Positions 1-64,000 of a stretch of DNA of 64,000 nucleotides are shown piece after piece (within the stretch, counting starts at the first letter, position 1; every line of letters starts with the position of its first letter). Origin of the DNA: Roseburia sp. 499 (GTDB lineage Bacteria; Bacillota; Clostridia; Lachnospirales; Lachnospiraceae); the NCBI RefSeq assembly GCF_001940225.2, contig NZ_CP135164.1, positions 248,001 to 312,000 of the forward strand. Direction: 5' to 3'. The notes beneath the pieces are model-generated. The model searched no databases, was not told the origin of the DNA, and saw nothing but the letters and a program-made list of their open reading frames with translations. Made by a program: the position numbers and the translations under genes.

Positions 1-2
1 GC

Positions 3-770
3 ATTACAAAAGAAGAGGTAGAAGGAATCGGTGTTGGAATTCCGGGACCGGTGCGCTGTGATGGAAGTGTGTCCGTGTGTGTGAATTTAGGATGGAAAAA
101 TGTACATGTTCCGAAGGAATTAGAGGACATGATGGGTGGAATTAAAGTAATGGCTGGAAACGACGCGAATGTGGCAGCTCTTGGAGAGATGTGGCAGGGT
201 GGCGGAAAAGGTCACGAGAATGTAGTAATGGTTACACTTGGAACCGGAGTTGGCGGTGGAATTATCGTTGGCGGTAAAATGGTTGCAGGAAGTAACGGAG
301 CAGGTGGCGAGATTGGTCACATTACAGTAAATCCATATGAAACAGTTGCATGTAATTGTGGAAGAAAAGGATGTTTAGAGCAGTATGGTTCAGCAACCGG
401 AATTACCCGTCTGGCAAAAGAACGTCTGGCTAACGAACATGAAAGTTCTGTATTAGATACAGCAGCAGAAATTAGTGCAAAAACAGTGTTTGATGCATAT
501 AAAGAAGGCGATAAGACAGCAGCAGAAATCGTAGAGAAGTTTGGACGTATTCTGGGAAGTGCATTAAGCAATATTGCCTGCGTGGTAGATCCTGAGGTAT
601 TTGTAATTGGCGGTGGTGTATCCAAGGCCGGTGAAGTATTGGTTGATGTAGTGAAGAAGTATTACAGAGAAGCAGCATTTGCTCCTTGTGAAGATACCAG
701 ATTCGCATTGGCATCTCTTGGAAACGATGCAGGTATGTATGGCTGTGTGAAGTTGATTTTAGGTGAATAG
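3..770 (+). CDS. glcK: ROK-family glucokinase, 5' end outside window
   Basis: Phosphorylates glucose with ATP in the cytoplasm to feed glycolysis. The reading frame is open from base 3, so the start lies upstream; about 255 residues are visible of a family usually near 310. Near the start is a GVGIPGPV stretch typical of ROK kinases. The second ATP-binding glycine motif appears as GTGVGGGI, followed by GEIGHITV and the zinc-binding CNCGRKGCLEQY signature of the ROK family. A C-terminal FVIGGGVS segment is also characteristic. A strong intrinsic terminator follows 15 bases after the stop. The family is certain; glucose as substrate is inferred from similarity to Firmicutes glucokinases rather than proven here. 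Confidence 0.9.
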   Translation: MTKEEVEGIGVGIPGPVRCDGSVSVCVNLGWKNVHVPKELEDMMGGIKVMAGNDANVAALGEMWQGGGKGHENVVMVTLGTGVGGGIIVGGKMVAGSNGAGGEIGHITVNPYETVACNCGRKGCLEQYGSATGITRLAKERLANEHESSVLDTAAEISAKTVFDAYKEGDKTAAEIVEKFGRILGSALSNIACVVDPEVFVIGGGVSKAGEVLVDVVKKYYREAAFAPCEDTRFALASLGNDAGMYGCVKLILGE

Positions 771-785
771 AAAATAGAAATACAT

Positions 786-823
786 AAAAAAGGAAGAGGC
801 AGTGCTGTGTCTCTTCCTTTTTT
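786..823 (+). terminator. Intrinsic terminator of glucokinase gene
   Basis: A-rich left arm, AAGGAAGAG stem pairing with CTCTTCCTT, short loop and a run of six T. It lies 15 bases after the glucokinase stop. The group II intron fragment begins only five bases beyond the T-run. Confidence 0.9.
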
Positions 824-827
824 GGTT

Positions 828-1210
828 GTGTGCCTAGCGGCGCACGTTTCTAACGGGTTAAAGTCCCGAATCCGCCCGGTAGTGGGAAGGATATAGCCGA
901 AAGCAAGGGTGTCGAGGGTGACCTCGAATCTGAAGGAAGCTGGATGTGAGGAACAGACTAACTCACGGGCAAATCTCTGGTCTGTGCGGTACGCATTGAA
1001 AGAGGTAACCACTACCTAAGGTAGTGCTGAACGCACAGAAGTCAGCAGAGGTCATGGTAGCCGAGAAGTGAAGGACCGAATCAGTAGGAGTCTTGAGTAT
1101 GACTGAGAAAGGAGGAATGACCATCTATGGCAGAAAACATTGAAAACAATGGCTGTTCGCAAAGAGATAGTGCGGAACACGAAGGGTATGCCATTGCGTA
1201 CTATCTTAAA
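828..1210 (+). mobile_element. Truncated group II intron (5' domains only)
   Basis: Starts with the conserved 5' intron signature GTGTG. It continues as a GC-rich, highly structured non-coding stretch unlike its surroundings, with motifs familiar from domain I of bacterial group II introns such as GGGTTAAAGTCCCG, GGATATAGCCGAAAGC and CTGAAGGAAGCTGGATG. A strong Shine-Dalgarno (GGAGGAATG) and the first codons of an intron-encoded protein follow at about 1127. No catalytic domain V hairpin or reverse transcriptase is present: the sequence breaks off around 1200-1215, where an oppositely oriented nuclease gene ends. The 3' limit is approximate. Insertion immediately after a rho-independent terminator recalls class C introns, but I cannot assign the class. 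Confidence 0.75.
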
Positions 1211-1252
1211 AGGCATCTGGCACCTCCTTTCAACTACCAACTATTCACATGA
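1127..1252 (+). pseudogene. Remnant of intron-encoded protein N-terminus
   Basis: A 41-codon frame beginning MAENIENNGCSQRD, located where domain IV introns place their maturase/reverse transcriptase start, with GGAGG about 12 bases upstream. Only the leader part of such a protein would be present; no reverse transcriptase motif exists. The last codons probably run past the intron breakpoint into unrelated DNA. They overlap the end of the convergent nuclease gene by eight bases. Assignment rests on position and general resemblance, so it is tentative. Confidence 0.45.
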
Positions 1253-2279
1253 ATTCTTCCCAAGTTTTTCCGTCTAACTCCTTAGCAATTTGACTTGTTT
1301 CCGGAAGTACTTTACAATTTAACATTTCTGATAGATTAAAAAATTTGCTTTTCTGAATTGGATTTTTGCTAGATTTTTTGAAGTCAGTCTTATAAAAACG
1401 TTCTACAATAAAATATCTGTGTTTTATTGTTTTTAGATTATACCCATGATTGGATTCAGCATGAATAATAGCATCTTTTATTTTCGCTATCTCTTCTTTT
1501 GTAGCAGGTTCTCCACTTTCATTGACATACGAAACTTCTCCGTCAACCATCTCCGCTACAACAGTTTTTTTCAGTTTACCGATTGCTCTAATACTTTTTT
1601 CTTTATATAACCCAATATATCCATGATCAGCATATCCTCTTGACGCTTGGTCATAATAAAAATTGTATTTAAGATTATCATCAAGCGTGGCACCTGCAAC
1701 TATTGCTCTCATCCAATTTTCATCATCTGGAATCAATTTTTCCTCAAAACAATACTTTTTGTAATCATCCAACACTGCTACAATCGCTGAATCACGTTCA
1801 TCAACAATATCTTCCATCGCAAGAACCAATTGTTCAAAAGTCAGATTAACATGCTTTATAGGTGTTTTAATTTCATCAATCTTATCTTTATTATACTTCT
1901 TCAAAGCGGTTCCAAAGCTATCAATCAATGATTGTTTCATTGGCTTAGGATCTAAAGTCAAAAGCACCTTGATTTCTTCTGTACCAAACTGTGTAAGATG
2001 CCTTTCGAGCTGATCTTGATAGAATTGATTGTACAATTTTGTCTCCACAACAATCTTAAAACTTTTTTGGCTGATAATAGCATCTGGAACACTTTCATCA
2101 CCCACTACTTGAAGATCAAATGTAATTTCTGGTGACTCATCTTGTCCTAAAATCAGCGAATTAAGCATTGAAAAAAACTTATCTGCATTATAATTATACA
2201 AACGTGAAAGCATCAGCATTGTATTTGATGTATCGACATTCTCTTTTGAATGGTATCTTTGAAAATAATGTATCTGCAT
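1245..2279 (-). CDS. PD-(D/E)XK nuclease-like protein, 344 aa
   Basis: Function unknown, but a restriction-endonuclease-like core is visible. D66 in VPDAII is followed twelve residues later by E79 and K81 in IVVETK, matching the D-(X)n-ExK active site of PD-(D/E)XK enzymes. The rest is alpha/beta with charged C-terminal helices and no membrane segment. It stands alone, transcribed toward the intron fragment. No ribosome binding site of consensus strength is seen upstream of the ATG. Its place at the edge of a region rich in nucleases suggests a defence role; this is inference. Such proteins are common as orphan genes in Firmicutes accessory DNA. The stop codon overlaps the intron-derived remnant frame, so the gene probably arrived with or after the intron truncation. 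Confidence 0.7.
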   Translation of the reverse strand: MQIHYFQRYHSKENVDTSNTMLMLSRLYNYNADKFFSMLNSLILGQDESPEITFDLQVVGDESVPDAIISQKSFKIVVETKLYNQFYQDQLERHLTQFGTEEIKVLLTLDPKPMKQSLIDSFGTALKKYNKDKIDEIKTPIKHVNLTFEQLVLAMEDIVDERDSAIVAVLDDYKKYCFEEKLIPDDENWMRAIVAGATLDDNLKYNFYYDQASRGYADHGYIGLYKEKSIRAIGKLKKTVVAEMVDGEVSYVNESGEPATKEEIAKIKDAIIHAESNHGYNLKTIKHRYFIVERFYKTDFKKSSKNPIQKSKFFNLSEMLNCKVLPETSQIAKELDGKTWEEFM

Positions 2280-2453
2280 GTCCTAAATCCTCCCAAACAA
2301 ATTATTACAGTATCGCATCTAATATAAGCAAAATTACTTCTTCTTGCTTTAATTTTCTTATTACGTAGTTCATAAAAACTTCCGATTTATTAATATTTAT
2401 AAATCAGTTGTCATTCCACACATAACATATCTCCATTAGTGCTAAAACAAGAA

Positions 2454-2744
2454 TTACAAATTATTTCTAGCTTTAAATTCCTTCATTTCCATATTTACAA
2501 ACCTTGAAATCATTTCTCTATAAAGAGCTTCAACCATATCTCGGGTTGCTCCATATTCTCCCGCTTTAGCTCTTGCCTTGGCGATGACCTTTTCTACACG
2601 ATTGGTATCTTTTACACCATCTTCATTCTTTTTGAACGCAGATGCTTGTACCACATATGTTCCTCTTTCAGCTATAAGCTTAATTATTTCGTTATCAATT
2701 CTGTCTATATTCTCTCTTACCTGTTCTAAGTTTTCACATTTCAT
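2454..2744 (-). CDS. Chorismate mutase, AroQ type
   Basis: Converts chorismate to prephenate for phenylalanine and tyrosine synthesis. The 96-residue all-alpha protein matches the monofunctional AroQ fold. An N-terminal helix reads VRENIDRIDNEIIKLIAER, followed by a helix with the lysine-bearing AFKKN and the catalytic-type RVEKVIAKAR. The last helix is VEALYREMISRFVNME. I chose the ATG at 2744 because AGAAGGACAG lies just before it; an upstream in-frame ATG at 2762 lacks a site. It is monocistronic, with a TTGCAT/TATAAT promoter directly upstream. The free-standing form is often found away from the main aromatic operon, as here. Confidence 0.85.
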   Translation of the reverse strand: MKCENLEQVRENIDRIDNEIIKLIAERGTYVVQASAFKKNEDGVKDTNRVEKVIAKARAKAGEYGATRDMVEALYREMISRFVNMEMKEFKARNNL

Positions 2745-2763
2745 TATTCTGTCCTTCTGCATG

Positions 2764-2791
2764 ATTATAATAATAGGAATTTAGTATGCAA
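2764..2791 (-). promoter_or_regulatory. Sigma-A promoter of chorismate mutase gene
   Basis: On the minus strand TTGCAT is followed after 16 bases by TATAAT. This leaves a very short leader to the ATG at 2744, which supports that start codon. Confidence 0.55.
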
Positions 2792-2948
2792 GGTACTTTC
2801 GGACCCTACTTTCTAAACTATACCACAGAAACACTATTCCATCTACCAGAATGTTACTCTACGATAACATTCTCTTTTACTTTCTGCTCCACCATCTTGA
2901 ATCAGTCTGTATTCATCTTCTTTCTACATCCATTACCCAAAAAAGGGT

Positions 2949-2985
2949 AAAAAAATAGCCATCTGGATGGTTAGTCCAAATGGCT
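2949..2985 (-). terminator. Intrinsic terminator of DUF1016 gene
   Basis: Read on the minus strand, an AGCCATTTGGA / TCCAGATGGCT hairpin (one mismatch) is followed by seven U. It lies just downstream of the DUF1016 nuclease stop. Confidence 0.75.
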
Positions 2986-3006
2986 TATGTGATAATTCTT
3001 ACTGGA

Positions 3007-4224
3007 TTATTTATTCTTTTCTTTTAGTTTTAAGATATATTCTTCTTCTGCCTGTTCTAATCGTTTCTGAATAGCTTCCTCCGATGGCAACTGCGATTTT
3101 ATTTCTTGTAAGCGTATATTATCGTAAGTTGCAACTCCCATAGGTGTCTCTATTCCCTGAAAAGCCCACTGAACCTCTGTCTGGTCCTTATCTTTACATA
3201 TCAGAAGACCAATTGTTGGATTATCGGATTCTGATTTCATTAACTCATTGACCGCATTTACATAGAAGTTAAGTTTTCCTGCAAACTCTGGTTCGAATGA
3301 TACTGCTTTAAGTTCAACAACTACATAACAGCGAAGCTTAATATGATAAAAGAGCATATCTATTTTTCTTGTTTTACCAGCGACGATAATCTCTTTCTGT
3401 CTTCCTATAAAGGCAAATCCTGATCCAAGCTCTAACAAGAAGCGTGTAATATTCTGCTCTAATGCATCTTCCAACTCTTCCTCATCATATCCTACAGGAA
3501 GTGATACAAAACCGAAATCATAAGTATCTTTTACTATTTCCTGTGCAAGTTTTCCTTGTATGGCAGGAAGTTTTTCCGCAAAATTAGTAAGTGCATTACC
3601 TGATGATTGGTATAAATTTGCTTTAATACAATCAACAAGTGTACTTCTGCTCCAGCTTTCTTCTATTGTTTTTCTCACATAAAATAAAGCTTCTTCTATT
3701 GTTTTACATTTTGTTACTATTTCCACATGATGTCTCCATGGTACAAATCCGAAGATTGCAGGAAATTCTATTTCTGCACCAGCTTGGTGCAGTTTTTGAT
3801 TTTCACTAATTTCTGCACCAACCTGTTGCAGTTTTAAGCTGTTTAAATCGATACTGTCTTCAATCGTATGAGCCATTTCTGAAAAGATATCGCTTGATGA
3901 ATAAAACAAGTACCATTTTTTCATATTCCAAAGATTTCTTGCTGAAAAGCCTTTTTCATCTGGAAATTCATTTTGTAAATCGAGACTTAACTGCTCTACA
4001 ATTCCTTTTCCCCATTTTTCTTCCGCTTTTCTTTCTACTAAATCCCGCCCCAGTTGCCAATTAAAGTAAAGCCGTTCTGTATTAACTTTAACAGCAGTTT
4101 TTATCTGTGTAGATATATAACGTTGCTTCACATCATGAATCCATTTTACATAGTCAGAATCTAAACTAATATCATGCGACTTCACAATATGAGGTTTTAT
4201 TTCTTCAGGCATATTATTCCCCAT
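3007..4224 (-). CDS. DUF1016 / YhcG-type PD-(D/E)XK nuclease
   Basis: A 405-residue protein of the DUF1016 (YhcG) family, predicted DNases found in restriction and toxin contexts. The N-terminal half has the family signature with FNWQLGRDLVERKAEEKWG and FSARNLWNMKKWYLFY. The C-terminal nuclease domain shows KIDMLFYH followed by YVVVELKA, giving the D and ExK of the active site, then EFAGKLNFYVNAVNE and IGLLICKDKD. A short internal duplication, LQQVGAEISENQ then LHQAGAEIEF, lies near residues 132-150. It is monocistronic with its own terminator. A 12-base inverted repeat sits just upstream. Whether it is a stand-alone defence enzyme or a relic of a type I restriction locus cannot be told: no hsdR/M/S genes are near. 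Confidence 0.88.
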   Translation of the reverse strand: MGNNMPEEIKPHIVKSHDISLDSDYVKWIHDVKQRYISTQIKTAVKVNTERLYFNWQLGRDLVERKAEEKWGKGIVEQLSLDLQNEFPDEKGFSARNLWNMKKWYLFYSSSDIFSEMAHTIEDSIDLNSLKLQQVGAEISENQKLHQAGAEIEFPAIFGFVPWRHHVEIVTKCKTIEEALFYVRKTIEESWSRSTLVDCIKANLYQSSGNALTNFAEKLPAIQGKLAQEIVKDTYDFGFVSLPVGYDEEELEDALEQNITRFLLELGSGFAFIGRQKEIIVAGKTRKIDMLFYHIKLRCYVVVELKAVSFEPEFAGKLNFYVNAVNELMKSESDNPTIGLLICKDKDQTEVQWAFQGIETPMGVATYDNIRLQEIKSQLPSEEAIQKRLEQAEEEYILKLKEKNK

Positions 4225-4257
4225 TTCTTCATGATTTTTTCATTCAAAATTTTAATC

Positions 4258-4291
4258 AATTAGTGTGCGGAACAATTATCGCACACCAATT
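4258..4291. promoter_or_regulatory. Inverted repeat upstream of DUF1016 gene
   Basis: Arms AATTAGTGTGCG and CGCACACCAATT pair in 11 of 12 positions around a ten-base loop. It lies 33 bases upstream of the nuclease ATG, so an operator or leader hairpin is plausible. No U-tract follows on either strand. Confidence 0.4.
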
Positions 4292-4366
4292 AATATATCA
4301 CAAAAAGCGTTATTATACTACCGAGACATGATTTTATTCAGCCAAAGAATAAAATTGTGTTAATTG

Positions 4367-4395
4367 TTGACAAAAATCAAAAAACATGATATTAT
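4367..4395 (+). promoter_or_regulatory. Sigma-A promoter of tRNA-Pro
   Basis: TTGACA, a 17-base spacer and TATTAT, ending 19 bases before the tRNA 5' end. Confidence 0.8.
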
Positions 4396-4414
4396 ATCTA
4401 GGCTAATTTGATAA

Positions 4415-4488
4415 CGATGCGTGGCTCAGCTTGGTAGAGCGCTGCGTTCGGGACGCAGAGGTCGCAGGTTCAAATCCTGTCGCATCGA
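4415..4488 (+). tRNA. tRNA-Pro (anticodon CGG)
   Basis: A complete cloverleaf can be drawn. The acceptor CGATGCG pairs with CGCATCG, and the D stem GCTC pairs with GAGC. The anticodon stem CTGCG/CGCAG encloses the loop TTCGGGA (anticodon CGG). The T stem GCAGG/CCTGT has one wobble and carries the TTCAAAT loop. The discriminator base is A. CCA is not encoded. A consensus promoter precedes it and a terminator follows 15 bases downstream, so it is transcribed alone. Confidence 0.95.
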
Positions 4489-4502
4489 TTCTTGGCAGGG
4501 GC

Positions 4503-4543
4503 ACCGCTAATCCTTGAAGTTTGATGGTTAGCGGTCTTTTTTT
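4503..4543 (+). terminator. Intrinsic terminator of tRNA-Pro
   Basis: ACCGCTAA pairs with TTAGCGGT, followed by a run of eight T. It abuts the end of the convergent TetR gene. Confidence 0.9.
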
Positions 4544-4544
4544 T

Positions 4545-5111
4545 CTAGAAAAATTCAATCATATTTTTTAAGTAGGCTAGAATGGTTATCTTAATCTCTT
4601 TCGGAGATTCTTTCATATCATTTTCAATCCATTTGACAATAATATTCCAAACGGCGCCAATATTGAACGCAAGAATATAATCCATACGAAGATTTTGACT
4701 TGTCTTATAAAAGGCGCTGTTCTTATCTACAACTTGGTCGTGAACAGCAGGAATAAAAGTATTCCACTTTTCCAAAAGCAGATGCAGAAGATGGTTTTTG
4801 TGGAGAAGTAAAAGAAAGTCTTTGTGTATTGTGCAAAATTCAAAAATTTCGTCAAGCACATTTGGAAGTCTGCAATCTTCTAACTGCTGGAGAGCTGAGA
4901 CATATTCAAGCATAATATTATTTAGATAAGCATCTAATACATCGTCTTTGTCAGAGAAATTGCGATAGAAAGTTTTTCTGACAACCTGAGCTTCTATTAC
5001 AATTTGTTTTACTGATATTTCAGCATAAGGATATTGTTCCATTAAGCGTAAAAGTGAGTTCGTTATTTCGTTTTTAGAACGAAGTGCACTTGGATTTTGT
5101 GATGGATTCAT
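4545..5111 (-). CDS. TetR/AcrR-family transcriptional regulator
   Basis: A 188-residue one-component regulator. The N-terminal helix-turn-helix reads ISVKQIVIEAQVVRKTFYRNF, followed by the usual S-D-K-D-D-V-L-D-A-Y extension and a C-terminal helical ligand/dimer domain ending in a WIENDMKESPKEI segment. The start at 5111 is chosen because AAAGGAG lies seven bases upstream; an upstream ATG at 5135 lacks a good site. It is divergent from the HXXEE-flavodoxin pair across about 150 bases. The classical layout suggests that it represses those genes and itself. The ligand is unknown. Confidence 0.85.
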   Translation of the reverse strand: MNPSQNPSALRSKNEITNSLLRLMEQYPYAEISVKQIVIEAQVVRKTFYRNFSDKDDVLDAYLNNIMLEYVSALQQLEDCRLPNVLDEIFEFCTIHKDFLLLLHKNHLLHLLLEKWNTFIPAVHDQVVDKNSAFYKTSQNLRMDYILAFNIGAVWNIIVKWIENDMKESPKEIKITILAYLKNMIEFF

Positions 5112-5265
5112 TGGGACTCCTTTCAGAAGTGACACATTTTTGAAAGATGGTGTCAGTTATGGTGAAATGGTTGATTTTGCGTCAGACGTATCTTATCATA
5201 GAAATGTAAATGACACAAGTGTGTATTTTACGCGGATAAGAGAGTGCAAAAGGGAGAGAAGGAAA
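5112..5265. promoter_or_regulatory. Divergent control region with TGACAC repeats
   Basis: TGACAC at 5130 and its complement GTGTCA at 5150 form an inverted repeat. A second TGACAC occurs at 5211 within ACACAAGTGT. These are candidate binding sites of the adjacent TetR protein. No convincing -35/-10 pair could be fixed. Confidence 0.35.
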
Positions 5266-5778
5266 ATGGATGCATATATATGGTTATTTCCACTTTTATT
5301 TATTGTTCATGATATGGAAGAAATTATAGGTTTTGGCTTGTGGTTTCAAAAGAACGGAAATATGGTAGCAGAAAAATATCCAAGAATTTATAAAACGTAT
5401 TGTCATTACAGTACCGAGGGAATGGCGGTAGCAGTATTGGAAATATTGTTGTTGAGCATCGGCATCACAACAATATCGAGGGTAACAGGTTTTTACGGTT
5501 TATGGATGGGAATGATTATTACATATGCTCTGCATCTTGTAGTGCATATGATTCAAAGTATTGTAGTACATAAATATATTCCGGCAGTGGGAACCAGTAT
5601 TCTATGTTTGCCCATTACTATCTGGGTGATTTGCCAAAGCATAGCGATTTGTGATTTTTCTATAGGAAGTATTTTTTTATACAGTGTAATCGGAATTGTT
5701 TTGGCATTGTGTAATTTGAAACTAGCGCACGCGCTGATGAATTGTTTTACAAAATGGATGAAAACACAGGAGGAATAA
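5266..5778 (+). CDS. HXXEE-domain membrane protein
   Basis: A 170-residue integral membrane protein of the HXXEE family, named for the motif seen here as HDMEE within FIVHDMEEIIGFG. Further conserved histidines lie in YALHLVVHMIQ in a later helix. Five or six hydrophobic segments span the protein. The biochemical role of the family is not established, though the buried His/Glu residues suggest metal or proton handling. The start at 5266 follows GGGAGAGAAGG; longer upstream frames would run through the operator region. It is followed after three bases by flavodoxin, so the two are co-transcribed and likely controlled by the divergent TetR gene. Confidence 0.75.
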   Translation: MDAYIWLFPLLFIVHDMEEIIGFGLWFQKNGNMVAEKYPRIYKTYCHYSTEGMAVAVLEILLLSIGITTISRVTGFYGLWMGMIITYALHLVVHMIQSIVVHKYIPAVGTSILCLPITIWVICQSIAICDFSIGSIFLYSVIGIVLALCNLKLAHALMNCFTKWMKTQEE

Positions 5779-5781
5779 GAA

Positions 5782-6216
5782 ATGAAAGTTGCAGTAAGAT
5801 ATCAGTCCAGAGGTGGAAATACCAAAGCAGTAGCAGAGGTAATTGCAGAAATATTGGGAGTAACAGCGGAATCCATTGATAAGCCAGTGGAAGAAAAAGT
5901 AGATATTCTGTTTGTGGGTGGCGGAGTTTATATGTGGGATATGGATAAAAGCCTGAAACAATATATGGAAGATTTAGAGACTGAGCAGGTTGGGGAAATC
6001 GCAGGGTTTTCCACCACAGGAATGATGGATAACACATTAAAAAGAATAAGGGAGTATGGAGAGAAAAAAGGAATTCCGGTAAGCGATGAACAGTTGCTGT
6101 TAGTAATGTTGTTGAAAGGACACTCTGCATTAGGACTGACCGGTGGAAAACTAAGTGATAAGCAAAAAGAGCAGATAAAAGAATTTGTGGAAAAAGTGGT
6201 GGCGAATCATCAGTAG
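5782..6216 (+). CDS. Flavodoxin family protein
   Basis: A 144-residue cytoplasmic flavoprotein predicted to carry electrons with FMN. The N-terminal VAVRYQSRGGNTKAVAEVIAE is the phosphate-binding loop of flavodoxins, and LFVGGGVYMWDMDKSLKQY holds the second FMN-contact region. The length is that of a short-chain flavodoxin. It sits three bases after the HXXEE gene. GGAGGAATAAG provides a strong ribosome site that overlaps that gene's stop. A redox role in a stress response is an inference from the TetR-controlled context. Confidence 0.85.
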   Translation: MKVAVRYQSRGGNTKAVAEVIAEILGVTAESIDKPVEEKVDILFVGGGVYMWDMDKSLKQYMEDLETEQVGEIAGFSTTGMMDNTLKRIREYGEKKGIPVSDEQLLLVMLLKGHSALGLTGGKLSDKQKEQIKEFVEKVVANHQ

Positions 6217-6235
6217 TAAAGAAGTATGAATGGGT

Positions 6236-6259
6236 AGATGTGGTATAAAAACCACATCT
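6236..6259. terminator. Convergent-gene hairpin
   Basis: AGATGTGGT and ACCACATCT form a perfect nine-base stem with a six-base loop between the flavodoxin gene and the converging gene. There is no clear U-tract on either side, so terminator activity is uncertain. Confidence 0.45.
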
Positions 6260-6737
6260 ATTCGCATAATACGATAATTTTTCTCGGTGTCGTTTGCGGC
6301 GGAATGCTTCTGGTAGTAGCAGAATAGTAAACCAATAGAAAATTTTCACCAGGAGAGCAGTTAAAGCGCTGTCCGTTCATGGTAGAAATATCTGTGGTAC
6401 GGCTAAGGTTCAACTGAAGAGAATTGTCTGTGGCAGTGAGATTACGGTCAAAGAAGCTCAATGCAACTTCTTCGTTGTTCCGAAGCGTAGTGATAAGTTC
6501 TGCCTGATATTGGGGCGGAAAAATAAGAGGTATCGGGCGTGTGGAATCGTAAAAGGCAGCAACCATCATACCGGGGCGCAGACGTCTGCTGTCGATAATA
6601 AAAGTGTTGGAAGAAATCATAAAATTTACCGGGCCATTTGGGGTGACAAGAGAAATCCTTTGGTTGCAGCAGTCTCCGGGAGTCTGTGAGACGTTTTGAA
6701 TTATTCCGGTAATTGGTGTTAAAGAATTGTAATTCAT
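6258..6737 (-). CDS. Conserved hypothetical protein, 159 aa
   Basis: Not recognised. The protein begins MNYNSLTPITGIIQNVSQ and is beta-rich, with two internal segments of similar style around PVNFMISSNTFIID and RPGMMVAAFYDSTRPIPLIFPP. It has two adjacent cysteines in GDCCNQ and a C-terminal RKIIVLCE. The pattern of short strands suggests a small beta-barrel, but I cannot name a family. The start at 6737 is preceded by AAGGAG; the frame remains open upstream, but that part looks non-coding. It ends against the flavodoxin gene in a convergent pair. Similar short proteins occur in Lachnospiraceae as far as I recall, without assigned function. Confidence 0.6.
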   Translation of the reverse strand: MNYNSLTPITGIIQNVSQTPGDCCNQRISLVTPNGPVNFMISSNTFIIDSRRLRPGMMVAAFYDSTRPIPLIFPPQYQAELITTLRNNEEVALSFFDRNLTATDNSLQLNLSRTTDISTMNGQRFNCSPGENFLLVYYSATTRSIPPQTTPRKIIVLCE

Positions 6738-6914
6738 GAAAATACTCCTTGTATCTCTCGGAATAAAACCGGGAGATTTATTTTTGCTGTTTCTGTAAGA
6801 TATGCGGGAAGGGGAGAGGTGGGAACTATTTCTTGCAAATTTGCGAAAAATATGAAACAAAATATAGGAAGTATGATAAAATATGGTAAATACATTAGAA
6901 ATAAGGTGGTAAAG

Positions 6915-7978
6915 ATGAATATACGATTGCCAGAAGATGAAATGGTAGATGTGGGAATATTGGCTGGTTTGTTTCAAAATATGAATCAAAGCTATAAATT
7001 GTTTTGGTTTAAAGCTATCGTAGAAAAGGTCAGAGAGGGAATTTATATCATATCCCATGATGAACTAGCAAATTGTATGATAGCAGATGCCTGGTATATG
7101 GTTTTGGAATATAAATTAAGTCTTGGTGCTAGGAATACAAAATTGGTAGAAGTGGTAAAAAGAGCGGGAGAAGTTAGTAGGTTTAAATCTTCTGAAAAAA
7201 AGAAAAAATTTTAAAGTTTTTAACAGAGATTCAGGATAAGGAAATTATTGCGGGAAAGAGAAATATTGTGGAAAATGTACCTTATCGAATTTTGAGTCCA
7301 TTTATAAAAAGGGTAGATAAAAAGATTTGGAATTTTGGAGAAAAGAAACTAGCAGAGGCGATAAATAAACAGCCACATTTAATGTATTATTTTGTTGATA
7401 TCAATAGTTTATATAGTAGTATAGAAATACAACCGGCGTGGATTGAGTATATTAAGAAGAGTAGTGCAATTATTCTAGGATGGATTTATTATGAGATGGT
7501 AGATTATCTTCAAAAGCGAAATCCGAACGTGCCGGGAATTCCTAATAAATTGTATCCGGCACAGGAAAGGCAGGATATTTCTAAGGCCAAGAAATACTGG
7601 AAAGCAGTAGTAAGGAAAGCTAGTGCAGAAGGAAATCCGGTTATTGATATATATGGAAATATTCCATTAGAGCCAGAAAAGATAGTAATTGATCATTTTA
7701 TACCATGGTCTTATCTTGCACATGACGAATTGTGGAACTTGAATCCAACGATACAGACAATAAATAGTAGTAAAGGAAATAATTTGCCGGATTGGAACAG
7801 ATATGTAGATGCTTTGTGTAAGCAGAAATATGGGGCGTATCAAATTAGAAATAATAATCAGGTAATTTAGAATATATTTAGAGAATGTGAAAAAATCCAT
7901 ATTAATGATGAAAGAATCAGAGAAGGATTATATCGTGAAGGAAAAAGCGAGGCGGAATTTTCTAATGGATTAAAGTAA
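6915..7978 (+). pseudogene. HNH endonuclease gene broken by frameshift and stop
   Basis: Reads as one protein only if a -1 shift near 7200 and a TAG at 7868 are bypassed. The first part (6915-7214) starts MNIRLPEDEMVD after AAGGTGGT. The second (about 7202-7870) carries an HNH-type core: VIDHFIPWSYLAHDELWNL then NSSKGNNLPDW. Past the TAG the same frame continues for 35 sensible codons to a TAA at 7976. The shift point contains A AAA AAG in the zero frame, the classical -1 slippery heptamer used by dnaX and some insertion sequences. The additional in-frame TAG makes simple decay the more likely reading. Intact relatives would be DNA-cutting defence enzymes. It lies directly before the coiled-coil/McrB system but is separated by its own debris. 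Confidence 0.65.
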
Positions 7979-8062
7979 TTAAAGAAAGATCAAGATGCTA
8001 TCCAAAGTTTGGAGGTCGTGTTATAATAAACTTAAAATATGTATATTGGCAGGAAAAGAGTT

Positions 8063-8194
8063 ATGGATGAGAATACAAAAAGTGGAGAGCACATTTTTGA
8101 CGAATATATTGTCAAAGAGTTAATTAACGATTTATATGAATCGCTTGATGGTTTTATGTTTATTGATACGAATCATAGAAAAAAACTTGTTTAA
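8063..8194 (+). CDS. Small ORF, 43 aa, unknown
   Basis: Codes for MDENTKSGEHIFDEYIVK and 25 further residues, acidic and then basic at the end. AGGAAAAGAG lies just before the ATG. It may be a real small protein or the decayed start of a larger gene in the defence region. No family is recognised. Confidence 0.3.
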   Translation: MDENTKSGEHIFDEYIVKELINDLYESLDGFMFIDTNHRKKLV

Positions 8195-8214
8195 GTACAA
8201 GATATTTTTATACT

Positions 8215-8234
8215 TAAGAATAACATAATTCTTA
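8215..8234. promoter_or_regulatory. Inverted repeat before the McrBC-like operon
   Basis: TAAGAAT and ATTCTTA form a perfect seven-base inverted repeat separated by six bases. It ends 24 bases before the first gene of the operon, an operator-like placement. Confidence 0.35.
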
Positions 8235-8258
8235 TAGCATATTTTTATGGGGGCACAA

Positions 8259-9197
8259 ATGAACGATTTAGAATTTACAAAAAAAGTAATTGGAGTATTG
8301 AATGAAGCAGAAGTGCAGAAAGTTTTGAAAAAAGCTATTACTCATGGAATGGTAATCCCTGGGTTTTCAAAGAATCCAGCAAAAGCACCTAAGCAGACTA
8401 TAATGATGAGTTTATCTCAAAGAAGTAAGGGAGAATATTATTATGCAATTATTTTAAAGGTAATGTACGAATTCGCAAATAATGAGTTTGCAGATAATCA
8501 AAGATTTTTATTTGTAAAACGTTGGAGAGATAACAAAAGTGAACATGAGAAGATTGAGGAAGAATTAGGACAACAAATTGAATATATGAAGAGTGAAAAT
8601 TCAGAGACGGCAGACACAACAATAGTAGCGGAAGAAGATAGAAATGTAAAATTAAAAGATGTAGAACGGGAATTGGTGAAAAAAATTACAGTTTTGCAAG
8701 AAAGGAATAAAAAGTTGCAAGCATCAATTCAACGGAAAAAAATTGAAGCCGATAATCTAAACAAAAATTTTCAAAAAGCACAAAAAGAAAATGAAAAACA
8801 AAAAACAGAAATAAATAAATTAGAGCAGCAAATTGTAGAATTAGAAATGAGTCGTGAAGTATTAAGAAAAGAAATTTTTGAAAAAAATAGTTGCATAAAG
8901 AACTTGCTAGAACAAATAGAAGAACTTAGTAAGTATCGAGAACATGCGCCTAAGATATTGTGTTTCTTGAAAACGAAAGAAGAAATAAATTTTGAGGGAT
9001 GCGACGTTACAATTGCCGATAGATGGGATTTAGAAGTGAAAGAAAGTTTGGCACAAGTTGTATTTGATGAAATTTGGTATGTACATAAAGGGTTTCAATA
9101 TGGTGATTTCATTGAAATGAAAGAAAATTTTACTTGTAGAATACAAGAATTTACAAATGCACAGCAATTAGTGGAATATATAGGAGGACAGAGATGA
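8259..9197 (+). CDS. Coiled-coil protein of McrBC-like system
   Basis: A 312-residue cytoplasmic protein. The first 85 residues form a small folded domain (EVQKVLKKAITHGMVIPGF ... YYYAIILKVMYEF). About residues 125-220 form a long lysine/glutamate-rich coiled coil. A C-terminal folded domain includes LCFLKTKEEINFEGCDVTI. No catalytic motif is evident. The start at 8259 uses GGGGGCACAA as ribosome site. Its stop overlaps the McrB-like gene by four bases (ATGA), implying translational coupling. A coiled-coil partner encoded directly before an McrB-type ATPase and a DUF2357 nuclease resembles coiled-coil nuclease tandem type IV restriction systems. It may be a sensor or oligomer scaffold; this is inferred from context. 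Confidence 0.7.
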   Translation: MNDLEFTKKVIGVLNEAEVQKVLKKAITHGMVIPGFSKNPAKAPKQTIMMSLSQRSKGEYYYAIILKVMYEFANNEFADNQRFLFVKRWRDNKSEHEKIEEELGQQIEYMKSENSETADTTIVAEEDRNVKLKDVERELVKKITVLQERNKKLQASIQRKKIEADNLNKNFQKAQKENEKQKTEINKLEQQIVELEMSREVLRKEIFEKNSCIKNLLEQIEELSKYREHAPKILCFLKTKEEINFEGCDVTIADRWDLEVKESLAQVVFDEIWYVHKGFQYGDFIEMKENFTCRIQEFTNAQQLVEYIGGQR

Positions 9198-11224
9198 ATT
9201 CAAATGATAGACAACTTTTAGGAGTTTTAACGGAAAATCTAGAAGCGAATGGAAAGCAAAATGTTTTTATAAATCGTGGGTCTTCTATTCAGTATATGGT
9301 CAAACCAATTATGTTACCGGTAGAATCAACGAATTATTATACAGGATATATAAGTTCATTTGAAGCGGATTGCGATATTGAAGATGATGAGTATTTGCCG
9401 GAGGATAGTAGGATTGATAATTTTTTGGAAAGTGTTAGGGATAAACTATTTGTTTTTTCGTATCGAGCAACAAGCGAGGGGGAATTTAATAAATTATCTA
9501 AAGTAAGTCTAGTGCCTAAACCTAACGCATTTGACAATAATACGTTGTTTTATGCGATACCTGTTTTTGCTGCGGCAAATGATGCATTGATAAATGCGTG
9601 GGAAGATGAACATAGGTGGAAACTTTACAGAGATTACAATAATTTGGGTGAATTTACAGAGATTATTAAAAGTAAAAAATCTGTAGGAAGTTTATATGGA
9701 TATAGTGCCGATGAATTCAATCCCTCTTTTGTTGTTTGGAGAAGTTCAGATGGAAAATTGTATGCAATAGGAAATATTGTATCGAGTCATACTAATACGT
9801 TAGGGGGATTAATTCTTGAAGGAAATGATATATTTAAAATAGATATTAGTGATTATATAAAATTTATTGTTTATAATATCGACGTTAATCCAACGCTCTC
9901 ATTTATACCAGATTCTATCTATAAAAAAATAGAAGATGAGATTCTGAAGGCTGCGATGTCAATAGAAAAAAAAGAAAATGATAACCTAGATATAGAAGAG
10001 AATGTTATTGAACAAGATAATATTCATGACAGTAATACTGATAGGAAAGAAATAAATCAATCAATTGTGGAAATTAACAAGCCAAGTAGTGAAGAATTGT
10101 TGGAAATTGACAGTTCGATAAAAAATGATGAACTTATTATTCAATCTATGGATTATCATAGTCAAAAAAGAAATCTTTTTTATAGTATAAGAGATTTTGT
10201 AAATGTTCATACGGCAATAAAGTGCAGTAACTTAGTTATTCTATCTGGATTAAGTGGAACAGGAAAATCAGCATTGGTTGATATCTATGCGCGTGCGATA
10301 GGGATTAACTATAGTGCAGCGAATCCGGATGAAAATAGATTGTTGTTTATTCCTGTTCGACCATCTTGGAATGATGATGCAGATTTGCTGGGATATGTAG
10401 ATCTTGTTCATATGGTCTATAGAGCATCAGATACTGGGTTTGTAGATTTTTTAGTTAAGGCGCAAAAAGAAGAAAACAAGAATAAAATGTTTATTGTGTG
10501 CTTTGATGAGATGAACTTAGCACGTGTGGAACACTATTTTAGTCAGTTTTTATCAATTTTAGAGAGACCAGTAAACCAGAGAGAATTACAGTTATATGAT
10601 GATCAGTATACAGGTAGATTATATAATTCAGCAGATTATCCAAGCCGAATAAAAATTGGGGATAACATCAGATTCATTGGAACTGTGAATATTGACGAGT
10701 CAACTTATCATTTTTCAGATAAAGTATTGGATAGGGCAAATGTTATTCAATTGGACGTGCTTAATTATGCAAATCAGTGGGTAAGGAAGCAGTATGGAAC
10801 TTTGGCTAATATTAATTGGTCATATGAAGACTATAATAATTTGATAGTGAAAGTAGCAGATTCAAATATGAGCGATATCCATGAATTGATATGGGATATT
10901 CATCAGCTGATGCAGTCTGCTAGTACTAAATATGGAGTTGGTCCTAGAATTGTAAAAGCAATTGAGACATATATTATAAATTTGCCTAAGTCATCTATTG
11001 GAGAATTTAACTCTCGAATTGGTTTAGATTATCAGATTATGCAACGGGTATTAACAAAGGTTCGTGGACCAGAAAGCCAACTTGGAAATATATTAAAGGA
11101 ATCTGGTGAGAATAATTTTTATAAGATATTTGATAAATACAAAAAATTATCAGATTTTTCAAAATGTAGATCTGTTGTTGAGCAGAAACAGAAGGAGTTG
11201 GAAACATATGGATATTGTGTCTAA
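9194..11224 (+). CDS. McrB-like AAA+ ATPase/GTPase
   Basis: The motor subunit of a modification-dependent-restriction-like system, 676 residues. The N-terminal half (about 1-330) carries no recognised domain and may be the specificity part; residues 255-310 are an acidic linker. The AAA+ module has Walker A GLSGTGKSA at about 352-360, the DADLLGYVD loop, Walker B FIVCFDEMNLA at about 433-443, and a sensor segment GTVNIDEST at about 495 followed by DKVLDRAN. Classical McrB GTPases have an NTAD-type motif at the last position; this protein reads NID, so nucleotide preference is open. It overlaps the preceding gene by four bases and the following one by 17, forming a tight three-gene operon. Confidence 0.85.
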   Translation: MNSNDRQLLGVLTENLEANGKQNVFINRGSSIQYMVKPIMLPVESTNYYTGYISSFEADCDIEDDEYLPEDSRIDNFLESVRDKLFVFSYRATSEGEFNKLSKVSLVPKPNAFDNNTLFYAIPVFAAANDALINAWEDEHRWKLYRDYNNLGEFTEIIKSKKSVGSLYGYSADEFNPSFVVWRSSDGKLYAIGNIVSSHTNTLGGLILEGNDIFKIDISDYIKFIVYNIDVNPTLSFIPDSIYKKIEDEILKAAMSIEKKENDNLDIEENVIEQDNIHDSNTDRKEINQSIVEINKPSSEELLEIDSSIKNDELIIQSMDYHSQKRNLFYSIRDFVNVHTAIKCSNLVILSGLSGTGKSALVDIYARAIGINYSAANPDENRLLFIPVRPSWNDDADLLGYVDLVHMVYRASDTGFVDFLVKAQKEENKNKMFIVCFDEMNLARVEHYFSQFLSILERPVNQRELQLYDDQYTGRLYNSADYPSRIKIGDNIRFIGTVNIDESTYHFSDKVLDRANVIQLDVLNYANQWVRKQYGTLANINWSYEDYNNLIVKVADSNMSDIHELIWDIHQLMQSASTKYGVGPRIVKAIETYIINLPKSSIGEFNSRIGLDYQIMQRVLTKVRGPESQLGNILKESGENNFYKIFDKYKKLSDFSKCRSVVEQKQKELETYGYCV

Positions 11225-13010
11225 ACTTCCGTTTGAATTACAAGTAATAAAGTGTTTTCCTATAAAAACGATTCAAACAGCTACATTTTTTTGTGCTGAT
11301 GAGCATCAACTTTGGAAGGAAAATAAAGTGACTCTTTCTATAGAAGAAAATGATGAAATTGAAATTTATTTTAATTCATCTGACACGAATGCTAAATTAT
11401 ATTTAGATGCTTTGGATATTATGCCATTAGACAATGATAATGTAAAAGAAGATGAACAAGGACATATTTATAGAGTGCCGTCGGATAAGAGTTTTGTGTT
11501 ATATAAGAGTAATTCAGAATATGATGCATTGAGAGTCGATGTTTTCAAAATCACAGTTTTTTGTCAAAATCAATGGTATTATGGAACATTCCAAGTTTTG
11601 CCAAAACCAATGTCGCCGAATGAATGGCATATGATGCGAGATGATTTAGAGGCAGAAATACGTGGATTGGCACAGGATATTGTAAGAAGAAATATAGGAA
11701 TCGGGAAAAATTATAACGGTAAGATTCCTCCAAAAGCATTGTATGATTTTCTTGTAATTAAAAAATATTCAAAAAATGTATTGATGTCATTGATGGATAT
11801 TTCTGAAAATCCAAGGAATGAAATAAGGACACGATATGAAAATGTTTCGAGTAATAATAGTAGTAAGTATACATTTGATGCGGAAACAGTTAAACGTTAT
11901 GCAATAAAATCTGGGTCTGAGCCGACTTTTAAAGTGCCAATTAAAACTACATTCTATGACATTCAAGATAACAGATTATTGAAAATGATTATTACTGAAT
12001 ATGAGAGTAAACTAAATCAGTTTATTGAGTTATTAGGAGACATGGAAAAGTATGCTATATTAACTAATTCAGAAGAAAACACTCAGTATAAACGTATATG
12101 GACAGATAGTCTTGCAGATTTTAAAGAAATGGCTTTGAAATTAAGAAAAATGACAGCTATTTTAAAAAATCAAGATTGGTATGCGAAGGTTTCAAATGTG
12201 TCTGAACCTTATATACCGCATTCATTTATTTTGGATGCAAGATACAATGTATTGTATCAAATGTATTTAGATTTAAGAAAGGAAAAAATGAATATTGAAC
12301 TTGACCCAGAGTTTTCATATACGTGGAAAAGAAGTAGTTATCTTTATGAGATGTGGTGCTATTTTAAGATATGTAGAATTCTGTTGTCTAAGTATGAAGA
12401 AGCTGCGGGAGACTGGAAATTTGTATTTGAAGATAAGGTCTTATTTCCCTTTCTGGAAGCAGGAACAGTATTGAGATTTGAAGATACAAATATACGAGTA
12501 GAATTAGTATATGATAAAATTCTACCATTAGATAAATCTCAAACTTCGGAAGAAAATCCATTGTTTATAGCAAAGCATCATAGTAATTTTAGAACACATA
12601 ATCGACCGGATATAGTGATTAATGTATATGATAAATCAACGGATTGGTATCTCGGATCTATTATAATCGAATGTAAGTATCGAAAATTGAATTCTTTTTG
12701 GTTGGAAACTTCGTCGCGATCTAGTAGAGGACAGTTGGAGTCGTATTATAATAATGCGAGATCGGTATTTTTGTTGGGGAAATTAGGCGATACATTGCAA
12801 ATTCATCCAGTGACTAAGGTATTTGTATTAACACCTGATGATTTTGGAGAAGGAAGAGAGCAGAGAGATTTTAATATATTAGTAAAAGGATTTAAGCCAA
12901 CAACTGATAGTGAAAAAGAAAATTCACTTAAAGAAGAACTTTTTAATGAAATTCATGCTCTTGAAAAAAGAGGTATAAGCTTGAGAGAGACCGTTGCTAA
13001 GATGAAATGA
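11208..13010 (+). CDS. DUF2357 McrC-like PD-(D/E)XK nuclease
   Basis: The predicted effector nuclease of the operon, 600 residues. The N-terminal part is beta-rich, followed by helices with the DUF2357-type stretch FKVPIKTTFYDIQDNRLLK. The C-terminal nuclease core has RPDIVINVYD at about 466 and IIIECKYRK at about 485-492, supplying the D and ExK of the PD-(D/E)XK active site, followed by the glutamine helix GQLESYYNNA. The start at 11208 lies seven bases after AAGGAG, inside the end of the McrB-like gene. In McrBC the McrC subunit is the nuclease driven by the McrB ring, and this pair should work likewise. Whether the target is DNA or RNA is not visible. Confidence 0.82.
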   Translation: MDIVSKLPFELQVIKCFPIKTIQTATFFCADEHQLWKENKVTLSIEENDEIEIYFNSSDTNAKLYLDALDIMPLDNDNVKEDEQGHIYRVPSDKSFVLYKSNSEYDALRVDVFKITVFCQNQWYYGTFQVLPKPMSPNEWHMMRDDLEAEIRGLAQDIVRRNIGIGKNYNGKIPPKALYDFLVIKKYSKNVLMSLMDISENPRNEIRTRYENVSSNNSSKYTFDAETVKRYAIKSGSEPTFKVPIKTTFYDIQDNRLLKMIITEYESKLNQFIELLGDMEKYAILTNSEENTQYKRIWTDSLADFKEMALKLRKMTAILKNQDWYAKVSNVSEPYIPHSFILDARYNVLYQMYLDLRKEKMNIELDPEFSYTWKRSSYLYEMWCYFKICRILLSKYEEAAGDWKFVFEDKVLFPFLEAGTVLRFEDTNIRVELVYDKILPLDKSQTSEENPLFIAKHHSNFRTHNRPDIVINVYDKSTDWYLGSIIIECKYRKLNSFWLETSSRSSRGQLESYYNNARSVFLLGKLGDTLQIHPVTKVFVLTPDDFGEGREQRDFNILVKGFKPTTDSEKENSLKEELFNEIHALEKRGISLRETVAKMK

Positions 13011-13092
13011 TTGCAAATATAGCTTCTAGAATTTCATTTGGCATTCCCCACATCATATGATAATATATAACTATTATCGGAGGGAAGAAAAC

Positions 13093-13680
13093 GTGAACAA
13101 TACAATCCAATACTACCAGCAAAATGCAGAAAGATTTTCCTTAGAAACCCGTTCTGTTGATTTTTCTGAAACACAAAATAGATTCATGAATAAACTGAAA
13201 TCTAGAGCTAAAATTCTGGATTTTGGATGTGGTTCAGGAAGAGATACTAAGTGTTTTTTAGCACACGGATTTCAAGTGGAGGCAATAGATGGTTCAGAAG
13301 AACTTTGCAAGATTGCCAGTGAATTTACTGGAATTGAAGTGAAACACTTGCTTTTTCAAGAATTAGCAGAAGAGAATAAATACGATGGAATATGGGCATG
13401 TTCATCGATTTTGCATTTGCCGAAACAAGAACTTATAGAAGTAATGAAAAAAATGTCCATAGCCCTTAGAAATCAAGGAATTATCTATACTTCTTTTAAA
13501 TATGGAATCTTTGAAGGTGAAAGAAATGGAAGATACTTTACAGATATGACCGAGAATTCTTTTGCCGAGATTTTGCAAAATATTAGTGGATTAGAGATAG
13601 AGAAACAGTGGATTACATCTGATGTACGACCGGGAAGAGGGAATGAAAAATGGCTCAATTTGATTCTACGAAAAGTGTAA
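13093..13680 (+). CDS. Class I SAM-dependent methyltransferase
   Basis: A 195-residue Rossmann-fold methyltransferase. Motif I is ILDFGCGSGRDT at about residues 38-49, followed by the acidic strand end VEAIDGSEELC. A post-motif region ACSSILHLPKQEL matches small-molecule or tRNA-type enzymes (TehB/UbiE style). It is unlike DNA methyltransferases: there is no DPPY motif. GTG at 13093 is the start, preceded by GGAGGG. The last 31 bases overlap the helicase gene, so expression is coupled. This pairing is unusual for a restriction locus because the methyltransferase does not look DNA-specific. It might modify a small molecule or nucleotide, or protect self by another route; this is unknown. Confidence 0.8.
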   Translation: MNNTIQYYQQNAERFSLETRSVDFSETQNRFMNKLKSRAKILDFGCGSGRDTKCFLAHGFQVEAIDGSEELCKIASEFTGIEVKHLLFQELAEENKYDGIWACSSILHLPKQELIEVMKKMSIALRNQGIIYTSFKYGIFEGERNGRYFTDMTENSFAEILQNISGLEIEKQWITSDVRPGRGNEKWLNLILRKV

Positions 13681-16133
13681 CAATTGATAATATTCAAATT
13701 GAATCTACAGATGTCATGACTGGAGACAGAAACAGAAATCGTTTCTTGTATTACCAGTTAAAAATGAGTATGCTGAAGGCAAAACAGATAGATATTATTG
13801 TATCGTTTCTTATGGAATCAGGAGTAAGAATGTTACTAAAGGACTTGAAAGCAGCTTTGGACCGTGGGGTTCAGGTACGGATTCTTACAGGAAATTATTT
13901 GGGCATCACACAGCCATCAGCACTATGCCTGATAAAAAAGGAACTCGGAAATCGTGTGGATTTGCGCTTTTATAATGAAAAGGCTCGTTCCTTTCATCCT
14001 AAATCATATATATTTCATTTTGAGAATGCAAGTGAAATATATATAGGTTCGTCTAATATTTCCAGAAGTGCTTTAACGTCTGGAATAGAATGGAATTATC
14101 GTTTTAGTAGCCTGACAGATGAGAAGAATTATCGATTGTTTTATGAAACATTTGTTGATTTATTTGAGCATCATTCCATTATTATAGATGACGCGGAATT
14201 GAATCGGTATTCTAAGAATTGGCATAAGCCGGCAGTGGCGAAAGACCTTGCAAAATACGATAGCCTAGAGGATACGGAAGATACAAAGGTAGAAGTGCTA
14301 TTTCAACCAAGAGGTGCACAGATAGAAGCTTTGTATGCACTTGAGGATAGTAGGGCAGAAGGAGCAACCCGTGGACTAGTACAAGCTGCTACTGGTATAG
14401 GAAAAACTTATCTTGCGGCATTTGATTCGGCAAAATACGAGAGAATATTATTTGTAGCGCATAGAGAGGAAATATTAAAACAGGCAGCAGTATCTTTTCG
14501 AAATGTTAGACATTCCGAAGATTATGGATTTTTTTATGGAAAGCAAAAGACGGTAGATAAGTCTGTGATTTTTGCTTCTGTGTCAACACTTGGAAGAGAA
14601 GAATATTTGTCGGAAGACTATTTTGCACCGGAGTATTTTGATTATATTGTAATTGACGAATTTCATCATGCGGTAAACGAACAGTACCAGAGAATTGTAC
14701 AATATTTTAAACCACAGTTTTTGTTAGGTCTTACTGCAACACCGGAGCGAATGGATGGTAAAAATATTTACGAAATTTGTGATTATAATGTACCGTATGA
14801 AATTTCATTAAAAGAAGCAATTAATAAGGGAATGTTAGTACCATTTCATTATTATGGAATTTATGATGAGACAGATTATTCCGGCTTACATCTTGTAAAA
14901 GGACGTTATGATGAAAAAGAGTTAAATGAAACGTATATCGGTAATGTCAGAAGATATGATTTGATTTACAAATATTATATGAAATATCGTTCTAAGAGAG
15001 CGTTGGGCTTTTGCTGTTCCAGACAACATGCGGAGGAGATGGCGCGGGAATTTTGCAGTCGTGGAATTCCCTCTGTTGCAGTATATAGTGATGCCAATGG
15101 AGAATTTTCAGAAGAGAGAGAGAGGGCAATTGAACGGTTAAAGAATCAGGAGATAAGGGTAATATTTTCAGTGGATATGTTTAATGAAGGGGTGGATATA
15201 GCATCGTTGGATATGGTTATGTTTCTTAGACCTACCGAATCTCCTATTGTTTTTATGCAACAATTAGGGCGTGGACTTCGTACTTATAGGGGAAAAGAAT
15301 ATCTAAACGTATTAGATTTTATCGGAAATTATCAGAAGGCAGGACTAGCCCCAATGCTTTTGAGTGGTGGAAAATCTTCTGATGAAAAAAGAGCTTATGA
15401 ATATAATGAGATGGAATATCCGGATGATTGTATTGTGGATTTTGATATGCGTCTCGTAGATATTTTTAAGGAACTGGATAAGAAGTCGGTATCGATTAAG
15501 GAAAGAATTGTCAAAGAATATTATCGTGTGAAAGATTTATTGGGGAATCGCGTGCCAACGCGTATGGAACTTTTTACTTATATGGAGGATGAGGTATATC
15601 AGTACTGTATGAAGCATGCAAAGGAAAATCCATTTCGCAGATACATGGACTTTTTGAACAATTTGCATGAGCTGTCGGAGGAAGAAGAGAGATTATATTC
15701 CGGAATTGGCAGAGAGTTTATCTCAATGATAGAAACAACAGATATGCAAAAAGTTTATAAAATGCCAATATTATATAGTTTTTATAATGATGGAAATATA
15801 AAAATGGCAGTTACAGAAGAGGACGTGTTGAAGAGTTGGAAGAGCTTCTTTGATACAGGAACAAATTGGAAAGATTTTGCTGACAATATTTCTTACGAAG
15901 ATTATAAAAAAATGACAGATAAGCAGCATTTAAGTAAGGCGAAAAGCATGCCAATTAAGTACCTGAAAGCTTCCGGCAAAGGATTTTTTATTGAAAAAGA
16001 AGGATATGCACTGGCCCTGAGAGAAGACTTAAAGGATATTGTGCAGATGGATGCATTACGAAATCAGATGAAGGATATATTGGAATATAGAACAATGGAG
16101 TATTATCGACGAAGATACTTAGAAAGAAGCTAA
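13650..16133 (+). CDS. PLD-domain DEAH-type superfamily 2 helicase
   Basis: An 827-residue fusion. Residues 1-190 are a phospholipase D-like nuclease domain with FHPKSYIFHF and YIGSSNISRSAL. The HxK and GSxN parts are present, but the Asp of the HxKx4D motif is replaced by His. Residues about 220-560 are a superfamily 2 helicase: Walker A AATGIGKTYLA near 246, DEFH box VIDEFHHA near 335, LGLTATPERMDG, FSVDMFNEGVDI and the arginine-finger helix QQLGRGLR. The remaining 270 residues are charged and helical without the DUF3427 domain often seen in related proteins. The architecture matches predicted restriction-type helicases. It is followed by a strong hairpin, ending the defence block. Confidence 0.88.
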   Translation: MAQFDSTKSVTIDNIQIESTDVMTGDRNRNRFLYYQLKMSMLKAKQIDIIVSFLMESGVRMLLKDLKAALDRGVQVRILTGNYLGITQPSALCLIKKELGNRVDLRFYNEKARSFHPKSYIFHFENASEIYIGSSNISRSALTSGIEWNYRFSSLTDEKNYRLFYETFVDLFEHHSIIIDDAELNRYSKNWHKPAVAKDLAKYDSLEDTEDTKVEVLFQPRGAQIEALYALEDSRAEGATRGLVQAATGIGKTYLAAFDSAKYERILFVAHREEILKQAAVSFRNVRHSEDYGFFYGKQKTVDKSVIFASVSTLGREEYLSEDYFAPEYFDYIVIDEFHHAVNEQYQRIVQYFKPQFLLGLTATPERMDGKNIYEICDYNVPYEISLKEAINKGMLVPFHYYGIYDETDYSGLHLVKGRYDEKELNETYIGNVRRYDLIYKYYMKYRSKRALGFCCSRQHAEEMAREFCSRGIPSVAVYSDANGEFSEERERAIERLKNQEIRVIFSVDMFNEGVDIASLDMVMFLRPTESPIVFMQQLGRGLRTYRGKEYLNVLDFIGNYQKAGLAPMLLSGGKSSDEKRAYEYNEMEYPDDCIVDFDMRLVDIFKELDKKSVSIKERIVKEYYRVKDLLGNRVPTRMELFTYMEDEVYQYCMKHAKENPFRRYMDFLNNLHELSEEEERLYSGIGREFISMIETTDMQKVYKMPILYSFYNDGNIKMAVTEEDVLKSWKSFFDTGTNWKDFADNISYEDYKKMTDKQHLSKAKSMPIKYLKASGKGFFIEKEGYALALREDLKDIVQMDALRNQMKDILEYRTMEYYRRRYLERS

Positions 16134-16142
16134 TCATCAATA

Positions 16143-16180
16143 AATATGGGCATGTCAAAGCATTTTGACACCATATTTTC
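16143..16180 (+). terminator. Probable terminator of helicase operon
   Basis: Nested stem AATATGG/CCATATT enclosing TGTCAAA/TTTTGACA. The trailing T-rich stretch is short (TTTTCT). Confidence 0.55.
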
Positions 16181-16255
16181 TGATATGTCAAGCGCATTTG
16201 ATAGATAAATAACAGAAAAAAAGGTATATTCCTTTCAGATGGAGGTCATGAACAT

Positions 16256-16678
16256 ATGGAGATAAACAAGAAACTGAAAGATGCCAGATTAAATTCAGGA
16301 TTAACACAGGAGCAGGTTGCCGAGAAAATTATGGTTTCCAGGCAGACAATTTCAAACTGGGAAACAGGGAAATCGCTTCCGGATATTGTTAGTATCATAA
16401 ATATGAGTGATCTTTATCAAATAAGTCTTGATGAGTTATTGAAAGGAGATCAAAAAATGAAAGAAAAAATGGAAAAGGATATTAAAATTTCAACGGAAAA
16501 TAAGAGGTTGATATTAACTACCGGGATAATTGTTCTCGTATTTGGTATTGTGTACCTTAGTAGTATTTTTGTAGGTGGCGCATACCGTGAGTTTTGTAAT
16601 GCCGCTGCTCCATTGGTGTTGATGGGAATTGGCCTTGCATGTGGTGGGACCTATATGGGAAACAAAGAAAAAGAATGA
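16256..16678 (+). CDS. XRE-family regulator with membrane helices
   Basis: A 140-residue protein with an N-terminal Cro/C1 helix-turn-helix: LKDARLNSGLTQEQVAEKI, then SRQTISNWETGKSLPDI. Two hydrophobic segments follow, around residues 83-103 (LILTTGIIVLVFGIVYLSSI) and 112-130. Membrane-tethered XRE regulators of this style are common in Lachnospiraceae and often sense envelope conditions. GGAGG lies about ten bases before the ATG. It is followed by a lipoprotein gene 17 bases downstream, so the two may form an operon. The DNA target is unknown. Confidence 0.85.
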   Translation: MEINKKLKDARLNSGLTQEQVAEKIMVSRQTISNWETGKSLPDIVSIINMSDLYQISLDELLKGDQKMKEKMEKDIKISTENKRLILTTGIIVLVFGIVYLSSIFVGGAYREFCNAAAPLVLMGIGLACGGTYMGNKEKE

Positions 16679-16695
16679 GAAAGGGGCACTTTTAC

Positions 16696-17199
16696 ATGCA
16701 ATTAAAACACTTTCCCATCCTACTTGCATTCCTTTTATTGCTTACCGGATGTGGTCAAAGCAAAGAAGCACAGGAAGGATTTGAAATTGAAAATAACATT
16801 CTTGTGGCATACACAGGAGATGCCAAGGAAATTATGATTCCGGATAATGTGACGGAAATTGCCTGTGATGCATTGTCCTGGGACTACGAGCATGGAACGA
16901 ATTTGCAAAAAGTGACAGTGCCGGGAACGGTAAAAGTAATTGATGAGAGAGCATTTGCCTTTACTGCAGCAGACACCATAATCATCGAAGAGGGAGTAGA
17001 GGAAATCGGAGACGATGCCTTTATGGATTCTTACATAGAGGAAATACATTTTCCTTCTTCTGTAATTAAAATTGGTTCTGGGATTATGGAGACAGAGGAA
17101 GGACTTTCAGCAAAGATATATTGCGTGAAAGGCTCTCCCATAGCGGAGTATTTTGAAAAAGAGATGCCATATGGGGAATGTGAACTTATTTATGAATAA
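16696..17199 (+). CDS. Lipoprotein with BspA-type leucine-rich repeat
   Basis: A 167-residue secreted lipoprotein. The signal peptide FPILLAFLLLLTGCG ends in a lipobox (LTGC). The mature part contains LRR_5/BspA-like repeats, seen as IMIPDNVTEIACDAL, VTVPGTVKVIDERAFAF, IIIEEGVEEIGDDAFM and IHFPSSVIKIGSGI. It ends with the GSPIAEYFEK segment that usually closes such repeat domains. These domains mediate binding at the cell surface; the ligand is unknown. The start at 16696 is preceded by AAGGGG. The frame open upstream overlaps the XRE gene and is not used. It converges on the ArsR gene with only five bases between stops. Confidence 0.8.
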   Translation: MQLKHFPILLAFLLLLTGCGQSKEAQEGFEIENNILVAYTGDAKEIMIPDNVTEIACDALSWDYEHGTNLQKVTVPGTVKVIDERAFAFTAADTIIIEEGVEEIGDDAFMDSYIEEIHFPSSVIKIGSGIMETEEGLSAKIYCVKGSPIAEYFEKEMPYGECELIYE

Positions 17200-17204
17200 G
17201 TTCT

Positions 17205-17486
17205 TCACTCCCTAATATGATCCAACCCCTGTGCGATAATCGTCAGCACATGAGAATCCAGCAACGAATAATAAATCGTTTTCCCTTCCCTGCGATTTTT
17301 CACCAGCCGATTCTGTTTCAGGATGCTGAGCTGGTGAGAAATGGCGCTCTGGGACATGCCAAGTTCCTCGGCAATTTCCAACACACATTTTTCCTTATCT
17401 ACTAAAGCATGAAGAATCTGCAATCTGGTAGGAGTTCCAAATATCTTAAATAATTCTGCTAAACGTTCAAATTCATCTTGGTTCAT
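17205..17486 (-). CDS. ArsR/SmtB-family metal-sensing repressor
   Basis: A 93-residue winged-helix repressor. The recognition helix region reads ELGMSQSAISHQLSILKQ, followed by the wing VKNRREGKTIYYSL. The C-terminal helix DSHVLTIIAQGLDHIRE carries D-x-H-x10-H-x2-E, the alpha-5 metal site of SmtB/CzrA zinc sensors. The alpha-3 ELCVCD site is not present (KCVLEIAEE). So a zinc- or cobalt-type response is expected from established family knowledge. No transporter lies beside it, and the regulated gene is probably elsewhere or is the gene itself. AAGGAA is the likely ribosome site. Confidence 0.85.
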   Translation of the reverse strand: MNQDEFERLAELFKIFGTPTRLQILHALVDKEKCVLEIAEELGMSQSAISHQLSILKQNRLVKNRREGKTIYYSLLDSHVLTIIAQGLDHIRE

Positions 17487-17650
17487 GAAAATTCCTTCTT
17501 TTCTACAAAATAATTCTTAATAAAAAATACCATAGAAGCCGAAAACTGTCAAAATAAATTGCTTTTGAAATAATTTCATTTCCAACTTAAATGTGCTATA
17601 CTATATATCCGAGAAATTTCCAAAGACAGAATCTTAAGAAGGAATTCATT

Positions 17651-19393
17651 ATGAATATTTTATTGACAGCAATCAACGCAAAATATATCCATTCCAACTT
17701 GGCGGTATACAGTCTGAAAGCATATGCCAAAGAATATGCAGACCATATTCAATTGGCGGAATATACCATCAATCACCGGGTAGAATATATTTTGCAGGAA
17801 ATATATAAAAAGAAACCGGATGTTTTATGCTTTTCCTGTTACATTTGGAACTTTCGATATGTGCAGGATTTGATAACGGAGATACACAAGTTGCTGCCGG
17901 AACTTCCTATTTGGGTAGGTGGGCCGGAGGTGTCTTATGAACCGGAAGCGTTCTTGAATCAGTTTCCAATGGTAACAGGCGTTATGATAGGGGAAGGAGA
18001 AGAAACCTTTCGGGAATTGTGTGGATATTATGTAAACCAAGAGCATTCCGAGAGGAATCAAGAAGGGAATCTATCCGATATATCAGGAATTTTGTTCCGT
18101 AACGAGAAAAAAGAACTGATACGGACACCTCATCGGGAGCCAATGTCCATGGACGACCTTCCTTTTTGCTATGAGCATTTAGAGGATTTTGAAAACCGTA
18201 TTATTTACTACGAAACCAGCAGAGGCTGCCCTTTTTCCTGTAGCTACTGTTTGTCCTCTATTGAAAAGGGATTGCGTTTTCGTTCATTGGAGTTAGTAAA
18301 AAAAGAACTTCAGTTTTTCTTAGAACATAAAGTACCCCAGGTGAAGTTTGTGGACCGTACCTTCAACTGCAATCACAATCATGCTATGGGAATTTGGAAA
18401 TATGTGAAAGCGCATGACAATGGGATTACGAATTTCCATTTCGAGATTTCAGCAGATTTACTGACGGAAGAGGAAATAGAATTCATAGCAGATATGCGGC
18501 CGGGACTCATACAGTTAGAGATTGGCGTACAGTCCACCTTTACACCAACCATTCAGGAGATTCACCGGACAATGAATTTGTCACGATTAGAAACGGTGGT
18601 AAAAAAGGTGCAGCAGGCAGGAAATATCCATCAGCATCTGGATTTGATTGCGGGGCTCCCCAGGGAAGATTTTGCCACCTTTGCAAAATCCTTTCAGGAA
18701 ATTTACCGTTTAAAGCCGGAACAGCTGCAGCTTGGATTTCTCAAGGTGTTAAAAGGATCCTTTATGTATGAACATCAGAAGGAATATGGTTTGGTGTACC
18801 AGTCGAACCCGCCTTATGAAGTGATGTCTACCAATTGGCTGACCTACGAAGAAGTTTTGAAAATCAAGTTGGTAGAAGAAATGCTGGAGGTCTACTATAA
18901 TAGCGGACAGTTTGAAATGACCATGAAGGTATTGGAACAGGCATATGACAATCCGTTTGATATGTTTTTAGAATTGGGAGAATATTATGAAGCGCATGGA
19001 CTATTTGCCATGAATCATTCCCGTATCCGGCGCTGTGAAATATTGCTGGATTTTGCACGGGAAAAAGATGCTGCCCATGAAGAAATTTATAAGGAAACAT
19101 TGACGTTTGACTTATATTATCGGGAAAATATGAAGACGCGACCGAAATGGGTTCCGGAGTTAGCAGAATTTAAGGAAGAGACCAGAAAGTATTGTAAAAA
19201 TGGAAAAATGTCCCATATAGAGCCGTTTTTTTATGACATGAACTTGTTATTACAGAAGAAGAGCGTTGAGGGTTATCCGACAAAAAGAGAAAAGCAATTT
19301 TATTTATTTTCTTATGAAAACAAAAATCCATTAACCGGGCAAGCGAATGTGCAGCCTATAAATGTAAATATGCTAGAAGGAGGTACAGCATGA
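17651..19393 (+). CDS. B12-binding radical SAM protein (DUF4080)
   Basis: A 580-residue cytoplasmic enzyme. Residues 1-130 form a cobalamin-binding-like Rossmann domain (ILLTAINAKYIHSN, WVGGPEVSYEPEAFL, MIGEGEETFREL). The radical SAM core has the cluster motif CPFSCSYC in YETSRGCPFSCSYCLSS at about 190. LEIGVQST, DLIAGLPRED and LQLGFLKVLKGS are typical of the MiaB/elongator-like fold. The C-terminal third matches the DUF4080 tail. The substrate is unknown. The start at 17651 follows AGAAGGA. Its stop overlaps nth by four bases, starting a three-gene operon. Confidence 0.88.
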   Translation: MNILLTAINAKYIHSNLAVYSLKAYAKEYADHIQLAEYTINHRVEYILQEIYKKKPDVLCFSCYIWNFRYVQDLITEIHKLLPELPIWVGGPEVSYEPEAFLNQFPMVTGVMIGEGEETFRELCGYYVNQEHSERNQEGNLSDISGILFRNEKKELIRTPHREPMSMDDLPFCYEHLEDFENRIIYYETSRGCPFSCSYCLSSIEKGLRFRSLELVKKELQFFLEHKVPQVKFVDRTFNCNHNHAMGIWKYVKAHDNGITNFHFEISADLLTEEEIEFIADMRPGLIQLEIGVQSTFTPTIQEIHRTMNLSRLETVVKKVQQAGNIHQHLDLIAGLPREDFATFAKSFQEIYRLKPEQLQLGFLKVLKGSFMYEHQKEYGLVYQSNPPYEVMSTNWLTYEEVLKIKLVEEMLEVYYNSGQFEMTMKVLEQAYDNPFDMFLELGEYYEAHGLFAMNHSRIRRCEILLDFAREKDAAHEEIYKETLTFDLYYRENMKTRPKWVPELAEFKEETRKYCKNGKMSHIEPFFYDMNLLLQKKSVEGYPTKREKQFYLFSYENKNPLTGQANVQPINVNMLEGGTA

Positions 19394-20022
19394 CAAAAAG
19401 AACCGGAGAGATTTTAAAGCGCATGGACGAAGCATACGGAACAGAATACCGCTGTTATCTGAATCATGACAATGCGTGGCAGCTTTTGATTGCGGTGATT
19501 TTAAGTGCCCAATGTACCGATGCCAGAGTAAATATTGTAACGGCCGATTTATTCAGGAAATACGATACTCTGGAGAAGTTTGCAAATGCCGATGTGAAAG
19601 AGATGGAACAGGACATTCATTCGATTGGTTTTTATCATAACAAGGCAAGAAATATTATTTTATGTGCGAGAAAGCTGATTCAGGAATTTGGTGGAGAGGT
19701 TCCAAGAACGCTGGAAGAACTGACTTCGCTACCGGGAGTAGGACGAAAAACGGCCAATGTCATTCGCGGAAATATTTATAATGAACCAAGTATTGTGGTG
19801 GATACTCATGTGAAGAGAATTTCCAGAAGACTGGGATTTACCAAGGAAGAAGACCCGGTGAAAATTGAATATGATTTGATGAAGGTTTTGCCAAAGGACC
19901 ATTGGATTCTTTATAATATCCAGATTATTACACTAGGAAGAACCATTTGTACTGCGAGAGGACCGAAATGTAGTGAATGTTTTCTCAGTGATTTATGTAA
20001 GGCAGGCGACAAGACATGCTAG
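19390..20022 (+). CDS. nth: Endonuclease III
   Basis: Base-excision repair glycosylase/AP lyase for oxidised pyrimidines, 210 residues. The helix-hairpin-helix is LPGVGRKTANVI, containing the catalytic lysine. The catalytic aspartate lies in VVDTHVKRIS. The C-terminal iron-sulfur loop is C-x6-C-x2-C-x5-C in CTARGPKCSECFLSDLC. Overlaps of four bases with the radical SAM gene and seven with the exonuclease gene indicate one operon with coupled translation. Confidence 0.95.
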   Translation: MTKRTGEILKRMDEAYGTEYRCYLNHDNAWQLLIAVILSAQCTDARVNIVTADLFRKYDTLEKFANADVKEMEQDIHSIGFYHNKARNIILCARKLIQEFGGEVPRTLEELTSLPGVGRKTANVIRGNIYNEPSIVVDTHVKRISRRLGFTKEEDPVKIEYDLMKVLPKDHWILYNIQIITLGRTICTARGPKCSECFLSDLCKAGDKTC

Positions 20023-20732
20023 AATCTTATGTAGTGGTAGATTTAGAGATGACCGGACTTCGGGCAAAAACAGACAAGATTCTGGAAATCGGTGCGGTAA
20101 AAGTAGAGAATCATCAGGTGACAGATAGTTATCAGAAGATGATTAATCCGGGGATAAAGATTCCGGAGGATGTGCAAAAACTTACGGGAATCACCGACGA
20201 AATGGTCGCAGCGGGAGTGTCCGAGCAGGAAGCAGTAGAAGGATTTTTTGACTTTTGCGGGGAACTGCCTTTGGTGGGACACAATATCTTATTTGACTAT
20301 AGCTTTTTGAAGCAGTATGCGGTAAATCATAAAATGACTTTTGAAAAAAACGGAGTAGATACCCTGAAACTGTCACGAAAATTTTTTCCGGACTTAGAGA
20401 AAAAGACCTTGGATTATCTTTGTGAGTATTTGAATATAGAGCGGAGCCACAATCATCGGGCGCTGGAGGATGCCAAGGCGACAGGTGTGTTGTTGGAGTA
20501 TTTGTGGGAAAACTATGGACAGCAAGAGCCGGAGACTTTTCGTCCGGTTCAGTTGGTTTACCGTGCGAAAAAGCAGAGTCCGGCAACGGAAAGGCAAAAA
20601 AGATACTTGAAGGAACTGGCAGAATATCATAAAATAAGTCTTGATATTGATGTGGAGGGGCTTACCAAAAGCGAAGCCTCAAGAAGAACAGACCAGATTC
20701 TGGCACAATATGGAAAAATGCCTAGAAATTAG
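20016..20732 (+). CDS. DnaQ-like DEDDh 3'-5' exonuclease
   Basis: A 238-residue protein. The exonuclease domain covers residues 1-170, with ExoI VVVDLEMTGL, ExoII LVGHNILFDYSFL and ExoIII HNHRALEDAKATG, which supply the D-E-D-D and H catalytic residues. The C-terminal 65 residues include QSPATERQKRYLKELAEYHKI and a three-helix segment similar to DNA-binding tails fused to such exonucleases. A proofreading-like or repair role fits its operon partner nth. It is too short to be PolC and is best called an epsilon-like exonuclease. The stop lies in a hairpin shared with the convergent gene. Confidence 0.88.
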   Translation: MLESYVVVDLEMTGLRAKTDKILEIGAVKVENHQVTDSYQKMINPGIKIPEDVQKLTGITDEMVAAGVSEQEAVEGFFDFCGELPLVGHNILFDYSFLKQYAVNHKMTFEKNGVDTLKLSRKFFPDLEKKTLDYLCEYLNIERSHNHRALEDAKATGVLLEYLWENYGQQEPETFRPVQLVYRAKKQSPATERQKRYLKELAEYHKISLDIDVEGLTKSEASRRTDQILAQYGKMPRN

Positions 20733-20741
20733 GCATTTTCC
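20712..20741. terminator. Bidirectional terminator between convergent genes
   Basis: GGAAAAATGCCTA pairs with TAGGCATTTTCC around a short loop. A and T runs on the two sides suit both strands. It overlaps the ends of both convergent genes. Confidence 0.7.
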
Positions 20742-21328
20742 AACATGGTAAGAATAGAATCTTTGCGGATGGTAATTAATTTTCCGGCAGAGTGTTTTAA
20801 CTCTTCAATGCCGCTGTATTCGCCGGATTCCTGATAAATTCGTAGAAGCAGTTCATAAGTTGCTTTGATGTCACTTCCGATAGAAACTGCAAATTGTAGA
20901 ACTGTTTTGGCTTCTTCCGGATGGGAAAGTTCATAGAGACGATGTCCCCATTGGTTTAGGGTGCGGACCAGAAGAATAAAGTTCTGATCATACCGGGTTA
21001 AAGCACCAAGGTTAGAAACGCCGTACTGAAGTTTTAAGTCTGTATTACTGATACCGTTCAGATTTAAAATTTTCTGGTCACGAAGTTCCAATACCTGTTG
21101 TTCATACTGTTTCAGCGCATCATCGTGGAACTTTGCAAAGGGGAGAGTGACACCGGATAAATCTACATAATCAAGTTGACTAATATCCTGTGGCAGTGTG
21201 AGATTGGACTTGTCCTCTTTTTTCCAGAAGGATTGCAACTGGCTCTTCTCATGACGTTCGGTACGTCGAAGGCACATTGATACAAAACCGAGAACTATTA
21301 AAAAAAACCCAAATGTTCGAAATAACAT
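20729..21328 (-). CDS. Conserved membrane-anchored protein, 199 aa
   Basis: Function unknown. An N-terminal transmembrane helix (FGFFLIVLGFVSMCL) is followed by a basic stretch. A cytoplasmic-looking helical region includes YEQQVLELRDQKILNLNGIS and a C-terminal tetratrico-like segment (LNQWGHRLYELSHPEEAKTVLQFAVSIG, ATYELLLRIYQESGEYSG). Helical pairs of this kind suggest protein-protein interaction. It is monocistronic and overlaps the end of the exonuclease gene by four bases. GAGTTC upstream gives only a moderate ribosome site (AAGGAGTTC). Confidence 0.65.
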   Translation of the reverse strand: MLFRTFGFFLIVLGFVSMCLRRTERHEKSQLQSFWKKEDKSNLTLPQDISQLDYVDLSGVTLPFAKFHDDALKQYEQQVLELRDQKILNLNGISNTDLKLQYGVSNLGALTRYDQNFILLVRTLNQWGHRLYELSHPEEAKTVLQFAVSIGSDIKATYELLLRIYQESGEYSGIEELKHSAGKLITIRKDSILTMLENA

Positions 21329-21387
21329 AATAAAGAACTCCTTTTTGATATAGTATACAGCAAATAGAATGGAAAGAGGTGAAAAAA

Positions 21388-21492
21388 ATGAACTTTAACA
21401 ACTCCAAAAAGAGAAAAACATTTGCAGCAGTTATCGCAGTGGTATTAGTAGCTTCCATGGTATTGTCTGTTTTTGTTTCAATATTTGCTTAA
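21388..21492 (+). CDS. Small single-pass membrane protein, 34 aa
   Basis: A short gene with a strong ribosome site (GAAAGAGGTG) coding for a basic N-terminus (NFNNSKKRKTF), one hydrophobic helix (AAVIAVVLVASMVLSVFVSIFA) split here by no charge, and an immediate stop. Its pattern resembles small membrane proteins of the Prli42/DUF4044 type in Gram-positive bacteria, which dock stress signalling complexes. That link is tentative, since it rests on length and the -VASMVLS- style helix only. Confidence 0.6.
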   Translation: MNFNNSKKRKTFAAVIAVVLVASMVLSVFVSIFA

Positions 21493-21565
21493 ATAAAAAG
21501 ATTTTCATGTTCATAATATACAGAAAGCTGAGATTTCTGTCAATGATATTCGTTGTTCTGCACCT

Positions 21566-21593
21566 TGAAAATTCGCCAATTTATGGTAGAATA
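21566..21593 (+). promoter_or_regulatory. Likely promoter of the VanW-type gene
   Basis: TTGAAA, a 16-base spacer and TAGAAT, about 43 bases before the ATG. Confidence 0.5.
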
Positions 21594-21635
21594 GTGGATA
21601 AAGTGTAAAAATGAGATACTAGTAGGAGAATAGAT

Positions 21636-23225
21636 ATGAAAAAGAATTGGAAAAGATACTTGCCGATAGCTGGTTTGTTTCTTGTACTTGCACTCGGAGT
21701 AGTAGTAATGGTTCCTGTAAACGCTAAAATAAAAGAAACAGATACCATACCGGAACGAGTTTATGTAGGTGACATTTCGGTAGGGGGAATGACACAGAAA
21801 GAAGCTGTACAGGCGGTAGAAGATTACGTTACAAGCTTGGAAGATAAGAAGATTACTCTTCAGGCAGGTGAAAACACCGTAGAAGTAACTGCAGGCGATA
21901 TTGGGATTTCCTGGGGGAATCCGGAAGTCATAGAAGAAGCAGTAGCACTTGGAAAAAGTGGGAACCTGATTAGCCGTTATAAGGCAATGAAGGATTTGGA
22001 AAAGGAAGATAAGGTATACCAGATTGCCTACAACGTAGATAAGGAAAAGGCAGTAAAGGTATTGGAAGATAATGATGCTGTACTGAATACAGAAGCAGTA
22101 GATGCCGGATTGGAAAGAGTAGATGGTTCTTTTAATATCATTCCGGGAAGTCAGGGCGTAACTGTTAATGTAGAAGAATCAGTAGACACCATAGAAGAAT
22201 ATTTTGTTCAGAACTGGGATGGAAATGATGCTTCTGTAGAATTAGTGGCAGATGTAGTAGAACCGAAGGGAACAGAAGAAGAACTTTCCAAGGTAAAAGA
22301 TTTGTTGGGAAGTTATCATACAGATTATAGCAAATCAGCATCGGGGCGTGCGAAGAATGTAGCAAACGGTACGTCTAAGATTAATGGTTCTGTTATTTAT
22401 CCGGGAGAGGAATTTTCAGTGTATGAGGCAGTAAGTCCTTTTAGTGCTGAGAATGGATATGCACTGGCGGGATCTTATGAAAATGGAACCACGGTAGAGA
22501 CTTATGGTGGTGGAATCTGTCAGGTATCTACTACTTTATATAATGCAGTTATACGTGCGGAATTGGAAGTGACACAACGTTCCAATCATTCTATGATTGT
22601 AAATTATGTAGATCCGTCTGCAGATGCGGCAATCGCCGGAACCTATAAGGATATGAAGTTTAAAAATAATACAGATGCACCTATTTATATCGAAGGATAC
22701 ACTGCAGGAATGAACGTATACTTCAATATATTTGGACAAGAGACCAGAGAAAGTGGAAGAGAAGTAAGCTTTGTCAGTGAGACACTTTCTACCACAGACC
22801 CGGGAGTGCAGTATAAGGCAGCACCGGATCAGCCAATCGGATATACACATACAGAACAATCTGCACATACAGGTTATACCGCTCAGTTGTGGAAGATTGT
22901 GAAGATAAATGGAGTAGAGCAGAGTCGAGAGGTATTTAATAAGAGTACTTATAATCCATCTCCAAAGATTATTTCCATAGGAACTGCATCTGGAAATGGA
23001 GAGGCTGTAGCAGCAATAAATGCAGCAATCGGAACGCAGGATGAAGGAACGATAAATGCAGCGATAGCGCAGTGGAATGATGGGGCAATTGCAGCACGTC
23101 AGGCAGCAGAGGCAGCAGCTGCGGCAGCACAGCAACAACAGCAGCAACAGCAACAACAGCAACAACAGCAACAACAGACTACAGATACGACAACTCCAGA
23201 AGATCCAAGTAAGGTAACACCATAA
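21636..23225 (+). CDS. VanW/YoaR-type wall protein with polyglutamine tail
   Basis: A 529-residue exported protein. An N-terminal anchor helix (YLPIAGLFLVLALGVVVMV) is followed by a peptidoglycan-binding-4-like repeat region (RVYVGDISVGGMTQKEAVQAV and a second unit after residue 120). The VanW domain comes next, with NVANGTSKINGSVIYPGEEF, ETYGGGICQVSTTLYNA and QRSNHSMIVNYVDPS. A G5-like beta region follows. The C-terminus is an alanine helix and 16 consecutive glutamines. The family is attached to the cell wall of Firmicutes, but its enzymatic role is unsettled; despite the name, no van cluster is here. GTAGGAGAA is the ribosome site. Confidence 0.88.
   Translation: MKKNWKRYLPIAGLFLVLALGVVVMVPVNAKIKETDTIPERVYVGDISVGGMTQKEAVQAVEDYVTSLEDKKITLQAGENTVEVTAGDIGISWGNPEVIEEAVALGKSGNLISRYKAMKDLEKEDKVYQIAYNVDKEKAVKVLEDNDAVLNTEAVDAGLERVDGSFNIIPGSQGVTVNVEESVDTIEEYFVQNWDGNDASVELVADVVEPKGTEEELSKVKDLLGSYHTDYSKSASGRAKNVANGTSKINGSVIYPGEEFSVYEAVSPFSAENGYALAGSYENGTTVETYGGGICQVSTTLYNAVIRAELEVTQRSNHSMIVNYVDPSADAAIAGTYKDMKFKNNTDAPIYIEGYTAGMNVYFNIFGQETRESGREVSFVSETLSTTDPGVQYKAAPDQPIGYTHTEQSAHTGYTAQLWKIVKINGVEQSREVFNKSTYNPSPKIISIGTASGNGEAVAAINAAIGTQDEGTINAAIAQWNDGAIAARQAAEAAAAAAQQQQQQQQQQQQQQQQTTDTTTPEDPSKVTP
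23130..23177 (+). repeat. CAG/CAA triplet repeat coding for 16 Gln
   Basis: A tract of 16 glutamine codons, mostly in a CAG-CAA-CAA rhythm, preceded by GCA/GCT alanine codons. It is likely prone to slippage and length change. Confidence 0.95.
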
Positions 23226-23245
23226 TAATAAAAAAATAGAGAAGA

Positions 23246-23273
23246 AGGCTGTTTCACCAATGAAACAGCCTTG
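23246..23273. terminator. Hairpin after VanW-type gene
   Basis: AAGGCTGTTTCA and TGAAACAGCCTT form a perfect 12-base stem with a four-base loop. There is no U-run on the plus strand, so it may act as a processing site or weak terminator. Confidence 0.5.
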
Positions 23274-23297
23274 TTGAGCATATTAAGAGGAATAAAA

Positions 23298-24281
23298 ATG
23301 AAAGTAGGAAAGATACCGGAGAGTGTATTAAAACGCTCTGTATTCAAACAAATACATACAAAACGTAGCGAGGTTCTGCTAGGAGCCGGAGTAGGAGAAG
23401 ACTGCGCAGCAGTAAAGCTTGCAGATGACGAAATGTTTGTTATGTCCACAGACCCGATTACCGGTACAGCTACGGATATTGGAAATCTTGCAATACATAT
23501 TACCATGAATGATTTGGCATCAGCAGGGGCAGAACCGGTGGGAGTAATGCTTACCATACTGCTTCCGGAGAATAGTGAAGAAGCAGTGTTAAAGGAGACC
23601 ATGTCTCAGATTGAGACTGCGTGTGCAGAAGCGAATGTTCAGATTATGGGTGGTCATACGGAGGTAACCAGAGCCGTGAATCAGCCATTGATTAATGTCT
23701 GTGGTGTAGGCAAAGCAAAGGTAGGAAAACTGGTATCTACCGGTGGAGCGAAGGCCGGTGATGATATCATTGTTACCAAATGGATTGGTCTGGAGGGAAC
23801 TTCCATTATTGCGAAGGAAAAAGAGCAGGAACTTTTAACACGGTATCCGGCACATCTGGTAGATGTCGCGAAGAGTTTTGACAAGTATTTGTCGGTACTT
23901 CCGGAGGCCGCCTCCGCCGTTAAGTCTGGCGTTAGTGCAATGCATGACGTAACAGAGGGCGGGATTTTTGGTGCTCTTTGGGAAATGGCAGAGGCATCTG
24001 GCGTCGGACTTGAGATTGACTTGAAAAAGATTCCTGTGAAACAGGAGACCATAGAGGTGTGTGAATTTTTTGGCATTAATCCATATGAATTGATTTCTAG
24101 CGGTTCTATGCTTATGGCAGCACCGGATGGAAATTCATTGGTACGAGAGTTGGAGAAACAGGGAATTCATGCAGCTGTTGTAGGGAAAGCAGTCGCGGGA
24201 AATGATCGTGTGCTAGTAAATGAAGAGGAAAGAAGATTTTTAGAGCCTCCAAAGACAGATGAATTATATAAAGTAGTGTAG
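23298..24281 (+). CDS. AIR synthase-related (HypE/ThiL-like) protein
   Basis: A 327-residue member of the PurM-like superfamily that binds ATP between two domains. GVGEDCAAVKL and MSTDPITG carry the N-terminal nucleotide and metal residues, with NDLASAGAEPVGVMLTILLP following. IMGGHTEVT and the C-terminal MHDVTEGGIFGALWEMA complete the fold. It resembles HypE in layout, but no hydrogenase maturation genes are adjacent and the HypE C-terminal cysteine is absent, so the substrate is unknown. The start at 23298 follows AGAGGAATA. It precedes an Lrp-type regulator and aminotransferase in the same direction. Confidence 0.85.
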   Translation: MKVGKIPESVLKRSVFKQIHTKRSEVLLGAGVGEDCAAVKLADDEMFVMSTDPITGTATDIGNLAIHITMNDLASAGAEPVGVMLTILLPENSEEAVLKETMSQIETACAEANVQIMGGHTEVTRAVNQPLINVCGVGKAKVGKLVSTGGAKAGDDIIVTKWIGLEGTSIIAKEKEQELLTRYPAHLVDVAKSFDKYLSVLPEAASAVKSGVSAMHDVTEGGIFGALWEMAEASGVGLEIDLKKIPVKQETIEVCEFFGINPYELISSGSMLMAAPDGNSLVRELEKQGIHAAVVGKAVAGNDRVLVNEEERRFLEPPKTDELYKVV

Positions 24282-24312
24282 AATACTATTATAATTAGGA
24301 AAAGGAAGGGCA

Positions 24313-24807
24313 ATGACTATGGAAATGAGAGAAAAGATTTTAACTTTTATAGAAAAAAACAGTAGGGTAGATTTAAAAGAACTGGCAATTGTATTAGGCG
24401 TAGATGAAGCAACCGTAGCTAACGAGATGGCAGCTATGGAGGAGGAGCATATTATCTGTGGATATCATACATTGATTGACTGGGAGAAGACCAGTATTGA
24501 AAAGGTAAATGCGTTGATTGAAGTACGGGTAACGCCACAGCGAGGACGCGGATTTGATAGTGTGGCAGAGCGTATCTACAATTATCCGGAAGTGAATGCA
24601 GTGTATTTGATTTCCGGAGGGTATGATTTGCTGGTAACATTGGAAGGAAAGACTCTGCGTGAGGTGGCTCAGTTTGTATCCGATAAGCTTTCTACGCTTG
24701 ATCCTGTTTTAAGTACAAAGACAAACTTTATTTTGAAAAAATACAAGGATCACGGTACCATCATAGCAGAACCGGAAGAAGATGAAAGGATGTTGGTGAC
24801 ACTATGA
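24313..24807 (+). CDS. Lrp/AsnC-family transcriptional regulator
   Basis: A 164-residue feast/famine regulator. The N-terminal winged helix-turn-helix is LTFIEKNSRVDLKELAIVLGVDEATVANEM. The C-terminal RAM-type effector domain has NALIEVRVTPQRGRGF and VYLISGGYDLLVTLEG. It overlaps the aminotransferase start by four bases (ATGA), so the two are translated together. Regulation of that gene by an amino acid is likely. AAGGAAGGG supplies the ribosome site. Confidence 0.9.
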   Translation: MTMEMREKILTFIEKNSRVDLKELAIVLGVDEATVANEMAAMEEEHIICGYHTLIDWEKTSIEKVNALIEVRVTPQRGRGFDSVAERIYNYPEVNAVYLISGGYDLLVTLEGKTLREVAQFVSDKLSTLDPVLSTKTNFILKKYKDHGTIIAEPEEDERMLVTL

Positions 24808-25976
24808 GAAATCCGTTATCAGAACGCATCGTAGATATTCCTTTTTCCGGAATTCGAAAGTTTTTTGATATTGCAGCAGAGATGACAGACGTTATTTCTT
24901 TGGGTGTGGGAGAGCCGGATTTTGATACACCGTGGCATATCAGAGACGAGGGAATTTATTCGCTGGAAAGAGGAAAGACTGCATATACTTCAAACGCAGG
25001 ATTAAAAGAATTAAAGATAGAGATTGCAAAATACTTGGAACGAAGATTTCAGGTATCTTACGATTATAATACAGAAATGATGGTAACGGTAGGAGGCAGC
25101 GAGGCGATTGATATGGCAATGCGTGCTATGCTAGATCCGGGGGACGAGGTGCTAATCCCACAGCCTAGTTATGTTTCCTATGTACCTTGTGCAACGCTTG
25201 CTAATGGTACACCGGTAATCATTAATCTGAAAGAAGAGAATGAATTCCGTCTTACCGCAGAGGAATTAGAAGCAGCCATTACACCAAAGACGAAGCTTTT
25301 GGTACTTCCGTTTCCAAATAATCCTACCGGAGCGATTATGGAGCGAAAGGATTTAGAGGCGATTGCAGAAGTAGTAAAGAAACATGATTTGTATGTACTC
25401 AGTGATGAAATTTATGCGGAACTGTCTTATTTGGAAGACCATGTGACCATTGCATCACTACCGGGAATGAAGGAACGTACCGTATTGATCAATGGATTTT
25501 CCAAATCATACTCCATGACCGGATGGCGTTTGGGATATGCCTGTGCGCCGAAGATTATCTTAGAGCAGATGTTAAAGATTCATCAGTATGCTATTATGTG
25601 TGCACCATCCACCAGTCAGTATGCAGCGGTAGAGGCGGTACGAAATGGTGACCATGATGTGGCAGCTATGCGAGAGGAATATGATGGAAGACGTCGTTAT
25701 CTGATGCATCGTTTTCAGGAAATGGGATTGCAATGTTTTGAACCGTATGGTGCATTTTATGCATTTCCGAGTATTCAGGAATTTGGCATCACTTCCGATG
25801 AATTCGCTACCAGATTTTTGAAGGAAAAAAAGGTGGTAGTTGTACCGGGAACGGCTTTTGGAGAATGTGGGGAAGGATTCCTTCGAATTTCTTATGCATA
25901 TTCTTTGGATAAGCTGAAGGTTGCATTAGATCGCATGGAGGAATTTGTGACGGAACTGAGAGCACAGAAAAAGTAG
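24804..25976 (+). CDS. Class I/II aminotransferase (PatA/AspC-like)
   Basis: A 390-residue PLP enzyme of fold type I. Visible features are GEPDFDTPWHIRDEG near the start, SNAGLKELK, the PLP-phosphate region VTVGGSEAIDMAMRA, FPNNPTGAIM with the cofactor-binding Asn, SDEIYAELSY, the catalytic lysine in NGFSKSYSMTGWRLGY, and LRISYAYS with the substrate-carboxylate Arg. Firmicutes relatives transaminate aspartate, aromatic or diaminopimelate-type substrates; the donor cannot be read from sequence. It is coupled to the Lrp-type regulator upstream. Confidence 0.9.
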   Translation: MRNPLSERIVDIPFSGIRKFFDIAAEMTDVISLGVGEPDFDTPWHIRDEGIYSLERGKTAYTSNAGLKELKIEIAKYLERRFQVSYDYNTEMMVTVGGSEAIDMAMRAMLDPGDEVLIPQPSYVSYVPCATLANGTPVIINLKEENEFRLTAEELEAAITPKTKLLVLPFPNNPTGAIMERKDLEAIAEVVKKHDLYVLSDEIYAELSYLEDHVTIASLPGMKERTVLINGFSKSYSMTGWRLGYACAPKIILEQMLKIHQYAIMCAPSTSQYAAVEAVRNGDHDVAAMREEYDGRRRYLMHRFQEMGLQCFEPYGAFYAFPSIQEFGITSDEFATRFLKEKKVVVVPGTAFGECGEGFLRISYAYSLDKLKVALDRMEEFVTELRAQKK

Positions 25977-25997
25977 TAAATAGAAAAGAGAAGATAT

Positions 25998-26501
25998 ATG
26001 GCAAAGTTAAACATTGTATTATATGAGCCGGAGATTCCGGCAAATACAGGAAATATTGGGCGTACCTGTGTAGCAACCGGGACAAGTTTGCATTTGATTG
26101 AGCCACTTGGATTTTCCTTAAGTGAGAAGGCTCTCAAACGAGCAGGTATGGATTACTGGCAGGACTTGGACGTAAAGCGTTATGTGAACTGGGAAGATTT
26201 CTTGGAGAAGAATCCGGGAGCTAAAATATATATGGCAACCACCAAGGGGCGTCATGTTTATACAGAAGTAAATTATGAACCGGATTGTTTTATTATGTTT
26301 GGAAAAGAAAGTGCAGGAATTCCGGAAGAAATTTTAAAAGAGAACCCGGATGCTTGTGTGCGGATACCGATGATAGGAGAAACACGTTCCCTGAACCTTT
26401 CCAATTCGGTCGCTGTTGTACTCTATGAGGCATTGCGGCAGAATCAGTTTGACCACATGAAACTGGAAGGGGAATTGCACCGATTGAGCTGGGACGATTA
26501 G
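25998..26501 (+). CDS. trmL: tRNA (cytidine/uridine-34 2'-O)-methyltransferase
   Basis: A 167-residue SPOUT methyltransferase acting on the wobble base of leucine tRNAs. The N-terminus NIVLYEPEIPANTGNIGRTC is diagnostic. The trefoil-knot SAM site is IMFGKESAGIPEEIL, CVRIPM and RSLNLSNSVAVVLYEALRQ. The length equals the family norm. It lies 21 bases after the aminotransferase gene and ten before ecfA1, so it probably belongs to the same transcript as the transporter genes. Confidence 0.93.
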   Translation: MAKLNIVLYEPEIPANTGNIGRTCVATGTSLHLIEPLGFSLSEKALKRAGMDYWQDLDVKRYVNWEDFLEKNPGAKIYMATTKGRHVYTEVNYEPDCFIMFGKESAGIPEEILKENPDACVRIPMIGETRSLNLSNSVAVVLYEALRQNQFDHMKLEGELHRLSWDD

Positions 26502-26510
26502 GAGAGAAAC

Positions 26511-27362
26511 ATGAACTTTATTGAAGCCAGAAAATTAGTACATGAATACATCAGACGAGATGAAGAGGGCAATGTAGAAGGAATCGATGTTGCATTGGAT
26601 GGAGTTGACCTTGATATTAAAGAGGGCGAATTCATTGCAGTGTTAGGACACAATGGTTCCGGAAAGTCTACCCTTGCCAAACATTTGAATGTTCTGTTGG
26701 AAGCCAGTGGCGGTACTCTGTGGGTAGATGGAAAAGATACAACGAAGGAAGAAAACCTCTGGGATATTCGAAAAAATGCAGGAATGGTCTTTCAGAATCC
26801 GGACAACCAGATTATTGCAAGTGTCGTAGAAGAAGACGTTGCTTTTGGTCCGGAAAATATCGGAGTTCCTACGGATGAAATATGGAAAAGAGTAGAAAAT
26901 AGTTTGAAGTCGGTAGGCATGATTCAGTATCGGGAACATTCGCCAAATAAGCTTTCTGGTGGTCAGAAACAGCGGGTTGCTATTGCCGGAGTTATGGCAA
27001 TGGAGCCAAAGTGTATTGTGTTGGACGAGCCTACTGCTATGCTTGACCCGAACGGGCGAAAAGAAGTGCTGGATGCCGTAGAACGTCTAAATAAAGAAAA
27101 GGGCGTTACCGTTATACTAATTACTCATTATATGGAAGAAGTCATTCGGGCGAATCGTGTCTATGTGATGGATAAAGGAAAAGTGGTAATGCAGGGAACA
27201 CCTAGAAATATTTTTTCACAGGTGGATACGCTGAAGTCCTATCGTCTGGATGTGCCGCAGATTACACTTTTGGCATATGAACTTCGTAAGGCTGGAATGG
27301 ATATTCCGGAAGGAATTTTAACAAGACAGGAATTGGTGGATGCATTATGTCGATTATATTAG
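26511..27362 (+). CDS. ecfA1: ECF transporter ATPase A1
   Basis: The first of two ATPases energising the shared ECF vitamin/metal transporter, 283 residues. Walker A is GHNGSGKST, the Q-loop [10 protein letters not shown] is typical of ECF ATPases, the signature is [10 protein letters not shown], Walker B is [13 protein letters not shown] and the H-loop is [10 protein letters not shown]. The start follows GGAGAGAAAC. The 3' end overlaps ecfA2 by 16 bases. The gene order ecfA1-ecfA2-ecfT-truA is the Firmicutes norm. Confidence 0.95.
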
Positions 27363-28198
27363 ATAAAGTAAATTATGTTTACAGTGAGAAAACTGCATAT
27401 GAGATTCATGCTTTGAAGAATGTAAGTCTGAAAATTGATGATGGAGAATTCATTGGGATTATCGGGCATACCGGTTCCGGAAAGTCTACTTTGATACAGC
27501 ATTTAAACGGTCTGGTAAAGGCTACTTCCGGAGGAATCTATTATAACGGACAGGATATTTATGATGAAGATTTTAGTCTGAAAGAGCTGCGCGGTAAGGT
27601 GGGATTGGTATTTCAGTATCCGGAGCATCAACTTTTTGAAACAACAATTTTTGCAGATGTTTGCTTTGGACCGCTAAACCAGGGATTATCCAAAAAGGAT
27701 GCGGAATTGCGTGCTTTTACAGCATTGCGAAGTGTAGGACTTCCGGAGGAATATTGGTATCAGTCGCCCTTTGAACTTTCCGGAGGTCAAAAACGAAGAG
27801 TTGCCATTGCAGGCGTTCTTGCTATGAAGCCGGAAGTATTGGTGTTGGACGAACCAACCGCAGGACTAGACCCGCAGGGCAGGGATGAAATACTAGACCA
27901 GGTGGCAAAAATGCATCAGGAGTTGGGAATGACCATTATTCTGGTGTCCCATAGCATGGAAGATGTGGCAAAGTATGTAGACAGGCTGATTGTAATGAAT
28001 CATGGAAGCGTCATGTTGGACGGAACACCACGAGAAGTATTTCACCATTATCAGGAGTTGGAGGCAGTAGGACTTGCCGCTCCACAGGTGACGTATTTGA
28101 TGCATGAATTGAGAAAAAAAGGAATTCCGGTAGATGGTGAAGCGACTACATTAGAAGAAGCCAAGGCATCTATTTTAAAATGTTTTCAGGAAAGATAA
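27347..28198 (+). CDS. ecfA2: ECF transporter ATPase A2
   Basis: The second ATPase, 283 residues. Walker A is GHTGSGKST, the Q-loop is [12 protein letters not shown] (the A2-type YPEHQ), the signature is [10 protein letters not shown], Walker B is [13 protein letters not shown] and the H-loop is [10 protein letters not shown]. It pairs with ecfA1 under the EcfT membrane subunit. It overlaps ecfA1 by 16 bases and is ten bases before ecfT. Confidence 0.95.
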
Positions 28199-28207
28199 GG
28201 AAATCAT

Positions 28208-29008
28208 ATGATAAGAGATATAACAATCGGACAATATTATCCGGCAGATTCGATTATTCATAAATTAGACCCAAGAGTAAAGCTTTTAGCAGTTGTTTTC
28301 TATGTAATATCCCTATTTACATTTCAGGGGGTATGGGGATTTGTGTTGGTTACCCTTGCACTGATCGCAATGATAAAGCTTTCTAAGGTACCATTTCGTT
28401 TTATGGTAAAGGGACTAAAAGCAATCGTTATTATTTTGTTGATTACAGCCATGTTCAACCTGTTTTTAACACCGGGAGAAATACTGGTGAAGGTTTGGAA
28501 ATTGACTATCACCAAGGAAGGATTAAAAAGTGCCATATTTATGGCAATTCGGTTGATTTATCTGATACTTGGAACTTCAACGTTAACCCTTACAACCACA
28601 CCAAATCAGTTGACGGATGGTATGGAAAAGGCATTGCGGCCTTTGAACAAAATACATGTACCGGTGCATGAAGTGGCAATGATGATGTCTATTGCGCTTA
28701 GATTTATCCCAATTTTGGTAGAAGAAACAGATAAGATTATGAAGGCCCAGATTGCCAGAGGCGCAGACTTTGAAAGTGGAAACCTCATCAAAAAGGCAAA
28801 AGCAATGGTACCGTTGTTAGTACCGCTTTTTATCTCGGCATTTCGTCGGGCAAACGACCTTGCAATGGCGATGGAAGCGCGCTGTTACAATGGCGGAGAC
28901 GGAAGAACCAAGATGAAACCGTTAAAATATAAAAAAGCAGATTTAGTATCATATGGAGTGATTTTTGCATATATGGTACTTGTGATTCTGATAAAAGTAT
29001 TGATATAA
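28208..29008 (+). CDS. ecfT: ECF transporter transmembrane subunit
   Basis: A 266-residue membrane component joining exchangeable substrate-binding S subunits to the ATPases. It has about five transmembrane helices. The two coupling motifs are seen as AQIARGADF and MEARCYNGG (the A-R-G / A-R-x-Y pattern). An N-terminal YYPADSIIHKLDPRVKLL is typical. No S component is encoded in the window, consistent with a group II, shared ECF module. Confidence 0.94.
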   Translation: MIRDITIGQYYPADSIIHKLDPRVKLLAVVFYVISLFTFQGVWGFVLVTLALIAMIKLSKVPFRFMVKGLKAIVIILLITAMFNLFLTPGEILVKVWKLTITKEGLKSAIFMAIRLIYLILGTSTLTLTTTPNQLTDGMEKALRPLNKIHVPVHEVAMMMSIALRFIPILVEETDKIMKAQIARGADFESGNLIKKAKAMVPLLVPLFISAFRRANDLAMAMEARCYNGGDGRTKMKPLKYKKADLVSYGVIFAYMVLVILIKVLI

Positions 29009-29035
29009 AAGCAGGCAGGAATTGAGCCTGCTTTT
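29007..29035 (+). terminator. Hairpin between ecfT and truA
   Basis: AAAGCAGGC pairs with GCCTGCTTT, followed only by TTGTG. Probably a partial terminator or RNA-processing site inside the operon. Confidence 0.45.
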
Positions 29036-29056
29036 GTGAATTAGAGAGGAAACAGC

Positions 29057-29815
29057 ATGAAAAGAATAAAACTGGTAGTAGCCTATGAAGGCACCAATTA
29101 TTGTGGATGGCAAATACAACCCAGTGGGATTACTATAGAAGCAGTATTGAATAAGGCTTTATCGGAGCTTTTGGGAGAAACGATTAAAGTAACGGGAGCG
29201 AGCCGTACGGATTCCGGGGTTCATTCTCTTGGAAATGTGGCAGTATTTGATACAGATACCCGGATTCCGCCGGAAAAAATCTGTTATGCGCTAAATCAGC
29301 GTTTGCCGGAGGATATTGTAGTGCAAAGCTCCTGCGAAGTGGCACCGGATTTTCATCCCAGACATTGCTATAGTGAAAAAACATATGAGTATCGTATTTT
29401 GAATCGGAAGATTCCGATTCCGACACTGCGAAAAGACACGTATTTTTATTATCGCAATCTGGATGTGGAAAAAATGAAGAAAGCGGCAGCCTATCTGGTG
29501 GGAACTCATGATTTTAAAAGTTTTTGCTCCATTCATACGACTGTCGAAGACACCGTGCGGACAATTCTTTCCTGTGAGGTGGAAAAATCCTTAGAGGATA
29601 TCATTACCATACGAGTGACGGGAACGGGATTTCTTTATAATATGGTAAGAATTATTGCCGGAACGCTCGTGCAGGTAGGTGTGGGAGAAAAGGAGCCGGA
29701 AGATATCTTAGAGATTCTTGAAAAAAAGGACCGCAGTGCGGCGGGACCTACGGCACCGGCACATGGATTGACAATGATAGGAATTGAATATAAGAACAAA
29801 GGAGAAGAGGTATGA
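29057..29815 (+). CDS. truA: tRNA pseudouridine(38-40) synthase
   Basis: A 252-residue enzyme that converts uridines 38-40 in the anticodon arm of many tRNAs. The N-terminal VAYEGTNYCGWQIQPSG and the catalytic aspartate in GASRTDSGVHSLGNVA are diagnostic, followed by LPEDIVVQ, HPRHCYSEKTYEYRI and the C-terminal FLYNMVRIIAGTLV. It lies between ecfT and a lipoprotein gene in the conserved block preceding rplM-rpsI. Its stop overlaps the lipoprotein ATG. Confidence 0.95.
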   Translation: MKRIKLVVAYEGTNYCGWQIQPSGITIEAVLNKALSELLGETIKVTGASRTDSGVHSLGNVAVFDTDTRIPPEKICYALNQRLPEDIVVQSSCEVAPDFHPRHCYSEKTYEYRILNRKIPIPTLRKDTYFYYRNLDVEKMKKAAAYLVGTHDFKSFCSIHTTVEDTVRTILSCEVEKSLEDIITIRVTGTGFLYNMVRIIAGTLVQVGVGEKEPEDILEILEKKDRSAAGPTAPAHGLTMIGIEYKNKGEEV

Positions 29816-31131
29816 AAGTGAAATTATTAGCAAAAAAAATGGGAGCTGTCTTGATGGCAGGTATGGTTTTGATGAGCGGATGTTCTACAAAAGAAAAAGT
29901 AGAAGATATTATTCAGGAAGATGTAGAAGTTGAAACAAGTGAAGAGCAGACAGAAGATGATGGGGAGGAAGAAGCGGAAACAGAAGAATCAGAGAAAGAG
30001 GATGCTGTTACGAAAGAGCAGAAGAAATTAGAGGAAGAAATCAATACAGCGAAAATAAGACATTATTATGCAGGCATTTTGTCAGGACTGGTTTGTGCCT
30101 ACCAGTGGCCGGATGGCAGTCAGGTAGATTCGATCGACGGAGATATGGGAGAAAATCAGTATTCCATTGTGGATATTGACGGGGATGGAAAGGAAGAATT
30201 ACTGATTTGCTTTATCAATACTTATATGGCTGCCATGGTAGAACGTGTATACGCATATGATCCGGAGAGCGATACACTGCAGGAGGAACTGGCAGAATTT
30301 CCAGATGTAACATACTATGATAATGGAACGGTGATGGCAGGCTGGTCTCACAATCAGGGATTGGGAGAAACCTTATGGCCATTTACTTTATATCAGTATG
30401 ATAGCAGCAGTGATACCTATTTGGAAGTGGCTAGTGTGGACAGTTGGGAAAAAGGTTACAGGGAACAGGATTATGACGGCAATATGTTTCCGGATGAACT
30501 TGATACAGATGGGGATGGCATTTTATATTTTATTAATGAGCCGGGAAATTATAGTACAGAGCGTCCGGTAGATAAGGAAGAGTATGATGCATGGTATCAG
30601 TCTTATATAGGAGATGCGAAACCTCTTAATGTTTCATATAGAGCATTAGATGTTGAAAATTTTATGCATTATACGTCTGCGTATTTGGAGTTGATGAGAA
30701 AGCAGGCATTGGGCAGTGGCAATTCGGCTAAAGGGGATATGGGAGTTTTCTGTATGGAAAAAGATTTTGATATAAAAGAAGTGGAAAGAAAAATCACTTC
30801 CACATCTTCTGTTACAATAACAGAAGATGAATATGGCATAGAGCATATCGGTATTTGTGATGGAAAAGAAGTATTTTCCTTCTATTATGAAGATGATGGT
30901 TCATTTACCTATCAAAATGAGAAGGTTGGCGATTTAACTATATTTGGTCTGTATCCGGGAATTTCAGAGCAGGATGCAATGGAATGTCTGGAAAAATATG
31001 GATTCTATCAGAGCGCAGAGGATTTTTATATTACAGGTGAGGGACTTGGCAACTATGGTATTTATTTGAATACGCAAAATGGAGTTGTTACCCGGATTAG
31101 TTTTAGCGGTTATTGCCGTTTTGTGGGTTAG
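29812..31131 (+). CDS. Lipoprotein with FG-GAP/EF-hand-like repeats
   Basis: A 439-residue exported lipoprotein of unknown role. The signal peptide has lipobox MSGC at about residue 20-23. A very acidic linker (Glu/Asp-rich, residues 30-75) follows. A beta-propeller-like segment contains calcium-type loops, seen as VDIDGDGKEELLICF and DTDGDGILYF. The C-terminal half is beta-rich without a recognised domain. It overlaps truA by four bases, an insertion into an otherwise conserved truA-rplM block. Similar DGDG-containing lipoproteins are frequent in Lachnospiraceae. Confidence 0.75.
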   Translation: MKVKLLAKKMGAVLMAGMVLMSGCSTKEKVEDIIQEDVEVETSEEQTEDDGEEEAETEESEKEDAVTKEQKKLEEEINTAKIRHYYAGILSGLVCAYQWPDGSQVDSIDGDMGENQYSIVDIDGDGKEELLICFINTYMAAMVERVYAYDPESDTLQEELAEFPDVTYYDNGTVMAGWSHNQGLGETLWPFTLYQYDSSSDTYLEVASVDSWEKGYREQDYDGNMFPDELDTDGDGILYFINEPGNYSTERPVDKEEYDAWYQSYIGDAKPLNVSYRALDVENFMHYTSAYLELMRKQALGSGNSAKGDMGVFCMEKDFDIKEVERKITSTSSVTITEDEYGIEHIGICDGKEVFSFYYEDDGSFTYQNEKVGDLTIFGLYPGISEQDAMECLEKYGFYQSAEDFYITGEGLGNYGIYLNTQNGVVTRISFSGYCRFVG

Positions 31132-31170
31132 TTCAAAAATTTAAAAAAATTTAAAAATAAAAGAAAAGGA

Positions 31171-31199
31171 TTGACACACGCGAGTCCGTGTAATATAAT
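31171..31199 (+). promoter_or_regulatory. Consensus promoter of rplM-rpsI
   Basis: A perfect TTGACA, a 17-base spacer and a perfect TATAAT. A leader of about 170 bases separates it from rplM. Confidence 0.9.
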
Positions 31200-31205
31200 T
31201 GAGCA

Positions 31206-31378
31206 GTATGGCGAGTTAGAAATGCAAGCCTTACCCCGGCGAAGCGTTTTTGCTTTGATGTACAAAGAAAAATGTAAATGGTGTGAAAATGATAGAACGA
31301 ATGAATTTCATATTTAAAGCACTTGGACGGCATTCGGATATCAGAGTAACATTGGAAAATTCAAGGAGGTAACATTCA
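31206..31378 (+). promoter_or_regulatory. Long 5' leader of the L13-S9 operon
   Basis: About 170 untranslated bases follow the promoter. They include a small frame of 27 codons (31289-31372, MIERMNFIFKALGRHSDIR...) whose TAA lies inside the rplM Shine-Dalgarno AAGGAGGTAA. Firmicutes L13 operons are known to carry autoregulatory leaders. I cannot fold this one reliably. Confidence 0.5.
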
Positions 31379-31807
31379 ATGAAAACTTTTATGGCCAGCC
31401 CGGCAACAATTGAAAGAAAATGGTATGTAGTTGATGCTGAAGGAAAGACTTTAGGACGTTTGGCATCTGAAGTAGCAAAAGTATTAAGAGGAAAGAACAA
31501 AGCAATCTACACTCCTCACATTGATACTGGAGATTACGTTATCGTAGTTAATGCAGAGAAGATTAAAGTAACTGGTAAGAAATTAGACCAGAAGATTTAC
31601 TATCATCACTCCGATTATGTAGGTGGAATGAAAGAAACCACTTTAAAGGAAATGTTAGCTAATAAACCAGAAAGAGTTATCGAACTTGCTGTTAAGGGAA
31701 TGCTTCCAAAGGGACCTTTAGGAAGACAGATGTATAAGAAGTTATTCGTATACGCTGGACCAGAACACAAACACGAAGCTCAGAAACCAGAAGCTTTAAC
31801 ATTTTAA
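31379..31807 (+). CDS. rplM: 50S ribosomal protein L13
   Basis: A 142-residue early-assembly protein of the large subunit. Diagnostic stretches are [51 protein letters not shown] and the C-terminal [20 protein letters not shown] strong AAGGAGG precedes the ATG. It is co-transcribed with rpsI 17 bases downstream, the universal arrangement. Confidence 0.98.
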
Positions 31808-31824
31808 TCAGGAGGTAAAATAAG

Positions 31825-32217
31825 ATGGCTAATACAAAGTATTACGGAACAGGAAGAAGAAAAAAATCTATCGCCAGAGTATATTTAGTACCTGGAACCG
31901 GTAAGATTACAATCAATAAAAGAGATATTGATGAATATTTAGGATTAGAGACATTAAAGGTTATCGTTCGTCAGCCATTAGTTGCAACAGAAACAGCTGA
32001 TAAATTTGACGTTTTAGTAAACGTTAGAGGTGGCGGATACACAGGACAGGCAGGAGCAATCAGACATGGTATCTCCAGAGCTTTGTTACAGGTAGATAAC
32101 GAGTACAGACCAGTTCTTAAGGCTAACGGATTCTTAACCCGTGACCCAAGAATGAAAGAAAGAAAGAAATACGGTCTCAAAGCAGCACGTCGTGCTCCAC
32201 AGTTCTCAAAGAGATAA
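31825..32217 (+). CDS. rpsI: 30S ribosomal protein S9
   Basis: A 130-residue protein contacting P-site tRNA through its C-terminal tail. [40 protein letters not shown] and the terminal [20 protein letters not shown]...QFSKR tail are diagnostic. The final codons (TCAAAGAGATAA) coincide with the att core of the mobile element array. Integration therefore restores the coding sequence instead of breaking it. Confidence 0.98.
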
Positions 32218-32219
32218 TC
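32207..32219 (+). repeat. att core copy 1 (attL, rpsI 3' end)
   Basis: CAAAGAGATAATC overlaps the last codons and stop of rpsI. Identical copies lie at 42720 and 48621, with an IS-split copy at 45805/47541. Confidence 0.85.
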
Positions 32220-32355
32220 TTTCAAGAACGAAGATATCAAGAAAAGCCCATTTTACAAGGGTTACAGAAGTTGTGGAATGCTGTCAGATGTGCTGGAATT
32301 TACATCGAATGCAACACATATGCAGCAGGTATGCAACAAAGATATTGATATGTAT

Positions 32356-32395
32356 AGGACATTTTTCAGTAGAAATACTGGGGAATGTCCTTTTT
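32356..32395 (+). terminator. Terminator at the left end of the element
   Basis: AGGACATT pairs with AATGTCCT, with an inner CAGTA-GAAA-TACTG stem and a T5 tail. It probably replaces the native rpsI terminator. Confidence 0.88.
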
Positions 32396-32447
32396 GCATG
32401 TCATGAGCAAGATTGCTTTGCAATCTGCGAATGGCACCGATTGTTTT

Positions 32448-33503
32448 CTAAATTCTGTTAATTGCATCTACAAGCTCCTTTATATCAAAGTGGGTATATA
32501 CTTTCTCAGTCAGTGTCATAGCACCTGAGTGCCCTACAATCTTTTTGATTATAGTCTGGTTAATACCGGCTTCTGCTAACATTGAGATACATGTGTGTCT
32601 GCAGCAATGCGGTGTACGATTAATACCTATCTGTTCCATCAATGGCTTGAAATAGCTATCGTAGTAGTTTCGGTATTCAAAATGTTTTCCATCTTCTGTA
32701 TGAAGTAAATATTCACATTCAGGGCAGGATTCATACCAAGCCTTGTAATATGGCAGAACCTTGTCTGCTATTGGAACTTTTCTGATACCATTTTCTGTTT
32801 TACTACAGATAACATCAAAATACTGTTCATCAAGATGAACATTCTCTTTCTTCAAATCAAGCATTTCAGAGATACGGACTCCGCTATATAGGAGCATCAA
32901 TACTATCTGATAATATTTATCTTCCTTTTGTTCCCAGATAATATCAATTTCATTTTTCTCAAACTTGTTTCTATCGTATTTGTTAGGGTTACGATCCTTG
33001 TATTGAACAATATCAACGAAGCTTGAATAATCTTTGTTGCAAATATCATTTTTCAAAGCATAATCAAATAGCTGGTTAAACAGGACTTTGATTTTCTTGA
33101 GAGTAGGAAAATTCTTACCGCAGGTATCAATAACAGTCTGTAAATCAACTAATTTAATATCCTTGAAAACTTTGTTGTAAAGGGGTTCACAGGATTTATA
33201 GGATGCTGTGTATCCTTTTACATTAGATTCTGATATAGTAGGAAACTTACGCTTTGACCATTCTTCATAGACATCTGAAAAAGTCATCTTAGCAGCCTTG
33301 GTATCAAATGGATTATTATTGTAATCAGCAAGCATTTGCAAGCCTTCAGCTCTGGTAGCTGCATATCCAATTGTAATCATATCCTGAACCTGTTTGTCTT
33401 TTTCCGCATCATAGTGCCAGCCTACAGTCTTTCTCACTTGATAAGGTTTTCTTCTTTTGCCGGAAAGTTTTACAACGCTTCCGTATCCGTTGGGTAACTT
33501 CAT
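32448..33503 (-). CDS. int: Tyrosine recombinase (integrase)
   Basis: A 351-residue site-specific recombinase expected to integrate and excise the element at the rpsI att core. An N-terminal AP2-like arm-binding region (KLPNGYGSVVKLSGKRRKPYQVRK) is followed by a SAM-like core-binding domain at about 70-170. The catalytic domain has Arg in LLYSGVRISEMLDL, HCCRHTCISMLAEAG (H-x-x-R), GHSGAMTLTEKVYTHFD with the second His and the Tyr nucleophile. The start at 33503 follows AAAGGATGG. It is the first gene inside the left end, transcribed toward the att site, as is usual. Confidence 0.93.
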   Translation of the reverse strand: MKLPNGYGSVVKLSGKRRKPYQVRKTVGWHYDAEKDKQVQDMITIGYAATRAEGLQMLADYNNNPFDTKAAKMTFSDVYEEWSKRKFPTISESNVKGYTASYKSCEPLYNKVFKDIKLVDLQTVIDTCGKNFPTLKKIKVLFNQLFDYALKNDICNKDYSSFVDIVQYKDRNPNKYDRNKFEKNEIDIIWEQKEDKYYQIVLMLLYSGVRISEMLDLKKENVHLDEQYFDVICSKTENGIRKVPIADKVLPYYKAWYESCPECEYLLHTEDGKHFEYRNYYDSYFKPLMEQIGINRTPHCCRHTCISMLAEAGINQTIIKKIVGHSGAMTLTEKVYTHFDIKELVDAINRI

Positions 33504-33560
33504 AAGCACCATCCTTTCGCTATTTACTAGAAAGCTGATAGCAAACGGATAAAATGATTG

Positions 33561-33992
33561 TTATTCGTGGGTTACCTTTGTCACACTTGGGCGGATAGTC
33601 TTCCATATTTCGTAATTATCCTGTGTCTGGCTGCCATTATCAAGTAATTCTTTCATAGCCTGCCAGTCTTTAAGAAACTGAACAAGATTCTTATTGGAAA
33701 AGAATATGCCGGGCTCTCTGTCTAAATCCTTGATAGAAATGTCAAATGCTTCATCAATAGCAAATAGTAATGGTAGTACATCACCATCAGCCTCGATATC
33801 AAATTCCATCAATGAATTAACATTGACACCAAGTGCATCTGCAATCTTTCTAAGCTGTTCAGGCTTAGGAAGATTCTTTCCAAGCTCATACTTACGGATA
33901 GCGACTTCATGTATTCCGCAAGCTTCGCCTAGTTCTTTCTGGGTTAAACCACGAAAGGTTCGTATTAATTTAATCTTTTTACCTGTATTCAT
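33561..33992 (-). CDS. XRE-family element regulator
   Basis: A 143-residue Cro/C1-type repressor. The N-terminal domain reads IKLIRTFRGLTQKELGEACGIHEVAIRKYELGKNLPKPEQL; the C-terminal half is helical and acidic. The start at 33992 has AGGAGG ten bases upstream. It is divergent from the small DNA-binding gene across a region with a perfect promoter (34062-34090), so it likely represses excision/replication genes. It lies 57 bases from int on the same strand. Confidence 0.88.
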   Translation of the reverse strand: MNTGKKIKLIRTFRGLTQKELGEACGIHEVAIRKYELGKNLPKPEQLRKIADALGVNVNSLMEFDIEADGDVLPLLFAIDEAFDISIKDLDREPGIFFSNKNLVQFLKDWQAMKELLDNGSQTQDNYEIWKTIRPSVTKVTHE

Positions 33993-34061
33993 TGCTTCAA
34001 CCTCCTGTGATTGTAAATGTAACACACCAATATTTAATAGTCAACATTAAATTTTAAACTA

Positions 34062-34090
34062 TTGACAGAGCAAACAAAGGTCTGTATAAT
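34062..34090 (+). promoter_or_regulatory. Consensus promoter for element replication/transfer genes
   Basis: TTGACA, a 17-base spacer and TATAAT. It lies in the divergent gap between the XRE repressor and the rightward operon, with AT-rich half-sites TAGTCAA/TATTGAC beside it. Confidence 0.85.
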
Positions 34091-34142
34091 GCAAAACATA
34101 ACAGAGCAAGAAATGCTCTATATAAAAGAGGAGGTGGTAGAG

Positions 34143-34379
34143 ATGCCAGAAGTTATCTATCAGGGTGATTTACCAGCTTTTACAGGGAGAAATGTACCAA
34201 TAAAAGAGATTGCAAGTGCAATAGGGAAGGACGCACAGTATGTAAGGCTGGGAATACAACAAGGATTACTCAAATTTGGAACGGCAATAAAGGTAGGGAG
34301 CTCAAATGAGTTCAGCTATTATTGTCCGGATAAAAAAGTTTGGGAAGAAACAGGATATTTTAACAAAGAAGCAGTATAG
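34143..34379 (+). CDS. Small excisionase-like DNA-binding protein
   Basis: A 78-residue protein with a winged-helix/MerR-like segment: VPIKEIASAIGKDAQYVRLGIQ, then LKFGTAIKVGSSNEFSYYCPDK. Proteins of this kind in Firmicutes IMEs and ICEs act as excision directionality factors or replication regulators; the role here is inferred from position. The start at 34143 follows GAGGAGGTGG. A truncated homologue survives at 45515-45679 in a relic unit, showing that related elements used the same site. Confidence 0.75.
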   Translation: MPEVIYQGDLPAFTGRNVPIKEIASAIGKDAQYVRLGIQQGLLKFGTAIKVGSSNEFSYYCPDKKVWEETGYFNKEAV

Positions 34380-34393
34380 CAAGGAGGATGAAT

Positions 34394-35389
34394 ATGGTTG
34401 AAAAACAGAATGTTGAACTGAAACTTATCCATATGGAGGATGTGGTTTCAAAAGAGGTGGAATGGCTATGGTATCCATATATACCATACGGAAAGATAAC
34501 AATAATTGAAGGAGATCCGGGAGAAGGAAAGACAACTTTGGTTCTCAAGTTAGCGGCAGCTCTTAGCAGGGGCTTGCCGCTCCCATGTGATGATGATAAA
34601 GAATATGAACCTATTCATATCATTTACCAGACCGCAGAAGATGGAATTGAAGATACGATTAAGCCCAGATTAGAAAAGGCAGGAGCAGATTGTTCCATGA
34701 TTCGGGTTATTGATGAGACAGATAAGGAATTATCAATGACAGATGATAGGCTGGAGCAGGCAATAATCGATACTGGGGCAAGGTTAATCATTCTTGATCC
34801 GATTCAGGCATATATCGGAGCTACAGTTGATATGCACAGAGCAAATGAAATAAGACCGGTGCTAAAGCATCTTGGAATAATAGCAGAAAAGCATAATTGT
34901 GCAATTATTCTTATTGGTCATATGAATAAGGCATCCGGCAGCAAATCAACATACAGAGGACTTGGTTCTATTGATATACAGGCAACTGCCAGAAGTGTTC
35001 TGTTGGTGGCAAGGCTCCGTGATAAACCGAATATCAGGATAATGGCACATGATAAATCTTCATTAGCTCCAGCAGGGGATGCAATAGGATTTGAAATGAC
35101 AGAGGATAATGGAATGGTATGTATAGGACCATACGATATCACTATAGATGAGTTGTTATCCGGTAATGAAGGAAGAGGAAAAAAGAAGCTCGACATTGCG
35201 GAGAATTTTATCAAAGAATACTTTGGTGCCAATAAAGTGATTCCTTCAAATGAAATAATGATGGAAGCTGCAAAAAGGAGCATTAAGAGAAACACGCTTC
35301 TATCGGCAAAGAAAAAGCTGGGAATAACATCAGATAAAGAAAAGGCAGAAGATGGAACAATTTACTGGACTTGGGTAATGCCGGAGTAA
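34394..35389 (+). CDS. RepA-like AAA ATPase (replicative helicase type)
   Basis: A 331-residue RecA-fold ATPase. Walker A is EGDPGEGKTTLVLKLAA near residue 37, then IYQTAEDGIEDTIKPRL, Walker B RLIILDPIQAYIG and GHMNKASGSKSTYRGLGSIDI. The C-terminal 70 residues form a winged-helix-like segment (AENFIKEYFGANKVIPSNEI). It belongs to the AAA_25/RepA group common on mobilizable elements, where it may drive autonomous replication of the excised circle. The start at 34394 is six bases after AAGGAGG. Its stop is immediately followed by a long inverted repeat. Confidence 0.85.
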   Translation: MVEKQNVELKLIHMEDVVSKEVEWLWYPYIPYGKITIIEGDPGEGKTTLVLKLAAALSRGLPLPCDDDKEYEPIHIIYQTAEDGIEDTIKPRLEKAGADCSMIRVIDETDKELSMTDDRLEQAIIDTGARLIILDPIQAYIGATVDMHRANEIRPVLKHLGIIAEKHNCAIILIGHMNKASGSKSTYRGLGSIDIQATARSVLLVARLRDKPNIRIMAHDKSSLAPAGDAIGFEMTEDNGMVCIGPYDITIDELLSGNEGRGKKKLDIAENFIKEYFGANKVIPSNEIMMEAAKRSIKRNTLLSAKKKLGITSDKEKAEDGTIYWTWVMPE

Positions 35390-35485
35390 AGAGTTTAATA
35401 ATCTGGATGTTTGGAAAAGCAGATTCTAAATTCTAGGAAAGAGTTTAGAGTCTGCAATCATAAAAAATACAGATTATTAAACTCT
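35390..35485. repeat. Nested inverted repeats after repA-like gene
   Basis: An outer perfect 16-base pair of arms (35390-35405 and 35470-35485, AGAGTTTAATAATCTG) encloses a second 12-base pair (35419-35430 and 35444-35455, one mismatch). This could form a large cruciform. Candidate replication origin or strong terminator. Confidence 0.8.
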
Positions 35486-35514
35486 TGGTAATAGTAAGGA
35501 TAATATATAAAACC

Positions 35515-35591
35515 CTCGGAGAGCCCACTGCAATTTTGGCTTGCCAAAACTGCTAGGGGGTTATCATCTGTGGCAGAGCCAAGATGATAAC
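35515..35591 (+). other. Putative oriT
   Basis: Two inverted repeats lie about 57-118 bases before the relaxase start. GCAATTTTGGC/GCCAAAACTGC is at 35530-35553, followed by CTAGGGGG. GTTATCATCT/AGATGATAAC is at 35560-35591 and also encloses TGGC/GCCA. Position and structure match origins of transfer nicked by MobV relaxases; the nick site is not determined. Confidence 0.6.
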
Positions 35592-35647
35592 TGCACTGCT
35601 CCGATAGATTTAACAGATAAAAAGGTAGTACAGATAAGGAGATGCAA

Positions 35648-37084
35648 ATGGGAAATATTTCATATACAGCTCATGTGAGCAATAAGAAAAGTGCCATTAC
35701 ATCGAAATCTAAGCTTGCAGCTGTTGCAAAGCATAACCTGAGAAAATATAAATCATCAGATTATAGCAAAGACAACATTTGCATCATATATGGTACATCA
35801 AAACTGATTGATGATGTGAAAACAGTATATCATAAAGAATTCGATGAGGCATTAGAAGAATATAATAAAAAGCAGACACGACAAGATAGGAAAATTGAAG
35901 ATTATTTTGAACATGTGGCAGGTAAGGAACAGGATATGGCAGTTGAAATAATCATTCAGATAGGCGACAGAGAGTTCTGGAAGCAATTTGATGATATGAA
36001 GTCATATATGAAATTATCATATCAGATAATACTGGACGAGCTTAGAAAGAGGCTACCACAGTTTGTAGTTGCAAATGCTGTGGTTCATCTTGATGAGGAT
36101 AGTCCGCATATGCACATTGTGGGAGTTCCTGTGGCAGATGGATATAAGAAAGGTCTTTGCAAGCAGGTGTCAAAAAGAAAGGTATTCACTAAAGATGTGT
36201 TATCGGGAGTGCTGCAGGATGAACTTCGAGAGGTGGCAAATAAAGAAGTCGAGGACTGGTTTGGGGAACAGATAAAAGAAAAGTCGAAAGGTCGAAATCA
36301 CGATTTATCAGTTGCGGAGTATAAGGTGGCTCAGGAGACAAAGCATTTGACACAATTACAAAAGCAGGTGGAAGAGTCGGATATGGCAGTTAAGGCAAAT
36401 AAAGCCGTTGAAAAAGAATATACGGATAAAAAAGAAAAACTGGAGACTGATATTTCATATCTGGAAAGTATGTGGCGGATTACTAAGTCGCTATCAGAAA
36501 TGGATAGTAGAGAATCAAAACAGATATCAATGGAACTTGACGAAAAGAGGGAAAAACTTCAATCGATAAATGAAGAGCTGGCAAATGCTATTGAAAAAGC
36601 AGAAGATGCAGCGAAATTGCTTGATAGAATCAAGAATTTTGTATCGTCATTCAGATTATTTGCACCTACGATAGAAGAATATGCTAATCAGGTAGAAGCA
36701 GATAAGACAATAGAGGCAGGAAACTCATTCCGTGGAATATTGGATGAGCTGGGCAAACTGCTTGAGACATTCAAAGAACTGATAAAAGAAGGCTTATGCT
36801 GGTTTCCAAGGCTGATGAGATGGAAAACTTCTAAAGGAGAAGTGGCTCCGGTGTTTTTAGAGAAAAGTGATGGTTATTCATATTTGGTGTATGGATATAT
36901 GAATGTGGAGACTAAGGAATATTATTCTAAAGAGAGTATTCAATGGGAGATTACAGCAGGTAATCGTACTGGTACTGTTGAACAGATGGACGCTAATGTT
37001 GAAGCAATGGTGAGAGATTTGCAGGAGATATTGAGGATTGGGGAGGAACAGAAGAGATTGTGGGAGGTGTATGAGGGGAGATAA
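35648..37084 (+). CDS. mob: MobV-type relaxase (Mob/Pre)
   Basis: A 478-residue plasmid recombination/mobilization protein that should nick oriT and pilot the strand. The N-terminus GNISYTAHVSNKKS and the metal-binding motif AVVHLDEDSPHMHIVGVPV (H-x-D-E-x2-P-H-x-H) define the Mob_Pre family. Residues about 230-340 form a long coiled coil. The C-terminal region (about 400-478) is a compact domain of unknown role. The start at 35648 is seven bases after AAGGAG; an ATG at 35642 is too close. It is the last core gene of the mobilization module; cargo follows. Confidence 0.92.
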   Translation: MGNISYTAHVSNKKSAITSKSKLAAVAKHNLRKYKSSDYSKDNICIIYGTSKLIDDVKTVYHKEFDEALEEYNKKQTRQDRKIEDYFEHVAGKEQDMAVEIIIQIGDREFWKQFDDMKSYMKLSYQIILDELRKRLPQFVVANAVVHLDEDSPHMHIVGVPVADGYKKGLCKQVSKRKVFTKDVLSGVLQDELREVANKEVEDWFGEQIKEKSKGRNHDLSVAEYKVAQETKHLTQLQKQVEESDMAVKANKAVEKEYTDKKEKLETDISYLESMWRITKSLSEMDSRESKQISMELDEKREKLQSINEELANAIEKAEDAAKLLDRIKNFVSSFRLFAPTIEEYANQVEADKTIEAGNSFRGILDELGKLLETFKELIKEGLCWFPRLMRWKTSKGEVAPVFLEKSDGYSYLVYGYMNVETKEYYSKESIQWEITAGNRTGTVEQMDANVEAMVRDLQEILRIGEEQKRLWEVYEGR

Positions 37085-37098
37085 ATTAAACAATAGTA

Positions 37099-37154
37099 GA
37101 ACTTGTGTTCGATTTATAATGATGCTATAATATAAAAAAGTCAAACACAAGTTC
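37099..37154. promoter_or_regulatory. Inverted repeat upstream of restriction genes
   Basis: GAACTTGTGTT and AACACAAGTTC are perfect 11-base arms 34 bases apart, in the 284-base gap between relaxase and restriction genes. The loop contains TATAAT-like sequence. No controller-protein gene is present. The rest of the gap is AT-rich with nothing else recognised. Confidence 0.4.
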
Positions 37155-37368
37155 CGTTGCTATTAGTTGTTATATCGAATATAATATAATGTAAAAAAGG
37201 TAGAATATATGATAGCAAGTAAAAATATAATGAAATATTTCAAATGGAATGAAACAAAGCTCGTATTTGTGAAATAGACTAGACATAGTACTTATAGTTG
37301 GTAAAATTTTGGCAACACTGAATCGCACAGAAAAATCAAGAAATAATAGAAATATAAGGAGATATGAC

Positions 37369-38253
37369 ATGTTTGAAAAACTTATAAAAAAGATAAAAGA
37401 ATTTTCTACGAAAGATTTTAAGGAAGCGACCGAAGAAATAAGGAAATATATTGATAAAATATCAGAGAAAGATTTCAAAGAAATCGTAAAGCAGATAGGA
37501 ACTATACCTGAAAATATAGAACATGATTCGACAGAAGAAAAATTATATTCAAAGGCTTCAGATATAGTTTTAGCAAGATGTTTTAGAATGTTAGGATTGG
37601 CATCAAGAGCATTGGATGAAAGAGCAGATAGTGCTGATATATTAGCAGAAAGCATTTCAGGATATAAATATAGTTTGGTTGCAGATGCAAAATGTTTTAG
37701 ACTGAGTAGAACGGCAAAAAATCAGAAAGATTTTAAAGTTAGTAATTTGAGTGATTGGCGGGGATCTGAGAATGAGTACGCTGTTTTAGTAGCACCGTAC
37801 TTTCAATATCCACAATCTACTAGTCAAATATATTCAAAAGCTCTTGAAAATAATGTGTGTTTGTTGGCGTGGGAACACATATCAATTTTACTAGAAGAAA
37901 ATGTCAAAGAGACAGAATCATTATCTTTAGAATCTTTATGGAATGCTTCTCAAATGATAGCAAGGGATAAATCATTAAGTTTTGCGAATGCTAAATGTTG
38001 TTTTTTGCCTAAAATGGATGTTTATGTCGCAAAGAAAATTGGATTGTCGGAATCAAAATATAGAAGTATGTTAAATGATTATAAAAGATTAATTATGTAT
38101 AGAGGAAAAACAGAAATAGCTTACTGGACAGGTTGTATAGAAGAAATAAAGAAATATACCAAAGAAAAAGCAATAGAAGAATTGATTAAAGCAAAGAAAT
38201 TACAGGAAAAAATAAATGTCATTACACAGTATATTGATAAATTAAATAGGTAG
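37369..38253 (+). CDS. HindIII-type type II restriction endonuclease
   Basis: A 294-residue endonuclease clearly related to R.HindIII, which cuts A^AGCTT. Closely matching blocks include TEEKLYSKASDIVLAR, LVADAKCFRLSRTAKNQKD, FKVSNLSDWR and VLVAPYFQYPQSTSQI. The PD-(D/E)XK site is expected to use the aspartates in SADILAES and VADAK and the lysine of DAK, so specificity for AAGCTT is a reasonable inference. The start at 37369 follows AAGGAGATATGAC. The methyltransferase begins 12 bases after its stop, forming an R-M operon. No toxin-controlling C protein is seen. Confidence 0.9.
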   Translation: MFEKLIKKIKEFSTKDFKEATEEIRKYIDKISEKDFKEIVKQIGTIPENIEHDSTEEKLYSKASDIVLARCFRMLGLASRALDERADSADILAESISGYKYSLVADAKCFRLSRTAKNQKDFKVSNLSDWRGSENEYAVLVAPYFQYPQSTSQIYSKALENNVCLLAWEHISILLEENVKETESLSLESLWNASQMIARDKSLSFANAKCCFLPKMDVYVAKKIGLSESKYRSMLNDYKRLIMYRGKTEIAYWTGCIEEIKKYTKEKAIEELIKAKKLQEKINVITQYIDKLNR

Positions 38254-38264
38254 GTGAAATATTA

Positions 38265-39167
38265 ATGAGTAGAATTGAATTAGGTGATTCAATACAATTA
38301 ATAAAGAGTGTAGACACAGAATCAGTACATTTGATTTTATCTGATATTCCATATGGGATAAATTATGATAAGTGGGATGTTTTACATAACAACACAAATA
38401 GTGCGCTGTTAGGAAAAAGTCCAGCACAAGAAAAATGTGGAAGTATTTTTAAGACTAGAGGTAAACCATTGAATGGCTGGGCTCAATCAGATAAAAATAT
38501 TCCAGTTGAATATTATCAATGGTGTTCATCGTGGGCAGAAGATTGGTTAAGAGTATTGAAGCCAGGTGCAAGTTGTTTTATATTTGCAGGACGAAGGATG
38601 GCACATAGGTGTATTTGTGCAATGGAAGATGCTGGTTTTATTTTTAAAGATATGATTGCATGGGAAAAGGATTCAGCAGCATATAGAGCACAGAGAGTTA
38701 GCTGTGTTTTTGATAGAAGAAATGATGAACAGAATAGTTTGGCGTGGGAGGGATGGAAGATAGGAAATCTGAGACCACTATTTGAACCAATACTTTGGTT
38801 TATGAAACCTTATCCACAAGGAACTACTTTGACAGATAATATAACAAAATATGAAGTTGGTGCATTTAATGAAAATAAATTAAAAGAGTTAACTACCTTG
38901 AATGAGGGACTTGAAATATGCTCGAATATTCTAAAGGTAAAGACTCAAAAAACTGATAGAGGATTACATCCAACGCAAAAAGCAGTGGAATTAATGGAAA
39001 TACTAATTTCGTTAGTAACTAAAGAAGGACAGACTGTGTTAGATCCTTTTTGTGGGTGTGGAACGACATTAGTTGCTGCAAAAAAATTAAATAGAGAATA
39101 TATCGGATTTGAGATAAATGAAGAATATTATAACAATATATTGCTAAGGATGGATGATAATGAATAA
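38265..39167 (+). CDS. DNA methyltransferase of the HindIII-type system
   Basis: A 300-residue class beta amino-methyltransferase expected to protect AAGCTT by adenine N6 methylation. The catalytic motif IV near the N-terminus reads SDIPYGINYDKW (DIPY in place of DPPY). The target-recognition part is central. HPTQKAVELMEILI and the SAM-binding VLDPFCGCGTTLVAAKKL with YIGFEINEEYY close the protein, the beta order. It is directly behind the endonuclease gene and overlaps the small Cys-rich ORF by eight bases. Confidence 0.92.
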   Translation: MSRIELGDSIQLIKSVDTESVHLILSDIPYGINYDKWDVLHNNTNSALLGKSPAQEKCGSIFKTRGKPLNGWAQSDKNIPVEYYQWCSSWAEDWLRVLKPGASCFIFAGRRMAHRCICAMEDAGFIFKDMIAWEKDSAAYRAQRVSCVFDRRNDEQNSLAWEGWKIGNLRPLFEPILWFMKPYPQGTTLTDNITKYEVGAFNENKLKELTTLNEGLEICSNILKVKTQKTDRGLHPTQKAVELMEILISLVTKEGQTVLDPFCGCGTTLVAAKKLNREYIGFEINEEYYNNILLRMDDNE

Positions 39168-39381
39168 AGTACAATTTGGTTTTTCTGAGCCATTAAATGA
39201 AGGCGATACTGAAAATACTACATTAGGATGTAGACACACAAATCCAGACATTTGTGGAAGTAATAGTATACCAGGATTATGTGCCTTCGAATCTGAAGAC
39301 GGTATATGTAGAAAACCATCGCGTGCTTGGAAAAAAAGGTATAATCAATTAATGAATAGCAATGGGAAAGCAGAGGCGTAA
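39160..39381 (+). CDS. Small Cys-rich protein linked to R-M genes
   Basis: A 73-residue protein, MNKVQFGFSEPLNEGD..., with four cysteines (GCRHTNPDICG, PGLCAFESEDGICRKPS), ending in a basic helix (RAWKKRYNQLM). The C-x8-C...C-x8-C spacing could bind zinc. It starts inside the methyltransferase end and is therefore part of the R-M operon. No family is recognised; a regulatory or accessory role is speculative. Confidence 0.65.
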   Translation: MNKVQFGFSEPLNEGDTENTTLGCRHTNPDICGSNSIPGLCAFESEDGICRKPSRAWKKRYNQLMNSNGKAEA

Positions 39382-40359
39382 TGTTACCCAAAAGTAAAAT
39401 TATTTTTGGAAAAGGAGATAAATTATGCAGTTATCTGATTTCATAAGACAATTTCGCAATCATCCAGTATTATTTGTAGGAACTGGGATGAGTTTAAGAT
39501 ATTTGGAAAATTCATATTCTTGGGATGATTTGCTGAAAAAGATTTGTTTTGAATTAAAAGGTAATAATGAGTATTATTATGATATAAAATCAAATCATTG
39601 TTATGATGGAAAATATAAATATGATGAAATTGCTTCTGATATCGAAAAAGAATTTAATTCCACTTTAGTTTCAGATAGAAATGGAAAGTTTAAAGAGATA
39701 AATGATTTATTTTACAGTAATATGGAAAAAGGAATTAATATAAGTAGGTTTAAATTATATATTGCACAAATATTTGAATCATTAAAATATAAAAGTAGTC
39801 CAGAACTTACTGAATTAAAGAAGGCAAAAAAGAATCTAAGTTCTATTATCACGACTAATTATGATTGTATGTTGGAAGATATTTTTGGATTTAAACCTTT
39901 GGTTGGAAATGATATTTTGCTTAGTAATCCATATGGGGCGTTATATAAAATACATGGAAGTGTAGATGAACCAGACAAAATTATAATTACACATGAAGAT
40001 TATGAAAAATTTAATCAGAAATATGAATTAATAAGAGCACAGTTATTATCATTATTTATTCATAACCCCATTATATTTATTGGTTACAACATTGGTGATG
40101 ACAATATAAAACAAATATTGAAGACTATCTTTACATATGTTGATCCATCATCAGATGCTGCTGAAAAAGTTAGGTCACAGTTTTTATTGGTAGAGTATGC
40201 AAAAGACTCTGATAATGTTGAAGTTACAGAACATAATATAGATGTTGAAGGTTTTTCAACTATAGTGGTTCAGTTGTCAAGACAAAAATCTAAGACTTTT
40301 ATAATGAACTGATATCCATGGTTAGAGGAAGATGGCTTCTCCTCAGTGACAGTCTCCAA

Positions 40360-41430
40360 TTAAGCAGCATTCTTAGCAGCGTCATATAGCATAGCCGGAT
40401 AGTATACAGATGCTGGAGGAACATTACCGATTGCAGAATGGCAACGCTCAAAGTTGTACTTATGAATATAAGCAGCGATAGCCTGACGTGCTTCTTTGAT
40501 ATTTTTCCATTCGGTAAGATATGCTTCTTCGTACTTGAATGTACGGAACCAGCGTTCAATCATGATGTTATCAGCCCAACGGCTTTTTCCATCCATGCTT
40601 TGCTTGATTTTGTTTGTTTTAAGAAAATCCTTGTATTTTTGACTGGTAAATTGGCATCCTTGATCTGAGTTAAGGATTTCTGGTTTTGCAACTTTAAATG
40701 CTTTTTCACATGCTTCTATGCAGGCACGTGTATCCAAAGTGTCATCCAGTTCCCAGCCTACGATACAACGGCTATGCCAATCTATAATGGCTGTTAAATA
40801 CAAGAAACCATGCTTCATTGGAATATATGTAATGTCAATTGACCATGCCTGGTTAGGGCGGTCTATGATGGCATTTCTAAGTAAATATGGAACAACCTGT
40901 GCCTGTTTCAAGCGTTTTGAAAGATTTGGCTTTGGATATACTGGGTTAATACCCATTTCATCCATGTATCTACGTGCTTTGCGTCTGCCAACTTTATATC
41001 CATGTTGTTTAAGCTGGGAAGATATCTGTCTGGCACCCCATGTTGGATTATCCGTGTGAAGCCGATCTATGATTCGTTTACATTCAAATTCTTCATCAGA
41101 AATAGGCGTTCCTTTGTAATAAATACTTGTCCTGTTAATGCTGGCAAGCATCGCAACAACAGAAACCGGAAGATTGCTTTCCTTATTCTTCGAATGGTTT
41201 TTTACTAAATTTACTCTCGTAGTCAGGTCCAAGCAATTCTTCAGATTTTTTTTTGAGCCAATCCACCTGCATGGTGAGTTGACCGACCTTTTTTGCATAT
41301 TCAGCTTTTTCCTTACGCTCTGATGCAAGCTTTTCCTTGATATTTTCTTCTCTTTTGTCATCAAAAACAACAGAAGCATTGTCCAGAAATTCTTTCTTCC
41401 AGTTACGGAGTAAGTTTGGCTGAATATCAT
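40360..41430 (-). CDS. IS3-family transposase OrfB (DDE)
   Basis: The catalytic transposase part. An HTH_21 region (ASINRTSIYYKG ... WGARQISSQLKQHGYKVGRRKARRYM) precedes an rve-type DDE integrase core with WSIDITYIPM (first D), LNSDQGCQF (second D) and the final Glu in NIMIERWFRTFKYEEAY. The true start is unclear: the frame extends upstream into orfA. The orfB frame is +1 relative to orfA over the A9 run near 41245, unlike the -1 relation usual in this family. The stop is near the left IS end. Confidence 0.85.
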   Translation of the reverse strand: MIFSQTYSVTGRKNFWTMLLLFLMTKEKKISRKSLHQSVRKKLNMQKRSVNSPCRWIGSKKNLKNCLDLTTRVNLVKNHSKNKESNLPVSVVAMLASINRTSIYYKGTPISDEEFECKRIIDRLHTDNPTWGARQISSQLKQHGYKVGRRKARRYMDEMGINPVYPKPNLSKRLKQAQVVPYLLRNAIIDRPNQAWSIDITYIPMKHGFLYLTAIIDWHSRCIVGWELDDTLDTRACIEACEKAFKVAKPEILNSDQGCQFTSQKYKDFLKTNKIKQSMDGKSRWADNIMIERWFRTFKYEEAYLTEWKNIKEARQAIAAYIHKYNFERCHSAIGNVPPASVYYPAMLYDAAKNAA

Positions 41431-41530
41431 TTTCGGTAGCTATTGTATTTATATCTTTTTCACCTTTAAGCACTTCCAATACGAGTTTTGCTTTGAACTG
41501 AGCTGTAAAATTTCTTCTTGTACGAGACAT
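41183..41530 (-). CDS. IS3-family OrfA (helix-turn-helix)
   Basis: A 115-residue DNA-binding part of the transposase. TAQFKAKLVLEVLKGEKDINTIATENDIQPNLLRNWKKEFL is an HTH_Tnp_1 domain, followed by a leucine-zipper helix (EKAEYAKKVGQLTMQVDWLKKKSEEL). AAGGAAAAATT lies before the ATG. It overlaps the orfB reading frame by about 250 bases. Confidence 0.88.
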   Translation of the reverse strand: MSRTRRNFTAQFKAKLVLEVLKGEKDINTIATENDIQPNLLRNWKKEFLDNASVVFDDKREENIKEKLASERKEKAEYAKKVGQLTMQVDWLKKKSEELLGPDYESKFSKKPFEE

Positions 41531-42344
41531 AATTTTTCCTTCTTTCTGATTGATAATAAGAGTATATCAAATTCATTAAGATTTGTCTCAGGAAGTGTCT
41601 TAAATTATGATACCATTATAAACAATAAGAATTAATCGAATAAAAACAGATAATTATGCTGCAATATATAGAGAATTATCGGGCTTACAGCTACCAGTAT
41701 CAGCAATGGATATAAGGAAGGTTCAAAATGTAGTAAAAGAAATATATGCAGGAGGAACAATTAAAGTAAGAATTACTAATGATTTAGATGAACTAGATAA
41801 TAGTGATAAGGTTCTTGTAATAGGTTCACAAAAATCAATAACCTATTCATATCAAACTGCTCCAGAAATGATGAAGAATTACTTCGATATAATAGAAGAG
41901 GAAAATAATCAGGTTTTGGAGTTGGTTGATAAAATTATGATTCAATCTTCGCAGTATTTTCCTATATATGGTTTTTCATTAATTGATCCGAAAATTAAAA
42001 GAAGTGAAAAGTTAAAAAAACAGCAGAAGGAGAAGCTGAAAGTAATTTATGATTCGGTTAAGGATAGATATAAAGTGACAGAAAATTCACTTGTAGATAT
42101 TTTGCAAAATGATAATTATGCAATGACTTATAAAAACGAAGTCATTGCATATGCGTTAATGGAGAAAAAAATAATGCCAGAGGAAGTTGAACCTTATTTG
42201 AAAGAAATGAGCAATTTAAGCGGAAATACTACCGATTATAGAAGATTATTATGTGCATATGATTATGTAAAATATTCTGATTACGATAGAAAAGATGCTA
42301 GTGATTAATTCCCGATTGTATAATATATATATATATTTAGGCTT

Positions 42345-42584
42345 TTACTGACACCAATCCTCATCCATAGCATCAGCCCAAGCTTGCAACTCGCAATCAA
42401 GAGCAAGTGCAGCATACATAAGCGGATTATCAATTGCAAGGTTATCAATAAGCCTTTGAGAGTTAGGTGTAGTATGCAGATTCTTTTCAGCTTCAGCACA
42501 GGATAAGAATAGAAGTGTATTATCAGCAAAAGCAATATCAATTCCGTTCTTGTATTGGTTGTAGTAAGCAAAATATATTTTCAT
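42345..42584 (-). CDS. Small DUF6061-like protein, 79 aa
   Basis: Begins MKIYFAYYNQYKNGIDIAFA and contains TPNSQRLIDNLAIDNPLMYAALAL, a pattern I associate with small DUF6061-type proteins of Lachnospiraceae mobile elements. The function is unknown. The start at 42584 follows AAAGGACTACT. It lies at the right end of the first element and is transcribed inward. An upstream-extended frame would cover the terminal repeats and is rejected. Confidence 0.6.
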   Translation of the reverse strand: MKIYFAYYNQYKNGIDIAFADNTLLFLSCAEAEKNLHTTPNSQRLIDNLAIDNPLMYAALALDCELQAWADAMDEDWCQ

Positions 42585-42678
42585 AGTAGTAGTCCTTTCT
42601 TTGTTAAAGTAATGAGTAGTTTTGGGAATGTGTGGGTAGTCAACCGCATACAACACATATGCAACAATTCCAACCACA

Positions 42679-42700
42679 AATCCCATATTGATGGGCTTTT
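42679..42700 (+). terminator. Right-end hairpin of first element
   Basis: AATCCCAT pairs with ATGGGCTT (mismatch at one position), followed by TT. An equivalent hairpin, CCCTTATTTCAGGG, precedes the att copy at 48621. Confidence 0.5.
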
Positions 42701-42719
42701 CAAAATATCAAAACGTTAC

Positions 42720-42732
42720 CAAAGAGATAATC
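42720..42732 (+). repeat. att core copy 2
   Basis: CAAAGAGATAATC, identical to the rpsI end. It is preceded by CAAAACGTTAC and followed by AATTTCACAATTCAGAACGTC, a context shared with the other downstream copies. Confidence 0.85.
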
Positions 42733-42778
42733 AATTTCACAATTCAGAACGTCTCAGGACGTTTCAGAAATGCTTATT

Positions 42779-42808
42779 ACATCCCAGGATTCTGTTCTGG
42801 GATGTTTT
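42779..42808 (+). terminator. Terminator next to att copy 2
   Basis: ACATCCCAG pairs with CTGGGATGT, then T5. It is preceded by the small palindrome ACGTCTCAGGACGT (42749-42762). The same pair recurs after the other att copies. Confidence 0.88.
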
Positions 42809-42825
42809 TGTATAAAAAAATAAAG

Positions 42826-42840
42826 AAGTATGATATACTT
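42826..42840. promoter_or_regulatory. Palindromic operator/promoter of DUF4160 pair 1
   Basis: AAGTATGATATACTT is a perfect inverted repeat (six-base arms) overlapping a TATACT -10-like box. It is identical in the second copy at 48727-48741. A candidate autoregulatory site. Confidence 0.5.
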
Positions 42841-42882
42841 TATATAAGTAAGTCAAAAATGATTATTTGGAGGTGAAACAAT

Positions 42883-43143
42883 ATGCCGGAAATATCATTA
42901 TTTTATGGAATACGAGTTACTATGTATTATGATGATTATAATCCACCGCATTTTCATGCAGAGTATAATGGGAATAAAGCAATTATTGAAATTGATACAG
43001 CCAGATGCATTAAAGGTGCTTTGCCATCAAGACAATTAAAGTTGATTTTAGCGTGGTGTGTTCTACATCAAGATGAGTTGATGCAGAATTGGGAATTATC
43101 AAAAGATGGAAAACCGTTAAATAGAATTAATCCACTTGTATAG
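42883..43143 (+). CDS. DUF4160 protein, copy 1
   Basis: An 86-residue protein with the DUF4160 core: FYGIRVTMYYDDYNPPHFHAEYNG and LKLILAWCVLHQDELMQNWELS. It precedes a DUF2442 gene, a pairing widely seen and suspected to be a toxin-antitoxin-like module; activity is unproven. ATG start after TTGGAGGTG. The copy at 48783 encodes the same 86 residues with 13 silent changes plus a start-codon change. It is the first gene of the unit behind att copy 2. Confidence 0.88.
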   Translation: MPEISLFYGIRVTMYYDDYNPPHFHAEYNGNKAIIEIDTARCIKGALPSRQLKLILAWCVLHQDELMQNWELSKDGKPLNRINPLV

Positions 43144-43156
43144 GGAGGCGATGTTT

Positions 43157-43432
43157 ATGTTTCCAAAGGTAGTTCAAGTAATACCAATGAAAGACTATTC
43201 AGTATTTGTGTACTTTGAGGATGGGAAAATAGTATGTTATGATATGAAAAAAATGTTAGATAAAGAAGTTTTCAAACCGTTGAAAGACATTTCAGTATTT
43301 GTTGATGCATGTACGGTTATGAATGATACGTTAGCTTGGGATATAAGTGGAAATAGAGATGCTGGTCGATGCATTGATATTGATCCTGATACGTTGTATG
43401 AATTGCCTTACTGCAAGGAACAAATAGCTTAG
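43157..43432 (+). CDS. DUF2442 protein, copy 1
   Basis: A 91-residue protein: MFPKVVQVIPMKDYSVFVYFEDGKIVCYDM ... DTLAWDISGNRDAGRCIDIDPDTLY, the DUF2442 fold. The start at 43157 has GGGAGG eight bases before; an ATG at 43151 is too close. It lies 13 bases after the DUF4160 stop and is thus co-transcribed. It differs from the second copy at three residues (K/N, G/S, Q/R). Proteins of this type are proposed antitoxin or DNA-binding partners. Confidence 0.85.
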   Translation: MFPKVVQVIPMKDYSVFVYFEDGKIVCYDMKKMLDKEVFKPLKDISVFVDACTVMNDTLAWDISGNRDAGRCIDIDPDTLYELPYCKEQIA

Positions 43433-43623
43433 ATGTAAACTTATACACTTTGGATATGTTTTCGAGACAAGTTTTTGTTATGTAATAAGTAGTTGGAACG
43501 TAAGAACAGAGATAAGGCTTATGAGGTCATAAAGCAGCAGGAACGCAACCGATAAAGTGATTGCATAATCTGTGAAATTTGATATAATTAACAGCAATGT
43601 TTTAAATATTGGAGGACGAAGAA

Positions 43624-44109
43624 ATGTACGATTGTGGATTTACAAAAGGGAATAATTGGTTTAGATATCGAACAGGTGCTTTTATTATTAAGGATAATAA
43701 AATTCTTTTTGTAAAAAGTAAAATTGGTGGATACTATTATGTGCTTGGTGGTGGTGTGCATTTAGGTGAAACATCTGAGAAATGTATTGAACGAGAAGTT
43801 TTTGAAGAAACGGGAATAAAGGCACAAGTAGAGCGTCTTGCGGTTGTATGTGAAAATTTCTTTAAAGGAATTGGAGGTACGATAGACGGTTTAGATTGTC
43901 ATACAATGGAATTCTATTACATTATGAAAATGCAAGAAGATAATGTAAATACGGGAGATGGTATGACTGATGACGGCGAGGTATTAGTATGGTTGCCTAT
44001 TGAAGAAATTCCGAACAATGAAATAAAACCATCATTTATAAAGGATTATATAGATGAAATTATTACTGGAGAAAATGTATTACATATCATATGGGAAAAA
44101 GATAGATAG
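43624..44109 (+). CDS. NUDIX hydrolase
   Basis: A 161-residue hydrolase of nucleoside-diphosphate-linked substrates. The Nudix box is GGGVHLGETSEKCIEREVFEETGI, matching Gx5Ex7REUxEExGU. Upstream VKSKIGGYYYVLGG and downstream FYYIMKM, LVWLPIEEIP are typical. The substrate is not predictable. The start at 43624 follows TTGGAGG. It sits alone between the DUF2442 gene and a dead insertion sequence, with its own terminator. A 190-base gap before it holds nothing else recognisable. Confidence 0.9.
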   Translation: MYDCGFTKGNNWFRYRTGAFIIKDNKILFVKSKIGGYYYVLGGGVHLGETSEKCIEREVFEETGIKAQVERLAVVCENFFKGIGGTIDGLDCHTMEFYYIMKMQEDNVNTGDGMTDDGEVLVWLPIEEIPNNEIKPSFIKDYIDEIITGENVLHIIWEKDR

Positions 44110-44126
44110 AGCCGTTTATTGCAAAA

Positions 44127-44158
44127 AGATACTGGACATTGTGCCAGTGTCTTTTTTT
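44127..44158 (+). terminator. Terminator of NUDIX gene
   Basis: AGATACTGG pairs with CCAGTGTCT (one wobble), then T7. Confidence 0.9.
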
Positions 44159-44248
44159 AAATCCCGAAAATACCGAAATATTTAGATGAAATATTATATA
44201 AATCCCACTTTGCAAAGTGTGGCTACGGAGTTATAATATTTATATAAA

Positions 44249-45514
44249 CCTTAATCCGTGAAACTTGTTAACCCAGTTTATGGCTTGTTCTTGATAAATA
44301 CAAGGCGTAACACGGTTCTATTTCCAGTTTCTGTTTTCCACCAATTGGTGAAGAAAAAATATAATAAATATGTACATTTCCTATGATTTCAGCGCCTCAT
44401 ATAGTAAAATATAAGTATCAATATACGAGGTGGATGCTTATGAAAAAACTTGTAATCGAATTCTCCAATGAAAGATTAATTACTCCCAGTGGATTATCTC
44501 TTGTGGGACAGATGCTTGGCAAAAGCAATTTCATTAAAAAAGTGTAATAACATGAAAGTTGATGGCAAACGATCCCAGAGTCAAATCAAAAATGGAGATA
44601 TTCTTCTTTCTTACATCGGACTTCTTTGTCAGGGCAAGACTTCACATGACGCCATTAATGAGATGTCTGATGATCCTGAGTATTACAAGCTCGCTCTTGG
44701 CATCACAAGAGCGATTCCGTCTGCTGAGACATTACGTCAGCGCATGGATGAAATAGGGTCTTCGTTGAGAGAAGAAATTCTAAATGCAAATGTTGCCATG
44801 TTTAATACCTTCCATGTTCAGCCTTCGGCATTAGAGTCCGGGTTAGTTCCTTTGGATCTTCATGGAAAGATGTAACGTATACAGATTCCGAAGGAGAATC
44901 CAAAACCATTACCATGCGTATTGTATATGAGGTGATTGAACGCACAACTGATAAAAACGGGCAGTTCCTTCTGATTCCCGATATCGAGTGCAATACCATA
45001 TGGACCAATCTTGGATGGAGCGATGATGATATCATAAAAGGTTATCATGCTCACGGAGAATGTGAACAATTCCACAGTGAAATCAAGACGGATATGGATG
45101 TTGAAAGACTTCCATCAGGAAAATTTGATACAAATGAGCTGGTCCTTGAATTAACTGTGCTTGCATATAATATTTTGCGACTAATAGGTCAGGAGTCGCT
45201 GAAAAGCAAGCGGGCGCCTAAAAAAAACATCCTGTCAAAAGAAGACGTATCAGAACCGTTATCGGGAATCTGATTCAAATCGCCGGACATGTAACAACTC
45301 ATGGGCGACGGATTGCCTTGGCAATTGGTTGCAGTAATGTATGGCGTCATGCATTTATGGATGTATATAATCGTTTTGCTTTGGCCTAAAAACATAAATC
45401 AGAAATAGGCTTGTTAGGGTGTGCAATTTTTGCGTTTATAATCTGAAAACGAAAATAAAATACGCAACAAACTGGAATTAAGTATTTAGATTCGTTGTAA
45501 AGTAATGCACAAAT
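44249..45514 (+). mobile_element. Decayed IS1380-family copy
   Basis: Starts with the left end CCTTAATCCGTGAAACTTG, identical to the intact copy at 45811, and runs collinear with it. It has an internal 399-base deletion and has lost the right terminal repeat: at 45514 it joins directly to the remnant of an excisionase-like gene. Confidence 0.88.
44440..45389 (+). pseudogene. Defective IS1380-family transposase
   Basis: The same protein as the intact copy (46005) but with two lesions. An extra A in the run after TTCATT shifts the frame at about codon 32. A deletion corresponding to 46435-46833 of the intact copy removes 133 codons, including the central DDE catalytic part (RMDAGNDAAENLG). The junction GGATCTT|CATGG lies at a shared TCTT, a four-base microhomology. 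Confidence 0.9.
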
Positions 45515-45679
45515 GCTAAAGCAATGGGAAAAGATGCTCAATATGTTCGTATTGGAATACAACAAGGAATTCTGAAGTTTGGAACAGCGATGAAAATCGG
45601 TGCTTCGAGAGAATTCAGCTATTATTGCCCAGATAAGAAAGTATGGGAAGAAACCGGATATTTTAATAACGATGTATGA
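45515..45679 (+). pseudogene. Remnant of excisionase-like gene from another element
   Basis: 54 codons homologous to the C-terminal two thirds of the protein at 34143: AKAMGKDAQYVRIGIQQG, then LKFGTAMKIGASREFSYYC and KKVWEETGYFN. The 5' part was removed by the neighbouring insertion sequence. About 130 bases of non-coding DNA separate it from the split att site. It is evidence for a second, related element integrated at rpsI. Confidence 0.85.
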
Positions 45680-45810
45680 AAATTCTTTTGACATGTTTTG
45701 TTAATGATAACAGTAAAATGGTTAGTATGCAATAAAATAATTTGAAGGAAACAAATAAATGAAATTGGCAGATAGGTTTTGAAATAAGGCTATCAAAACG
45801 TTAACAAAGA

Positions 45811-47540
45811 CCTTAATCCGTGAAACTTGATAACCTTATTTCGGGCGTATACCCGATAAATACTGGGTGTAACACGGTTTCATTTCTAGTTTTTGTTTTC
45901 ACCCAATGGGTGAAGATAAAAACATATGACTTTCTCATATTTCCTCTGTGTTTTTAGCACCTCATATAGTAAAATATAAGTATCAATATATGAGGTGGAT
46001 ATTTATGAAAAAACTCGTAATCGAATTTTCCAATGAAAGACTAATTACTCCCAGCGGATTATCTCTTGTGGGACAGATGCTTGGCAAAAGCAGCTTCATT
46101 AAAAAGTGCAATAACATGAAGGTTGATGGCAAACGTTCCCAGAGCCAAATCAAAAACGGAGATATTCTTCTTTCTTATATCGGACTTCTTTGTCAGGGCA
46201 AGACTTCTTATGATGCTATCAATGAGATGTCTGATGATCCTGAGTATTACAAGCTTGCTCTTGGTATCACAAGGGCGATTCCATCTGCTGAGACCTTACG
46301 TCAGCGTATGGATGATATAGGGTCTTCATTGAGGGAAGAAATCCTAAATGCAAATGTTGCCATGTTTCATACCTTCCATGTTCAGCCTTCCGCATTAGAA
46401 TCCGGGTTAGTTCCTTTGGATCTTGACGTCACTCCTATGGATAATTCAAAAACACATAAGGAAGGAGTTGCACACACATACAAAGGATTTGATGGTTATG
46501 CACCAATGATGGCATACATTGGCACAGAAGGCTTTCTTGCAAATACGGAGCTACGGGAAGGAAGTCAGCATTGCCAGTGCAATACACCCGCATTTTTAAA
46601 GCAGACACTTCGGCTTGGACATCAACTGACAGACAAGCAACTGTTGGTTCGTATGGACGCAGGGAATGATGCTGCTGAAAACTTAGGCATTCTAATCGAA
46701 GACGGTTCCTGGTTTATTGTAAAAAGAAATCTTCGAAGAGGTGAATCCAAAGAAGATTGGATTGCCAAAGTAAAGGAATGCTGTAAGGACATCCGTAATC
46801 CTCGTGATGGAAAAACTGTTTACATAGGTTCTTCGTGGAAAGATGTAGCGTATACAGATTCCGAAGGAGAATCAAAAACCATTACCATGCGCATTGTATA
46901 TGAGGTGATTGAACGAACAACCGATAAAAACGGACAGTTCCTTCTGGTTCCGGATATCGAGTGCAATACGATATGGACCAATCTCGGCTGGAGCGATGAT
47001 GATATCATAAATGGCTATCATGCTCACGGCGAATGCGAACAGTTTCACAGTGAAATCAAGACGGATATGGATGTTGAAAGACTTCCATCCGGCAAATTTG
47101 ATACAAATGAGCTGGTCCTTGAATTAACTGTGCTTGCGTATAATATTTTGCGATTAATAGGTCAGGAGTCGTTAAAAAGCAGGCGAGCTCCTAAAACAAA
47201 ACACCCTGTTAAAAGAAGACGTATCAGAACCGTGATAGGGAATCTGATTCAAATCGCCGGACATGTAACAACTCATGGACGACGGATTGTCTTGGCAATT
47301 GGTTGCAGTAATGTATGGCGTCATGCATTTATGGATGTTTATAAGCGTTTTGCTCTGGCCTAAGAATACAAAACAGAAAAAGGCTTGTTAAGGTGCGTCA
47401 TTTTTGCACCTTATAAGCTGCAAATAGATATAAATCTCGCAACAAACAGGAATTGTGTACTAAAATTCGGTGTAAAGCAATGAATAACATTGATTCTGGG
47501 CAGTTCCTGTAAAAAAACAACTAAGTTTCACGGATTCAGG
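45811..47540 (+). mobile_element. Intact IS1380-family element inside an att core
   Basis: 1,730 bases bounded by CCTTAATCCGTGAAACTTG and, inverted, CCTGAATCCGTGAAACTTA. It is flanked by AAAGA direct repeats (45806-45810 and 47541-47545). Removing it and one repeat restores AACAAAGAGATAATC, the att core with its usual flank. The target duplication could be read as four or five bases. Confidence 0.92.
46005..47363 (+). CDS. IS1380-family transposase
   Basis: A 452-residue DDE transposase. The N-terminal LVIEFSNERLITPSGLSLVGQM and the GDILLSYIGLLCQGK block match the family. The catalytic region has PLDLDVTPMDNSKTHKEG (first D), LLVRMDAGNDAAEN (second D), and HGECEQFHSEIKTDMDVERLPSG with the final Glu and the conserved K-D/E-ERLPSG block. 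The ATG at 46005 follows TGAGGTGG; an upstream in-frame extension is not needed. The coding sequence looks undamaged, so the element may be active. Confidence 0.93.
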   Translation: MKKLVIEFSNERLITPSGLSLVGQMLGKSSFIKKCNNMKVDGKRSQSQIKNGDILLSYIGLLCQGKTSYDAINEMSDDPEYYKLALGITRAIPSAETLRQRMDDIGSSLREEILNANVAMFHTFHVQPSALESGLVPLDLDVTPMDNSKTHKEGVAHTYKGFDGYAPMMAYIGTEGFLANTELREGSQHCQCNTPAFLKQTLRLGHQLTDKQLLVRMDAGNDAAENLGILIEDGSWFIVKRNLRRGESKEDWIAKVKECCKDIRNPRDGKTVYIGSSWKDVAYTDSEGESKTITMRIVYEVIERTTDKNGQFLLVPDIECNTIWTNLGWSDDDIINGYHAHGECEQFHSEIKTDMDVERLPSGKFDTNELVLELTVLAYNILRLIGQESLKSRRAPKTKHPVKRRRIRTVIGNLIQIAGHVTTHGRRIVLAIGCSNVWRHAFMDVYKRFALA

Positions 47541-47552
47541 AAAGAGATAATC
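47541..47552 (+). repeat. att core copy 3, split by IS1380 element
   Basis: AAAGAGATAATC followed by AATTTCACAATCC; the left part AACAAAGA lies at 45803-45810 on the other side of the insertion sequence. Confidence 0.85.
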
Positions 47553-47598
47553 AATTTCACAATCCAAAGCGTCTCAGGACGTTTCAGAACAGTATATT

Positions 47599-47632
47599 AC
47601 ACTCCAGGACATTTGTCTTGGGGTGTTTTTTG
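47599..47632 (+). terminator. Terminator next to att copy 3
   Basis: ACACTCCAGGAC pairs with GTCTTGGGGTGT (wobbles), then T6. It follows the same ACGTC-type palindrome context as at copies 2 and 4. Confidence 0.85.
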
Positions 47633-47735
47633 TGAGAACTGTGGTAAAATGTATTTGTATGAAATAATTGAATATTTGTATATTTGGATAGTAATCATAA
47701 TATAGATAGTACATCTACATGAAAGGAGCATAGTT

Positions 47736-47966
47736 ATGACAACCATAAGTACAAAGAGTGGAAAAGTGATAAAATTTGTATCTAGTGAAGAAGAGAAAAC
47801 TACGCTTACAGTATCTGATAGTGAAATGGATGCTCGTGCTACAGAGGCTGTTAAAGCAGCTATAAACAAATCAAAAATATGTAAAAAGCCAGTAGCGGGA
47901 TATGACAAAGAAAAAAGAGTGGCATATATCGAATATGCAAATGGTGAAAGAAAATATGCAAAGTAA
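47736..47966 (+). CDS. Small partner of zeta-like kinase
   Basis: A 76-residue acidic-to-basic protein: MTTISTKSGKVIKFVSSEEEK, then ATEAVKAAINKSKICKKPVAG and DKEKRVAYIEYANGERKYA. No domain is recognised. It overlaps the kinase start by 11 bases and precedes it, the position of an antitoxin, which is the reason for suggesting that role. AAAGGAGCATAGTT provides a good ribosome site. Confidence 0.7.
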   Translation: MTTISTKSGKVIKFVSSEEEKTTLTVSDSEMDARATEAVKAAINKSKICKKPVAGYDKEKRVAYIEYANGERKYAK

Positions 47967-48507
47967 AAAGCCAATGATTCCTGTGTTAGCTGGTCCGAAT
48001 GGTTCGGGTAAAAGAACAATTACAACGTTTTTTGACAAAGTTGGTAAATACACGAATGCGGATGATATTGTTGCAGCAACTGGAATGGATAACATGGAAG
48101 CAGCCATATTAGTAGATAAAATGAGATATGAGTCTATTGATAAAAAAGAAGATTTTACTTTTGAAACGGTATTATCATCTCAGTACAAATTAAACATATT
48201 AAGAAAGGCAAAGGAAGAAGGCTATTTTATTAAGTGTGTATTTGTATTAACTATTGACCCTAAAATCAATATCACTAGAATAGAATCACGAGTGGCATCG
48301 GGCGGTCATAGTGTTGAAAGTTCAAAAGTGATTGAAAGATTTTACAAATCAATCAATAATATTAAAGAACTGCTCGAAATATGTGATATTATGCATGTTT
48401 ATGATAATACAGAAACGCCTAAAAGAATTATTCGTAAGCATAAAGATGATATATCGATTTATCCAAATGAGTATTGGGGAGAAAAGGATATATTAGAACT
48501 ATTTTAA
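47956..48507 (+). CDS. Zeta-toxin-like P-loop kinase
   Basis: A 183-residue kinase of the zeta toxin/UDP-N-acetylglucosamine kinase group. Walker A is AGPNGSGKRTITTFF; the usual Ser of GKS/T is replaced by Arg, followed by Thr. NADDIVAATGMDNMEAA, the lid region EDFTFETVLSSQYKL, CVFVLTIDPKINITRIESRV with the sugar-nucleotide region GGHSVESSKVIERFYKS, and VYDNTETPKRIIRKH complete the fold. An upstream ATG at 47941 is also possible, but the 47956 start has GGTGAAAG. If toxic, it would phosphorylate cell-wall precursors; the P-loop change makes activity uncertain. Confidence 0.82.
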   Translation: MQSKKPMIPVLAGPNGSGKRTITTFFDKVGKYTNADDIVAATGMDNMEAAILVDKMRYESIDKKEDFTFETVLSSQYKLNILRKAKEEGYFIKCVFVLTIDPKINITRIESRVASGGHSVESSKVIERFYKSINNIKELLEICDIMHVYDNTETPKRIIRKHKDDISIYPNEYWGEKDILELF

Positions 48508-48620
48508 TAGTTAGTGGTAGCGATAGGAAGTTGTGGGCGGTCCTCAACATAAAACACATATGCAACACCACCAACCCCAAATCCCTTATTTCAGGGCTTT
48601 TCTAGCTCTCAAAACATTAA

Positions 48621-48633
48621 CAAAGAGATAATC
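48621..48633 (+). repeat. att core copy 4
   Basis: CAAAGAGATAATC, identical to the rpsI end, with flanks AAAACATTAA and AATTTTACAATCCAGAACGTC. Confidence 0.85.
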
Positions 48634-48679
48634 AATTTTACAATCCAGAACGTCTCAGGACGTTTCAGAAATGCTTATT

Positions 48680-48711
48680 ACATCCCAGGACTTCGTTCTG
48701 GGATGTTTTTG
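48680..48711 (+). terminator. Terminator next to att copy 4
   Basis: ACATCCCAG pairs with CTGGGATGT, then T5, matching the one at 42779. Confidence 0.88.
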
Positions 48712-48726
48712 TATAAAAAAATAAAA

Positions 48727-48741
48727 AAGTATGATATACTT
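48727..48741. promoter_or_regulatory. Palindromic operator/promoter of DUF4160 pair 2
   Basis: AAGTATGATATACTT, identical to the site at 42826-42840 and at the same distance from the gene. Confidence 0.5.
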
Positions 48742-48782
48742 TATATAAGCAAGTCAAAATGATTATTTGGAGGTGAAACAGC

Positions 48783-49043
48783 TTGCCAGAAATATCATTA
48801 TTTTATGGAATTCGAGTTACTATGTATTATGATGATTATAATCCACCTCATTTCCATGCAGAGTACAATGGAAATAAAGCAATTATTGAAATTGATACGG
48901 CTCGATGCATTAAGGGTGCTTTGCCATCAAGACAACTAAAGTTGATTTTAGCGTGGTGTGTTCTGCATCAAGATGAGTTGATGCAGAATTGGGAATTATC
49001 TAAAGATGGAAAACCGTTAAATAGAATTAATCCACTTGTATAG
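48783..49043 (+). CDS. DUF4160 protein, copy 2 (TTG start)
   Basis: 86 residues identical to the protein at 42883, but encoded with 13 synonymous differences and a TTG start in place of ATG. The Shine-Dalgarno region TTGGAGGTGAAACA is conserved, so TTG is used at the same position. The weaker start could lower its level relative to copy 1. It is followed by DUF2442 copy 2 after 12 bases. Confidence 0.88.
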   Translation: MPEISLFYGIRVTMYYDDYNPPHFHAEYNGNKAIIEIDTARCIKGALPSRQLKLILAWCVLHQDELMQNWELSKDGKPLNRINPLV

Positions 49044-49055
49044 GAGGTGACGTTT

Positions 49056-49331
49056 ATGTTTCCGAAAGTGGTTCAAGTAATACCAATGAAAGACTATTCA
49101 GTATTTGTGTACTTTGAAGATGGAAAAATAGTATGTTATGATATGAAAAACATGTTAGATAAAGAAGTTTTCAAACCATTGAAAGACATTTCTGTATTTG
49201 TTGATGCATGTACGGTTATGAATGATACGTTAGCATGGGATATAAGTGGAAATAGAGATGCTAGTCGATGCATTGATATTGATCCTGATACGTTGTATGA
49301 ATTGCCTTATTGCAAGGAACGAATAGCTTAG
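49056..49331 (+). CDS. DUF2442 protein, copy 2
   Basis: 91 residues, three different from copy 1 (Asn for Lys in YDMKNML, Ser for Gly in NRDASRC, Arg for Gln in CKERIA). AGGAGGTGACGTTT precedes the ATG. It is co-transcribed with DUF4160 copy 2. A terminator resembling the att-linked ones follows. Confidence 0.85.
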   Translation: MFPKVVQVIPMKDYSVFVYFEDGKIVCYDMKNMLDKEVFKPLKDISVFVDACTVMNDTLAWDISGNRDASRCIDIDPDTLYELPYCKERIA

Positions 49332-49371
49332 ATGTAAACTTATACACTATGCTTTTTAAACAAGTGTATTA

Positions 49372-49404
49372 CGCTCCAGGACAATTTGTTCTGGAGTGTT
49401 TTTT
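49372..49404 (+). terminator. Terminator after DUF2442 copy 2
   Basis: CGCTCCAGGA pairs with TTCTGGAGTG, then T6. It resembles the att-linked terminators, but no att core precedes it. It may mark a deleted unit boundary. Confidence 0.85.
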
Positions 49405-49467
49405 CGATTGATAACTGTGGTAAAATCAATTTTAATAAAAATATTTATATGGAGAGAAGGATTAATT

Positions 49468-49971
49468 ATGATAGCACCAAGAAAGATAAAACATATAGCA
49501 GAGAAAATGGAAAGAGAAAATTTGGAGTTTCGTACATTTTTGAAATGCAATGCAGATGAAAAAATATTAGATGAGCAATTTGCGAGATTACACAAGGAAT
49601 TATTTGCAGACTATGATTGCAGTAGATGCAGAAATTGTTGTAAGAGCTATTACGGAAGTATTCCTTTAGCTGATATAAAGAAAGATGCATCGCATTTGAA
49701 TATGTCTTCAGATGAATTTATTGAATTATATCTTTCTGAAAAAGATAGCGAAGGCAATTTTAAAACAAAAAATAAACCATGTGATTTTTTGCAAGAGGAC
49801 GGAAGCTGCGGATTAGGTGACTGCAAACCAGATAATTGTAAAAAATATCCATATACAAACCAGCCAGAACGTTTACATAGTTTATATAGTATGTTGGAGG
49901 CTGTTGAGGTTTGTCCGGTTGCATTTGAAATATTTGAAAGATTAAAGATAGAATATGGATTCAAAAAATAA
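49468..49971 (+). CDS. YkgJ-family cysteine-cluster protein
   Basis: A 167-residue protein with the conserved cysteine pattern of the YkgJ/Fliy family, which binds an iron-sulfur or zinc center: DCSRCRNCCKSYYG, PCDFLQEDGSCGLGDCKPDNCKKYP and EVCPVAFEIF. The biochemical role is unknown. The start at 49468 follows GGAGAGAAGG. It sits in the last relic unit of the array and may be cargo. Confidence 0.85.
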   Translation: MIAPRKIKHIAEKMERENLEFRTFLKCNADEKILDEQFARLHKELFADYDCSRCRNCCKSYYGSIPLADIKKDASHLNMSSDEFIELYLSEKDSEGNFKTKNKPCDFLQEDGSCGLGDCKPDNCKKYPYTNQPERLHSLYSMLEAVEVCPVAFEIFERLKIEYGFKK

Positions 49972-50064
49972 GGATAATATGAACTGGTATACATTATTTA
50001 GATATTGCGGATTCATGGAAAATAATGGATGAAAACAGCATTAATCAGTAGTGGAAAGATGTTA

Positions 50065-50140
50065 TGAGGCGTGGTGGGCATCCCTACGCATATAACACGT
50101 ATGCAACACCACCAACCACAAAAATATGAAAACCAGAGAT
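50065..50140 (+). repeat. Subterminal repeat at distal end of the array
   Basis: GGCGTGGTGGGCAT ... ACACGTATGCAACACCACC AACCAC matches the segments ending each unit (42634-42680 and 48528-48575). It is followed by AACCAGAGATAGGAG, a possible degenerate att core. This marks the probable right boundary of the accreted region. Confidence 0.6.
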
Positions 50141-50151
50141 AGGAGAAAAAG

Positions 50152-50853
50152 ATGGAACATATCGTAATACTGGCACATTTTATTTGTGTAACAATTGGTG
50201 CAGTTCTATTATGGGAATTGTTAAGAGGTATAGAGAAAATAAATAAGAATTTATTTGTTATTGGTATTGCGTGTTCAGACGTGTTCTTTGCATTAGATAC
50301 CTTTTGTATATATGTCAGATATTGGTGGAAAGATTTTCCATATGCTGAAATCACAAATTTAACGTGTGTTATATTGTTTGTTATATCAGTGGCATTTATT
50401 ATGTTGCATGTTAGTGTGGGAATCAAGGAAAAGACGCTGAATCTTGATTGTAAATATATTACACTTTCAATATTTATAATAATATGCTTTGTGCTTCAAT
50501 GGATATCTATATATGTAAGTACTTTGAGAAAAATACCATGGGCTTGCATTGGATACATATTTTTCTGTATTGTTGAAATAGTGTATATAAGAAAAAGAAG
50601 TAGTACAAGTTTAGATGGATGTATAAATAATGATGAAAACAAAAGTGGAAGTGATGACAATATACTTATGTATGATGGATTGACTAAGCGGGAACAGGAG
50701 ATAGCAGAGTGCATTTGTCAGGGGCTTAGTAATAAAGAAATCGCAGAGAAACTTGTAATATCTCAAAATACAGTGAGAAATCATATATATAATCTGTACA
50801 GAAAAACGGAAGTGAAGAACAAGGTTGAATTCGTAAATAAGATGAGAAAATAG
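50152..50853 (+). CDS. Membrane-bound LuxR-type regulator
   Basis: A 233-residue protein with about five hydrophobic helices (residues 3-23, 37-55, 70-92, 102-122, 125-145) and a C-terminal LuxR helix-turn-helix: LTKREQEIAECICQGLSNKEIAEKLVISQNTVRNHIYNLYRKTEV. The membrane sensor part has no named domain. The style matches LuxR regulators of Clostridia that control neighbouring membrane genes. A terminator follows and the S41 protease gene lies 165 bases downstream, a plausible target. AGATAGGAG is the ribosome site; it overlaps the array boundary. Confidence 0.88.
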   Translation: MEHIVILAHFICVTIGAVLLWELLRGIEKINKNLFVIGIACSDVFFALDTFCIYVRYWWKDFPYAEITNLTCVILFVISVAFIMLHVSVGIKEKTLNLDCKYITLSIFIIICFVLQWISIYVSTLRKIPWACIGYIFFCIVEIVYIRKRSSTSLDGCINNDENKSGSDDNILMYDGLTKREQEIAECICQGLSNKEIAEKLVISQNTVRNHIYNLYRKTEVKNKVEFVNKMRK

Positions 50854-50864
50854 CGTATTTAAAG

Positions 50865-50895
50865 GGTACTAGTACATGTGTACTAGTATCTTTTT
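50865..50895 (+). terminator. Terminator of LuxR-type gene
   Basis: GGTACTAGTACA pairs with TGTACTAGTATC around a two-base loop, then T5. The stem itself is largely self-complementary (ACTAGT). Confidence 0.85.
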
Positions 50896-51017
50896 GTATA
50901 AAAAAATTGCATGAATTGTGGAAAATGAGACATGTATACTATTTTATTTTCGATTGATTCTCTATATAATCCGACTAGAAGTTTGAATAAAGTCACAAGG
51001 TAAAAGGAGAAATAGTT

Positions 51018-52736
51018 ATGATTTATTTGAGATTGTTTTCACAGGATAGAATCAGTCTGGTTATGACGAGTTGTATGCTGGTTTGTTTTTTGGGAATTTT
51101 GATTGCATTACATTTTTGTAAAAAGAAAAAAGAATTTATATCAAAAAAGTGGAAATGGATTTGTTGTATTCCATTTGCAATGAGTTTACTGCATTTGTTT
51201 TTCTTGGGATTTAAGGGGAAGATAGTGATGTCGCTGGTATATTACGGGGGAATCTATATTGTATCAGCATTGATTATGCTATTACCTTATATTGTAAATA
51301 TGAAATACAAAGTAGTTGTAGAAATCATATCAGTAGTTGTAGTAATTATATTGAGTTTATACACTGTAGCATATCCGGCTATTACAAACAGTGATACAAG
51401 AAATTTTTCACATTTAAGCTATGAAGAATCATTTGAAGCGATGATTGGTAATATAAAGAAATATGATTCTGTAAGTAAGTGGAAAGAGACAGATTTTGAT
51501 AAATTAAGAGAAGAAATACTGCCAAAAATCAGAAAAGCCGAAGAACATGAAAGCCCTGCAGCGTTTTATGCTGCACTTTGTGAATTTACATATTATCTAT
51601 ATGATGGACATTCATGGGTAAAAACTGGAAGTGAACAGATTGCTAAAGAAGCTGAAGAAATTATGGCAGGAAATGACTATGGCTTTTCTATGGTGAGATT
51701 GGATACGGGTGAAACTATTGCAGTGTGTGTAGAAAAAAATAGTGTAGCTGAAAAAGCGGGAATACATTTTGGGACTGTAATAAAATCATGGAATGGTAAG
51801 GAAATAGATAAGGCAATTGAGGAAACGAAGTGCATTTACACAAAAGAGTATGGTCGCTGGCCGGTGGAAGAGAATGAGGAGATGTATAAACCTGTTTTTC
51901 TGGCAGGAAAAGGGGAAGAAACTGTGGAGGTAGAGTTTATTGACGAGACAGGAGGTAGACAGAGTTTGACACTTTCTAAAATAGGAAATTATCGTGAAAG
52001 ACTTGAAAAAGTTGCGGGAATAATACAGGGAAAGAGTGTACTTGAAGAAAAAGAAAATTTTTATACAGAAATGCTTAATGATACCGTTGGATATATAAGA
52101 ATTTTAGAAGAAGAAACAACATTGTTCGAAGATATTCCAGCATATATATCAGGACATAATGAATATGCGAAAGAACTATTGGCAAATAAGATTGATGAAC
52201 TAAAGGCAAAGGGTATGGAGAGTCTTATTATTGATGTAAGAAATAATACTGGTGGATATACTTCGATGGTCAGAGATTGGGCCGGAATGTTTACAAAAGA
52301 AGCATTTTTTGTTGATAATATGGCATATTGTGAAGGGGATGAAACGGAAATTGTTAAGGAGGAATGGGTAGACGCAGATGGCAGATATGCAGATATACCT
52401 ACAGTTGTACTGACAAATAGCAGATGTGTCAGTGCAGGTGATTATCTGGTTTATTGCTTTGGAAAATGTGAAAATGTAAGGGTGGCTGGAATGACGACAA
52501 GTTGTGGCTCCTCACAGCCGGTAGGTGGTAATTGTGTAATGACGGATTGTATTGGAGAGGTAAGATTTCCTGTTAACTGGATGCTGGAAGAAAATGGGGA
52601 TTATTTTATTGATTCAAAAGCAGATAGAATATCAAGACTTCCAAATGATGTAGATATAAGTTTTGATTACGAGGCGGCAAAGAAGATGTTTGAAGATGGT
52701 GTGGATTATGAATTGATGAAATTGATGGACTTCTAA
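51018..52736 (+). CDS. Membrane-anchored S41 family peptidase
   Basis: A 572-residue protease. Four N-terminal transmembrane helices (within residues 10-125) are followed by an extracellular helical cap. A PDZ-like domain comes at about 215-275 (VEKNSVAEKAGIHFGTVIKSWNGKEI). The S41 catalytic domain has GYIRILEEE, LIIDVRNNTGGYTSM and the nucleophile region TNSRCVSAGDYLVYCF. The conserved Lys expected about 25 residues further is not obvious, so activity should be treated with caution. GAAAGGAGAAATAGTT gives the start. It stands behind the LuxR-type regulator. Confidence 0.82.
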   Translation: MIYLRLFSQDRISLVMTSCMLVCFLGILIALHFCKKKKEFISKKWKWICCIPFAMSLLHLFFLGFKGKIVMSLVYYGGIYIVSALIMLLPYIVNMKYKVVVEIISVVVVIILSLYTVAYPAITNSDTRNFSHLSYEESFEAMIGNIKKYDSVSKWKETDFDKLREEILPKIRKAEEHESPAAFYAALCEFTYYLYDGHSWVKTGSEQIAKEAEEIMAGNDYGFSMVRLDTGETIAVCVEKNSVAEKAGIHFGTVIKSWNGKEIDKAIEETKCIYTKEYGRWPVEENEEMYKPVFLAGKGEETVEVEFIDETGGRQSLTLSKIGNYRERLEKVAGIIQGKSVLEEKENFYTEMLNDTVGYIRILEEETTLFEDIPAYISGHNEYAKELLANKIDELKAKGMESLIIDVRNNTGGYTSMVRDWAGMFTKEAFFVDNMAYCEGDETEIVKEEWVDADGRYADIPTVVLTNSRCVSAGDYLVYCFGKCENVRVAGMTTSCGSSQPVGGNCVMTDCIGEVRFPVNWMLEENGDYFIDSKADRISRLPNDVDISFDYEAAKKMFEDGVDYELMKLMDF

Positions 52737-52846
52737 ATATAGACTTGTTGGATTTTCTGCTTAATGATACAATAATATAAATTTTTATTTTGGGAGGAGA
52801 ACAATGTTTCAGGAACTAAAGAAGAAATCAGATTTAAGGAGTTACT

Positions 52847-53782
52847 ATGTCAGCAAATAGGAAAATCGTAATTATTGGAGCGGGGCATGTTGGTTCTCAC
52901 TGTGCATATGCCTTGGCGATTCAGGGAATTTGTGAAGAAATTGTATTATTAGATATTGATGAAGTCAAAGCAGAAAGTCATGCTATGGACATTGCAGACA
53001 GTGTATGTTTTCTTGGAAGTTCTGTAATAGTACGAACAGGGGATTATCAGGATTGCAAAGATGCAGATATTATCGTGATTAGTGCCGGAGTACCGCGGTT
53101 GCCGGGACAGACCAGATTAGATACATTAGGTGCGTCCCTAGAGTGCATGAAGGAGATAGTTACTCATTTGGAAAAAATAGAAATTCCGGGAATTATTATC
53201 ACTATCTCTAATCCGGCAGATATTATTGCAGATTATATTCGCAAAGAAACCGGCCTTCCAAGAAACAGAGTATTCAGCACAGGAACATCTCTCGATACAG
53301 CGAGAATGAGAAGAACAGTTGGTGACTTGTGCAAGGTTGACCCGCATAGTGTCGTTGGATTTGTAATGGGAGAGCACGGAGATTCTTCCATGATACCATT
53401 CTCACATCTTACTATATTTGGTAAGGGTTACAAAGAACTAAAACAAGAAGATTCGATACGGTATGGAAATCTTTCAGAGGAAAAGATTTTAGAGAGAACT
53501 CATTTGCGCGGAATGGACATTATCAACGGAAAAGGTTCCACAGAATTTGGAATTGGATATGTGCTGGCAGACATGGCAAAGGCAGTATTGATGAATGAGC
53601 ACAGAGTACTTCCGGCATCCGTACTTCTGGAAGGAGAATATGGGCAAACGGCAGTCCATGCAGGAGTGCCGTGTGTGATAGGCAGAAATGGAATTGAACA
53701 GATTATTGAACTGAAGCTGACAGAAGAAGAGCAGAGACAGTTTGATGCTTCTTGTGATATTATTCGAAAATACATGCCATGA
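52847..53782 (+). CDS. Lactate/malate-family 2-hydroxyacid dehydrogenase
   Basis: A 311-residue NAD-dependent enzyme. The Rossmann motif is VIIGAGHVGSHCAYALAIQG, with Asp in LLDIDE for NAD. The specificity loop is ISAGVPRLPGQTRLD, the catalytic His is in GEHGDSSMIPFS, and the substrate Arg lies in TRLD. The residue equivalent to Gln102 of lactate dehydrogenases appears to be Arg (VPRLPG), as in malate dehydrogenases, so the substrate is uncertain. Automated pipelines would call it L-lactate dehydrogenase. The start at 52847 follows TAAGGAG; a preceding 18-codon frame (52804-52860) overlaps it. Confidence 0.85.
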   Translation: MSANRKIVIIGAGHVGSHCAYALAIQGICEEIVLLDIDEVKAESHAMDIADSVCFLGSSVIVRTGDYQDCKDADIIVISAGVPRLPGQTRLDTLGASLECMKEIVTHLEKIEIPGIIITISNPADIIADYIRKETGLPRNRVFSTGTSLDTARMRRTVGDLCKVDPHSVVGFVMGEHGDSSMIPFSHLTIFGKGYKELKQEDSIRYGNLSEEKILERTHLRGMDIINGKGSTEFGIGYVLADMAKAVLMNEHRVLPASVLLEGEYGQTAVHAGVPCVIGRNGIEQIIELKLTEEEQRQFDASCDIIRKYMP

Positions 53783-53807
53783 TTTTTTGTGAAAGGAAAA
53801 AAGTGTA

Positions 53808-54890
53808 ATGAGAAAATATTTTTGGCAGAAAGATAATGTGTCACTGGTAACATATACGGAAAAATATAAAGATTTTATAGATAACGAGCCGGATGAGGAA
53901 GATATTTGCCTGATGATTCTTAACGAAAATGAGGAATGTGTTGGACATATTGTGCTTAATTGGTTGGATGAGCGCGGCGGATCCACAGGGATTTATGTTG
54001 AGGTTGACGAAAAATATCGACGTCATGGATATGGAACTTCAGCAATGGAGATTATGTTGGAGTATGCATTTAACGAAAGAAGATTACATAAGGTGCAGGG
54101 GGCATCAAAATCTAACGAGGAGGGAATCGGGCAGTTTTTATATCAGCTTGGATTTTCTTATGAAGCAACCCGTTCTAATATGTTCGTAGTTGATGGTAAG
54201 AAGGTAGATGAGTATTATTATGGAATGACGGAAGCGGAATATCGTGATTCAGAAAGGGAAAAGAAACATCATACTATTGCACCGGCAGATTTTATGATTC
54301 CGGTTAGTAGTTGTTTTGGAATGCCGGAGGATGGTAGAAAATATGAGTTTACCTATGTAGATTATGAGCGAGATAATGACTGCTATTATTGTAATGGACT
54401 GAAATTTCGTGGAACAACAATGGAAGATTGTCTTACTAATAATGAGATTATTTATGATAGCAGAATTTGCAGATTGTTTGATGATGATGTGAAAATGCCC
54501 GGACTTACAGACGTAGTTGATGAATTTGCAGTAAATCATTTAAACTATAAAATGGAAGATGATAGATTGGAATTTGCCATTGAAGAGGATGGACAGTATA
54601 TGGGATGCGTGAGTTTGTGCGGAATTAATAAGGAACATGAAAGAGTATCCGCAAGCATTTATTTGCGACCGGAATGCAGAGGTAAGGGAATTGGTCCAAG
54701 AGCATTACAATTTGCTATGTCATATGCTGCTAAGGAACTTGGATGTACCACCTTTTTTACCTGTGTATCAGCGGGAAATGAAGCTTCGGCAAGAATGATG
54801 TATAAAGTAGGTCTTCATTTGACAGGGATACAAAGAGAAGCAGCGTTTGTTGGTGGAAAATATGTAGACACTTATTTTTTTGAAAAATAG
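53808..54890 (+). CDS. Tandem GNAT acetyltransferase
   Basis: A 360-residue protein with two GNAT domains. In the first (about 15-150), the acetyl-CoA pyrophosphate loop is DEKYRRHGYGTSAM, followed by GFSYEATRSN. In the second (about 210-360), the loop is RPECRGKGIGPRALQ, followed by AGNEASARMMYKVGL. A middle stretch (EAEYRDSEREKKHHTIAPADFM) links them. The N-terminal domain may have become regulatory, but both loops look intact. The substrate is unknown. It lies 25 bases after the dehydrogenase gene and is followed 21 bases later by a small gene, suggesting one transcript. Confidence 0.85.
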   Translation: MRKYFWQKDNVSLVTYTEKYKDFIDNEPDEEDICLMILNENEECVGHIVLNWLDERGGSTGIYVEVDEKYRRHGYGTSAMEIMLEYAFNERRLHKVQGASKSNEEGIGQFLYQLGFSYEATRSNMFVVDGKKVDEYYYGMTEAEYRDSEREKKHHTIAPADFMIPVSSCFGMPEDGRKYEFTYVDYERDNDCYYCNGLKFRGTTMEDCLTNNEIIYDSRICRLFDDDVKMPGLTDVVDEFAVNHLNYKMEDDRLEFAIEEDGQYMGCVSLCGINKEHERVSASIYLRPECRGKGIGPRALQFAMSYAAKELGCTTFFTCVSAGNEASARMMYKVGLHLTGIQREAAFVGGKYVDTYFFEK

Positions 54891-54911
54891 AAATTATCAG
54901 GAGGAAAGAGA

Positions 54912-55370
54912 ATGAAATACAAAACAACAGATGAATGGAGAAATTTTTCTTTTGCAGAGGCATATATTGGAGATATTCAGGCAACAAATGGATTCTTTCA
55001 CATGGAGCTTGATAATGTGACAATATTACCGGAAAATTCTTGCAACCGGGATATACGAAAAATGCGTACCAATGGATTAGTATTAAAATTAGAAGATTTT
55101 GCGATTACATCTCTAATAGAGGAAGGATATAAAGTATTTGATGCAAATGGAAATCCCATGAAAGAGGTAGAGGATGTTGTTATTGCAGAGAAAGACTACT
55201 TTTCTGTAATCAAGGAGTTGGTGGAAGGCGTGATTTATTCTTTGGAAAAAGAAGAAAATACCTATGTTTTTTCCATTGATGCGGTGAATGAGAGGACGTA
55301 TACACTTGAAGTGAAAGCAAGCCATGATATTGAGGAGTGGGAGCGGTTTCTTAATTTGACAGCGGAATAA
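54912..55370 (+). CDS. Conserved hypothetical protein, 152 aa
   Basis: Not recognised. Soluble, acidic, beta-rich; begins MKYKTTDEWRNFSFAEAYIG and has NGFFHMELDNVTILPENSCNRDIRKMRTNG, a compact pattern resembling other Lachnospiraceae hypotheticals. No catalytic motif is visible. CAGGAGGAAAG provides a strong ribosome site. It lies between the GNAT and cupin genes in the same direction. Confidence 0.65.
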   Translation: MKYKTTDEWRNFSFAEAYIGDIQATNGFFHMELDNVTILPENSCNRDIRKMRTNGLVLKLEDFAITSLIEEGYKVFDANGNPMKEVEDVVIAEKDYFSVIKELVEGVIYSLEKEENTYVFSIDAVNERTYTLEVKASHDIEEWERFLNLTAE

Positions 55371-55414
55371 GTAGAGTATGATTAATGAGTTGAAAAAATT
55401 TAGGAGGAAAGATG

Positions 55415-55732
55415 ATGAGTGAATTTACAACAATTCCAAACCATGTGAAGTTTAAAGCAAAGAAATTATTTGGTGAGGTAGGAAGAATTATTGATGGTTC
55501 CATTGCCTATATTGATTTAGAAGGCGGTGGTCCGGTAGAGCAGCATACCCATGAACATGATCATTTATTTATTGTAACCCAGGGAGCTGCGAAAATTTTG
55601 TTAGGTGATGAAGAAATTGTATTGAAAAAAGATGAGGCTTTTTTGGTAAAAGGTTCTATTCCACACGCCACTTGGAACATTTCGGATGGTGAGACTGTTA
55701 TGATAGGAATTTCAGTAAAGCAGGAAAAATAA
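55415..55732 (+). CDS. Cupin-domain protein
   Basis: A 105-residue single-domain cupin. The two metal-binding motifs are GGPVEQHTHEHDHLFIVTQG (H-x-H-x3-H... E absent, D/H rich) and FLVKGSIPHATWNI. Such small cupins act as isomerases, dioxygenases or ligand sensors; the role here is unknown. The start at 55415 follows AGGAGGAAAG. Position before a MarR operon hints at stress or metabolite response, without proof. Confidence 0.85.
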   Translation: MSEFTTIPNHVKFKAKKLFGEVGRIIDGSIAYIDLEGGGPVEQHTHEHDHLFIVTQGAAKILLGDEEIVLKKDEAFLVKGSIPHATWNISDGETVMIGISVKQEK

Positions 55733-55746
55733 GTGCAAGAAAATAA

Positions 55747-55790
55747 TTGACATGGACTCCTTTCAGGTATAAAATAGTTCACAAGTGAAC
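55747..55790 (+). promoter_or_regulatory. Promoter and operator of the MarR operon
   Basis: TTGACA, a 17-base spacer and TAAAAT (55770-55775), followed at once by the palindrome GTTCACAAGTGAAC (55777-55790). The palindrome sits across the expected start of transcription, where MarR proteins usually repress themselves. Confidence 0.7.
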
Positions 55791-55818
55791 AAAATGAAAA
55801 TGAACTATGGAGAGAGTT

Positions 55819-56277
55819 ATGACCAATGAATTAGAACTGTTGATTACAGGAAGACAATTTCAAAAAATGTGTGAAAGAGAATATGAGACAATCAGGAAGA
55901 AGTACGACTTGCGAAAAGTAGAGCTGGATATGTTATATTTTCTGGATTATTTTCAAGAGGCAAGAACGGCGAAAGATATTGCCAAAATGCGGCAGGTATC
56001 CAAAGCTCATATTTCTTCGGCGGTGGAGAATCTTGTGGGAAGACAGTTGCTTGAAACAAGAGAGGATCCGGAAGACCGCAGGCGTATGCTTTTGGAATTA
56101 ACAGAAGCAGGAGGAGAAATTGTAAAGGAAGTAGCCTTGGTTCGAAAGCGTATGACAGAAATTGTTTATGATGGTATTACAGACCAAGAGAAACAAGTAA
56201 TGCAGCAGGCAGCAAAGAAAATGATGCAGAATATGCAAAAAGAGATTAAGGTCACCGGAAAGGAGAATGCGCAATGA
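55819..56277 (+). CDS. MarR-family transcriptional regulator
   Basis: A 152-residue winged-helix regulator. LDMLYFLDYFQEARTAKDIAKMRQVSKAHISSAVENLVGRQLL is the DNA-binding region with wing REDPEDRRRMLLELTEAG; helices at both ends dimerise. The start at 55819 follows GGAGAGAG. A perfect palindrome overlaps its promoter, implying autoregulation. It overlaps the kinase-like gene by four bases. Confidence 0.9.
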   Translation: MTNELELLITGRQFQKMCEREYETIRKKYDLRKVELDMLYFLDYFQEARTAKDIAKMRQVSKAHISSAVENLVGRQLLETREDPEDRRRMLLELTEAGGEIVKEVALVRKRMTEIVYDGITDQEKQVMQQAAKKMMQNMQKEIKVTGKENAQ

Positions 56278-56867
56278 AGATGATTGCTATTGACAGAGAA
56301 TATGGAAGCGGTGGAAGAGAAGTAGGAAAGATTATTTCAGAGAAAACAGGAATACCATGTTATGATAATCGTCTGATTATGGAAGCAGCAGAGAATTTTG
56401 GACTAAGTGTGGGCATGATGAAAGATTATGATGAAAAGAATATTGGAAGTACCCTGTATAATATTGCCATGATAGCCAGCAATATGAAAATGGATGGAGA
56501 AAGCAATAAGACATATGAGATTTATTATGCTATTTCTGAAACGATAAAGAGAATTGCTGCTGAGGGACCGGCCATTTTTATTGGAAGATGTGCAGGTGAA
56601 ACGTTAAGGGAGAATGAAAATGTTGTAAATGCGTTCATTTATGCATCAGATGTAGAAAAGCGTAAACAGCGTATCATGGAAGTGGATCATGTATCGGAAA
56701 GTAATGCAAATTATGCATTAAAGAGACGGGATAAGCAGCGAAAAGCATTTTATGAGTTTTATACCAATAAGAAGTGGGGAGAACGGCAGAATTACGATAT
56801 TATGCTAAATACAGCGAACTTAGGATATGAAGCGTGTGCAGATATTTTAATTGATATAGCCAAGTAG
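56274..56867 (+). CDS. Cytidylate kinase-like family protein
   Basis: A 197-residue P-loop kinase-like protein. The N-terminus IAIDREYGSGGREVGKIISEK resembles the Walker A of the cytidylate-kinase-like (AAA_26) group, which lacks the canonical GKS. It is followed by CYDNRLIMEAAE, AIFIGRCAGE and RRDKQRKAFYEFYTNKKWG. The true substrate of this family is not known; it is distinct from housekeeping Cmk. Coupled to the MarR gene (ATGA overlap) and followed five bases later by a HAD gene, it forms a three-gene operon. Confidence 0.87.
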   Translation: MKMIAIDREYGSGGREVGKIISEKTGIPCYDNRLIMEAAENFGLSVGMMKDYDEKNIGSTLYNIAMIASNMKMDGESNKTYEIYYAISETIKRIAAEGPAIFIGRCAGETLRENENVVNAFIYASDVEKRKQRIMEVDHVSESNANYALKRRDKQRKAFYEFYTNKKWGERQNYDIMLNTANLGYEACADILIDIAK

Positions 56868-56871
56868 AAAG

Positions 56872-57522
56872 ATGATGAAGAAAACGGTAATTTTTGATTT
56901 AGACGGAACATTGCTAGATACAGAAAAATATTTTAAAGTATTCTGGCGTAAGGCGGCAGCAGAATATGGATATGATATGAGTGAAGAACAGGCATTACAG
57001 TTGAGAAGCCTGGGAAGACCATATGCTCCGGCATTATTGCGTGAGTGGTTTGGAGAAGATTTTGATTACATAAAAGTGCGGGATTGCAGAAGGAAACTGA
57101 TGCAGCAGCATTTAGAAAAAGTGGGACTTGAGACAAAGCCGGGAGCAGAGCAGGCGTTGAAACAGTTAAGAGAAGAAGGATGCCGCATAGCGCTTGCAAC
57201 TGCAACTCCAACGGAACGAGCAAAGGAACAATTGGAGCAGGTCGGCCTTTTGAACTATTTTGATGAAATTGTCAGCGCGGTACAGGTAGAACATGGAAAG
57301 CCGGCGCCGGATGTTTATCTATATGCTTGTCAAAAGCTGGGAGTAGAACCGGAAGAAGCATTTGCAGTGGAGGATTCTCCAAATGGTGCTATGTCAGCAA
57401 TTAAGGCAGGGCTGAAAGTTATTTTTATACCGGACCAGACTCAGCCGGAACCGGAACTGTCGGAGCAGATATATGCATGCATTCCTGATTTATTACAGCT
57501 TCCAGGTACTTTAAAGAGATAG
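56872..57522 (+). CDS. HAD-superfamily hydrolase
   Basis: A 216-residue phosphatase of the beta-phosphoglucomutase/phosphoglycolate type. Motif I is VIFDLDGTLLDTEK, the helical cap follows, motif II is IALATATP, motif III Lys is in VEHGKPAPDVYL, and motif IV is FAVEDSPNGAMSA. The substrate is unknown, with sugar phosphates likely. It is the last gene of the MarR operon. A perfect 18-base inverted repeat follows the stop. Confidence 0.9.
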   Translation: MMKKTVIFDLDGTLLDTEKYFKVFWRKAAAEYGYDMSEEQALQLRSLGRPYAPALLREWFGEDFDYIKVRDCRRKLMQQHLEKVGLETKPGAEQALKQLREEGCRIALATATPTERAKEQLEQVGLLNYFDEIVSAVQVEHGKPAPDVYLYACQKLGVEPEEAFAVEDSPNGAMSAIKAGLKVIFIPDQTQPEPELSEQIYACIPDLLQLPGTLKR

Positions 57523-57532
57523 AAAATAATAC

Positions 57533-57584
57533 ACCCCTCAAAATAAGGGTAAAAATATGTTGACAAACCCTTATTTTGAGGGGT
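57533..57584. terminator. Perfect 18-bp inverted repeat between convergent genes
   Basis: ACCCCTCAAAATAAGGGT and its exact complement are separated by 16 bases. It has no U-tract but lies between converging HAD and PucR genes, so it probably acts as a bidirectional terminator. The loop contains TTGACA. Confidence 0.6.
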
Positions 57585-57599
57585 ATATGCTGGATGAAA

Positions 57600-58772
57600 T
57601 CACAGCATATCCTGCAACATGAAACCAAGTGTAAGTTGCAATCGTGTGTCCAGACTGGAAAGATTCATATCAAGAATCTCGGCAACTCGATTCAATTTAT
57701 AATTTATCGTATTTCGGTGAACGAATAATTCGTCGGCAGTTTCTTTTACACTTCCATCATTTCGCAGATAAGTCCAAAGTACATTTGCAAGGTCGGAATT
57801 ATTTTTCTGATCGTATTCTATAAGCGGTTGGATTGTTTTTTCATAGTATTCTTCTAAAATTTCATTATCTTCTACTCCCATTAATAATTTATAAATTCCC
57901 ATATTGGAATAAGCCAGCATATTGGAACTATCTTTCTTATTTTCCATGAAGTTCTGAATGGAAAGTGCCTGATGATAACTTTTGTATAAGCAGCGGATAC
58001 TTTTGGTGCATTTCCCGATGCTTATAAAGAACTGCTCGTTTTTTTGAAGATAACGGGATAAATACTCATGCATATCATTGGTAAAGGAATTCATCATTTC
58101 TTCCGAATAATTTCCGGTAATTGCAATCAACTGATTTTCATTATAAAAAATAGCGAATTTCTTGTATTTACGATGCTGCAAATGATTATCTACATCAAGG
58201 CAGATGTTTTCAAGTCGTTTTTGTGAAATTGTATTTTGGGCGGAATCTATGATGCGGATAACACAAGTGTAATAATTCCAGTTGATGTGAAATCCGTGCT
58301 GTGAAAGCGGAACGACAAAAAGTTCCTCCTGTTTTGGAAAAAAGATGGCATTTTTAAAGGCTGCAGCTATTTCCAGATTTGCCTGTTCCGATTTTGTAAT
58401 CATAGAAGAAAAAATTCGCATAATTTCAGCAATATGTATTTTCCAAGGAACTGAAAAAATAGGGAAATCATGAGAATTTCCAAAATCAATTATTTCTTGC
58501 GGGATGCGCTCTAAAAATGGGCCAATGTTCAATACGATACCGGAAGCATTATTTTCCCAGATGTTTTCTACTAAATCTAAAATAGAAAGACCATTATTCA
58601 ATCCAATGCCGGTAGTAAAGGCAATTTCACCTCCCTCTAAGAAGGAAGAGGCTTCTTTTGTTTCAATCATATGTACCCAGCTTACCATGTTAGAAAGTCC
58701 TTGCTCGCCTGCAAGCAAAGTAATATCCATATGTGAGACTTTTTTCATTAATCGACTTAATTCAACTGCCAA
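57600..58772 (-). CDS. PucR-family transcriptional regulator
   Basis: A 390-residue regulator of catabolic genes. The N-terminal PucR domain (ITLLAGEQGLSNMVSWVHMIE, GEIAFTTGIGL) is followed by a GGDEF-like CdaR middle domain (FFISIGKCTKSIRCLYKSYHQAL). The C-terminal HTH_30 is LWTYLRNDGSVKETADELFVHRNTINYKLNRVAEIL. I place the start at the TTG at 58772, nine bases after AAGGAG. It is divergent from the aminotransferase operon, its probable target. PucR proteins often govern purine, pyrimidine or amine catabolism. A hairpin plus U-run lies in its own leader. Confidence 0.88.
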   Translation of the reverse strand: MAVELSRLMKKVSHMDITLLAGEQGLSNMVSWVHMIETKEASSFLEGGEIAFTTGIGLNNGLSILDLVENIWENNASGIVLNIGPFLERIPQEIIDFGNSHDFPIFSVPWKIHIAEIMRIFSSMITKSEQANLEIAAAFKNAIFFPKQEELFVVPLSQHGFHINWNYYTCVIRIIDSAQNTISQKRLENICLDVDNHLQHRKYKKFAIFYNENQLIAITGNYSEEMMNSFTNDMHEYLSRYLQKNEQFFISIGKCTKSIRCLYKSYHQALSIQNFMENKKDSSNMLAYSNMGIYKLLMGVEDNEILEEYYEKTIQPLIEYDQKNNSDLANVLWTYLRNDGSVKETADELFVHRNTINYKLNRVAEILDMNLSSLDTRLQLTLGFMLQDML

Positions 58773-58801
58773 AAAAATCAACTCCTTTTAAATGTATATA
58801 T

Positions 58802-58839
58802 AAAAAAAGACAAAGAAATCTAAAAGACTTCTTTGTCTT
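58802..58839 (-). terminator. Terminator-like hairpin in pucR leader
   Basis: On the minus strand AAGACAAAGAA and TTCTTTGTCTT form a perfect 11-base stem followed by seven U, 21 bases ahead of the coding start. No other minus-strand gene lies upstream, so it would act on the pucR transcript itself (attenuation). Confidence 0.6.
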
Positions 58840-58920
58840 AGAAAAGATATTACCTCTTTTTGGGAAAAAGGTCAAGAAATAATTTGTGCTTTGGCACAAT
58901 TTGTTTTGGGCTGTGATTTA

Positions 58921-58948
58921 TTGTTTTGCAATTTGAGATGTATATAAT
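58921..58948 (+). promoter_or_regulatory. Likely promoter of the aminotransferase operon
   Basis: TTGTTT, a 16-base spacer and a perfect TATAAT. A weak -35 fits an activator-dependent promoter under the divergent PucR gene. Confidence 0.5.
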
Positions 58949-59000
58949 GTGAATCATCAAAGGGAAAACAAACAAGAAAAATAGAAAAGAGGTAATAACG

Positions 59001-60326
59001 ATGAATGGAGCAGAAGTAGTAGAAAGACAGAAAAAATATGTATTACAGTCATGGAGCAAACAGGGAAATCTAAATCCTATTCCTGTGGAAAAAGCAGAGG
59101 GAATTTATTTTTATGATTATGATGGAAAACGATATACTGATATGTCATCTCAGTTAGTAAATTTAAATCTTGGATTTGGCAATACAGATATTGCAGAAGC
59201 AATCAAAGCACAGGTAGATAAGTTTTGTTTTGTGGGACCTTCTTATGCAGCAGAACCAAGATCAGAGCTGGCAGAGATGATTATCAATTTGTTACCGGAT
59301 ACTTTCGGAAAAGTTTTTTTCACCAATGCAGGTGCAGATGCCAATGAGAATGCAATTAAAATTGCAAGAATGTATACGGGAAGAAAAAAGATATTTAGCC
59401 GTTACAGAAGTTACCATGGTTCTTCCTTTGGAGCAGGTAATCTGACCGGTGAACCGAGAAGATATCCTCTGGAACCGGGAATTCCGGGATTTGTAAAGTT
59501 CTTTGATCCATATATTTATAGAGAACCAATTGAATTTGCATCGGAAGAAGAAGCAACAAAGTATTATTTGACGAAGTTAAGAGAACAGATTTTATATGAA
59601 GGGCCAGATAGCGTTGCGGCTATTGTAATGGAGACAATTACAGGTTCTAACGGTGTTATCATCCCGCCGAAAGGATATCTGCCAGGCGTTCGCAAAATCT
59701 GTGATGAGTTTGGAATTGTAATGATTTGTGATGAAGTTATGGCAGGCTGGGGTAGAACAGGTAAGATGTTTGCGTTTGAGAACTTTGATGTGGTTCCGGA
59801 TATTGTTACTTTTGCAAAGGGCGTTACCTGTGGCTATGTTCAGCTGGGTGGTGTTGCAGTAAGCAGCAAGATAGCAGAATACTTTGATGATCATTTGTTA
59901 TCCTGTGGTCTGACGTATAGTGGACATCCGCTTGCTTGTGCAGCAGGAGTTGCTTGTGTAAATTATTATACCAAGGCAAATATTCTGGATAATGTAGAAA
60001 AATCAGGAAAAGCACTTGCCGCAAGACTGGATGCTATGAAAGAAGCACATCCATGTGTAGGCGATACACGTCACATCGGACTTTTTGCCTGTGTAGAATT
60101 GGTAAAGGATAAAAAGACCAAGGAAGCACTTGTTCCTTATGGACAGGACCCAGAGGGAACCATGGGTAAGATTATAGGTAAGTTGAAAGAACGCGGCTTT
60201 ATGACGTATTCTCATGAAAATATGATTTTTGTATGCCCACCACTTATTATTACGGTAGAGCAGTTAGAAGAAGAATTGGATAAGTTGGAAGAAGTATTAA
60301 GTATTGTAGATAAAGAGTTCATATAG
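59001..60326 (+). CDS. Class III aminotransferase (taurine or beta-alanine type)
   Basis: A 441-residue PLP enzyme of the omega-aminotransferase family. Visible motifs are NLNLGFGNTDIAEAIKAQ, FFTNAGADANENAIKIAR, YRSYHGSSFGAGNLTG, ICDEVMAGWGRTGKMFAF with the PLP-binding Asp, and the catalytic Lys in VTFAKGVTCGYVQLGGV. TYSGHPLACAAGVA follows. Together with the adjacent Fe-dependent dehydrogenase it should turn a terminal amine into an aldehyde and then an alcohol. Taurine (to sulfoacetaldehyde) and beta-alanine (to malonic semialdehyde) are the main candidates. AGAGGTAATAACG is the ribosome site. Confidence 0.87.
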   Translation: MNGAEVVERQKKYVLQSWSKQGNLNPIPVEKAEGIYFYDYDGKRYTDMSSQLVNLNLGFGNTDIAEAIKAQVDKFCFVGPSYAAEPRSELAEMIINLLPDTFGKVFFTNAGADANENAIKIARMYTGRKKIFSRYRSYHGSSFGAGNLTGEPRRYPLEPGIPGFVKFFDPYIYREPIEFASEEEATKYYLTKLREQILYEGPDSVAAIVMETITGSNGVIIPPKGYLPGVRKICDEFGIVMICDEVMAGWGRTGKMFAFENFDVVPDIVTFAKGVTCGYVQLGGVAVSSKIAEYFDDHLLSCGLTYSGHPLACAAGVACVNYYTKANILDNVEKSGKALAARLDAMKEAHPCVGDTRHIGLFACVELVKDKKTKEALVPYGQDPEGTMGKIIGKLKERGFMTYSHENMIFVCPPLIITVEQLEEELDKLEEVLSIVDKEFI

Positions 60327-60355
60327 AAAAAAGTTCAGGAAGGGAGGGAGAGCTT

Positions 60356-61510
60356 ATGGCGCATTTCACAGTACCAAACCATATTTTTACGGGAAAAAGT
60401 GCTTTGGAAGAAGCAATGTCTTATATGGGCAATTGCGGAAAAATGGCATTGATTGTAACCGGAAAGCATGTAGGGAAGTCCCCAATGTATGAAAAACTGG
60501 TTAAAATGTTGGAAAAGGAAAAAATCGGTCATGCGACCTTTGATGGGATTACGGGTGAGCCGACAGACCAGATGATAGAGGAAGGTCTAAAACAATATAA
60601 AGCGGAAGGCTGCGATTTTGTAATTGGAATTGGTGGTGGAAGCCCTCTCGATTCTGCAAAGGCGATTTCAGCCATGGCAGTAAATGAAGGAAAAATAGCA
60701 GATTATATGGGAAAAGAAATTACCGGAGAAATTCCTCCTGTTGTTGCTATTCCGACCACAGCAGGAACTGGCTCAGAAGCGACGAAGTTTACGATTATTA
60801 CAGATCAGGAAAAAGATATTAAGATGCTTTTAAAGGGAGATTGTCTGGTGCCTCAGATAGCTATTATAGATCCGGATTTTTCCATGGATATGCCCAAATC
60901 AGTGACTGCAGCGACCGGATTAGACGCTTTTACCCATGCGGTAGAAGCCTATACTTCAAAAAAGGCGTTTGGAATGACAGATACATTAGCCATTTCAGCA
61001 GTAAAACGGATATTAGAATATCTTCCAAAGGTTTATAAGAATGGATATGATGCAAAGGCGCGGGAAGAGATGGCAATTGCTGCCTTGGAAGCAGGAATCT
61101 GCATCAATAACTCAAGTGTTACGATTGTACATGGTATGAGCCGACCCATTGGTGCATTATTTCATGTCCCACATGGATTGTCCAATGCCATGTTGCTAAA
61201 AGAGTGTATTGCGTTTGCTTTGGACGGCGCATATGACCGATTTGCAGATTTAGCAAGGGCAGCGGGTGTTGCAGGGGCAGAAGAAGAGGATGAAATAGCA
61301 GCCAATAAGTTTCTTGTGGCAATAGAGCATCTATGTAAGGTCTGCGAAGTCCCGACATTGGCAGAGTATGGCGTAAAGAAAGAAGAATTTGAGGCTGTAA
61401 TAGAAAAAATGGCAGAGGATGCAATTGCTTCCGGAAGCCCCGGAAATACAAGGAAAACGGTGATGAAAGAACATTGCGTGGAGATATATAAAAGGGTGTA
61501 TGGAGAATGA
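60356..61510 (+). CDS. Iron-containing alcohol dehydrogenase (aldehyde reductase)
   Basis: A 384-residue group III alcohol dehydrogenase. NAD binding is at DFVIGIGGGSPLDSAKAISAM. AIPTTAGTGSEATKFTIIT follows. The metal ligands lie in GLDAFTHAVEAYTSKKAF (D/H), IVHGMSRPIGALFHVPHGLSNAM (H, H). Sequence style matches sulfoacetaldehyde or malonic-semialdehyde reductases that act after omega-aminotransferases. It lies 30 bases behind the aminotransferase gene with AGGGAGGGAGAG as ribosome site, and a strong terminator follows. Confidence 0.88.
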   Translation: MAHFTVPNHIFTGKSALEEAMSYMGNCGKMALIVTGKHVGKSPMYEKLVKMLEKEKIGHATFDGITGEPTDQMIEEGLKQYKAEGCDFVIGIGGGSPLDSAKAISAMAVNEGKIADYMGKEITGEIPPVVAIPTTAGTGSEATKFTIITDQEKDIKMLLKGDCLVPQIAIIDPDFSMDMPKSVTAATGLDAFTHAVEAYTSKKAFGMTDTLAISAVKRILEYLPKVYKNGYDAKAREEMAIAALEAGICINNSSVTIVHGMSRPIGALFHVPHGLSNAMLLKECIAFALDGAYDRFADLARAAGVAGAEEEDEIAANKFLVAIEHLCKVCEVPTLAEYGVKKEEFEAVIEKMAEDAIASGSPGNTRKTVMKEHCVEIYKRVYGE

Positions 61511-61609
61511 AATGTGCTGGAGCACAAAACACTTTGTGCTGCAACGCATTGAAAAGAGTTACTGAAAAAATTATACTCTTTTTATAGAATATAAGAAGGA
61601 AACGATAAA

Positions 61610-61652
61610 ACATAGCAAAGGTGCTAGGAAAAAGCCTTTGCTATGTTTTTTT
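61610..61652 (+). terminator. Terminator between dehydrogenase and ABC genes
   Basis: ACATAGCAAAGG pairs with CCTTTGCTATGT, then T7. The ABC genes start only 32 bases later and lack an obvious promoter, so read-through or a hidden promoter is needed. Confidence 0.9.
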
Positions 61653-61683
61653 ATAATCTTTTCCATATAACGGAGGTAATGCC

Positions 61684-62475
61684 ATGAGTGAAACAGTAAA
61701 AAAAGAAGTTGAAATAGAAATCAAAGACCTAGGAGTTACTTTTCAGGATAATTCCGGTAACGATGTACAAGCATTGACGGGGGTAAACCTGGATATTTAT
61801 AAGGGTGAATTTGTATCTCTGTTGGGACCGTCCGGGTGCGGAAAGACTACACTGCTTCGCTCTGTAGCAGATTTGCAGGAACCGACAGAAGGAACTGTCA
61901 GGATTGCAGGGATGACACCAAAGGAAGTCAGAATGCAGCAGAAATTTGGATTTGTGTTCCAGCAGCCGGTATTGTTCGATTGGCGAACGGTAAAGAAGAA
62001 TATCGAACTTCCGCTGGAAATTATGTATTATTCCAAGGAAGATCGTTCCGCAAGAGCAGATGAAATGTTGGAAATGGTAGGACTTAAGAATTTTGCAAAT
62101 CATTTTCCAAAACAGTTAAGTGGTGGTATGCAACAGAGAGTTAACATAGCAAGAGCATTCGGGCTTCGGCCGGAAATCCTTCTGATGGATGAACCGTTTT
62201 CTGCATTGGATGAATTTACGAAGGAAAAGTTACATGAAGATTTGCTTCGAATCTGGAGACAGACCAATAAAACAGTATTATTTGTAACCCATAATATTCA
62301 GGAAGCAGTTTTCCTATCAGACAGAGTATGTGTCCTGTCACCTCATCCGGGAAGATTATCGGCAGTAGTAGATATTGATTTGCCAAGACCAAGAACATTA
62401 GAGATGAAGGAGACACAGCACTTCAATGAATTAGTTACTAAAGTACGTAACAGCTTTGAAGGGGGAAGTGTTTAA
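61684..62475 (+). CDS. ABC importer ATPase (sulfonate/nitrate/pyrimidine type)
   Basis: A 263-residue ATPase of the TauB/SsuB/ThiZ group. Walker A is GPSGCGKTT, the Q-loop is FGFVFQQPVLFDWRTV (the W-R-T-V typical of this group), the signature is LSGGMQQRVN, Walker B is ILLMDEPFSALDE and the H-loop is VLFVTHNIQEAVFL. The stop overlaps the first permease start by one base. It drives uptake of a small organic anion or pyrimidine-like compound for the neighbouring catabolic genes. Confidence 0.92.
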   Translation: MSETVKKEVEIEIKDLGVTFQDNSGNDVQALTGVNLDIYKGEFVSLLGPSGCGKTTLLRSVADLQEPTEGTVRIAGMTPKEVRMQQKFGFVFQQPVLFDWRTVKKNIELPLEIMYYSKEDRSARADEMLEMVGLKNFANHFPKQLSGGMQQRVNIARAFGLRPEILLMDEPFSALDEFTKEKLHEDLLRIWRQTNKTVLFVTHNIQEAVFLSDRVCVLSPHPGRLSAVVDIDLPRPRTLEMKETQHFNELVTKVRNSFEGGSV

Positions 62476-63317
62476 TGAAGAATAGAGTAAAAAGTCTTAC
62501 GAATAAAAAATGGGTATCCACAGTTTTCTGGTTGGTAATCATAGTGATTGCTTGGGGAATAGGAGCTTCTATCATAGAGGTAACTAAGAGAACGCCGGAA
62601 AATATTATGCCACATTTATATCAGATACTGGAGGCGGCATTTTCTACAAAACCGGTTGCTAATGGAATGTCGGCGACCATGGTGGTTCTTACCAGCGCCA
62701 GAGCAACATTAGTAAGAGCTTTGGGAGGTTTATTGATTGGTACAATACTTGGATTCCTACTGGCGTTATTGATGAAACTTTCTGGACTTGTGGAAAAATT
62801 GATTTTTCCATATTTGATGTTGATTCAGTTGATTCCGGTATTGGGTCTTGCGCCAATTGTTTTGGCAATTACAGGAGATATCAACAAGAGCAGAATTGTA
62901 ATAGCAGCAATCTTAAGCTTTTATCCAGTGGCAACGAATACATTGGCAGGATTTAAATCTGTAGATAAAGATAAGTACGATTTGATGTACACTTATGCAG
63001 CCAAAAAAAGAACTATTTATGCAAAGGTATTAATCCCTTCTGCAATTCCTTATTTTTTTACAGGACTGAAAATAGCAGCCCCATTAGCAATCACAGCGTC
63101 CATTTTGGTGGATACCTTGCAGGGAGATGGTGGACTTGGATGTATGTTATCACAATCTTTAAAACATGCGATGTCTATTTATGTATTCTGGTTGATTGTT
63201 TTCTTTAGTGCATTTATTGGAATTTTTAGTGGATATCTGATGAGTTGGATTGAGTCATTGGTTTCACCGGAAAAAAGAGGGCTTAGAAAAGCCAAGAGTA
63301 AGAAGGGAGGGAACTGA
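62475..63317 (+). CDS. ABC importer permease 1
   Basis: A 280-residue permease of the TauC/SsuC/ThiX type with six or so transmembrane helices. The coupling loop appears as YDLMYTYAAKKRTIYAKVLIPSAIPYFFTGL (EAA-like). The N-terminal helix is WVSTVFWLVIIVIAWGIGAS. It starts within the ATPase stop and is followed two bases after its stop by a second, related permease. A heterodimeric membrane part is therefore likely. Confidence 0.9.
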   Translation: MKNRVKSLTNKKWVSTVFWLVIIVIAWGIGASIIEVTKRTPENIMPHLYQILEAAFSTKPVANGMSATMVVLTSARATLVRALGGLLIGTILGFLLALLMKLSGLVEKLIFPYLMLIQLIPVLGLAPIVLAITGDINKSRIVIAAILSFYPVATNTLAGFKSVDKDKYDLMYTYAAKKRTIYAKVLIPSAIPYFFTGLKIAAPLAITASILVDTLQGDGGLGCMLSQSLKHAMSIYVFWLIVFFSAFIGIFSGYLMSWIESLVSPEKRGLRKAKSKKGGN

Positions 63318-63319
63318 TT

Positions 63320-64000
63320 ATGGCACAACAAAAATTAAAAAGAAAGAAAAGCCTTTATCAGAGAGGCAAAGAAAATAAAAAGCTGCAAGCGGCGTTAACA
63401 GTTATTTTACCGGTTGGCTTTGGAATTTTGATATTTGCACTCTGGCAGGGACAAATCTTACATAAAATGTTCCATACAGATACCTATACCTTGCCTCTAC
63501 CAACTAAGATTGGAAGCATATTTATGGATAACCTGGATAAGATTTGGGAAAATACTCAGTCTACAATATCTGTTGCTTTTATAGGCTTGGTGCTGGGAAG
63601 TCTTCTGGGATATGCAGTGGCAATTTTGGCATCCTTTTTTCCAAAAATGGGAAAAGGGGGGCTAAGCATTATAGGTGCATTTGCATCTATTCCGGTAGTT
63701 GCAATGGCGCCGGTGCTTAATAACTGGACAAAGGATATATCCAATGAAGCAAGTGTCCGAAGTATGGTTGCAAAAATAATTGTAGTTATGCTTGTTTCGG
63801 CAGCAAATATGAGTTTAAATGCGTATCGTGGTCTGACAGAACTTAAGCCATATGCGTTGGATTTGATGGCAACCTATGCTGCCAAAAAAAGAGTAGTTTT
63901 AGTAAAACTCAGATTACCAAACTCCGTGCCATATATTTTTATAGCTTTAAAGGTAGCAGTTCCGGCAAGTATTATGACAACAATTGTTAGTGAATATTTT
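63320..64000 (+). CDS. ABC importer permease 2, 3' end outside window
   Basis: Begins MAQQKLKRKKSLYQRGKEN after AAGGGAGGGAACTG and is open to the end of the window (227 codons). It is homologous to the preceding permease: the helix LTVILPVGFGILIFALWQG, the region VAMAPVLNNWTKD, and the coupling loop YALDLMATYAAKKRVVLVK. Two separate permeases with one ATPase suit a taurine/sulfonate- or hydroxymethylpyrimidine-type importer; the binding protein should lie just beyond. Confidence 0.88.
   Translation, partial: MAQQKLKRKKSLYQRGKENKKLQAALTVILPVGFGILIFALWQGQILHKMFHTDTYTLPLPTKIGSIFMDNLDKIWENTQSTISVAFIGLVLGSLLGYAVAILASFFPKMGKGGLSIIGAFASIPVVAMAPVLNNWTKDISNEASVRSMVAKIIVVMLVSAANMSLNAYRGLTELKPYALDLMATYAAKKRVVLVKLRLPNSVPYIFIALKVAVPASIMTTIVSEYF

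Follow-up and report, generated by a model that had tools for sequence, protein, structure and literature searches.

A putative mobilizable element and a probable array of short cassettes without an rpsI-type integrase downstream of rpsI in Roseburia sp. 499

The gene rpsI of Roseburia sp. 499 is followed by a putative mobilizable element integrated at its 3' end and then by what is probably an array of short cassettes, devoid of an rpsI-type integrase, that were formed at the same site by site-specific recombination. The analysis covered a window of 64,000 nucleotides (contig NZ_CP135164.1, positions 248,001 to 312,000); positions given below are those of the window, on the plus strand unless stated. 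The cassettes follow a common plan consisting of a core (with the rpsI stop codon), a terminator, one or two small genes, often of toxin-antitoxin or abortive-infection type, and a right end bearing a pair of arm repeats (11-bp spacing) and a core. Most have arms at the right end only, with a left end that resembles an empty rpsI site. The best reading is that these are one-sided CIME-like cassettes that would be carried by rpsI elements through mobilization in cis, and closely similar cassettes behind rpsI of other gut bacteria suggest travel between species by the integration system of the larger elements. A first-pass annotation of this DNA had described tandem accretion at rpsI, which stood in outline, except that the units are not mainly relics of large elements.

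The 13-bp core CAAAGAGATAATC was present in exact copies at 32207, 42720 and 48621, as the first-pass annotation had it, and with one mismatch at 47540. The TAA within core 1 (32207..32219) is the stop codon of rpsI (31825..32217; 86-95% identity to relatives in the genus). Core 3 (45805..47552), already recognised as a split copy, is interrupted by an insertion sequence (45811-47540) with a DDE_Tnp_1_4 transposase, near-identical terminal repeats and the 5-bp target repeat AAAGA on both sides (45806-45810 and 47541-47545). Each downstream core is followed by the predicted palindrome and a terminator (blocks 42749..42810, 47569..47634 and 48650..48712), with ACGTCTCAGGACGT exact at 42749 and 48650 and carrying one mismatch at 47569. 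At up to two mismatches the core matched the window 12 times compared to 3.56 expected, a count reached in none of 100 shuffles. A search of the full 3.38-Mb genome for a 24-nt extended site (up to three mismatches) gave three places, all inside the array, in keeping with the proposed site-specific accretion, and the reversed-pattern control gave no match. In a profile search, type B right-end sites of this genome were likewise confined to the array. Right-end profiles run on 186 loci (E ≤ 0.05) gave 66 plus-strand matches and none on the minus strand. Chance repeats as the source of the cores were ruled out by the shuffles, the genome-wide site count and the strand-specific profile matches.

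The 32.2-42.7 kb region adjoining rpsI had been annotated as a complete-looking element and is, judged by its genes and ends, one predicted mobilizable element. Left-end arm repeats with 11-nt spacing (32306..32338) are followed by a tyrosine integrase (32448..33512, minus strand; Pfam Phage_integrase, 1e-21), with relatives of 48-90% identity near rpsI in nine genomes, and an HTH_3 regulator (33561..34025, minus strand). A small ORF with no Pfam match (34062..34379) probably holds the excisionase place, as its relatives adjoin related integrases. Downstream of this lie an AAA_25 ATPase (34388..35389), a Mob_Pre relaxase (35642..37084), a HindIII-type restriction enzyme with a DNA methylase (37309..39167) and a SIR2-type defence gene (PADLOC PDC-S25; 39425..42308) in two pieces (39425-40312 and 41706-42308) parted by an insertion with transposase genes. 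The element closes with a DUF6061 ORF (42345..42686, minus strand), which also adjoins right ends in four other fetched loci, and a type B right end (42638..42732) with core 2 (42720-42732). Insertion at the rpsI 3' end together with a tyrosine integrase is the feature of an IME at rpsI. Mob_Pre is present, and no coupling or channel gene was found among the Pfam-scanned ORFs, the small ORFs having been scanned in part.

The units downstream are short and carry, as does the element with its restriction-modification and SIR2 genes, the defence and toxin-like cargo (DUF4160/DUF2442, zeta-like kinase) that the first-pass annotation had reported. A first DUF4160/DUF2442 pair (42883..43432) precedes a NUDIX protein (43609..44109; a 98% identical protein adjoins a right end in G184), a decayed second copy of the core-3 insertion sequence (44249..45512) and a remnant of the element's small ORF (45514..45672; 75% to 34211-34369). 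The earlier reading of every downstream unit as a large-element relic was not supported as it stood: such a remnant was found only in 42.7-47.5 kb, the 47.5-48.6 kb region holds a clean cassette of 1.08 kb, and in other species the DUF4160/DUF2442 unit stands free at rpsI. The clean cassette contains a 76-aa ORF and a zeta-toxin-like kinase (47736..48507), and in G036 the same pair, 81 and 80% identical, immediately follows rpsI; the unit (47541-48633) is bounded by cores and ends in a type B right end (48540..48633; core 4 at 48621-48633), so that it has the flanking att sites of a CIME. Cassettes of one kind turn up in more than one species and at more than one position of an array. A second DUF4160/DUF2442 pair (48783..49331; 94.8% identical to the first) and a CxxCxxCC (zinc- or iron-chelating) ORF (49396..49971) follow. 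Subterminal similarity had been claimed before each core; the copies at 42720 and 48621 share this and far more, their common stretch beyond core and palindrome extending to DUF4160/DUF2442 (94-95% identical, 5.9 kb apart), whereas of a right end at the split copy no more than the final ~40 nt are left, as read by eye. Farther on lie a terminator-like block with no recognisable core (49354..49405; 79%) and a right-end relic (50071..50122; 81%), which gave a weak match to the right-end model (E=0.008). The array thus probably reaches about 50.1 kb, with this decayed right end as its outer limit.

In 328 family genomes, 32 of the 33 distinct right-end sites sharing a contig with rpsI lay downstream of it on the same strand (hand tally), in agreement with the link to rpsI drawn earlier; the exception (G383) is 1.9 Mb away. 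A further 18 sites were on other contigs without a full rpsI, and in G320, G382 and G102 the site has more than 10 kb of upstream sequence with no rpsI in it. The genome collections compared hold one genome per species. For the list of units the right-end profile limit was 1e-4, which places G348, G368 (+64 of rpsI) and L157 (E=5e-4) outside it; L196 and L103 duplicate the genome or species of L054 and L244 and did not enter the unit and identity counts, and a 29th right-end seed (G309) was dropped as no core was found at that place.

Relatives show the same layout at their rpsI. Of 46 core-to-core units, screened for rpsI-type integrases only, 39 had none and 34 of these were shorter than 3.5 kb. 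A serine-recombinase-like ORF was seen by eye in a 2.5-kb unit of L222. Toxin-antitoxin or Abi-like genes were present in 10 of the 15 small units from the part not picked by cargo, which may reflect selection for toxin-antitoxin cargo. A terminator lay within 110 nt of the core in 29/34 small units. It is not special to cassettes, since terminators also lie near the core in integrase-bearing left ends (3/7 units and 4/7 further loci). The left-end arm pair was found in 2/34 small units and in 6/7 integrase units, by an arm test that is crude, as it recovered left-end arms in 3/7 further integrase loci and the right-end pair in 18/34 small units. Among the small cassettes with listed ORFs, none showed a recognisable remnant of a large element. 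G006, the closest relative, was considered as an empty site; by eye its terminator is like the left ends of cassettes, so that its site is perhaps not cleanly ancestral.

The DUF4160/DUF2442 unit recurs across species as a DhiTA-like cassette of ~0.8 kb (complete single-pair units about 740-935 nt); 23 of 80 species records have it no farther than 3 kb from rpsI. Among DUF4160 loci of at least 90% identity, 22/37 were within 3 kb of rpsI compared to 1/43 below 90%, and 5/37 of the close relatives were without rpsI and without core plus terminator. DhiTA of Dickeya dadantii is a DUF4160/DUF2442 domain pair with the toxin gene first (PMC8198452), and the window pair has the same domains, found by Pfam, in the same order. 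At 82.4 bits the DUF4160 protein stayed below the DhiT cut-off of NCBIfam (100), and no NCBIfam match was found for the DUF2442 protein; we therefore regard the pair as a putative toxin-antitoxin system related to DhiTA and below the family cut-off.

Cassette identity was discordant with that of the species. The window pair is 96.1 and 94.2% identical to the pair at rpsI of L189, with rpsI only 76.0% identical, and the cassettes of L054 and L222 are 97.8% identical with rpsI at 76.9%. Identity between species rises at the core, where cassette similarity begins, and 25 matches start and stop near cores, or 20 if the duplicate record L196 is set aside. Cassette and rpsI identities were weakly positively correlated (Mantel rho 0.19, reached by 10 of 999 permutations). 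A phage or plasmid vehicle was considered and rejected, the best DUF4160 identity being 80% in viral contigs, 87.2% in plasmids and below 60% in phages, in collections that may hold few relatives.

For the one-sided cassettes, an integrase-bearing element would enter at rpsI, upstream of the cassette. Recombination between the left end of the element and its own right end would release the element alone, with the cassette remaining directly behind rpsI; recombination of the same left end with the cassette right end would let element and cassette exit, transfer and integrate jointly. One armed end would be enough for carriage because the element left end could use the cassette right end, the integrase then acting on cassette ends, and the cassette terminator would close rpsI whichever unit adjoined it.

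Each cassette might instead leave as its own circle and be reinserted in trans by an rpsI integrase, as in integrons. This would suit the clean units that lack an rpsI-type integrase and lie at several positions, and also the cassettes that directly follow rpsI where the 20 kb read beyond it showed no integrase of the rpsI family (G025, for example). It is unlikely, however, as left-end arm repeats are absent in 32/34 small units, so that the cassette ends are not a normal left/right pair, and there is no attC-like folded site: RNAalifold on 31 type A right ends gave no conserved pairs, and such a site was set aside. In the classical scheme, complete rpsI elements accrete in tandem and then decay, which would make every unit the leftover of its own large element (strictly defined CIMEs); this appears quite unlikely. 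Small-ORF remnants in the 42.7-47.5-kb unit and beside the right end in G184, insertion sequences and lost right ends as signs of decay, and longer integrase-bearing units at rpsI all fit it. Simple integration of whole elements in tandem would, however, leave integrase-side left ends after internal cores; each of these is followed by a terminator block with no such left end, and on this ground we rejected it as the main account. The complete single-pair cassette also recurs in many species, which independent decay would not be expected to yield. Ordinary homologous recombination that duplicated the rpsI flank could account for the two 94-95% identical blocks in the window, but is largely refuted and most improbable, as similarity between species starts at the core with rpsI itself 76% identical and ends of one kind carry differing cargoes.

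If the one-sided cassette reading is true, very small toxin-antitoxin and defence modules have a route between gut bacteria, behind an essential gene and with no integrase of their own, and the build rule for such hitch-hikers is simple: one armed end plus a terminator.

Integron gene cassettes are small gene units in a row at a fixed site, some with toxin-antitoxin cargo. The array resembles them in having small gene units in a row at one site, and differs in that its right ends have no conserved fold (type A folded), a terminator heads most units and the partner enzyme is a phage-type integrase (Pfam Phage_integrase) of a mobilizable element. We tentatively propose, as a possibility somewhat short of an even chance, that the rpsI 3' end in Lachnospiraceae and relatives may be a platform comparable to the integron and differently built, in which cassettes with toxin-antitoxin and defence genes, headed by a terminator and armed at one att end, would be exchanged between genera as units of ~0.6-1.1 kb and ordered by entering and leaving rpsI integrases, rpsI receiving a new terminator at each exchange. 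No description of terminator-led cassettes of this kind was found in the open-access literature searched, mostly at listing level.

The Xer (pdif) modules of Acinetobacter are flanked by recombination sites and without a recombinase of their own (PMC7399989), as are the cassettes here for rpsI-type integrases; a difference is that the sites here are directly oriented copies of the rpsI 3' end. IMESag-rpsI of Streptococcus agalactiae, a mobilizable element at rpsI, shares its site, HTH_3 regulator and Mob_Pre relaxase with the window element; it is reported to carry RepA_N, Rep_trans and a RelBE pair, whereas the window element has AAA_25, restriction-modification and SIR2 cargo (PMC5090054). 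Closest in layout are the CIMEs at rpsI of Streptococcus salivarius, which are described as tandem units at the rpsI 3' end with att sites kept and recombination and transfer genes gone, and as decayed elements in tandem with ICEs or IMEs; gene-carrying units measure 1.2-13 kb there and gene-free ones 130-220 bp (PMC7563491). In both systems the integrase element adjoins rpsI and the other units lie farther off. Unlike the S. salivarius units as so described, many cassettes here measure 0.6-1.1 kb, several follow rpsI singly, one unit recurs in many species, left ends are mostly armless and toxin-antitoxin-like cargo is common. Single CIMEs were, by its authors' account, invisible to the S. 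salivarius survey method (PMC7563491); with the right-end profile any genome can be searched for cassettes, also for solitary ones of the kind missed there.

The 13-bp core at the 3' end of rpsI was found exactly at 32207, 42720 and 48621 and near-exactly at 47540 in a pattern search of the window, a number of matches equalled in none of 100 shuffles, and the palindrome was present behind three of the cores. An extended 24-nt version of the site occurred at three places in the whole 3.38-Mb genome, every one within the array, with no hits in the control search. Near-identical terminal repeats and a direct repeat of 5 bp (AAAGA) accompany the insertion sequence at 45811-47540, placing it inside a core copy and bearing out the proposal of the first-pass annotation that a fourth core is split by an insertion sequence. 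The same insertion sequence is present twice, 1.5 kb apart, intact-looking at 45811-47540 and decayed with an inner deletion at 44249-45512. The repeats in that annotation are real. The array extends further than it described, to a fourth terminator-like block (49354) and a decayed right end (50071-50122).

Between core 1 (32207) and core 2 (42720) are encoded a tyrosine integrase reading toward rpsI, an HTH_3 regulator, a small ORF without a Pfam match, an AAA_25 ATPase, a Mob_Pre relaxase, a HindIII-type restriction enzyme with its methylase, and a SIR2-type defence gene (PADLOC PDC-S25; 39425-42308) interrupted by a transposase-encoding insertion, its two pieces matching consecutive parts of one profile. 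Relatives of the integrase (48-90% identity) lie less than 2 kb from rpsI in nine genomes. We call this an integrative mobilizable element; rpsI is described as a recognised target of such elements (PMC4701971, PMC7563491, PMC5090054). Behind it, every internal core is followed by a terminator block, and no arm-bearing left end of an integrase element was found there. The cores at 42720 and 48621 each open onto a DUF4160/DUF2442 pair, the two pairs being 94.8% identical. The unit of core 3 (45805/47541), comprising a 76-aa ORF and a zeta-toxin-like kinase and closed by a right end with core 4 (48621), is a clean cassette of 1.08 kb; in one relative (G036) a zeta pair with 81 and 80% identity to that of the window stands directly behind rpsI. 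Decay has affected the stretch at 43.6-45.8 kb, which contains a NUDIX gene, an insertion sequence remnant, a remnant of the element's small ORF and the tail of a right end. In G184, a NUDIX protein with 98% identity and a sequence matching the small ORF at 82% both lie no more than 1.7 kb from a right end.

A set of 28 right ends, 22 of type A and 6 of type B, was used to build two profiles. Type A consists of GGGTAACTnACACGTAACTnAC followed by a spacer and the core; type B, found in the window, has AACACATATGCAACA-type arms and a longer spacer. Across 106 rpsI loci and 80 DUF4160 loci the profiles gave 66 plus-strand and no minus-strand matches (E<=0.05), the core at the end of each match being built in by profile construction but strand and place not. 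The window genome showed type B sites only at 42640, 48540 and, weakly, 50084. A scan of 29 genomes of the genus gave 13 type A sites in nine genomes (E<1e-6), nine on the rpsI contig and all nine downstream on the same strand; the other four were on different contigs, and in these genomes either the contig with rpsI stops within 2 kb or no rpsI was found. The 328 family genomes (E<=1e-6) yielded 19 sites of type A and 35 of type B, 3 common to both. By hand tally, 32 of the 33 distinct sites on an rpsI-bearing contig are downstream on the same strand, approximately 0.7-40 kb off, with a site in G383 the sole exception. This site (12975-13063 of locus L318) comprises a type B right end, core and terminator 1.9 Mb from rpsI. 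The remaining 18 sites are on other contigs, 12 with less than 6 kb of contig upstream. The contig in G133 starts with an rpsI fragment; in G320, G382 and G102 more than 10 kb lies upstream of the right end and rpsI is absent there. Three right-end matches, one weak, lie within 8 kb of rpsI in G118 (L335), together with a more distant DUF4160/DUF2442 pair (61 and 56%) and a DUF4258 fragment.

The same plan was seen in relatives. Of 108 stretches fetched, three lacked rpsI; the reading covered rpsI and as much as 20 kb beyond it in 105 relatives, many stretches being short. Small units stood directly behind rpsI in several: a DUF4160 pair in G025, G043 and G382 (DUF4160 frame interrupted in G043 and G382, right end weak in G382), DUF4258 with a YgiT-type protein in G148, a HigA-like gene in G021, a HigBA-like pair in G022 (no right end detected) and a CptIN type III toxin in G024 (167 bits; cut-off 90). 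In four relatives from different genera (L087, L094, L099, L110) the 100 nt immediately after rpsI are the same, as if rpsI terminators were exchanged along with the following unit. In Roseburia faecis (L191, approximately 7829-7840) a DUF4160 cassette follows apparent last rpsI codons, with another core 3 nt further along; the flank showed no full rpsI.

Among 46 core-to-core units, a set enriched for the DUF4160 query, an rpsI-type integrase was present in seven and absent from 39, the profile detecting only relatives of the window's integrase; 34 of the 39 were under 3.5 kb. One 2.5-kb unit (L222) carries a serine-recombinase-like ORF, recognised by eye. The subset chosen solely by rpsI (27 units from 18 loci, window included) contained 15 small units without an rpsI-type integrase. 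Ten carried DUF4160 pairs (three, one broken by a transposase-like ORF), zeta-like genes (two, one a remnant), Abi_2, HigA-like, CptIN, ToxN-like or DUF4258/YgiT genes (one each); the other five carried GNAT, methionyl-tRNA-synthetase-like (named by eye), Fic and alpha/beta hydrolase genes, with one lacking an assignment. A 2.9-kb rpsI unit in G366 (L101, 393-3301) has a methionyl-tRNA-synthetase-like gene (named by eye) that is possibly a resistance-type second copy.

DUF4160 relatives were scanned in one genome per species and the best 80 of 196 loci were used. Among the 37 whose identity was 90% or more, rpsI lay within 3 kb upstream in 22; five had core and terminator only (a test positive in 30 of 4000 random stretches), five began near a contig edge and five had neither; for the 43 below 90% the corresponding numbers were 1, 1, 2 and 39. 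A pair beginning 164 nt past rpsI in uncultured Lachnospiraceae RUG10817 (L189) shares 96.1 and 94.2% identity with the window pairs, compared to 76.0% between the rpsI genes; two further loci (L054, L222) have 97.8% in common, against 76.9% in rpsI. Identity between species goes up at the core. Of the matches spanning 300 nt or more at 80% or higher, 1902 in all, most cover rpsI and its upstream side; 25 start and stop near cores (20 without the duplicate record L196). Cassette identity exceeded rpsI identity in 243 of 324 pairs, with a weak positive correlation between them (Mantel rho 0.19; 10 of 999).

A folding search of type A right ends revealed no conserved fold, evidence against an integron-type site. 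In 29/34 small units, 3/7 integrase units and 4/7 further integrase loci a terminator lay no more than 110 nt from the core; the left-end arm pair was present in 2/34, 6/7 and 3/7, respectively, by a crude arm test that recovered the right-end pair in 18/34 small units. These counts indicate that both kinds share a nearby terminator whereas left-end arms mark integrase elements; the cassette thus has an empty-site-like left boundary and an armed right boundary. With an integrase element upstream of a cassette, the element's left end could pair with its own right end, whereupon the element would exit and leave the cassette behind rpsI, or alternatively with the cassette's right end, and both would exit together. 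This inferred cis-mobilization would explain the end asymmetry, the cassettes behind rpsI that have no such integrase nearby, and spread with a Mob_Pre element.

The validated DhiTA system has the same DUF4160/DUF2442 domain pair (PMC8198452); the window protein scores under the NCBIfam cut-off. Cis-mobilizable elements (CIMEs) described from composite islands of S. salivarius, with rpsI one target, occupy the positions most remote from the target gene and are 1.2-13 kb or 130-220 bp long (PMC7563491). Compared to these, the units here are often smaller, often alone, rich in toxin-antitoxin-like genes and kept as units across species.
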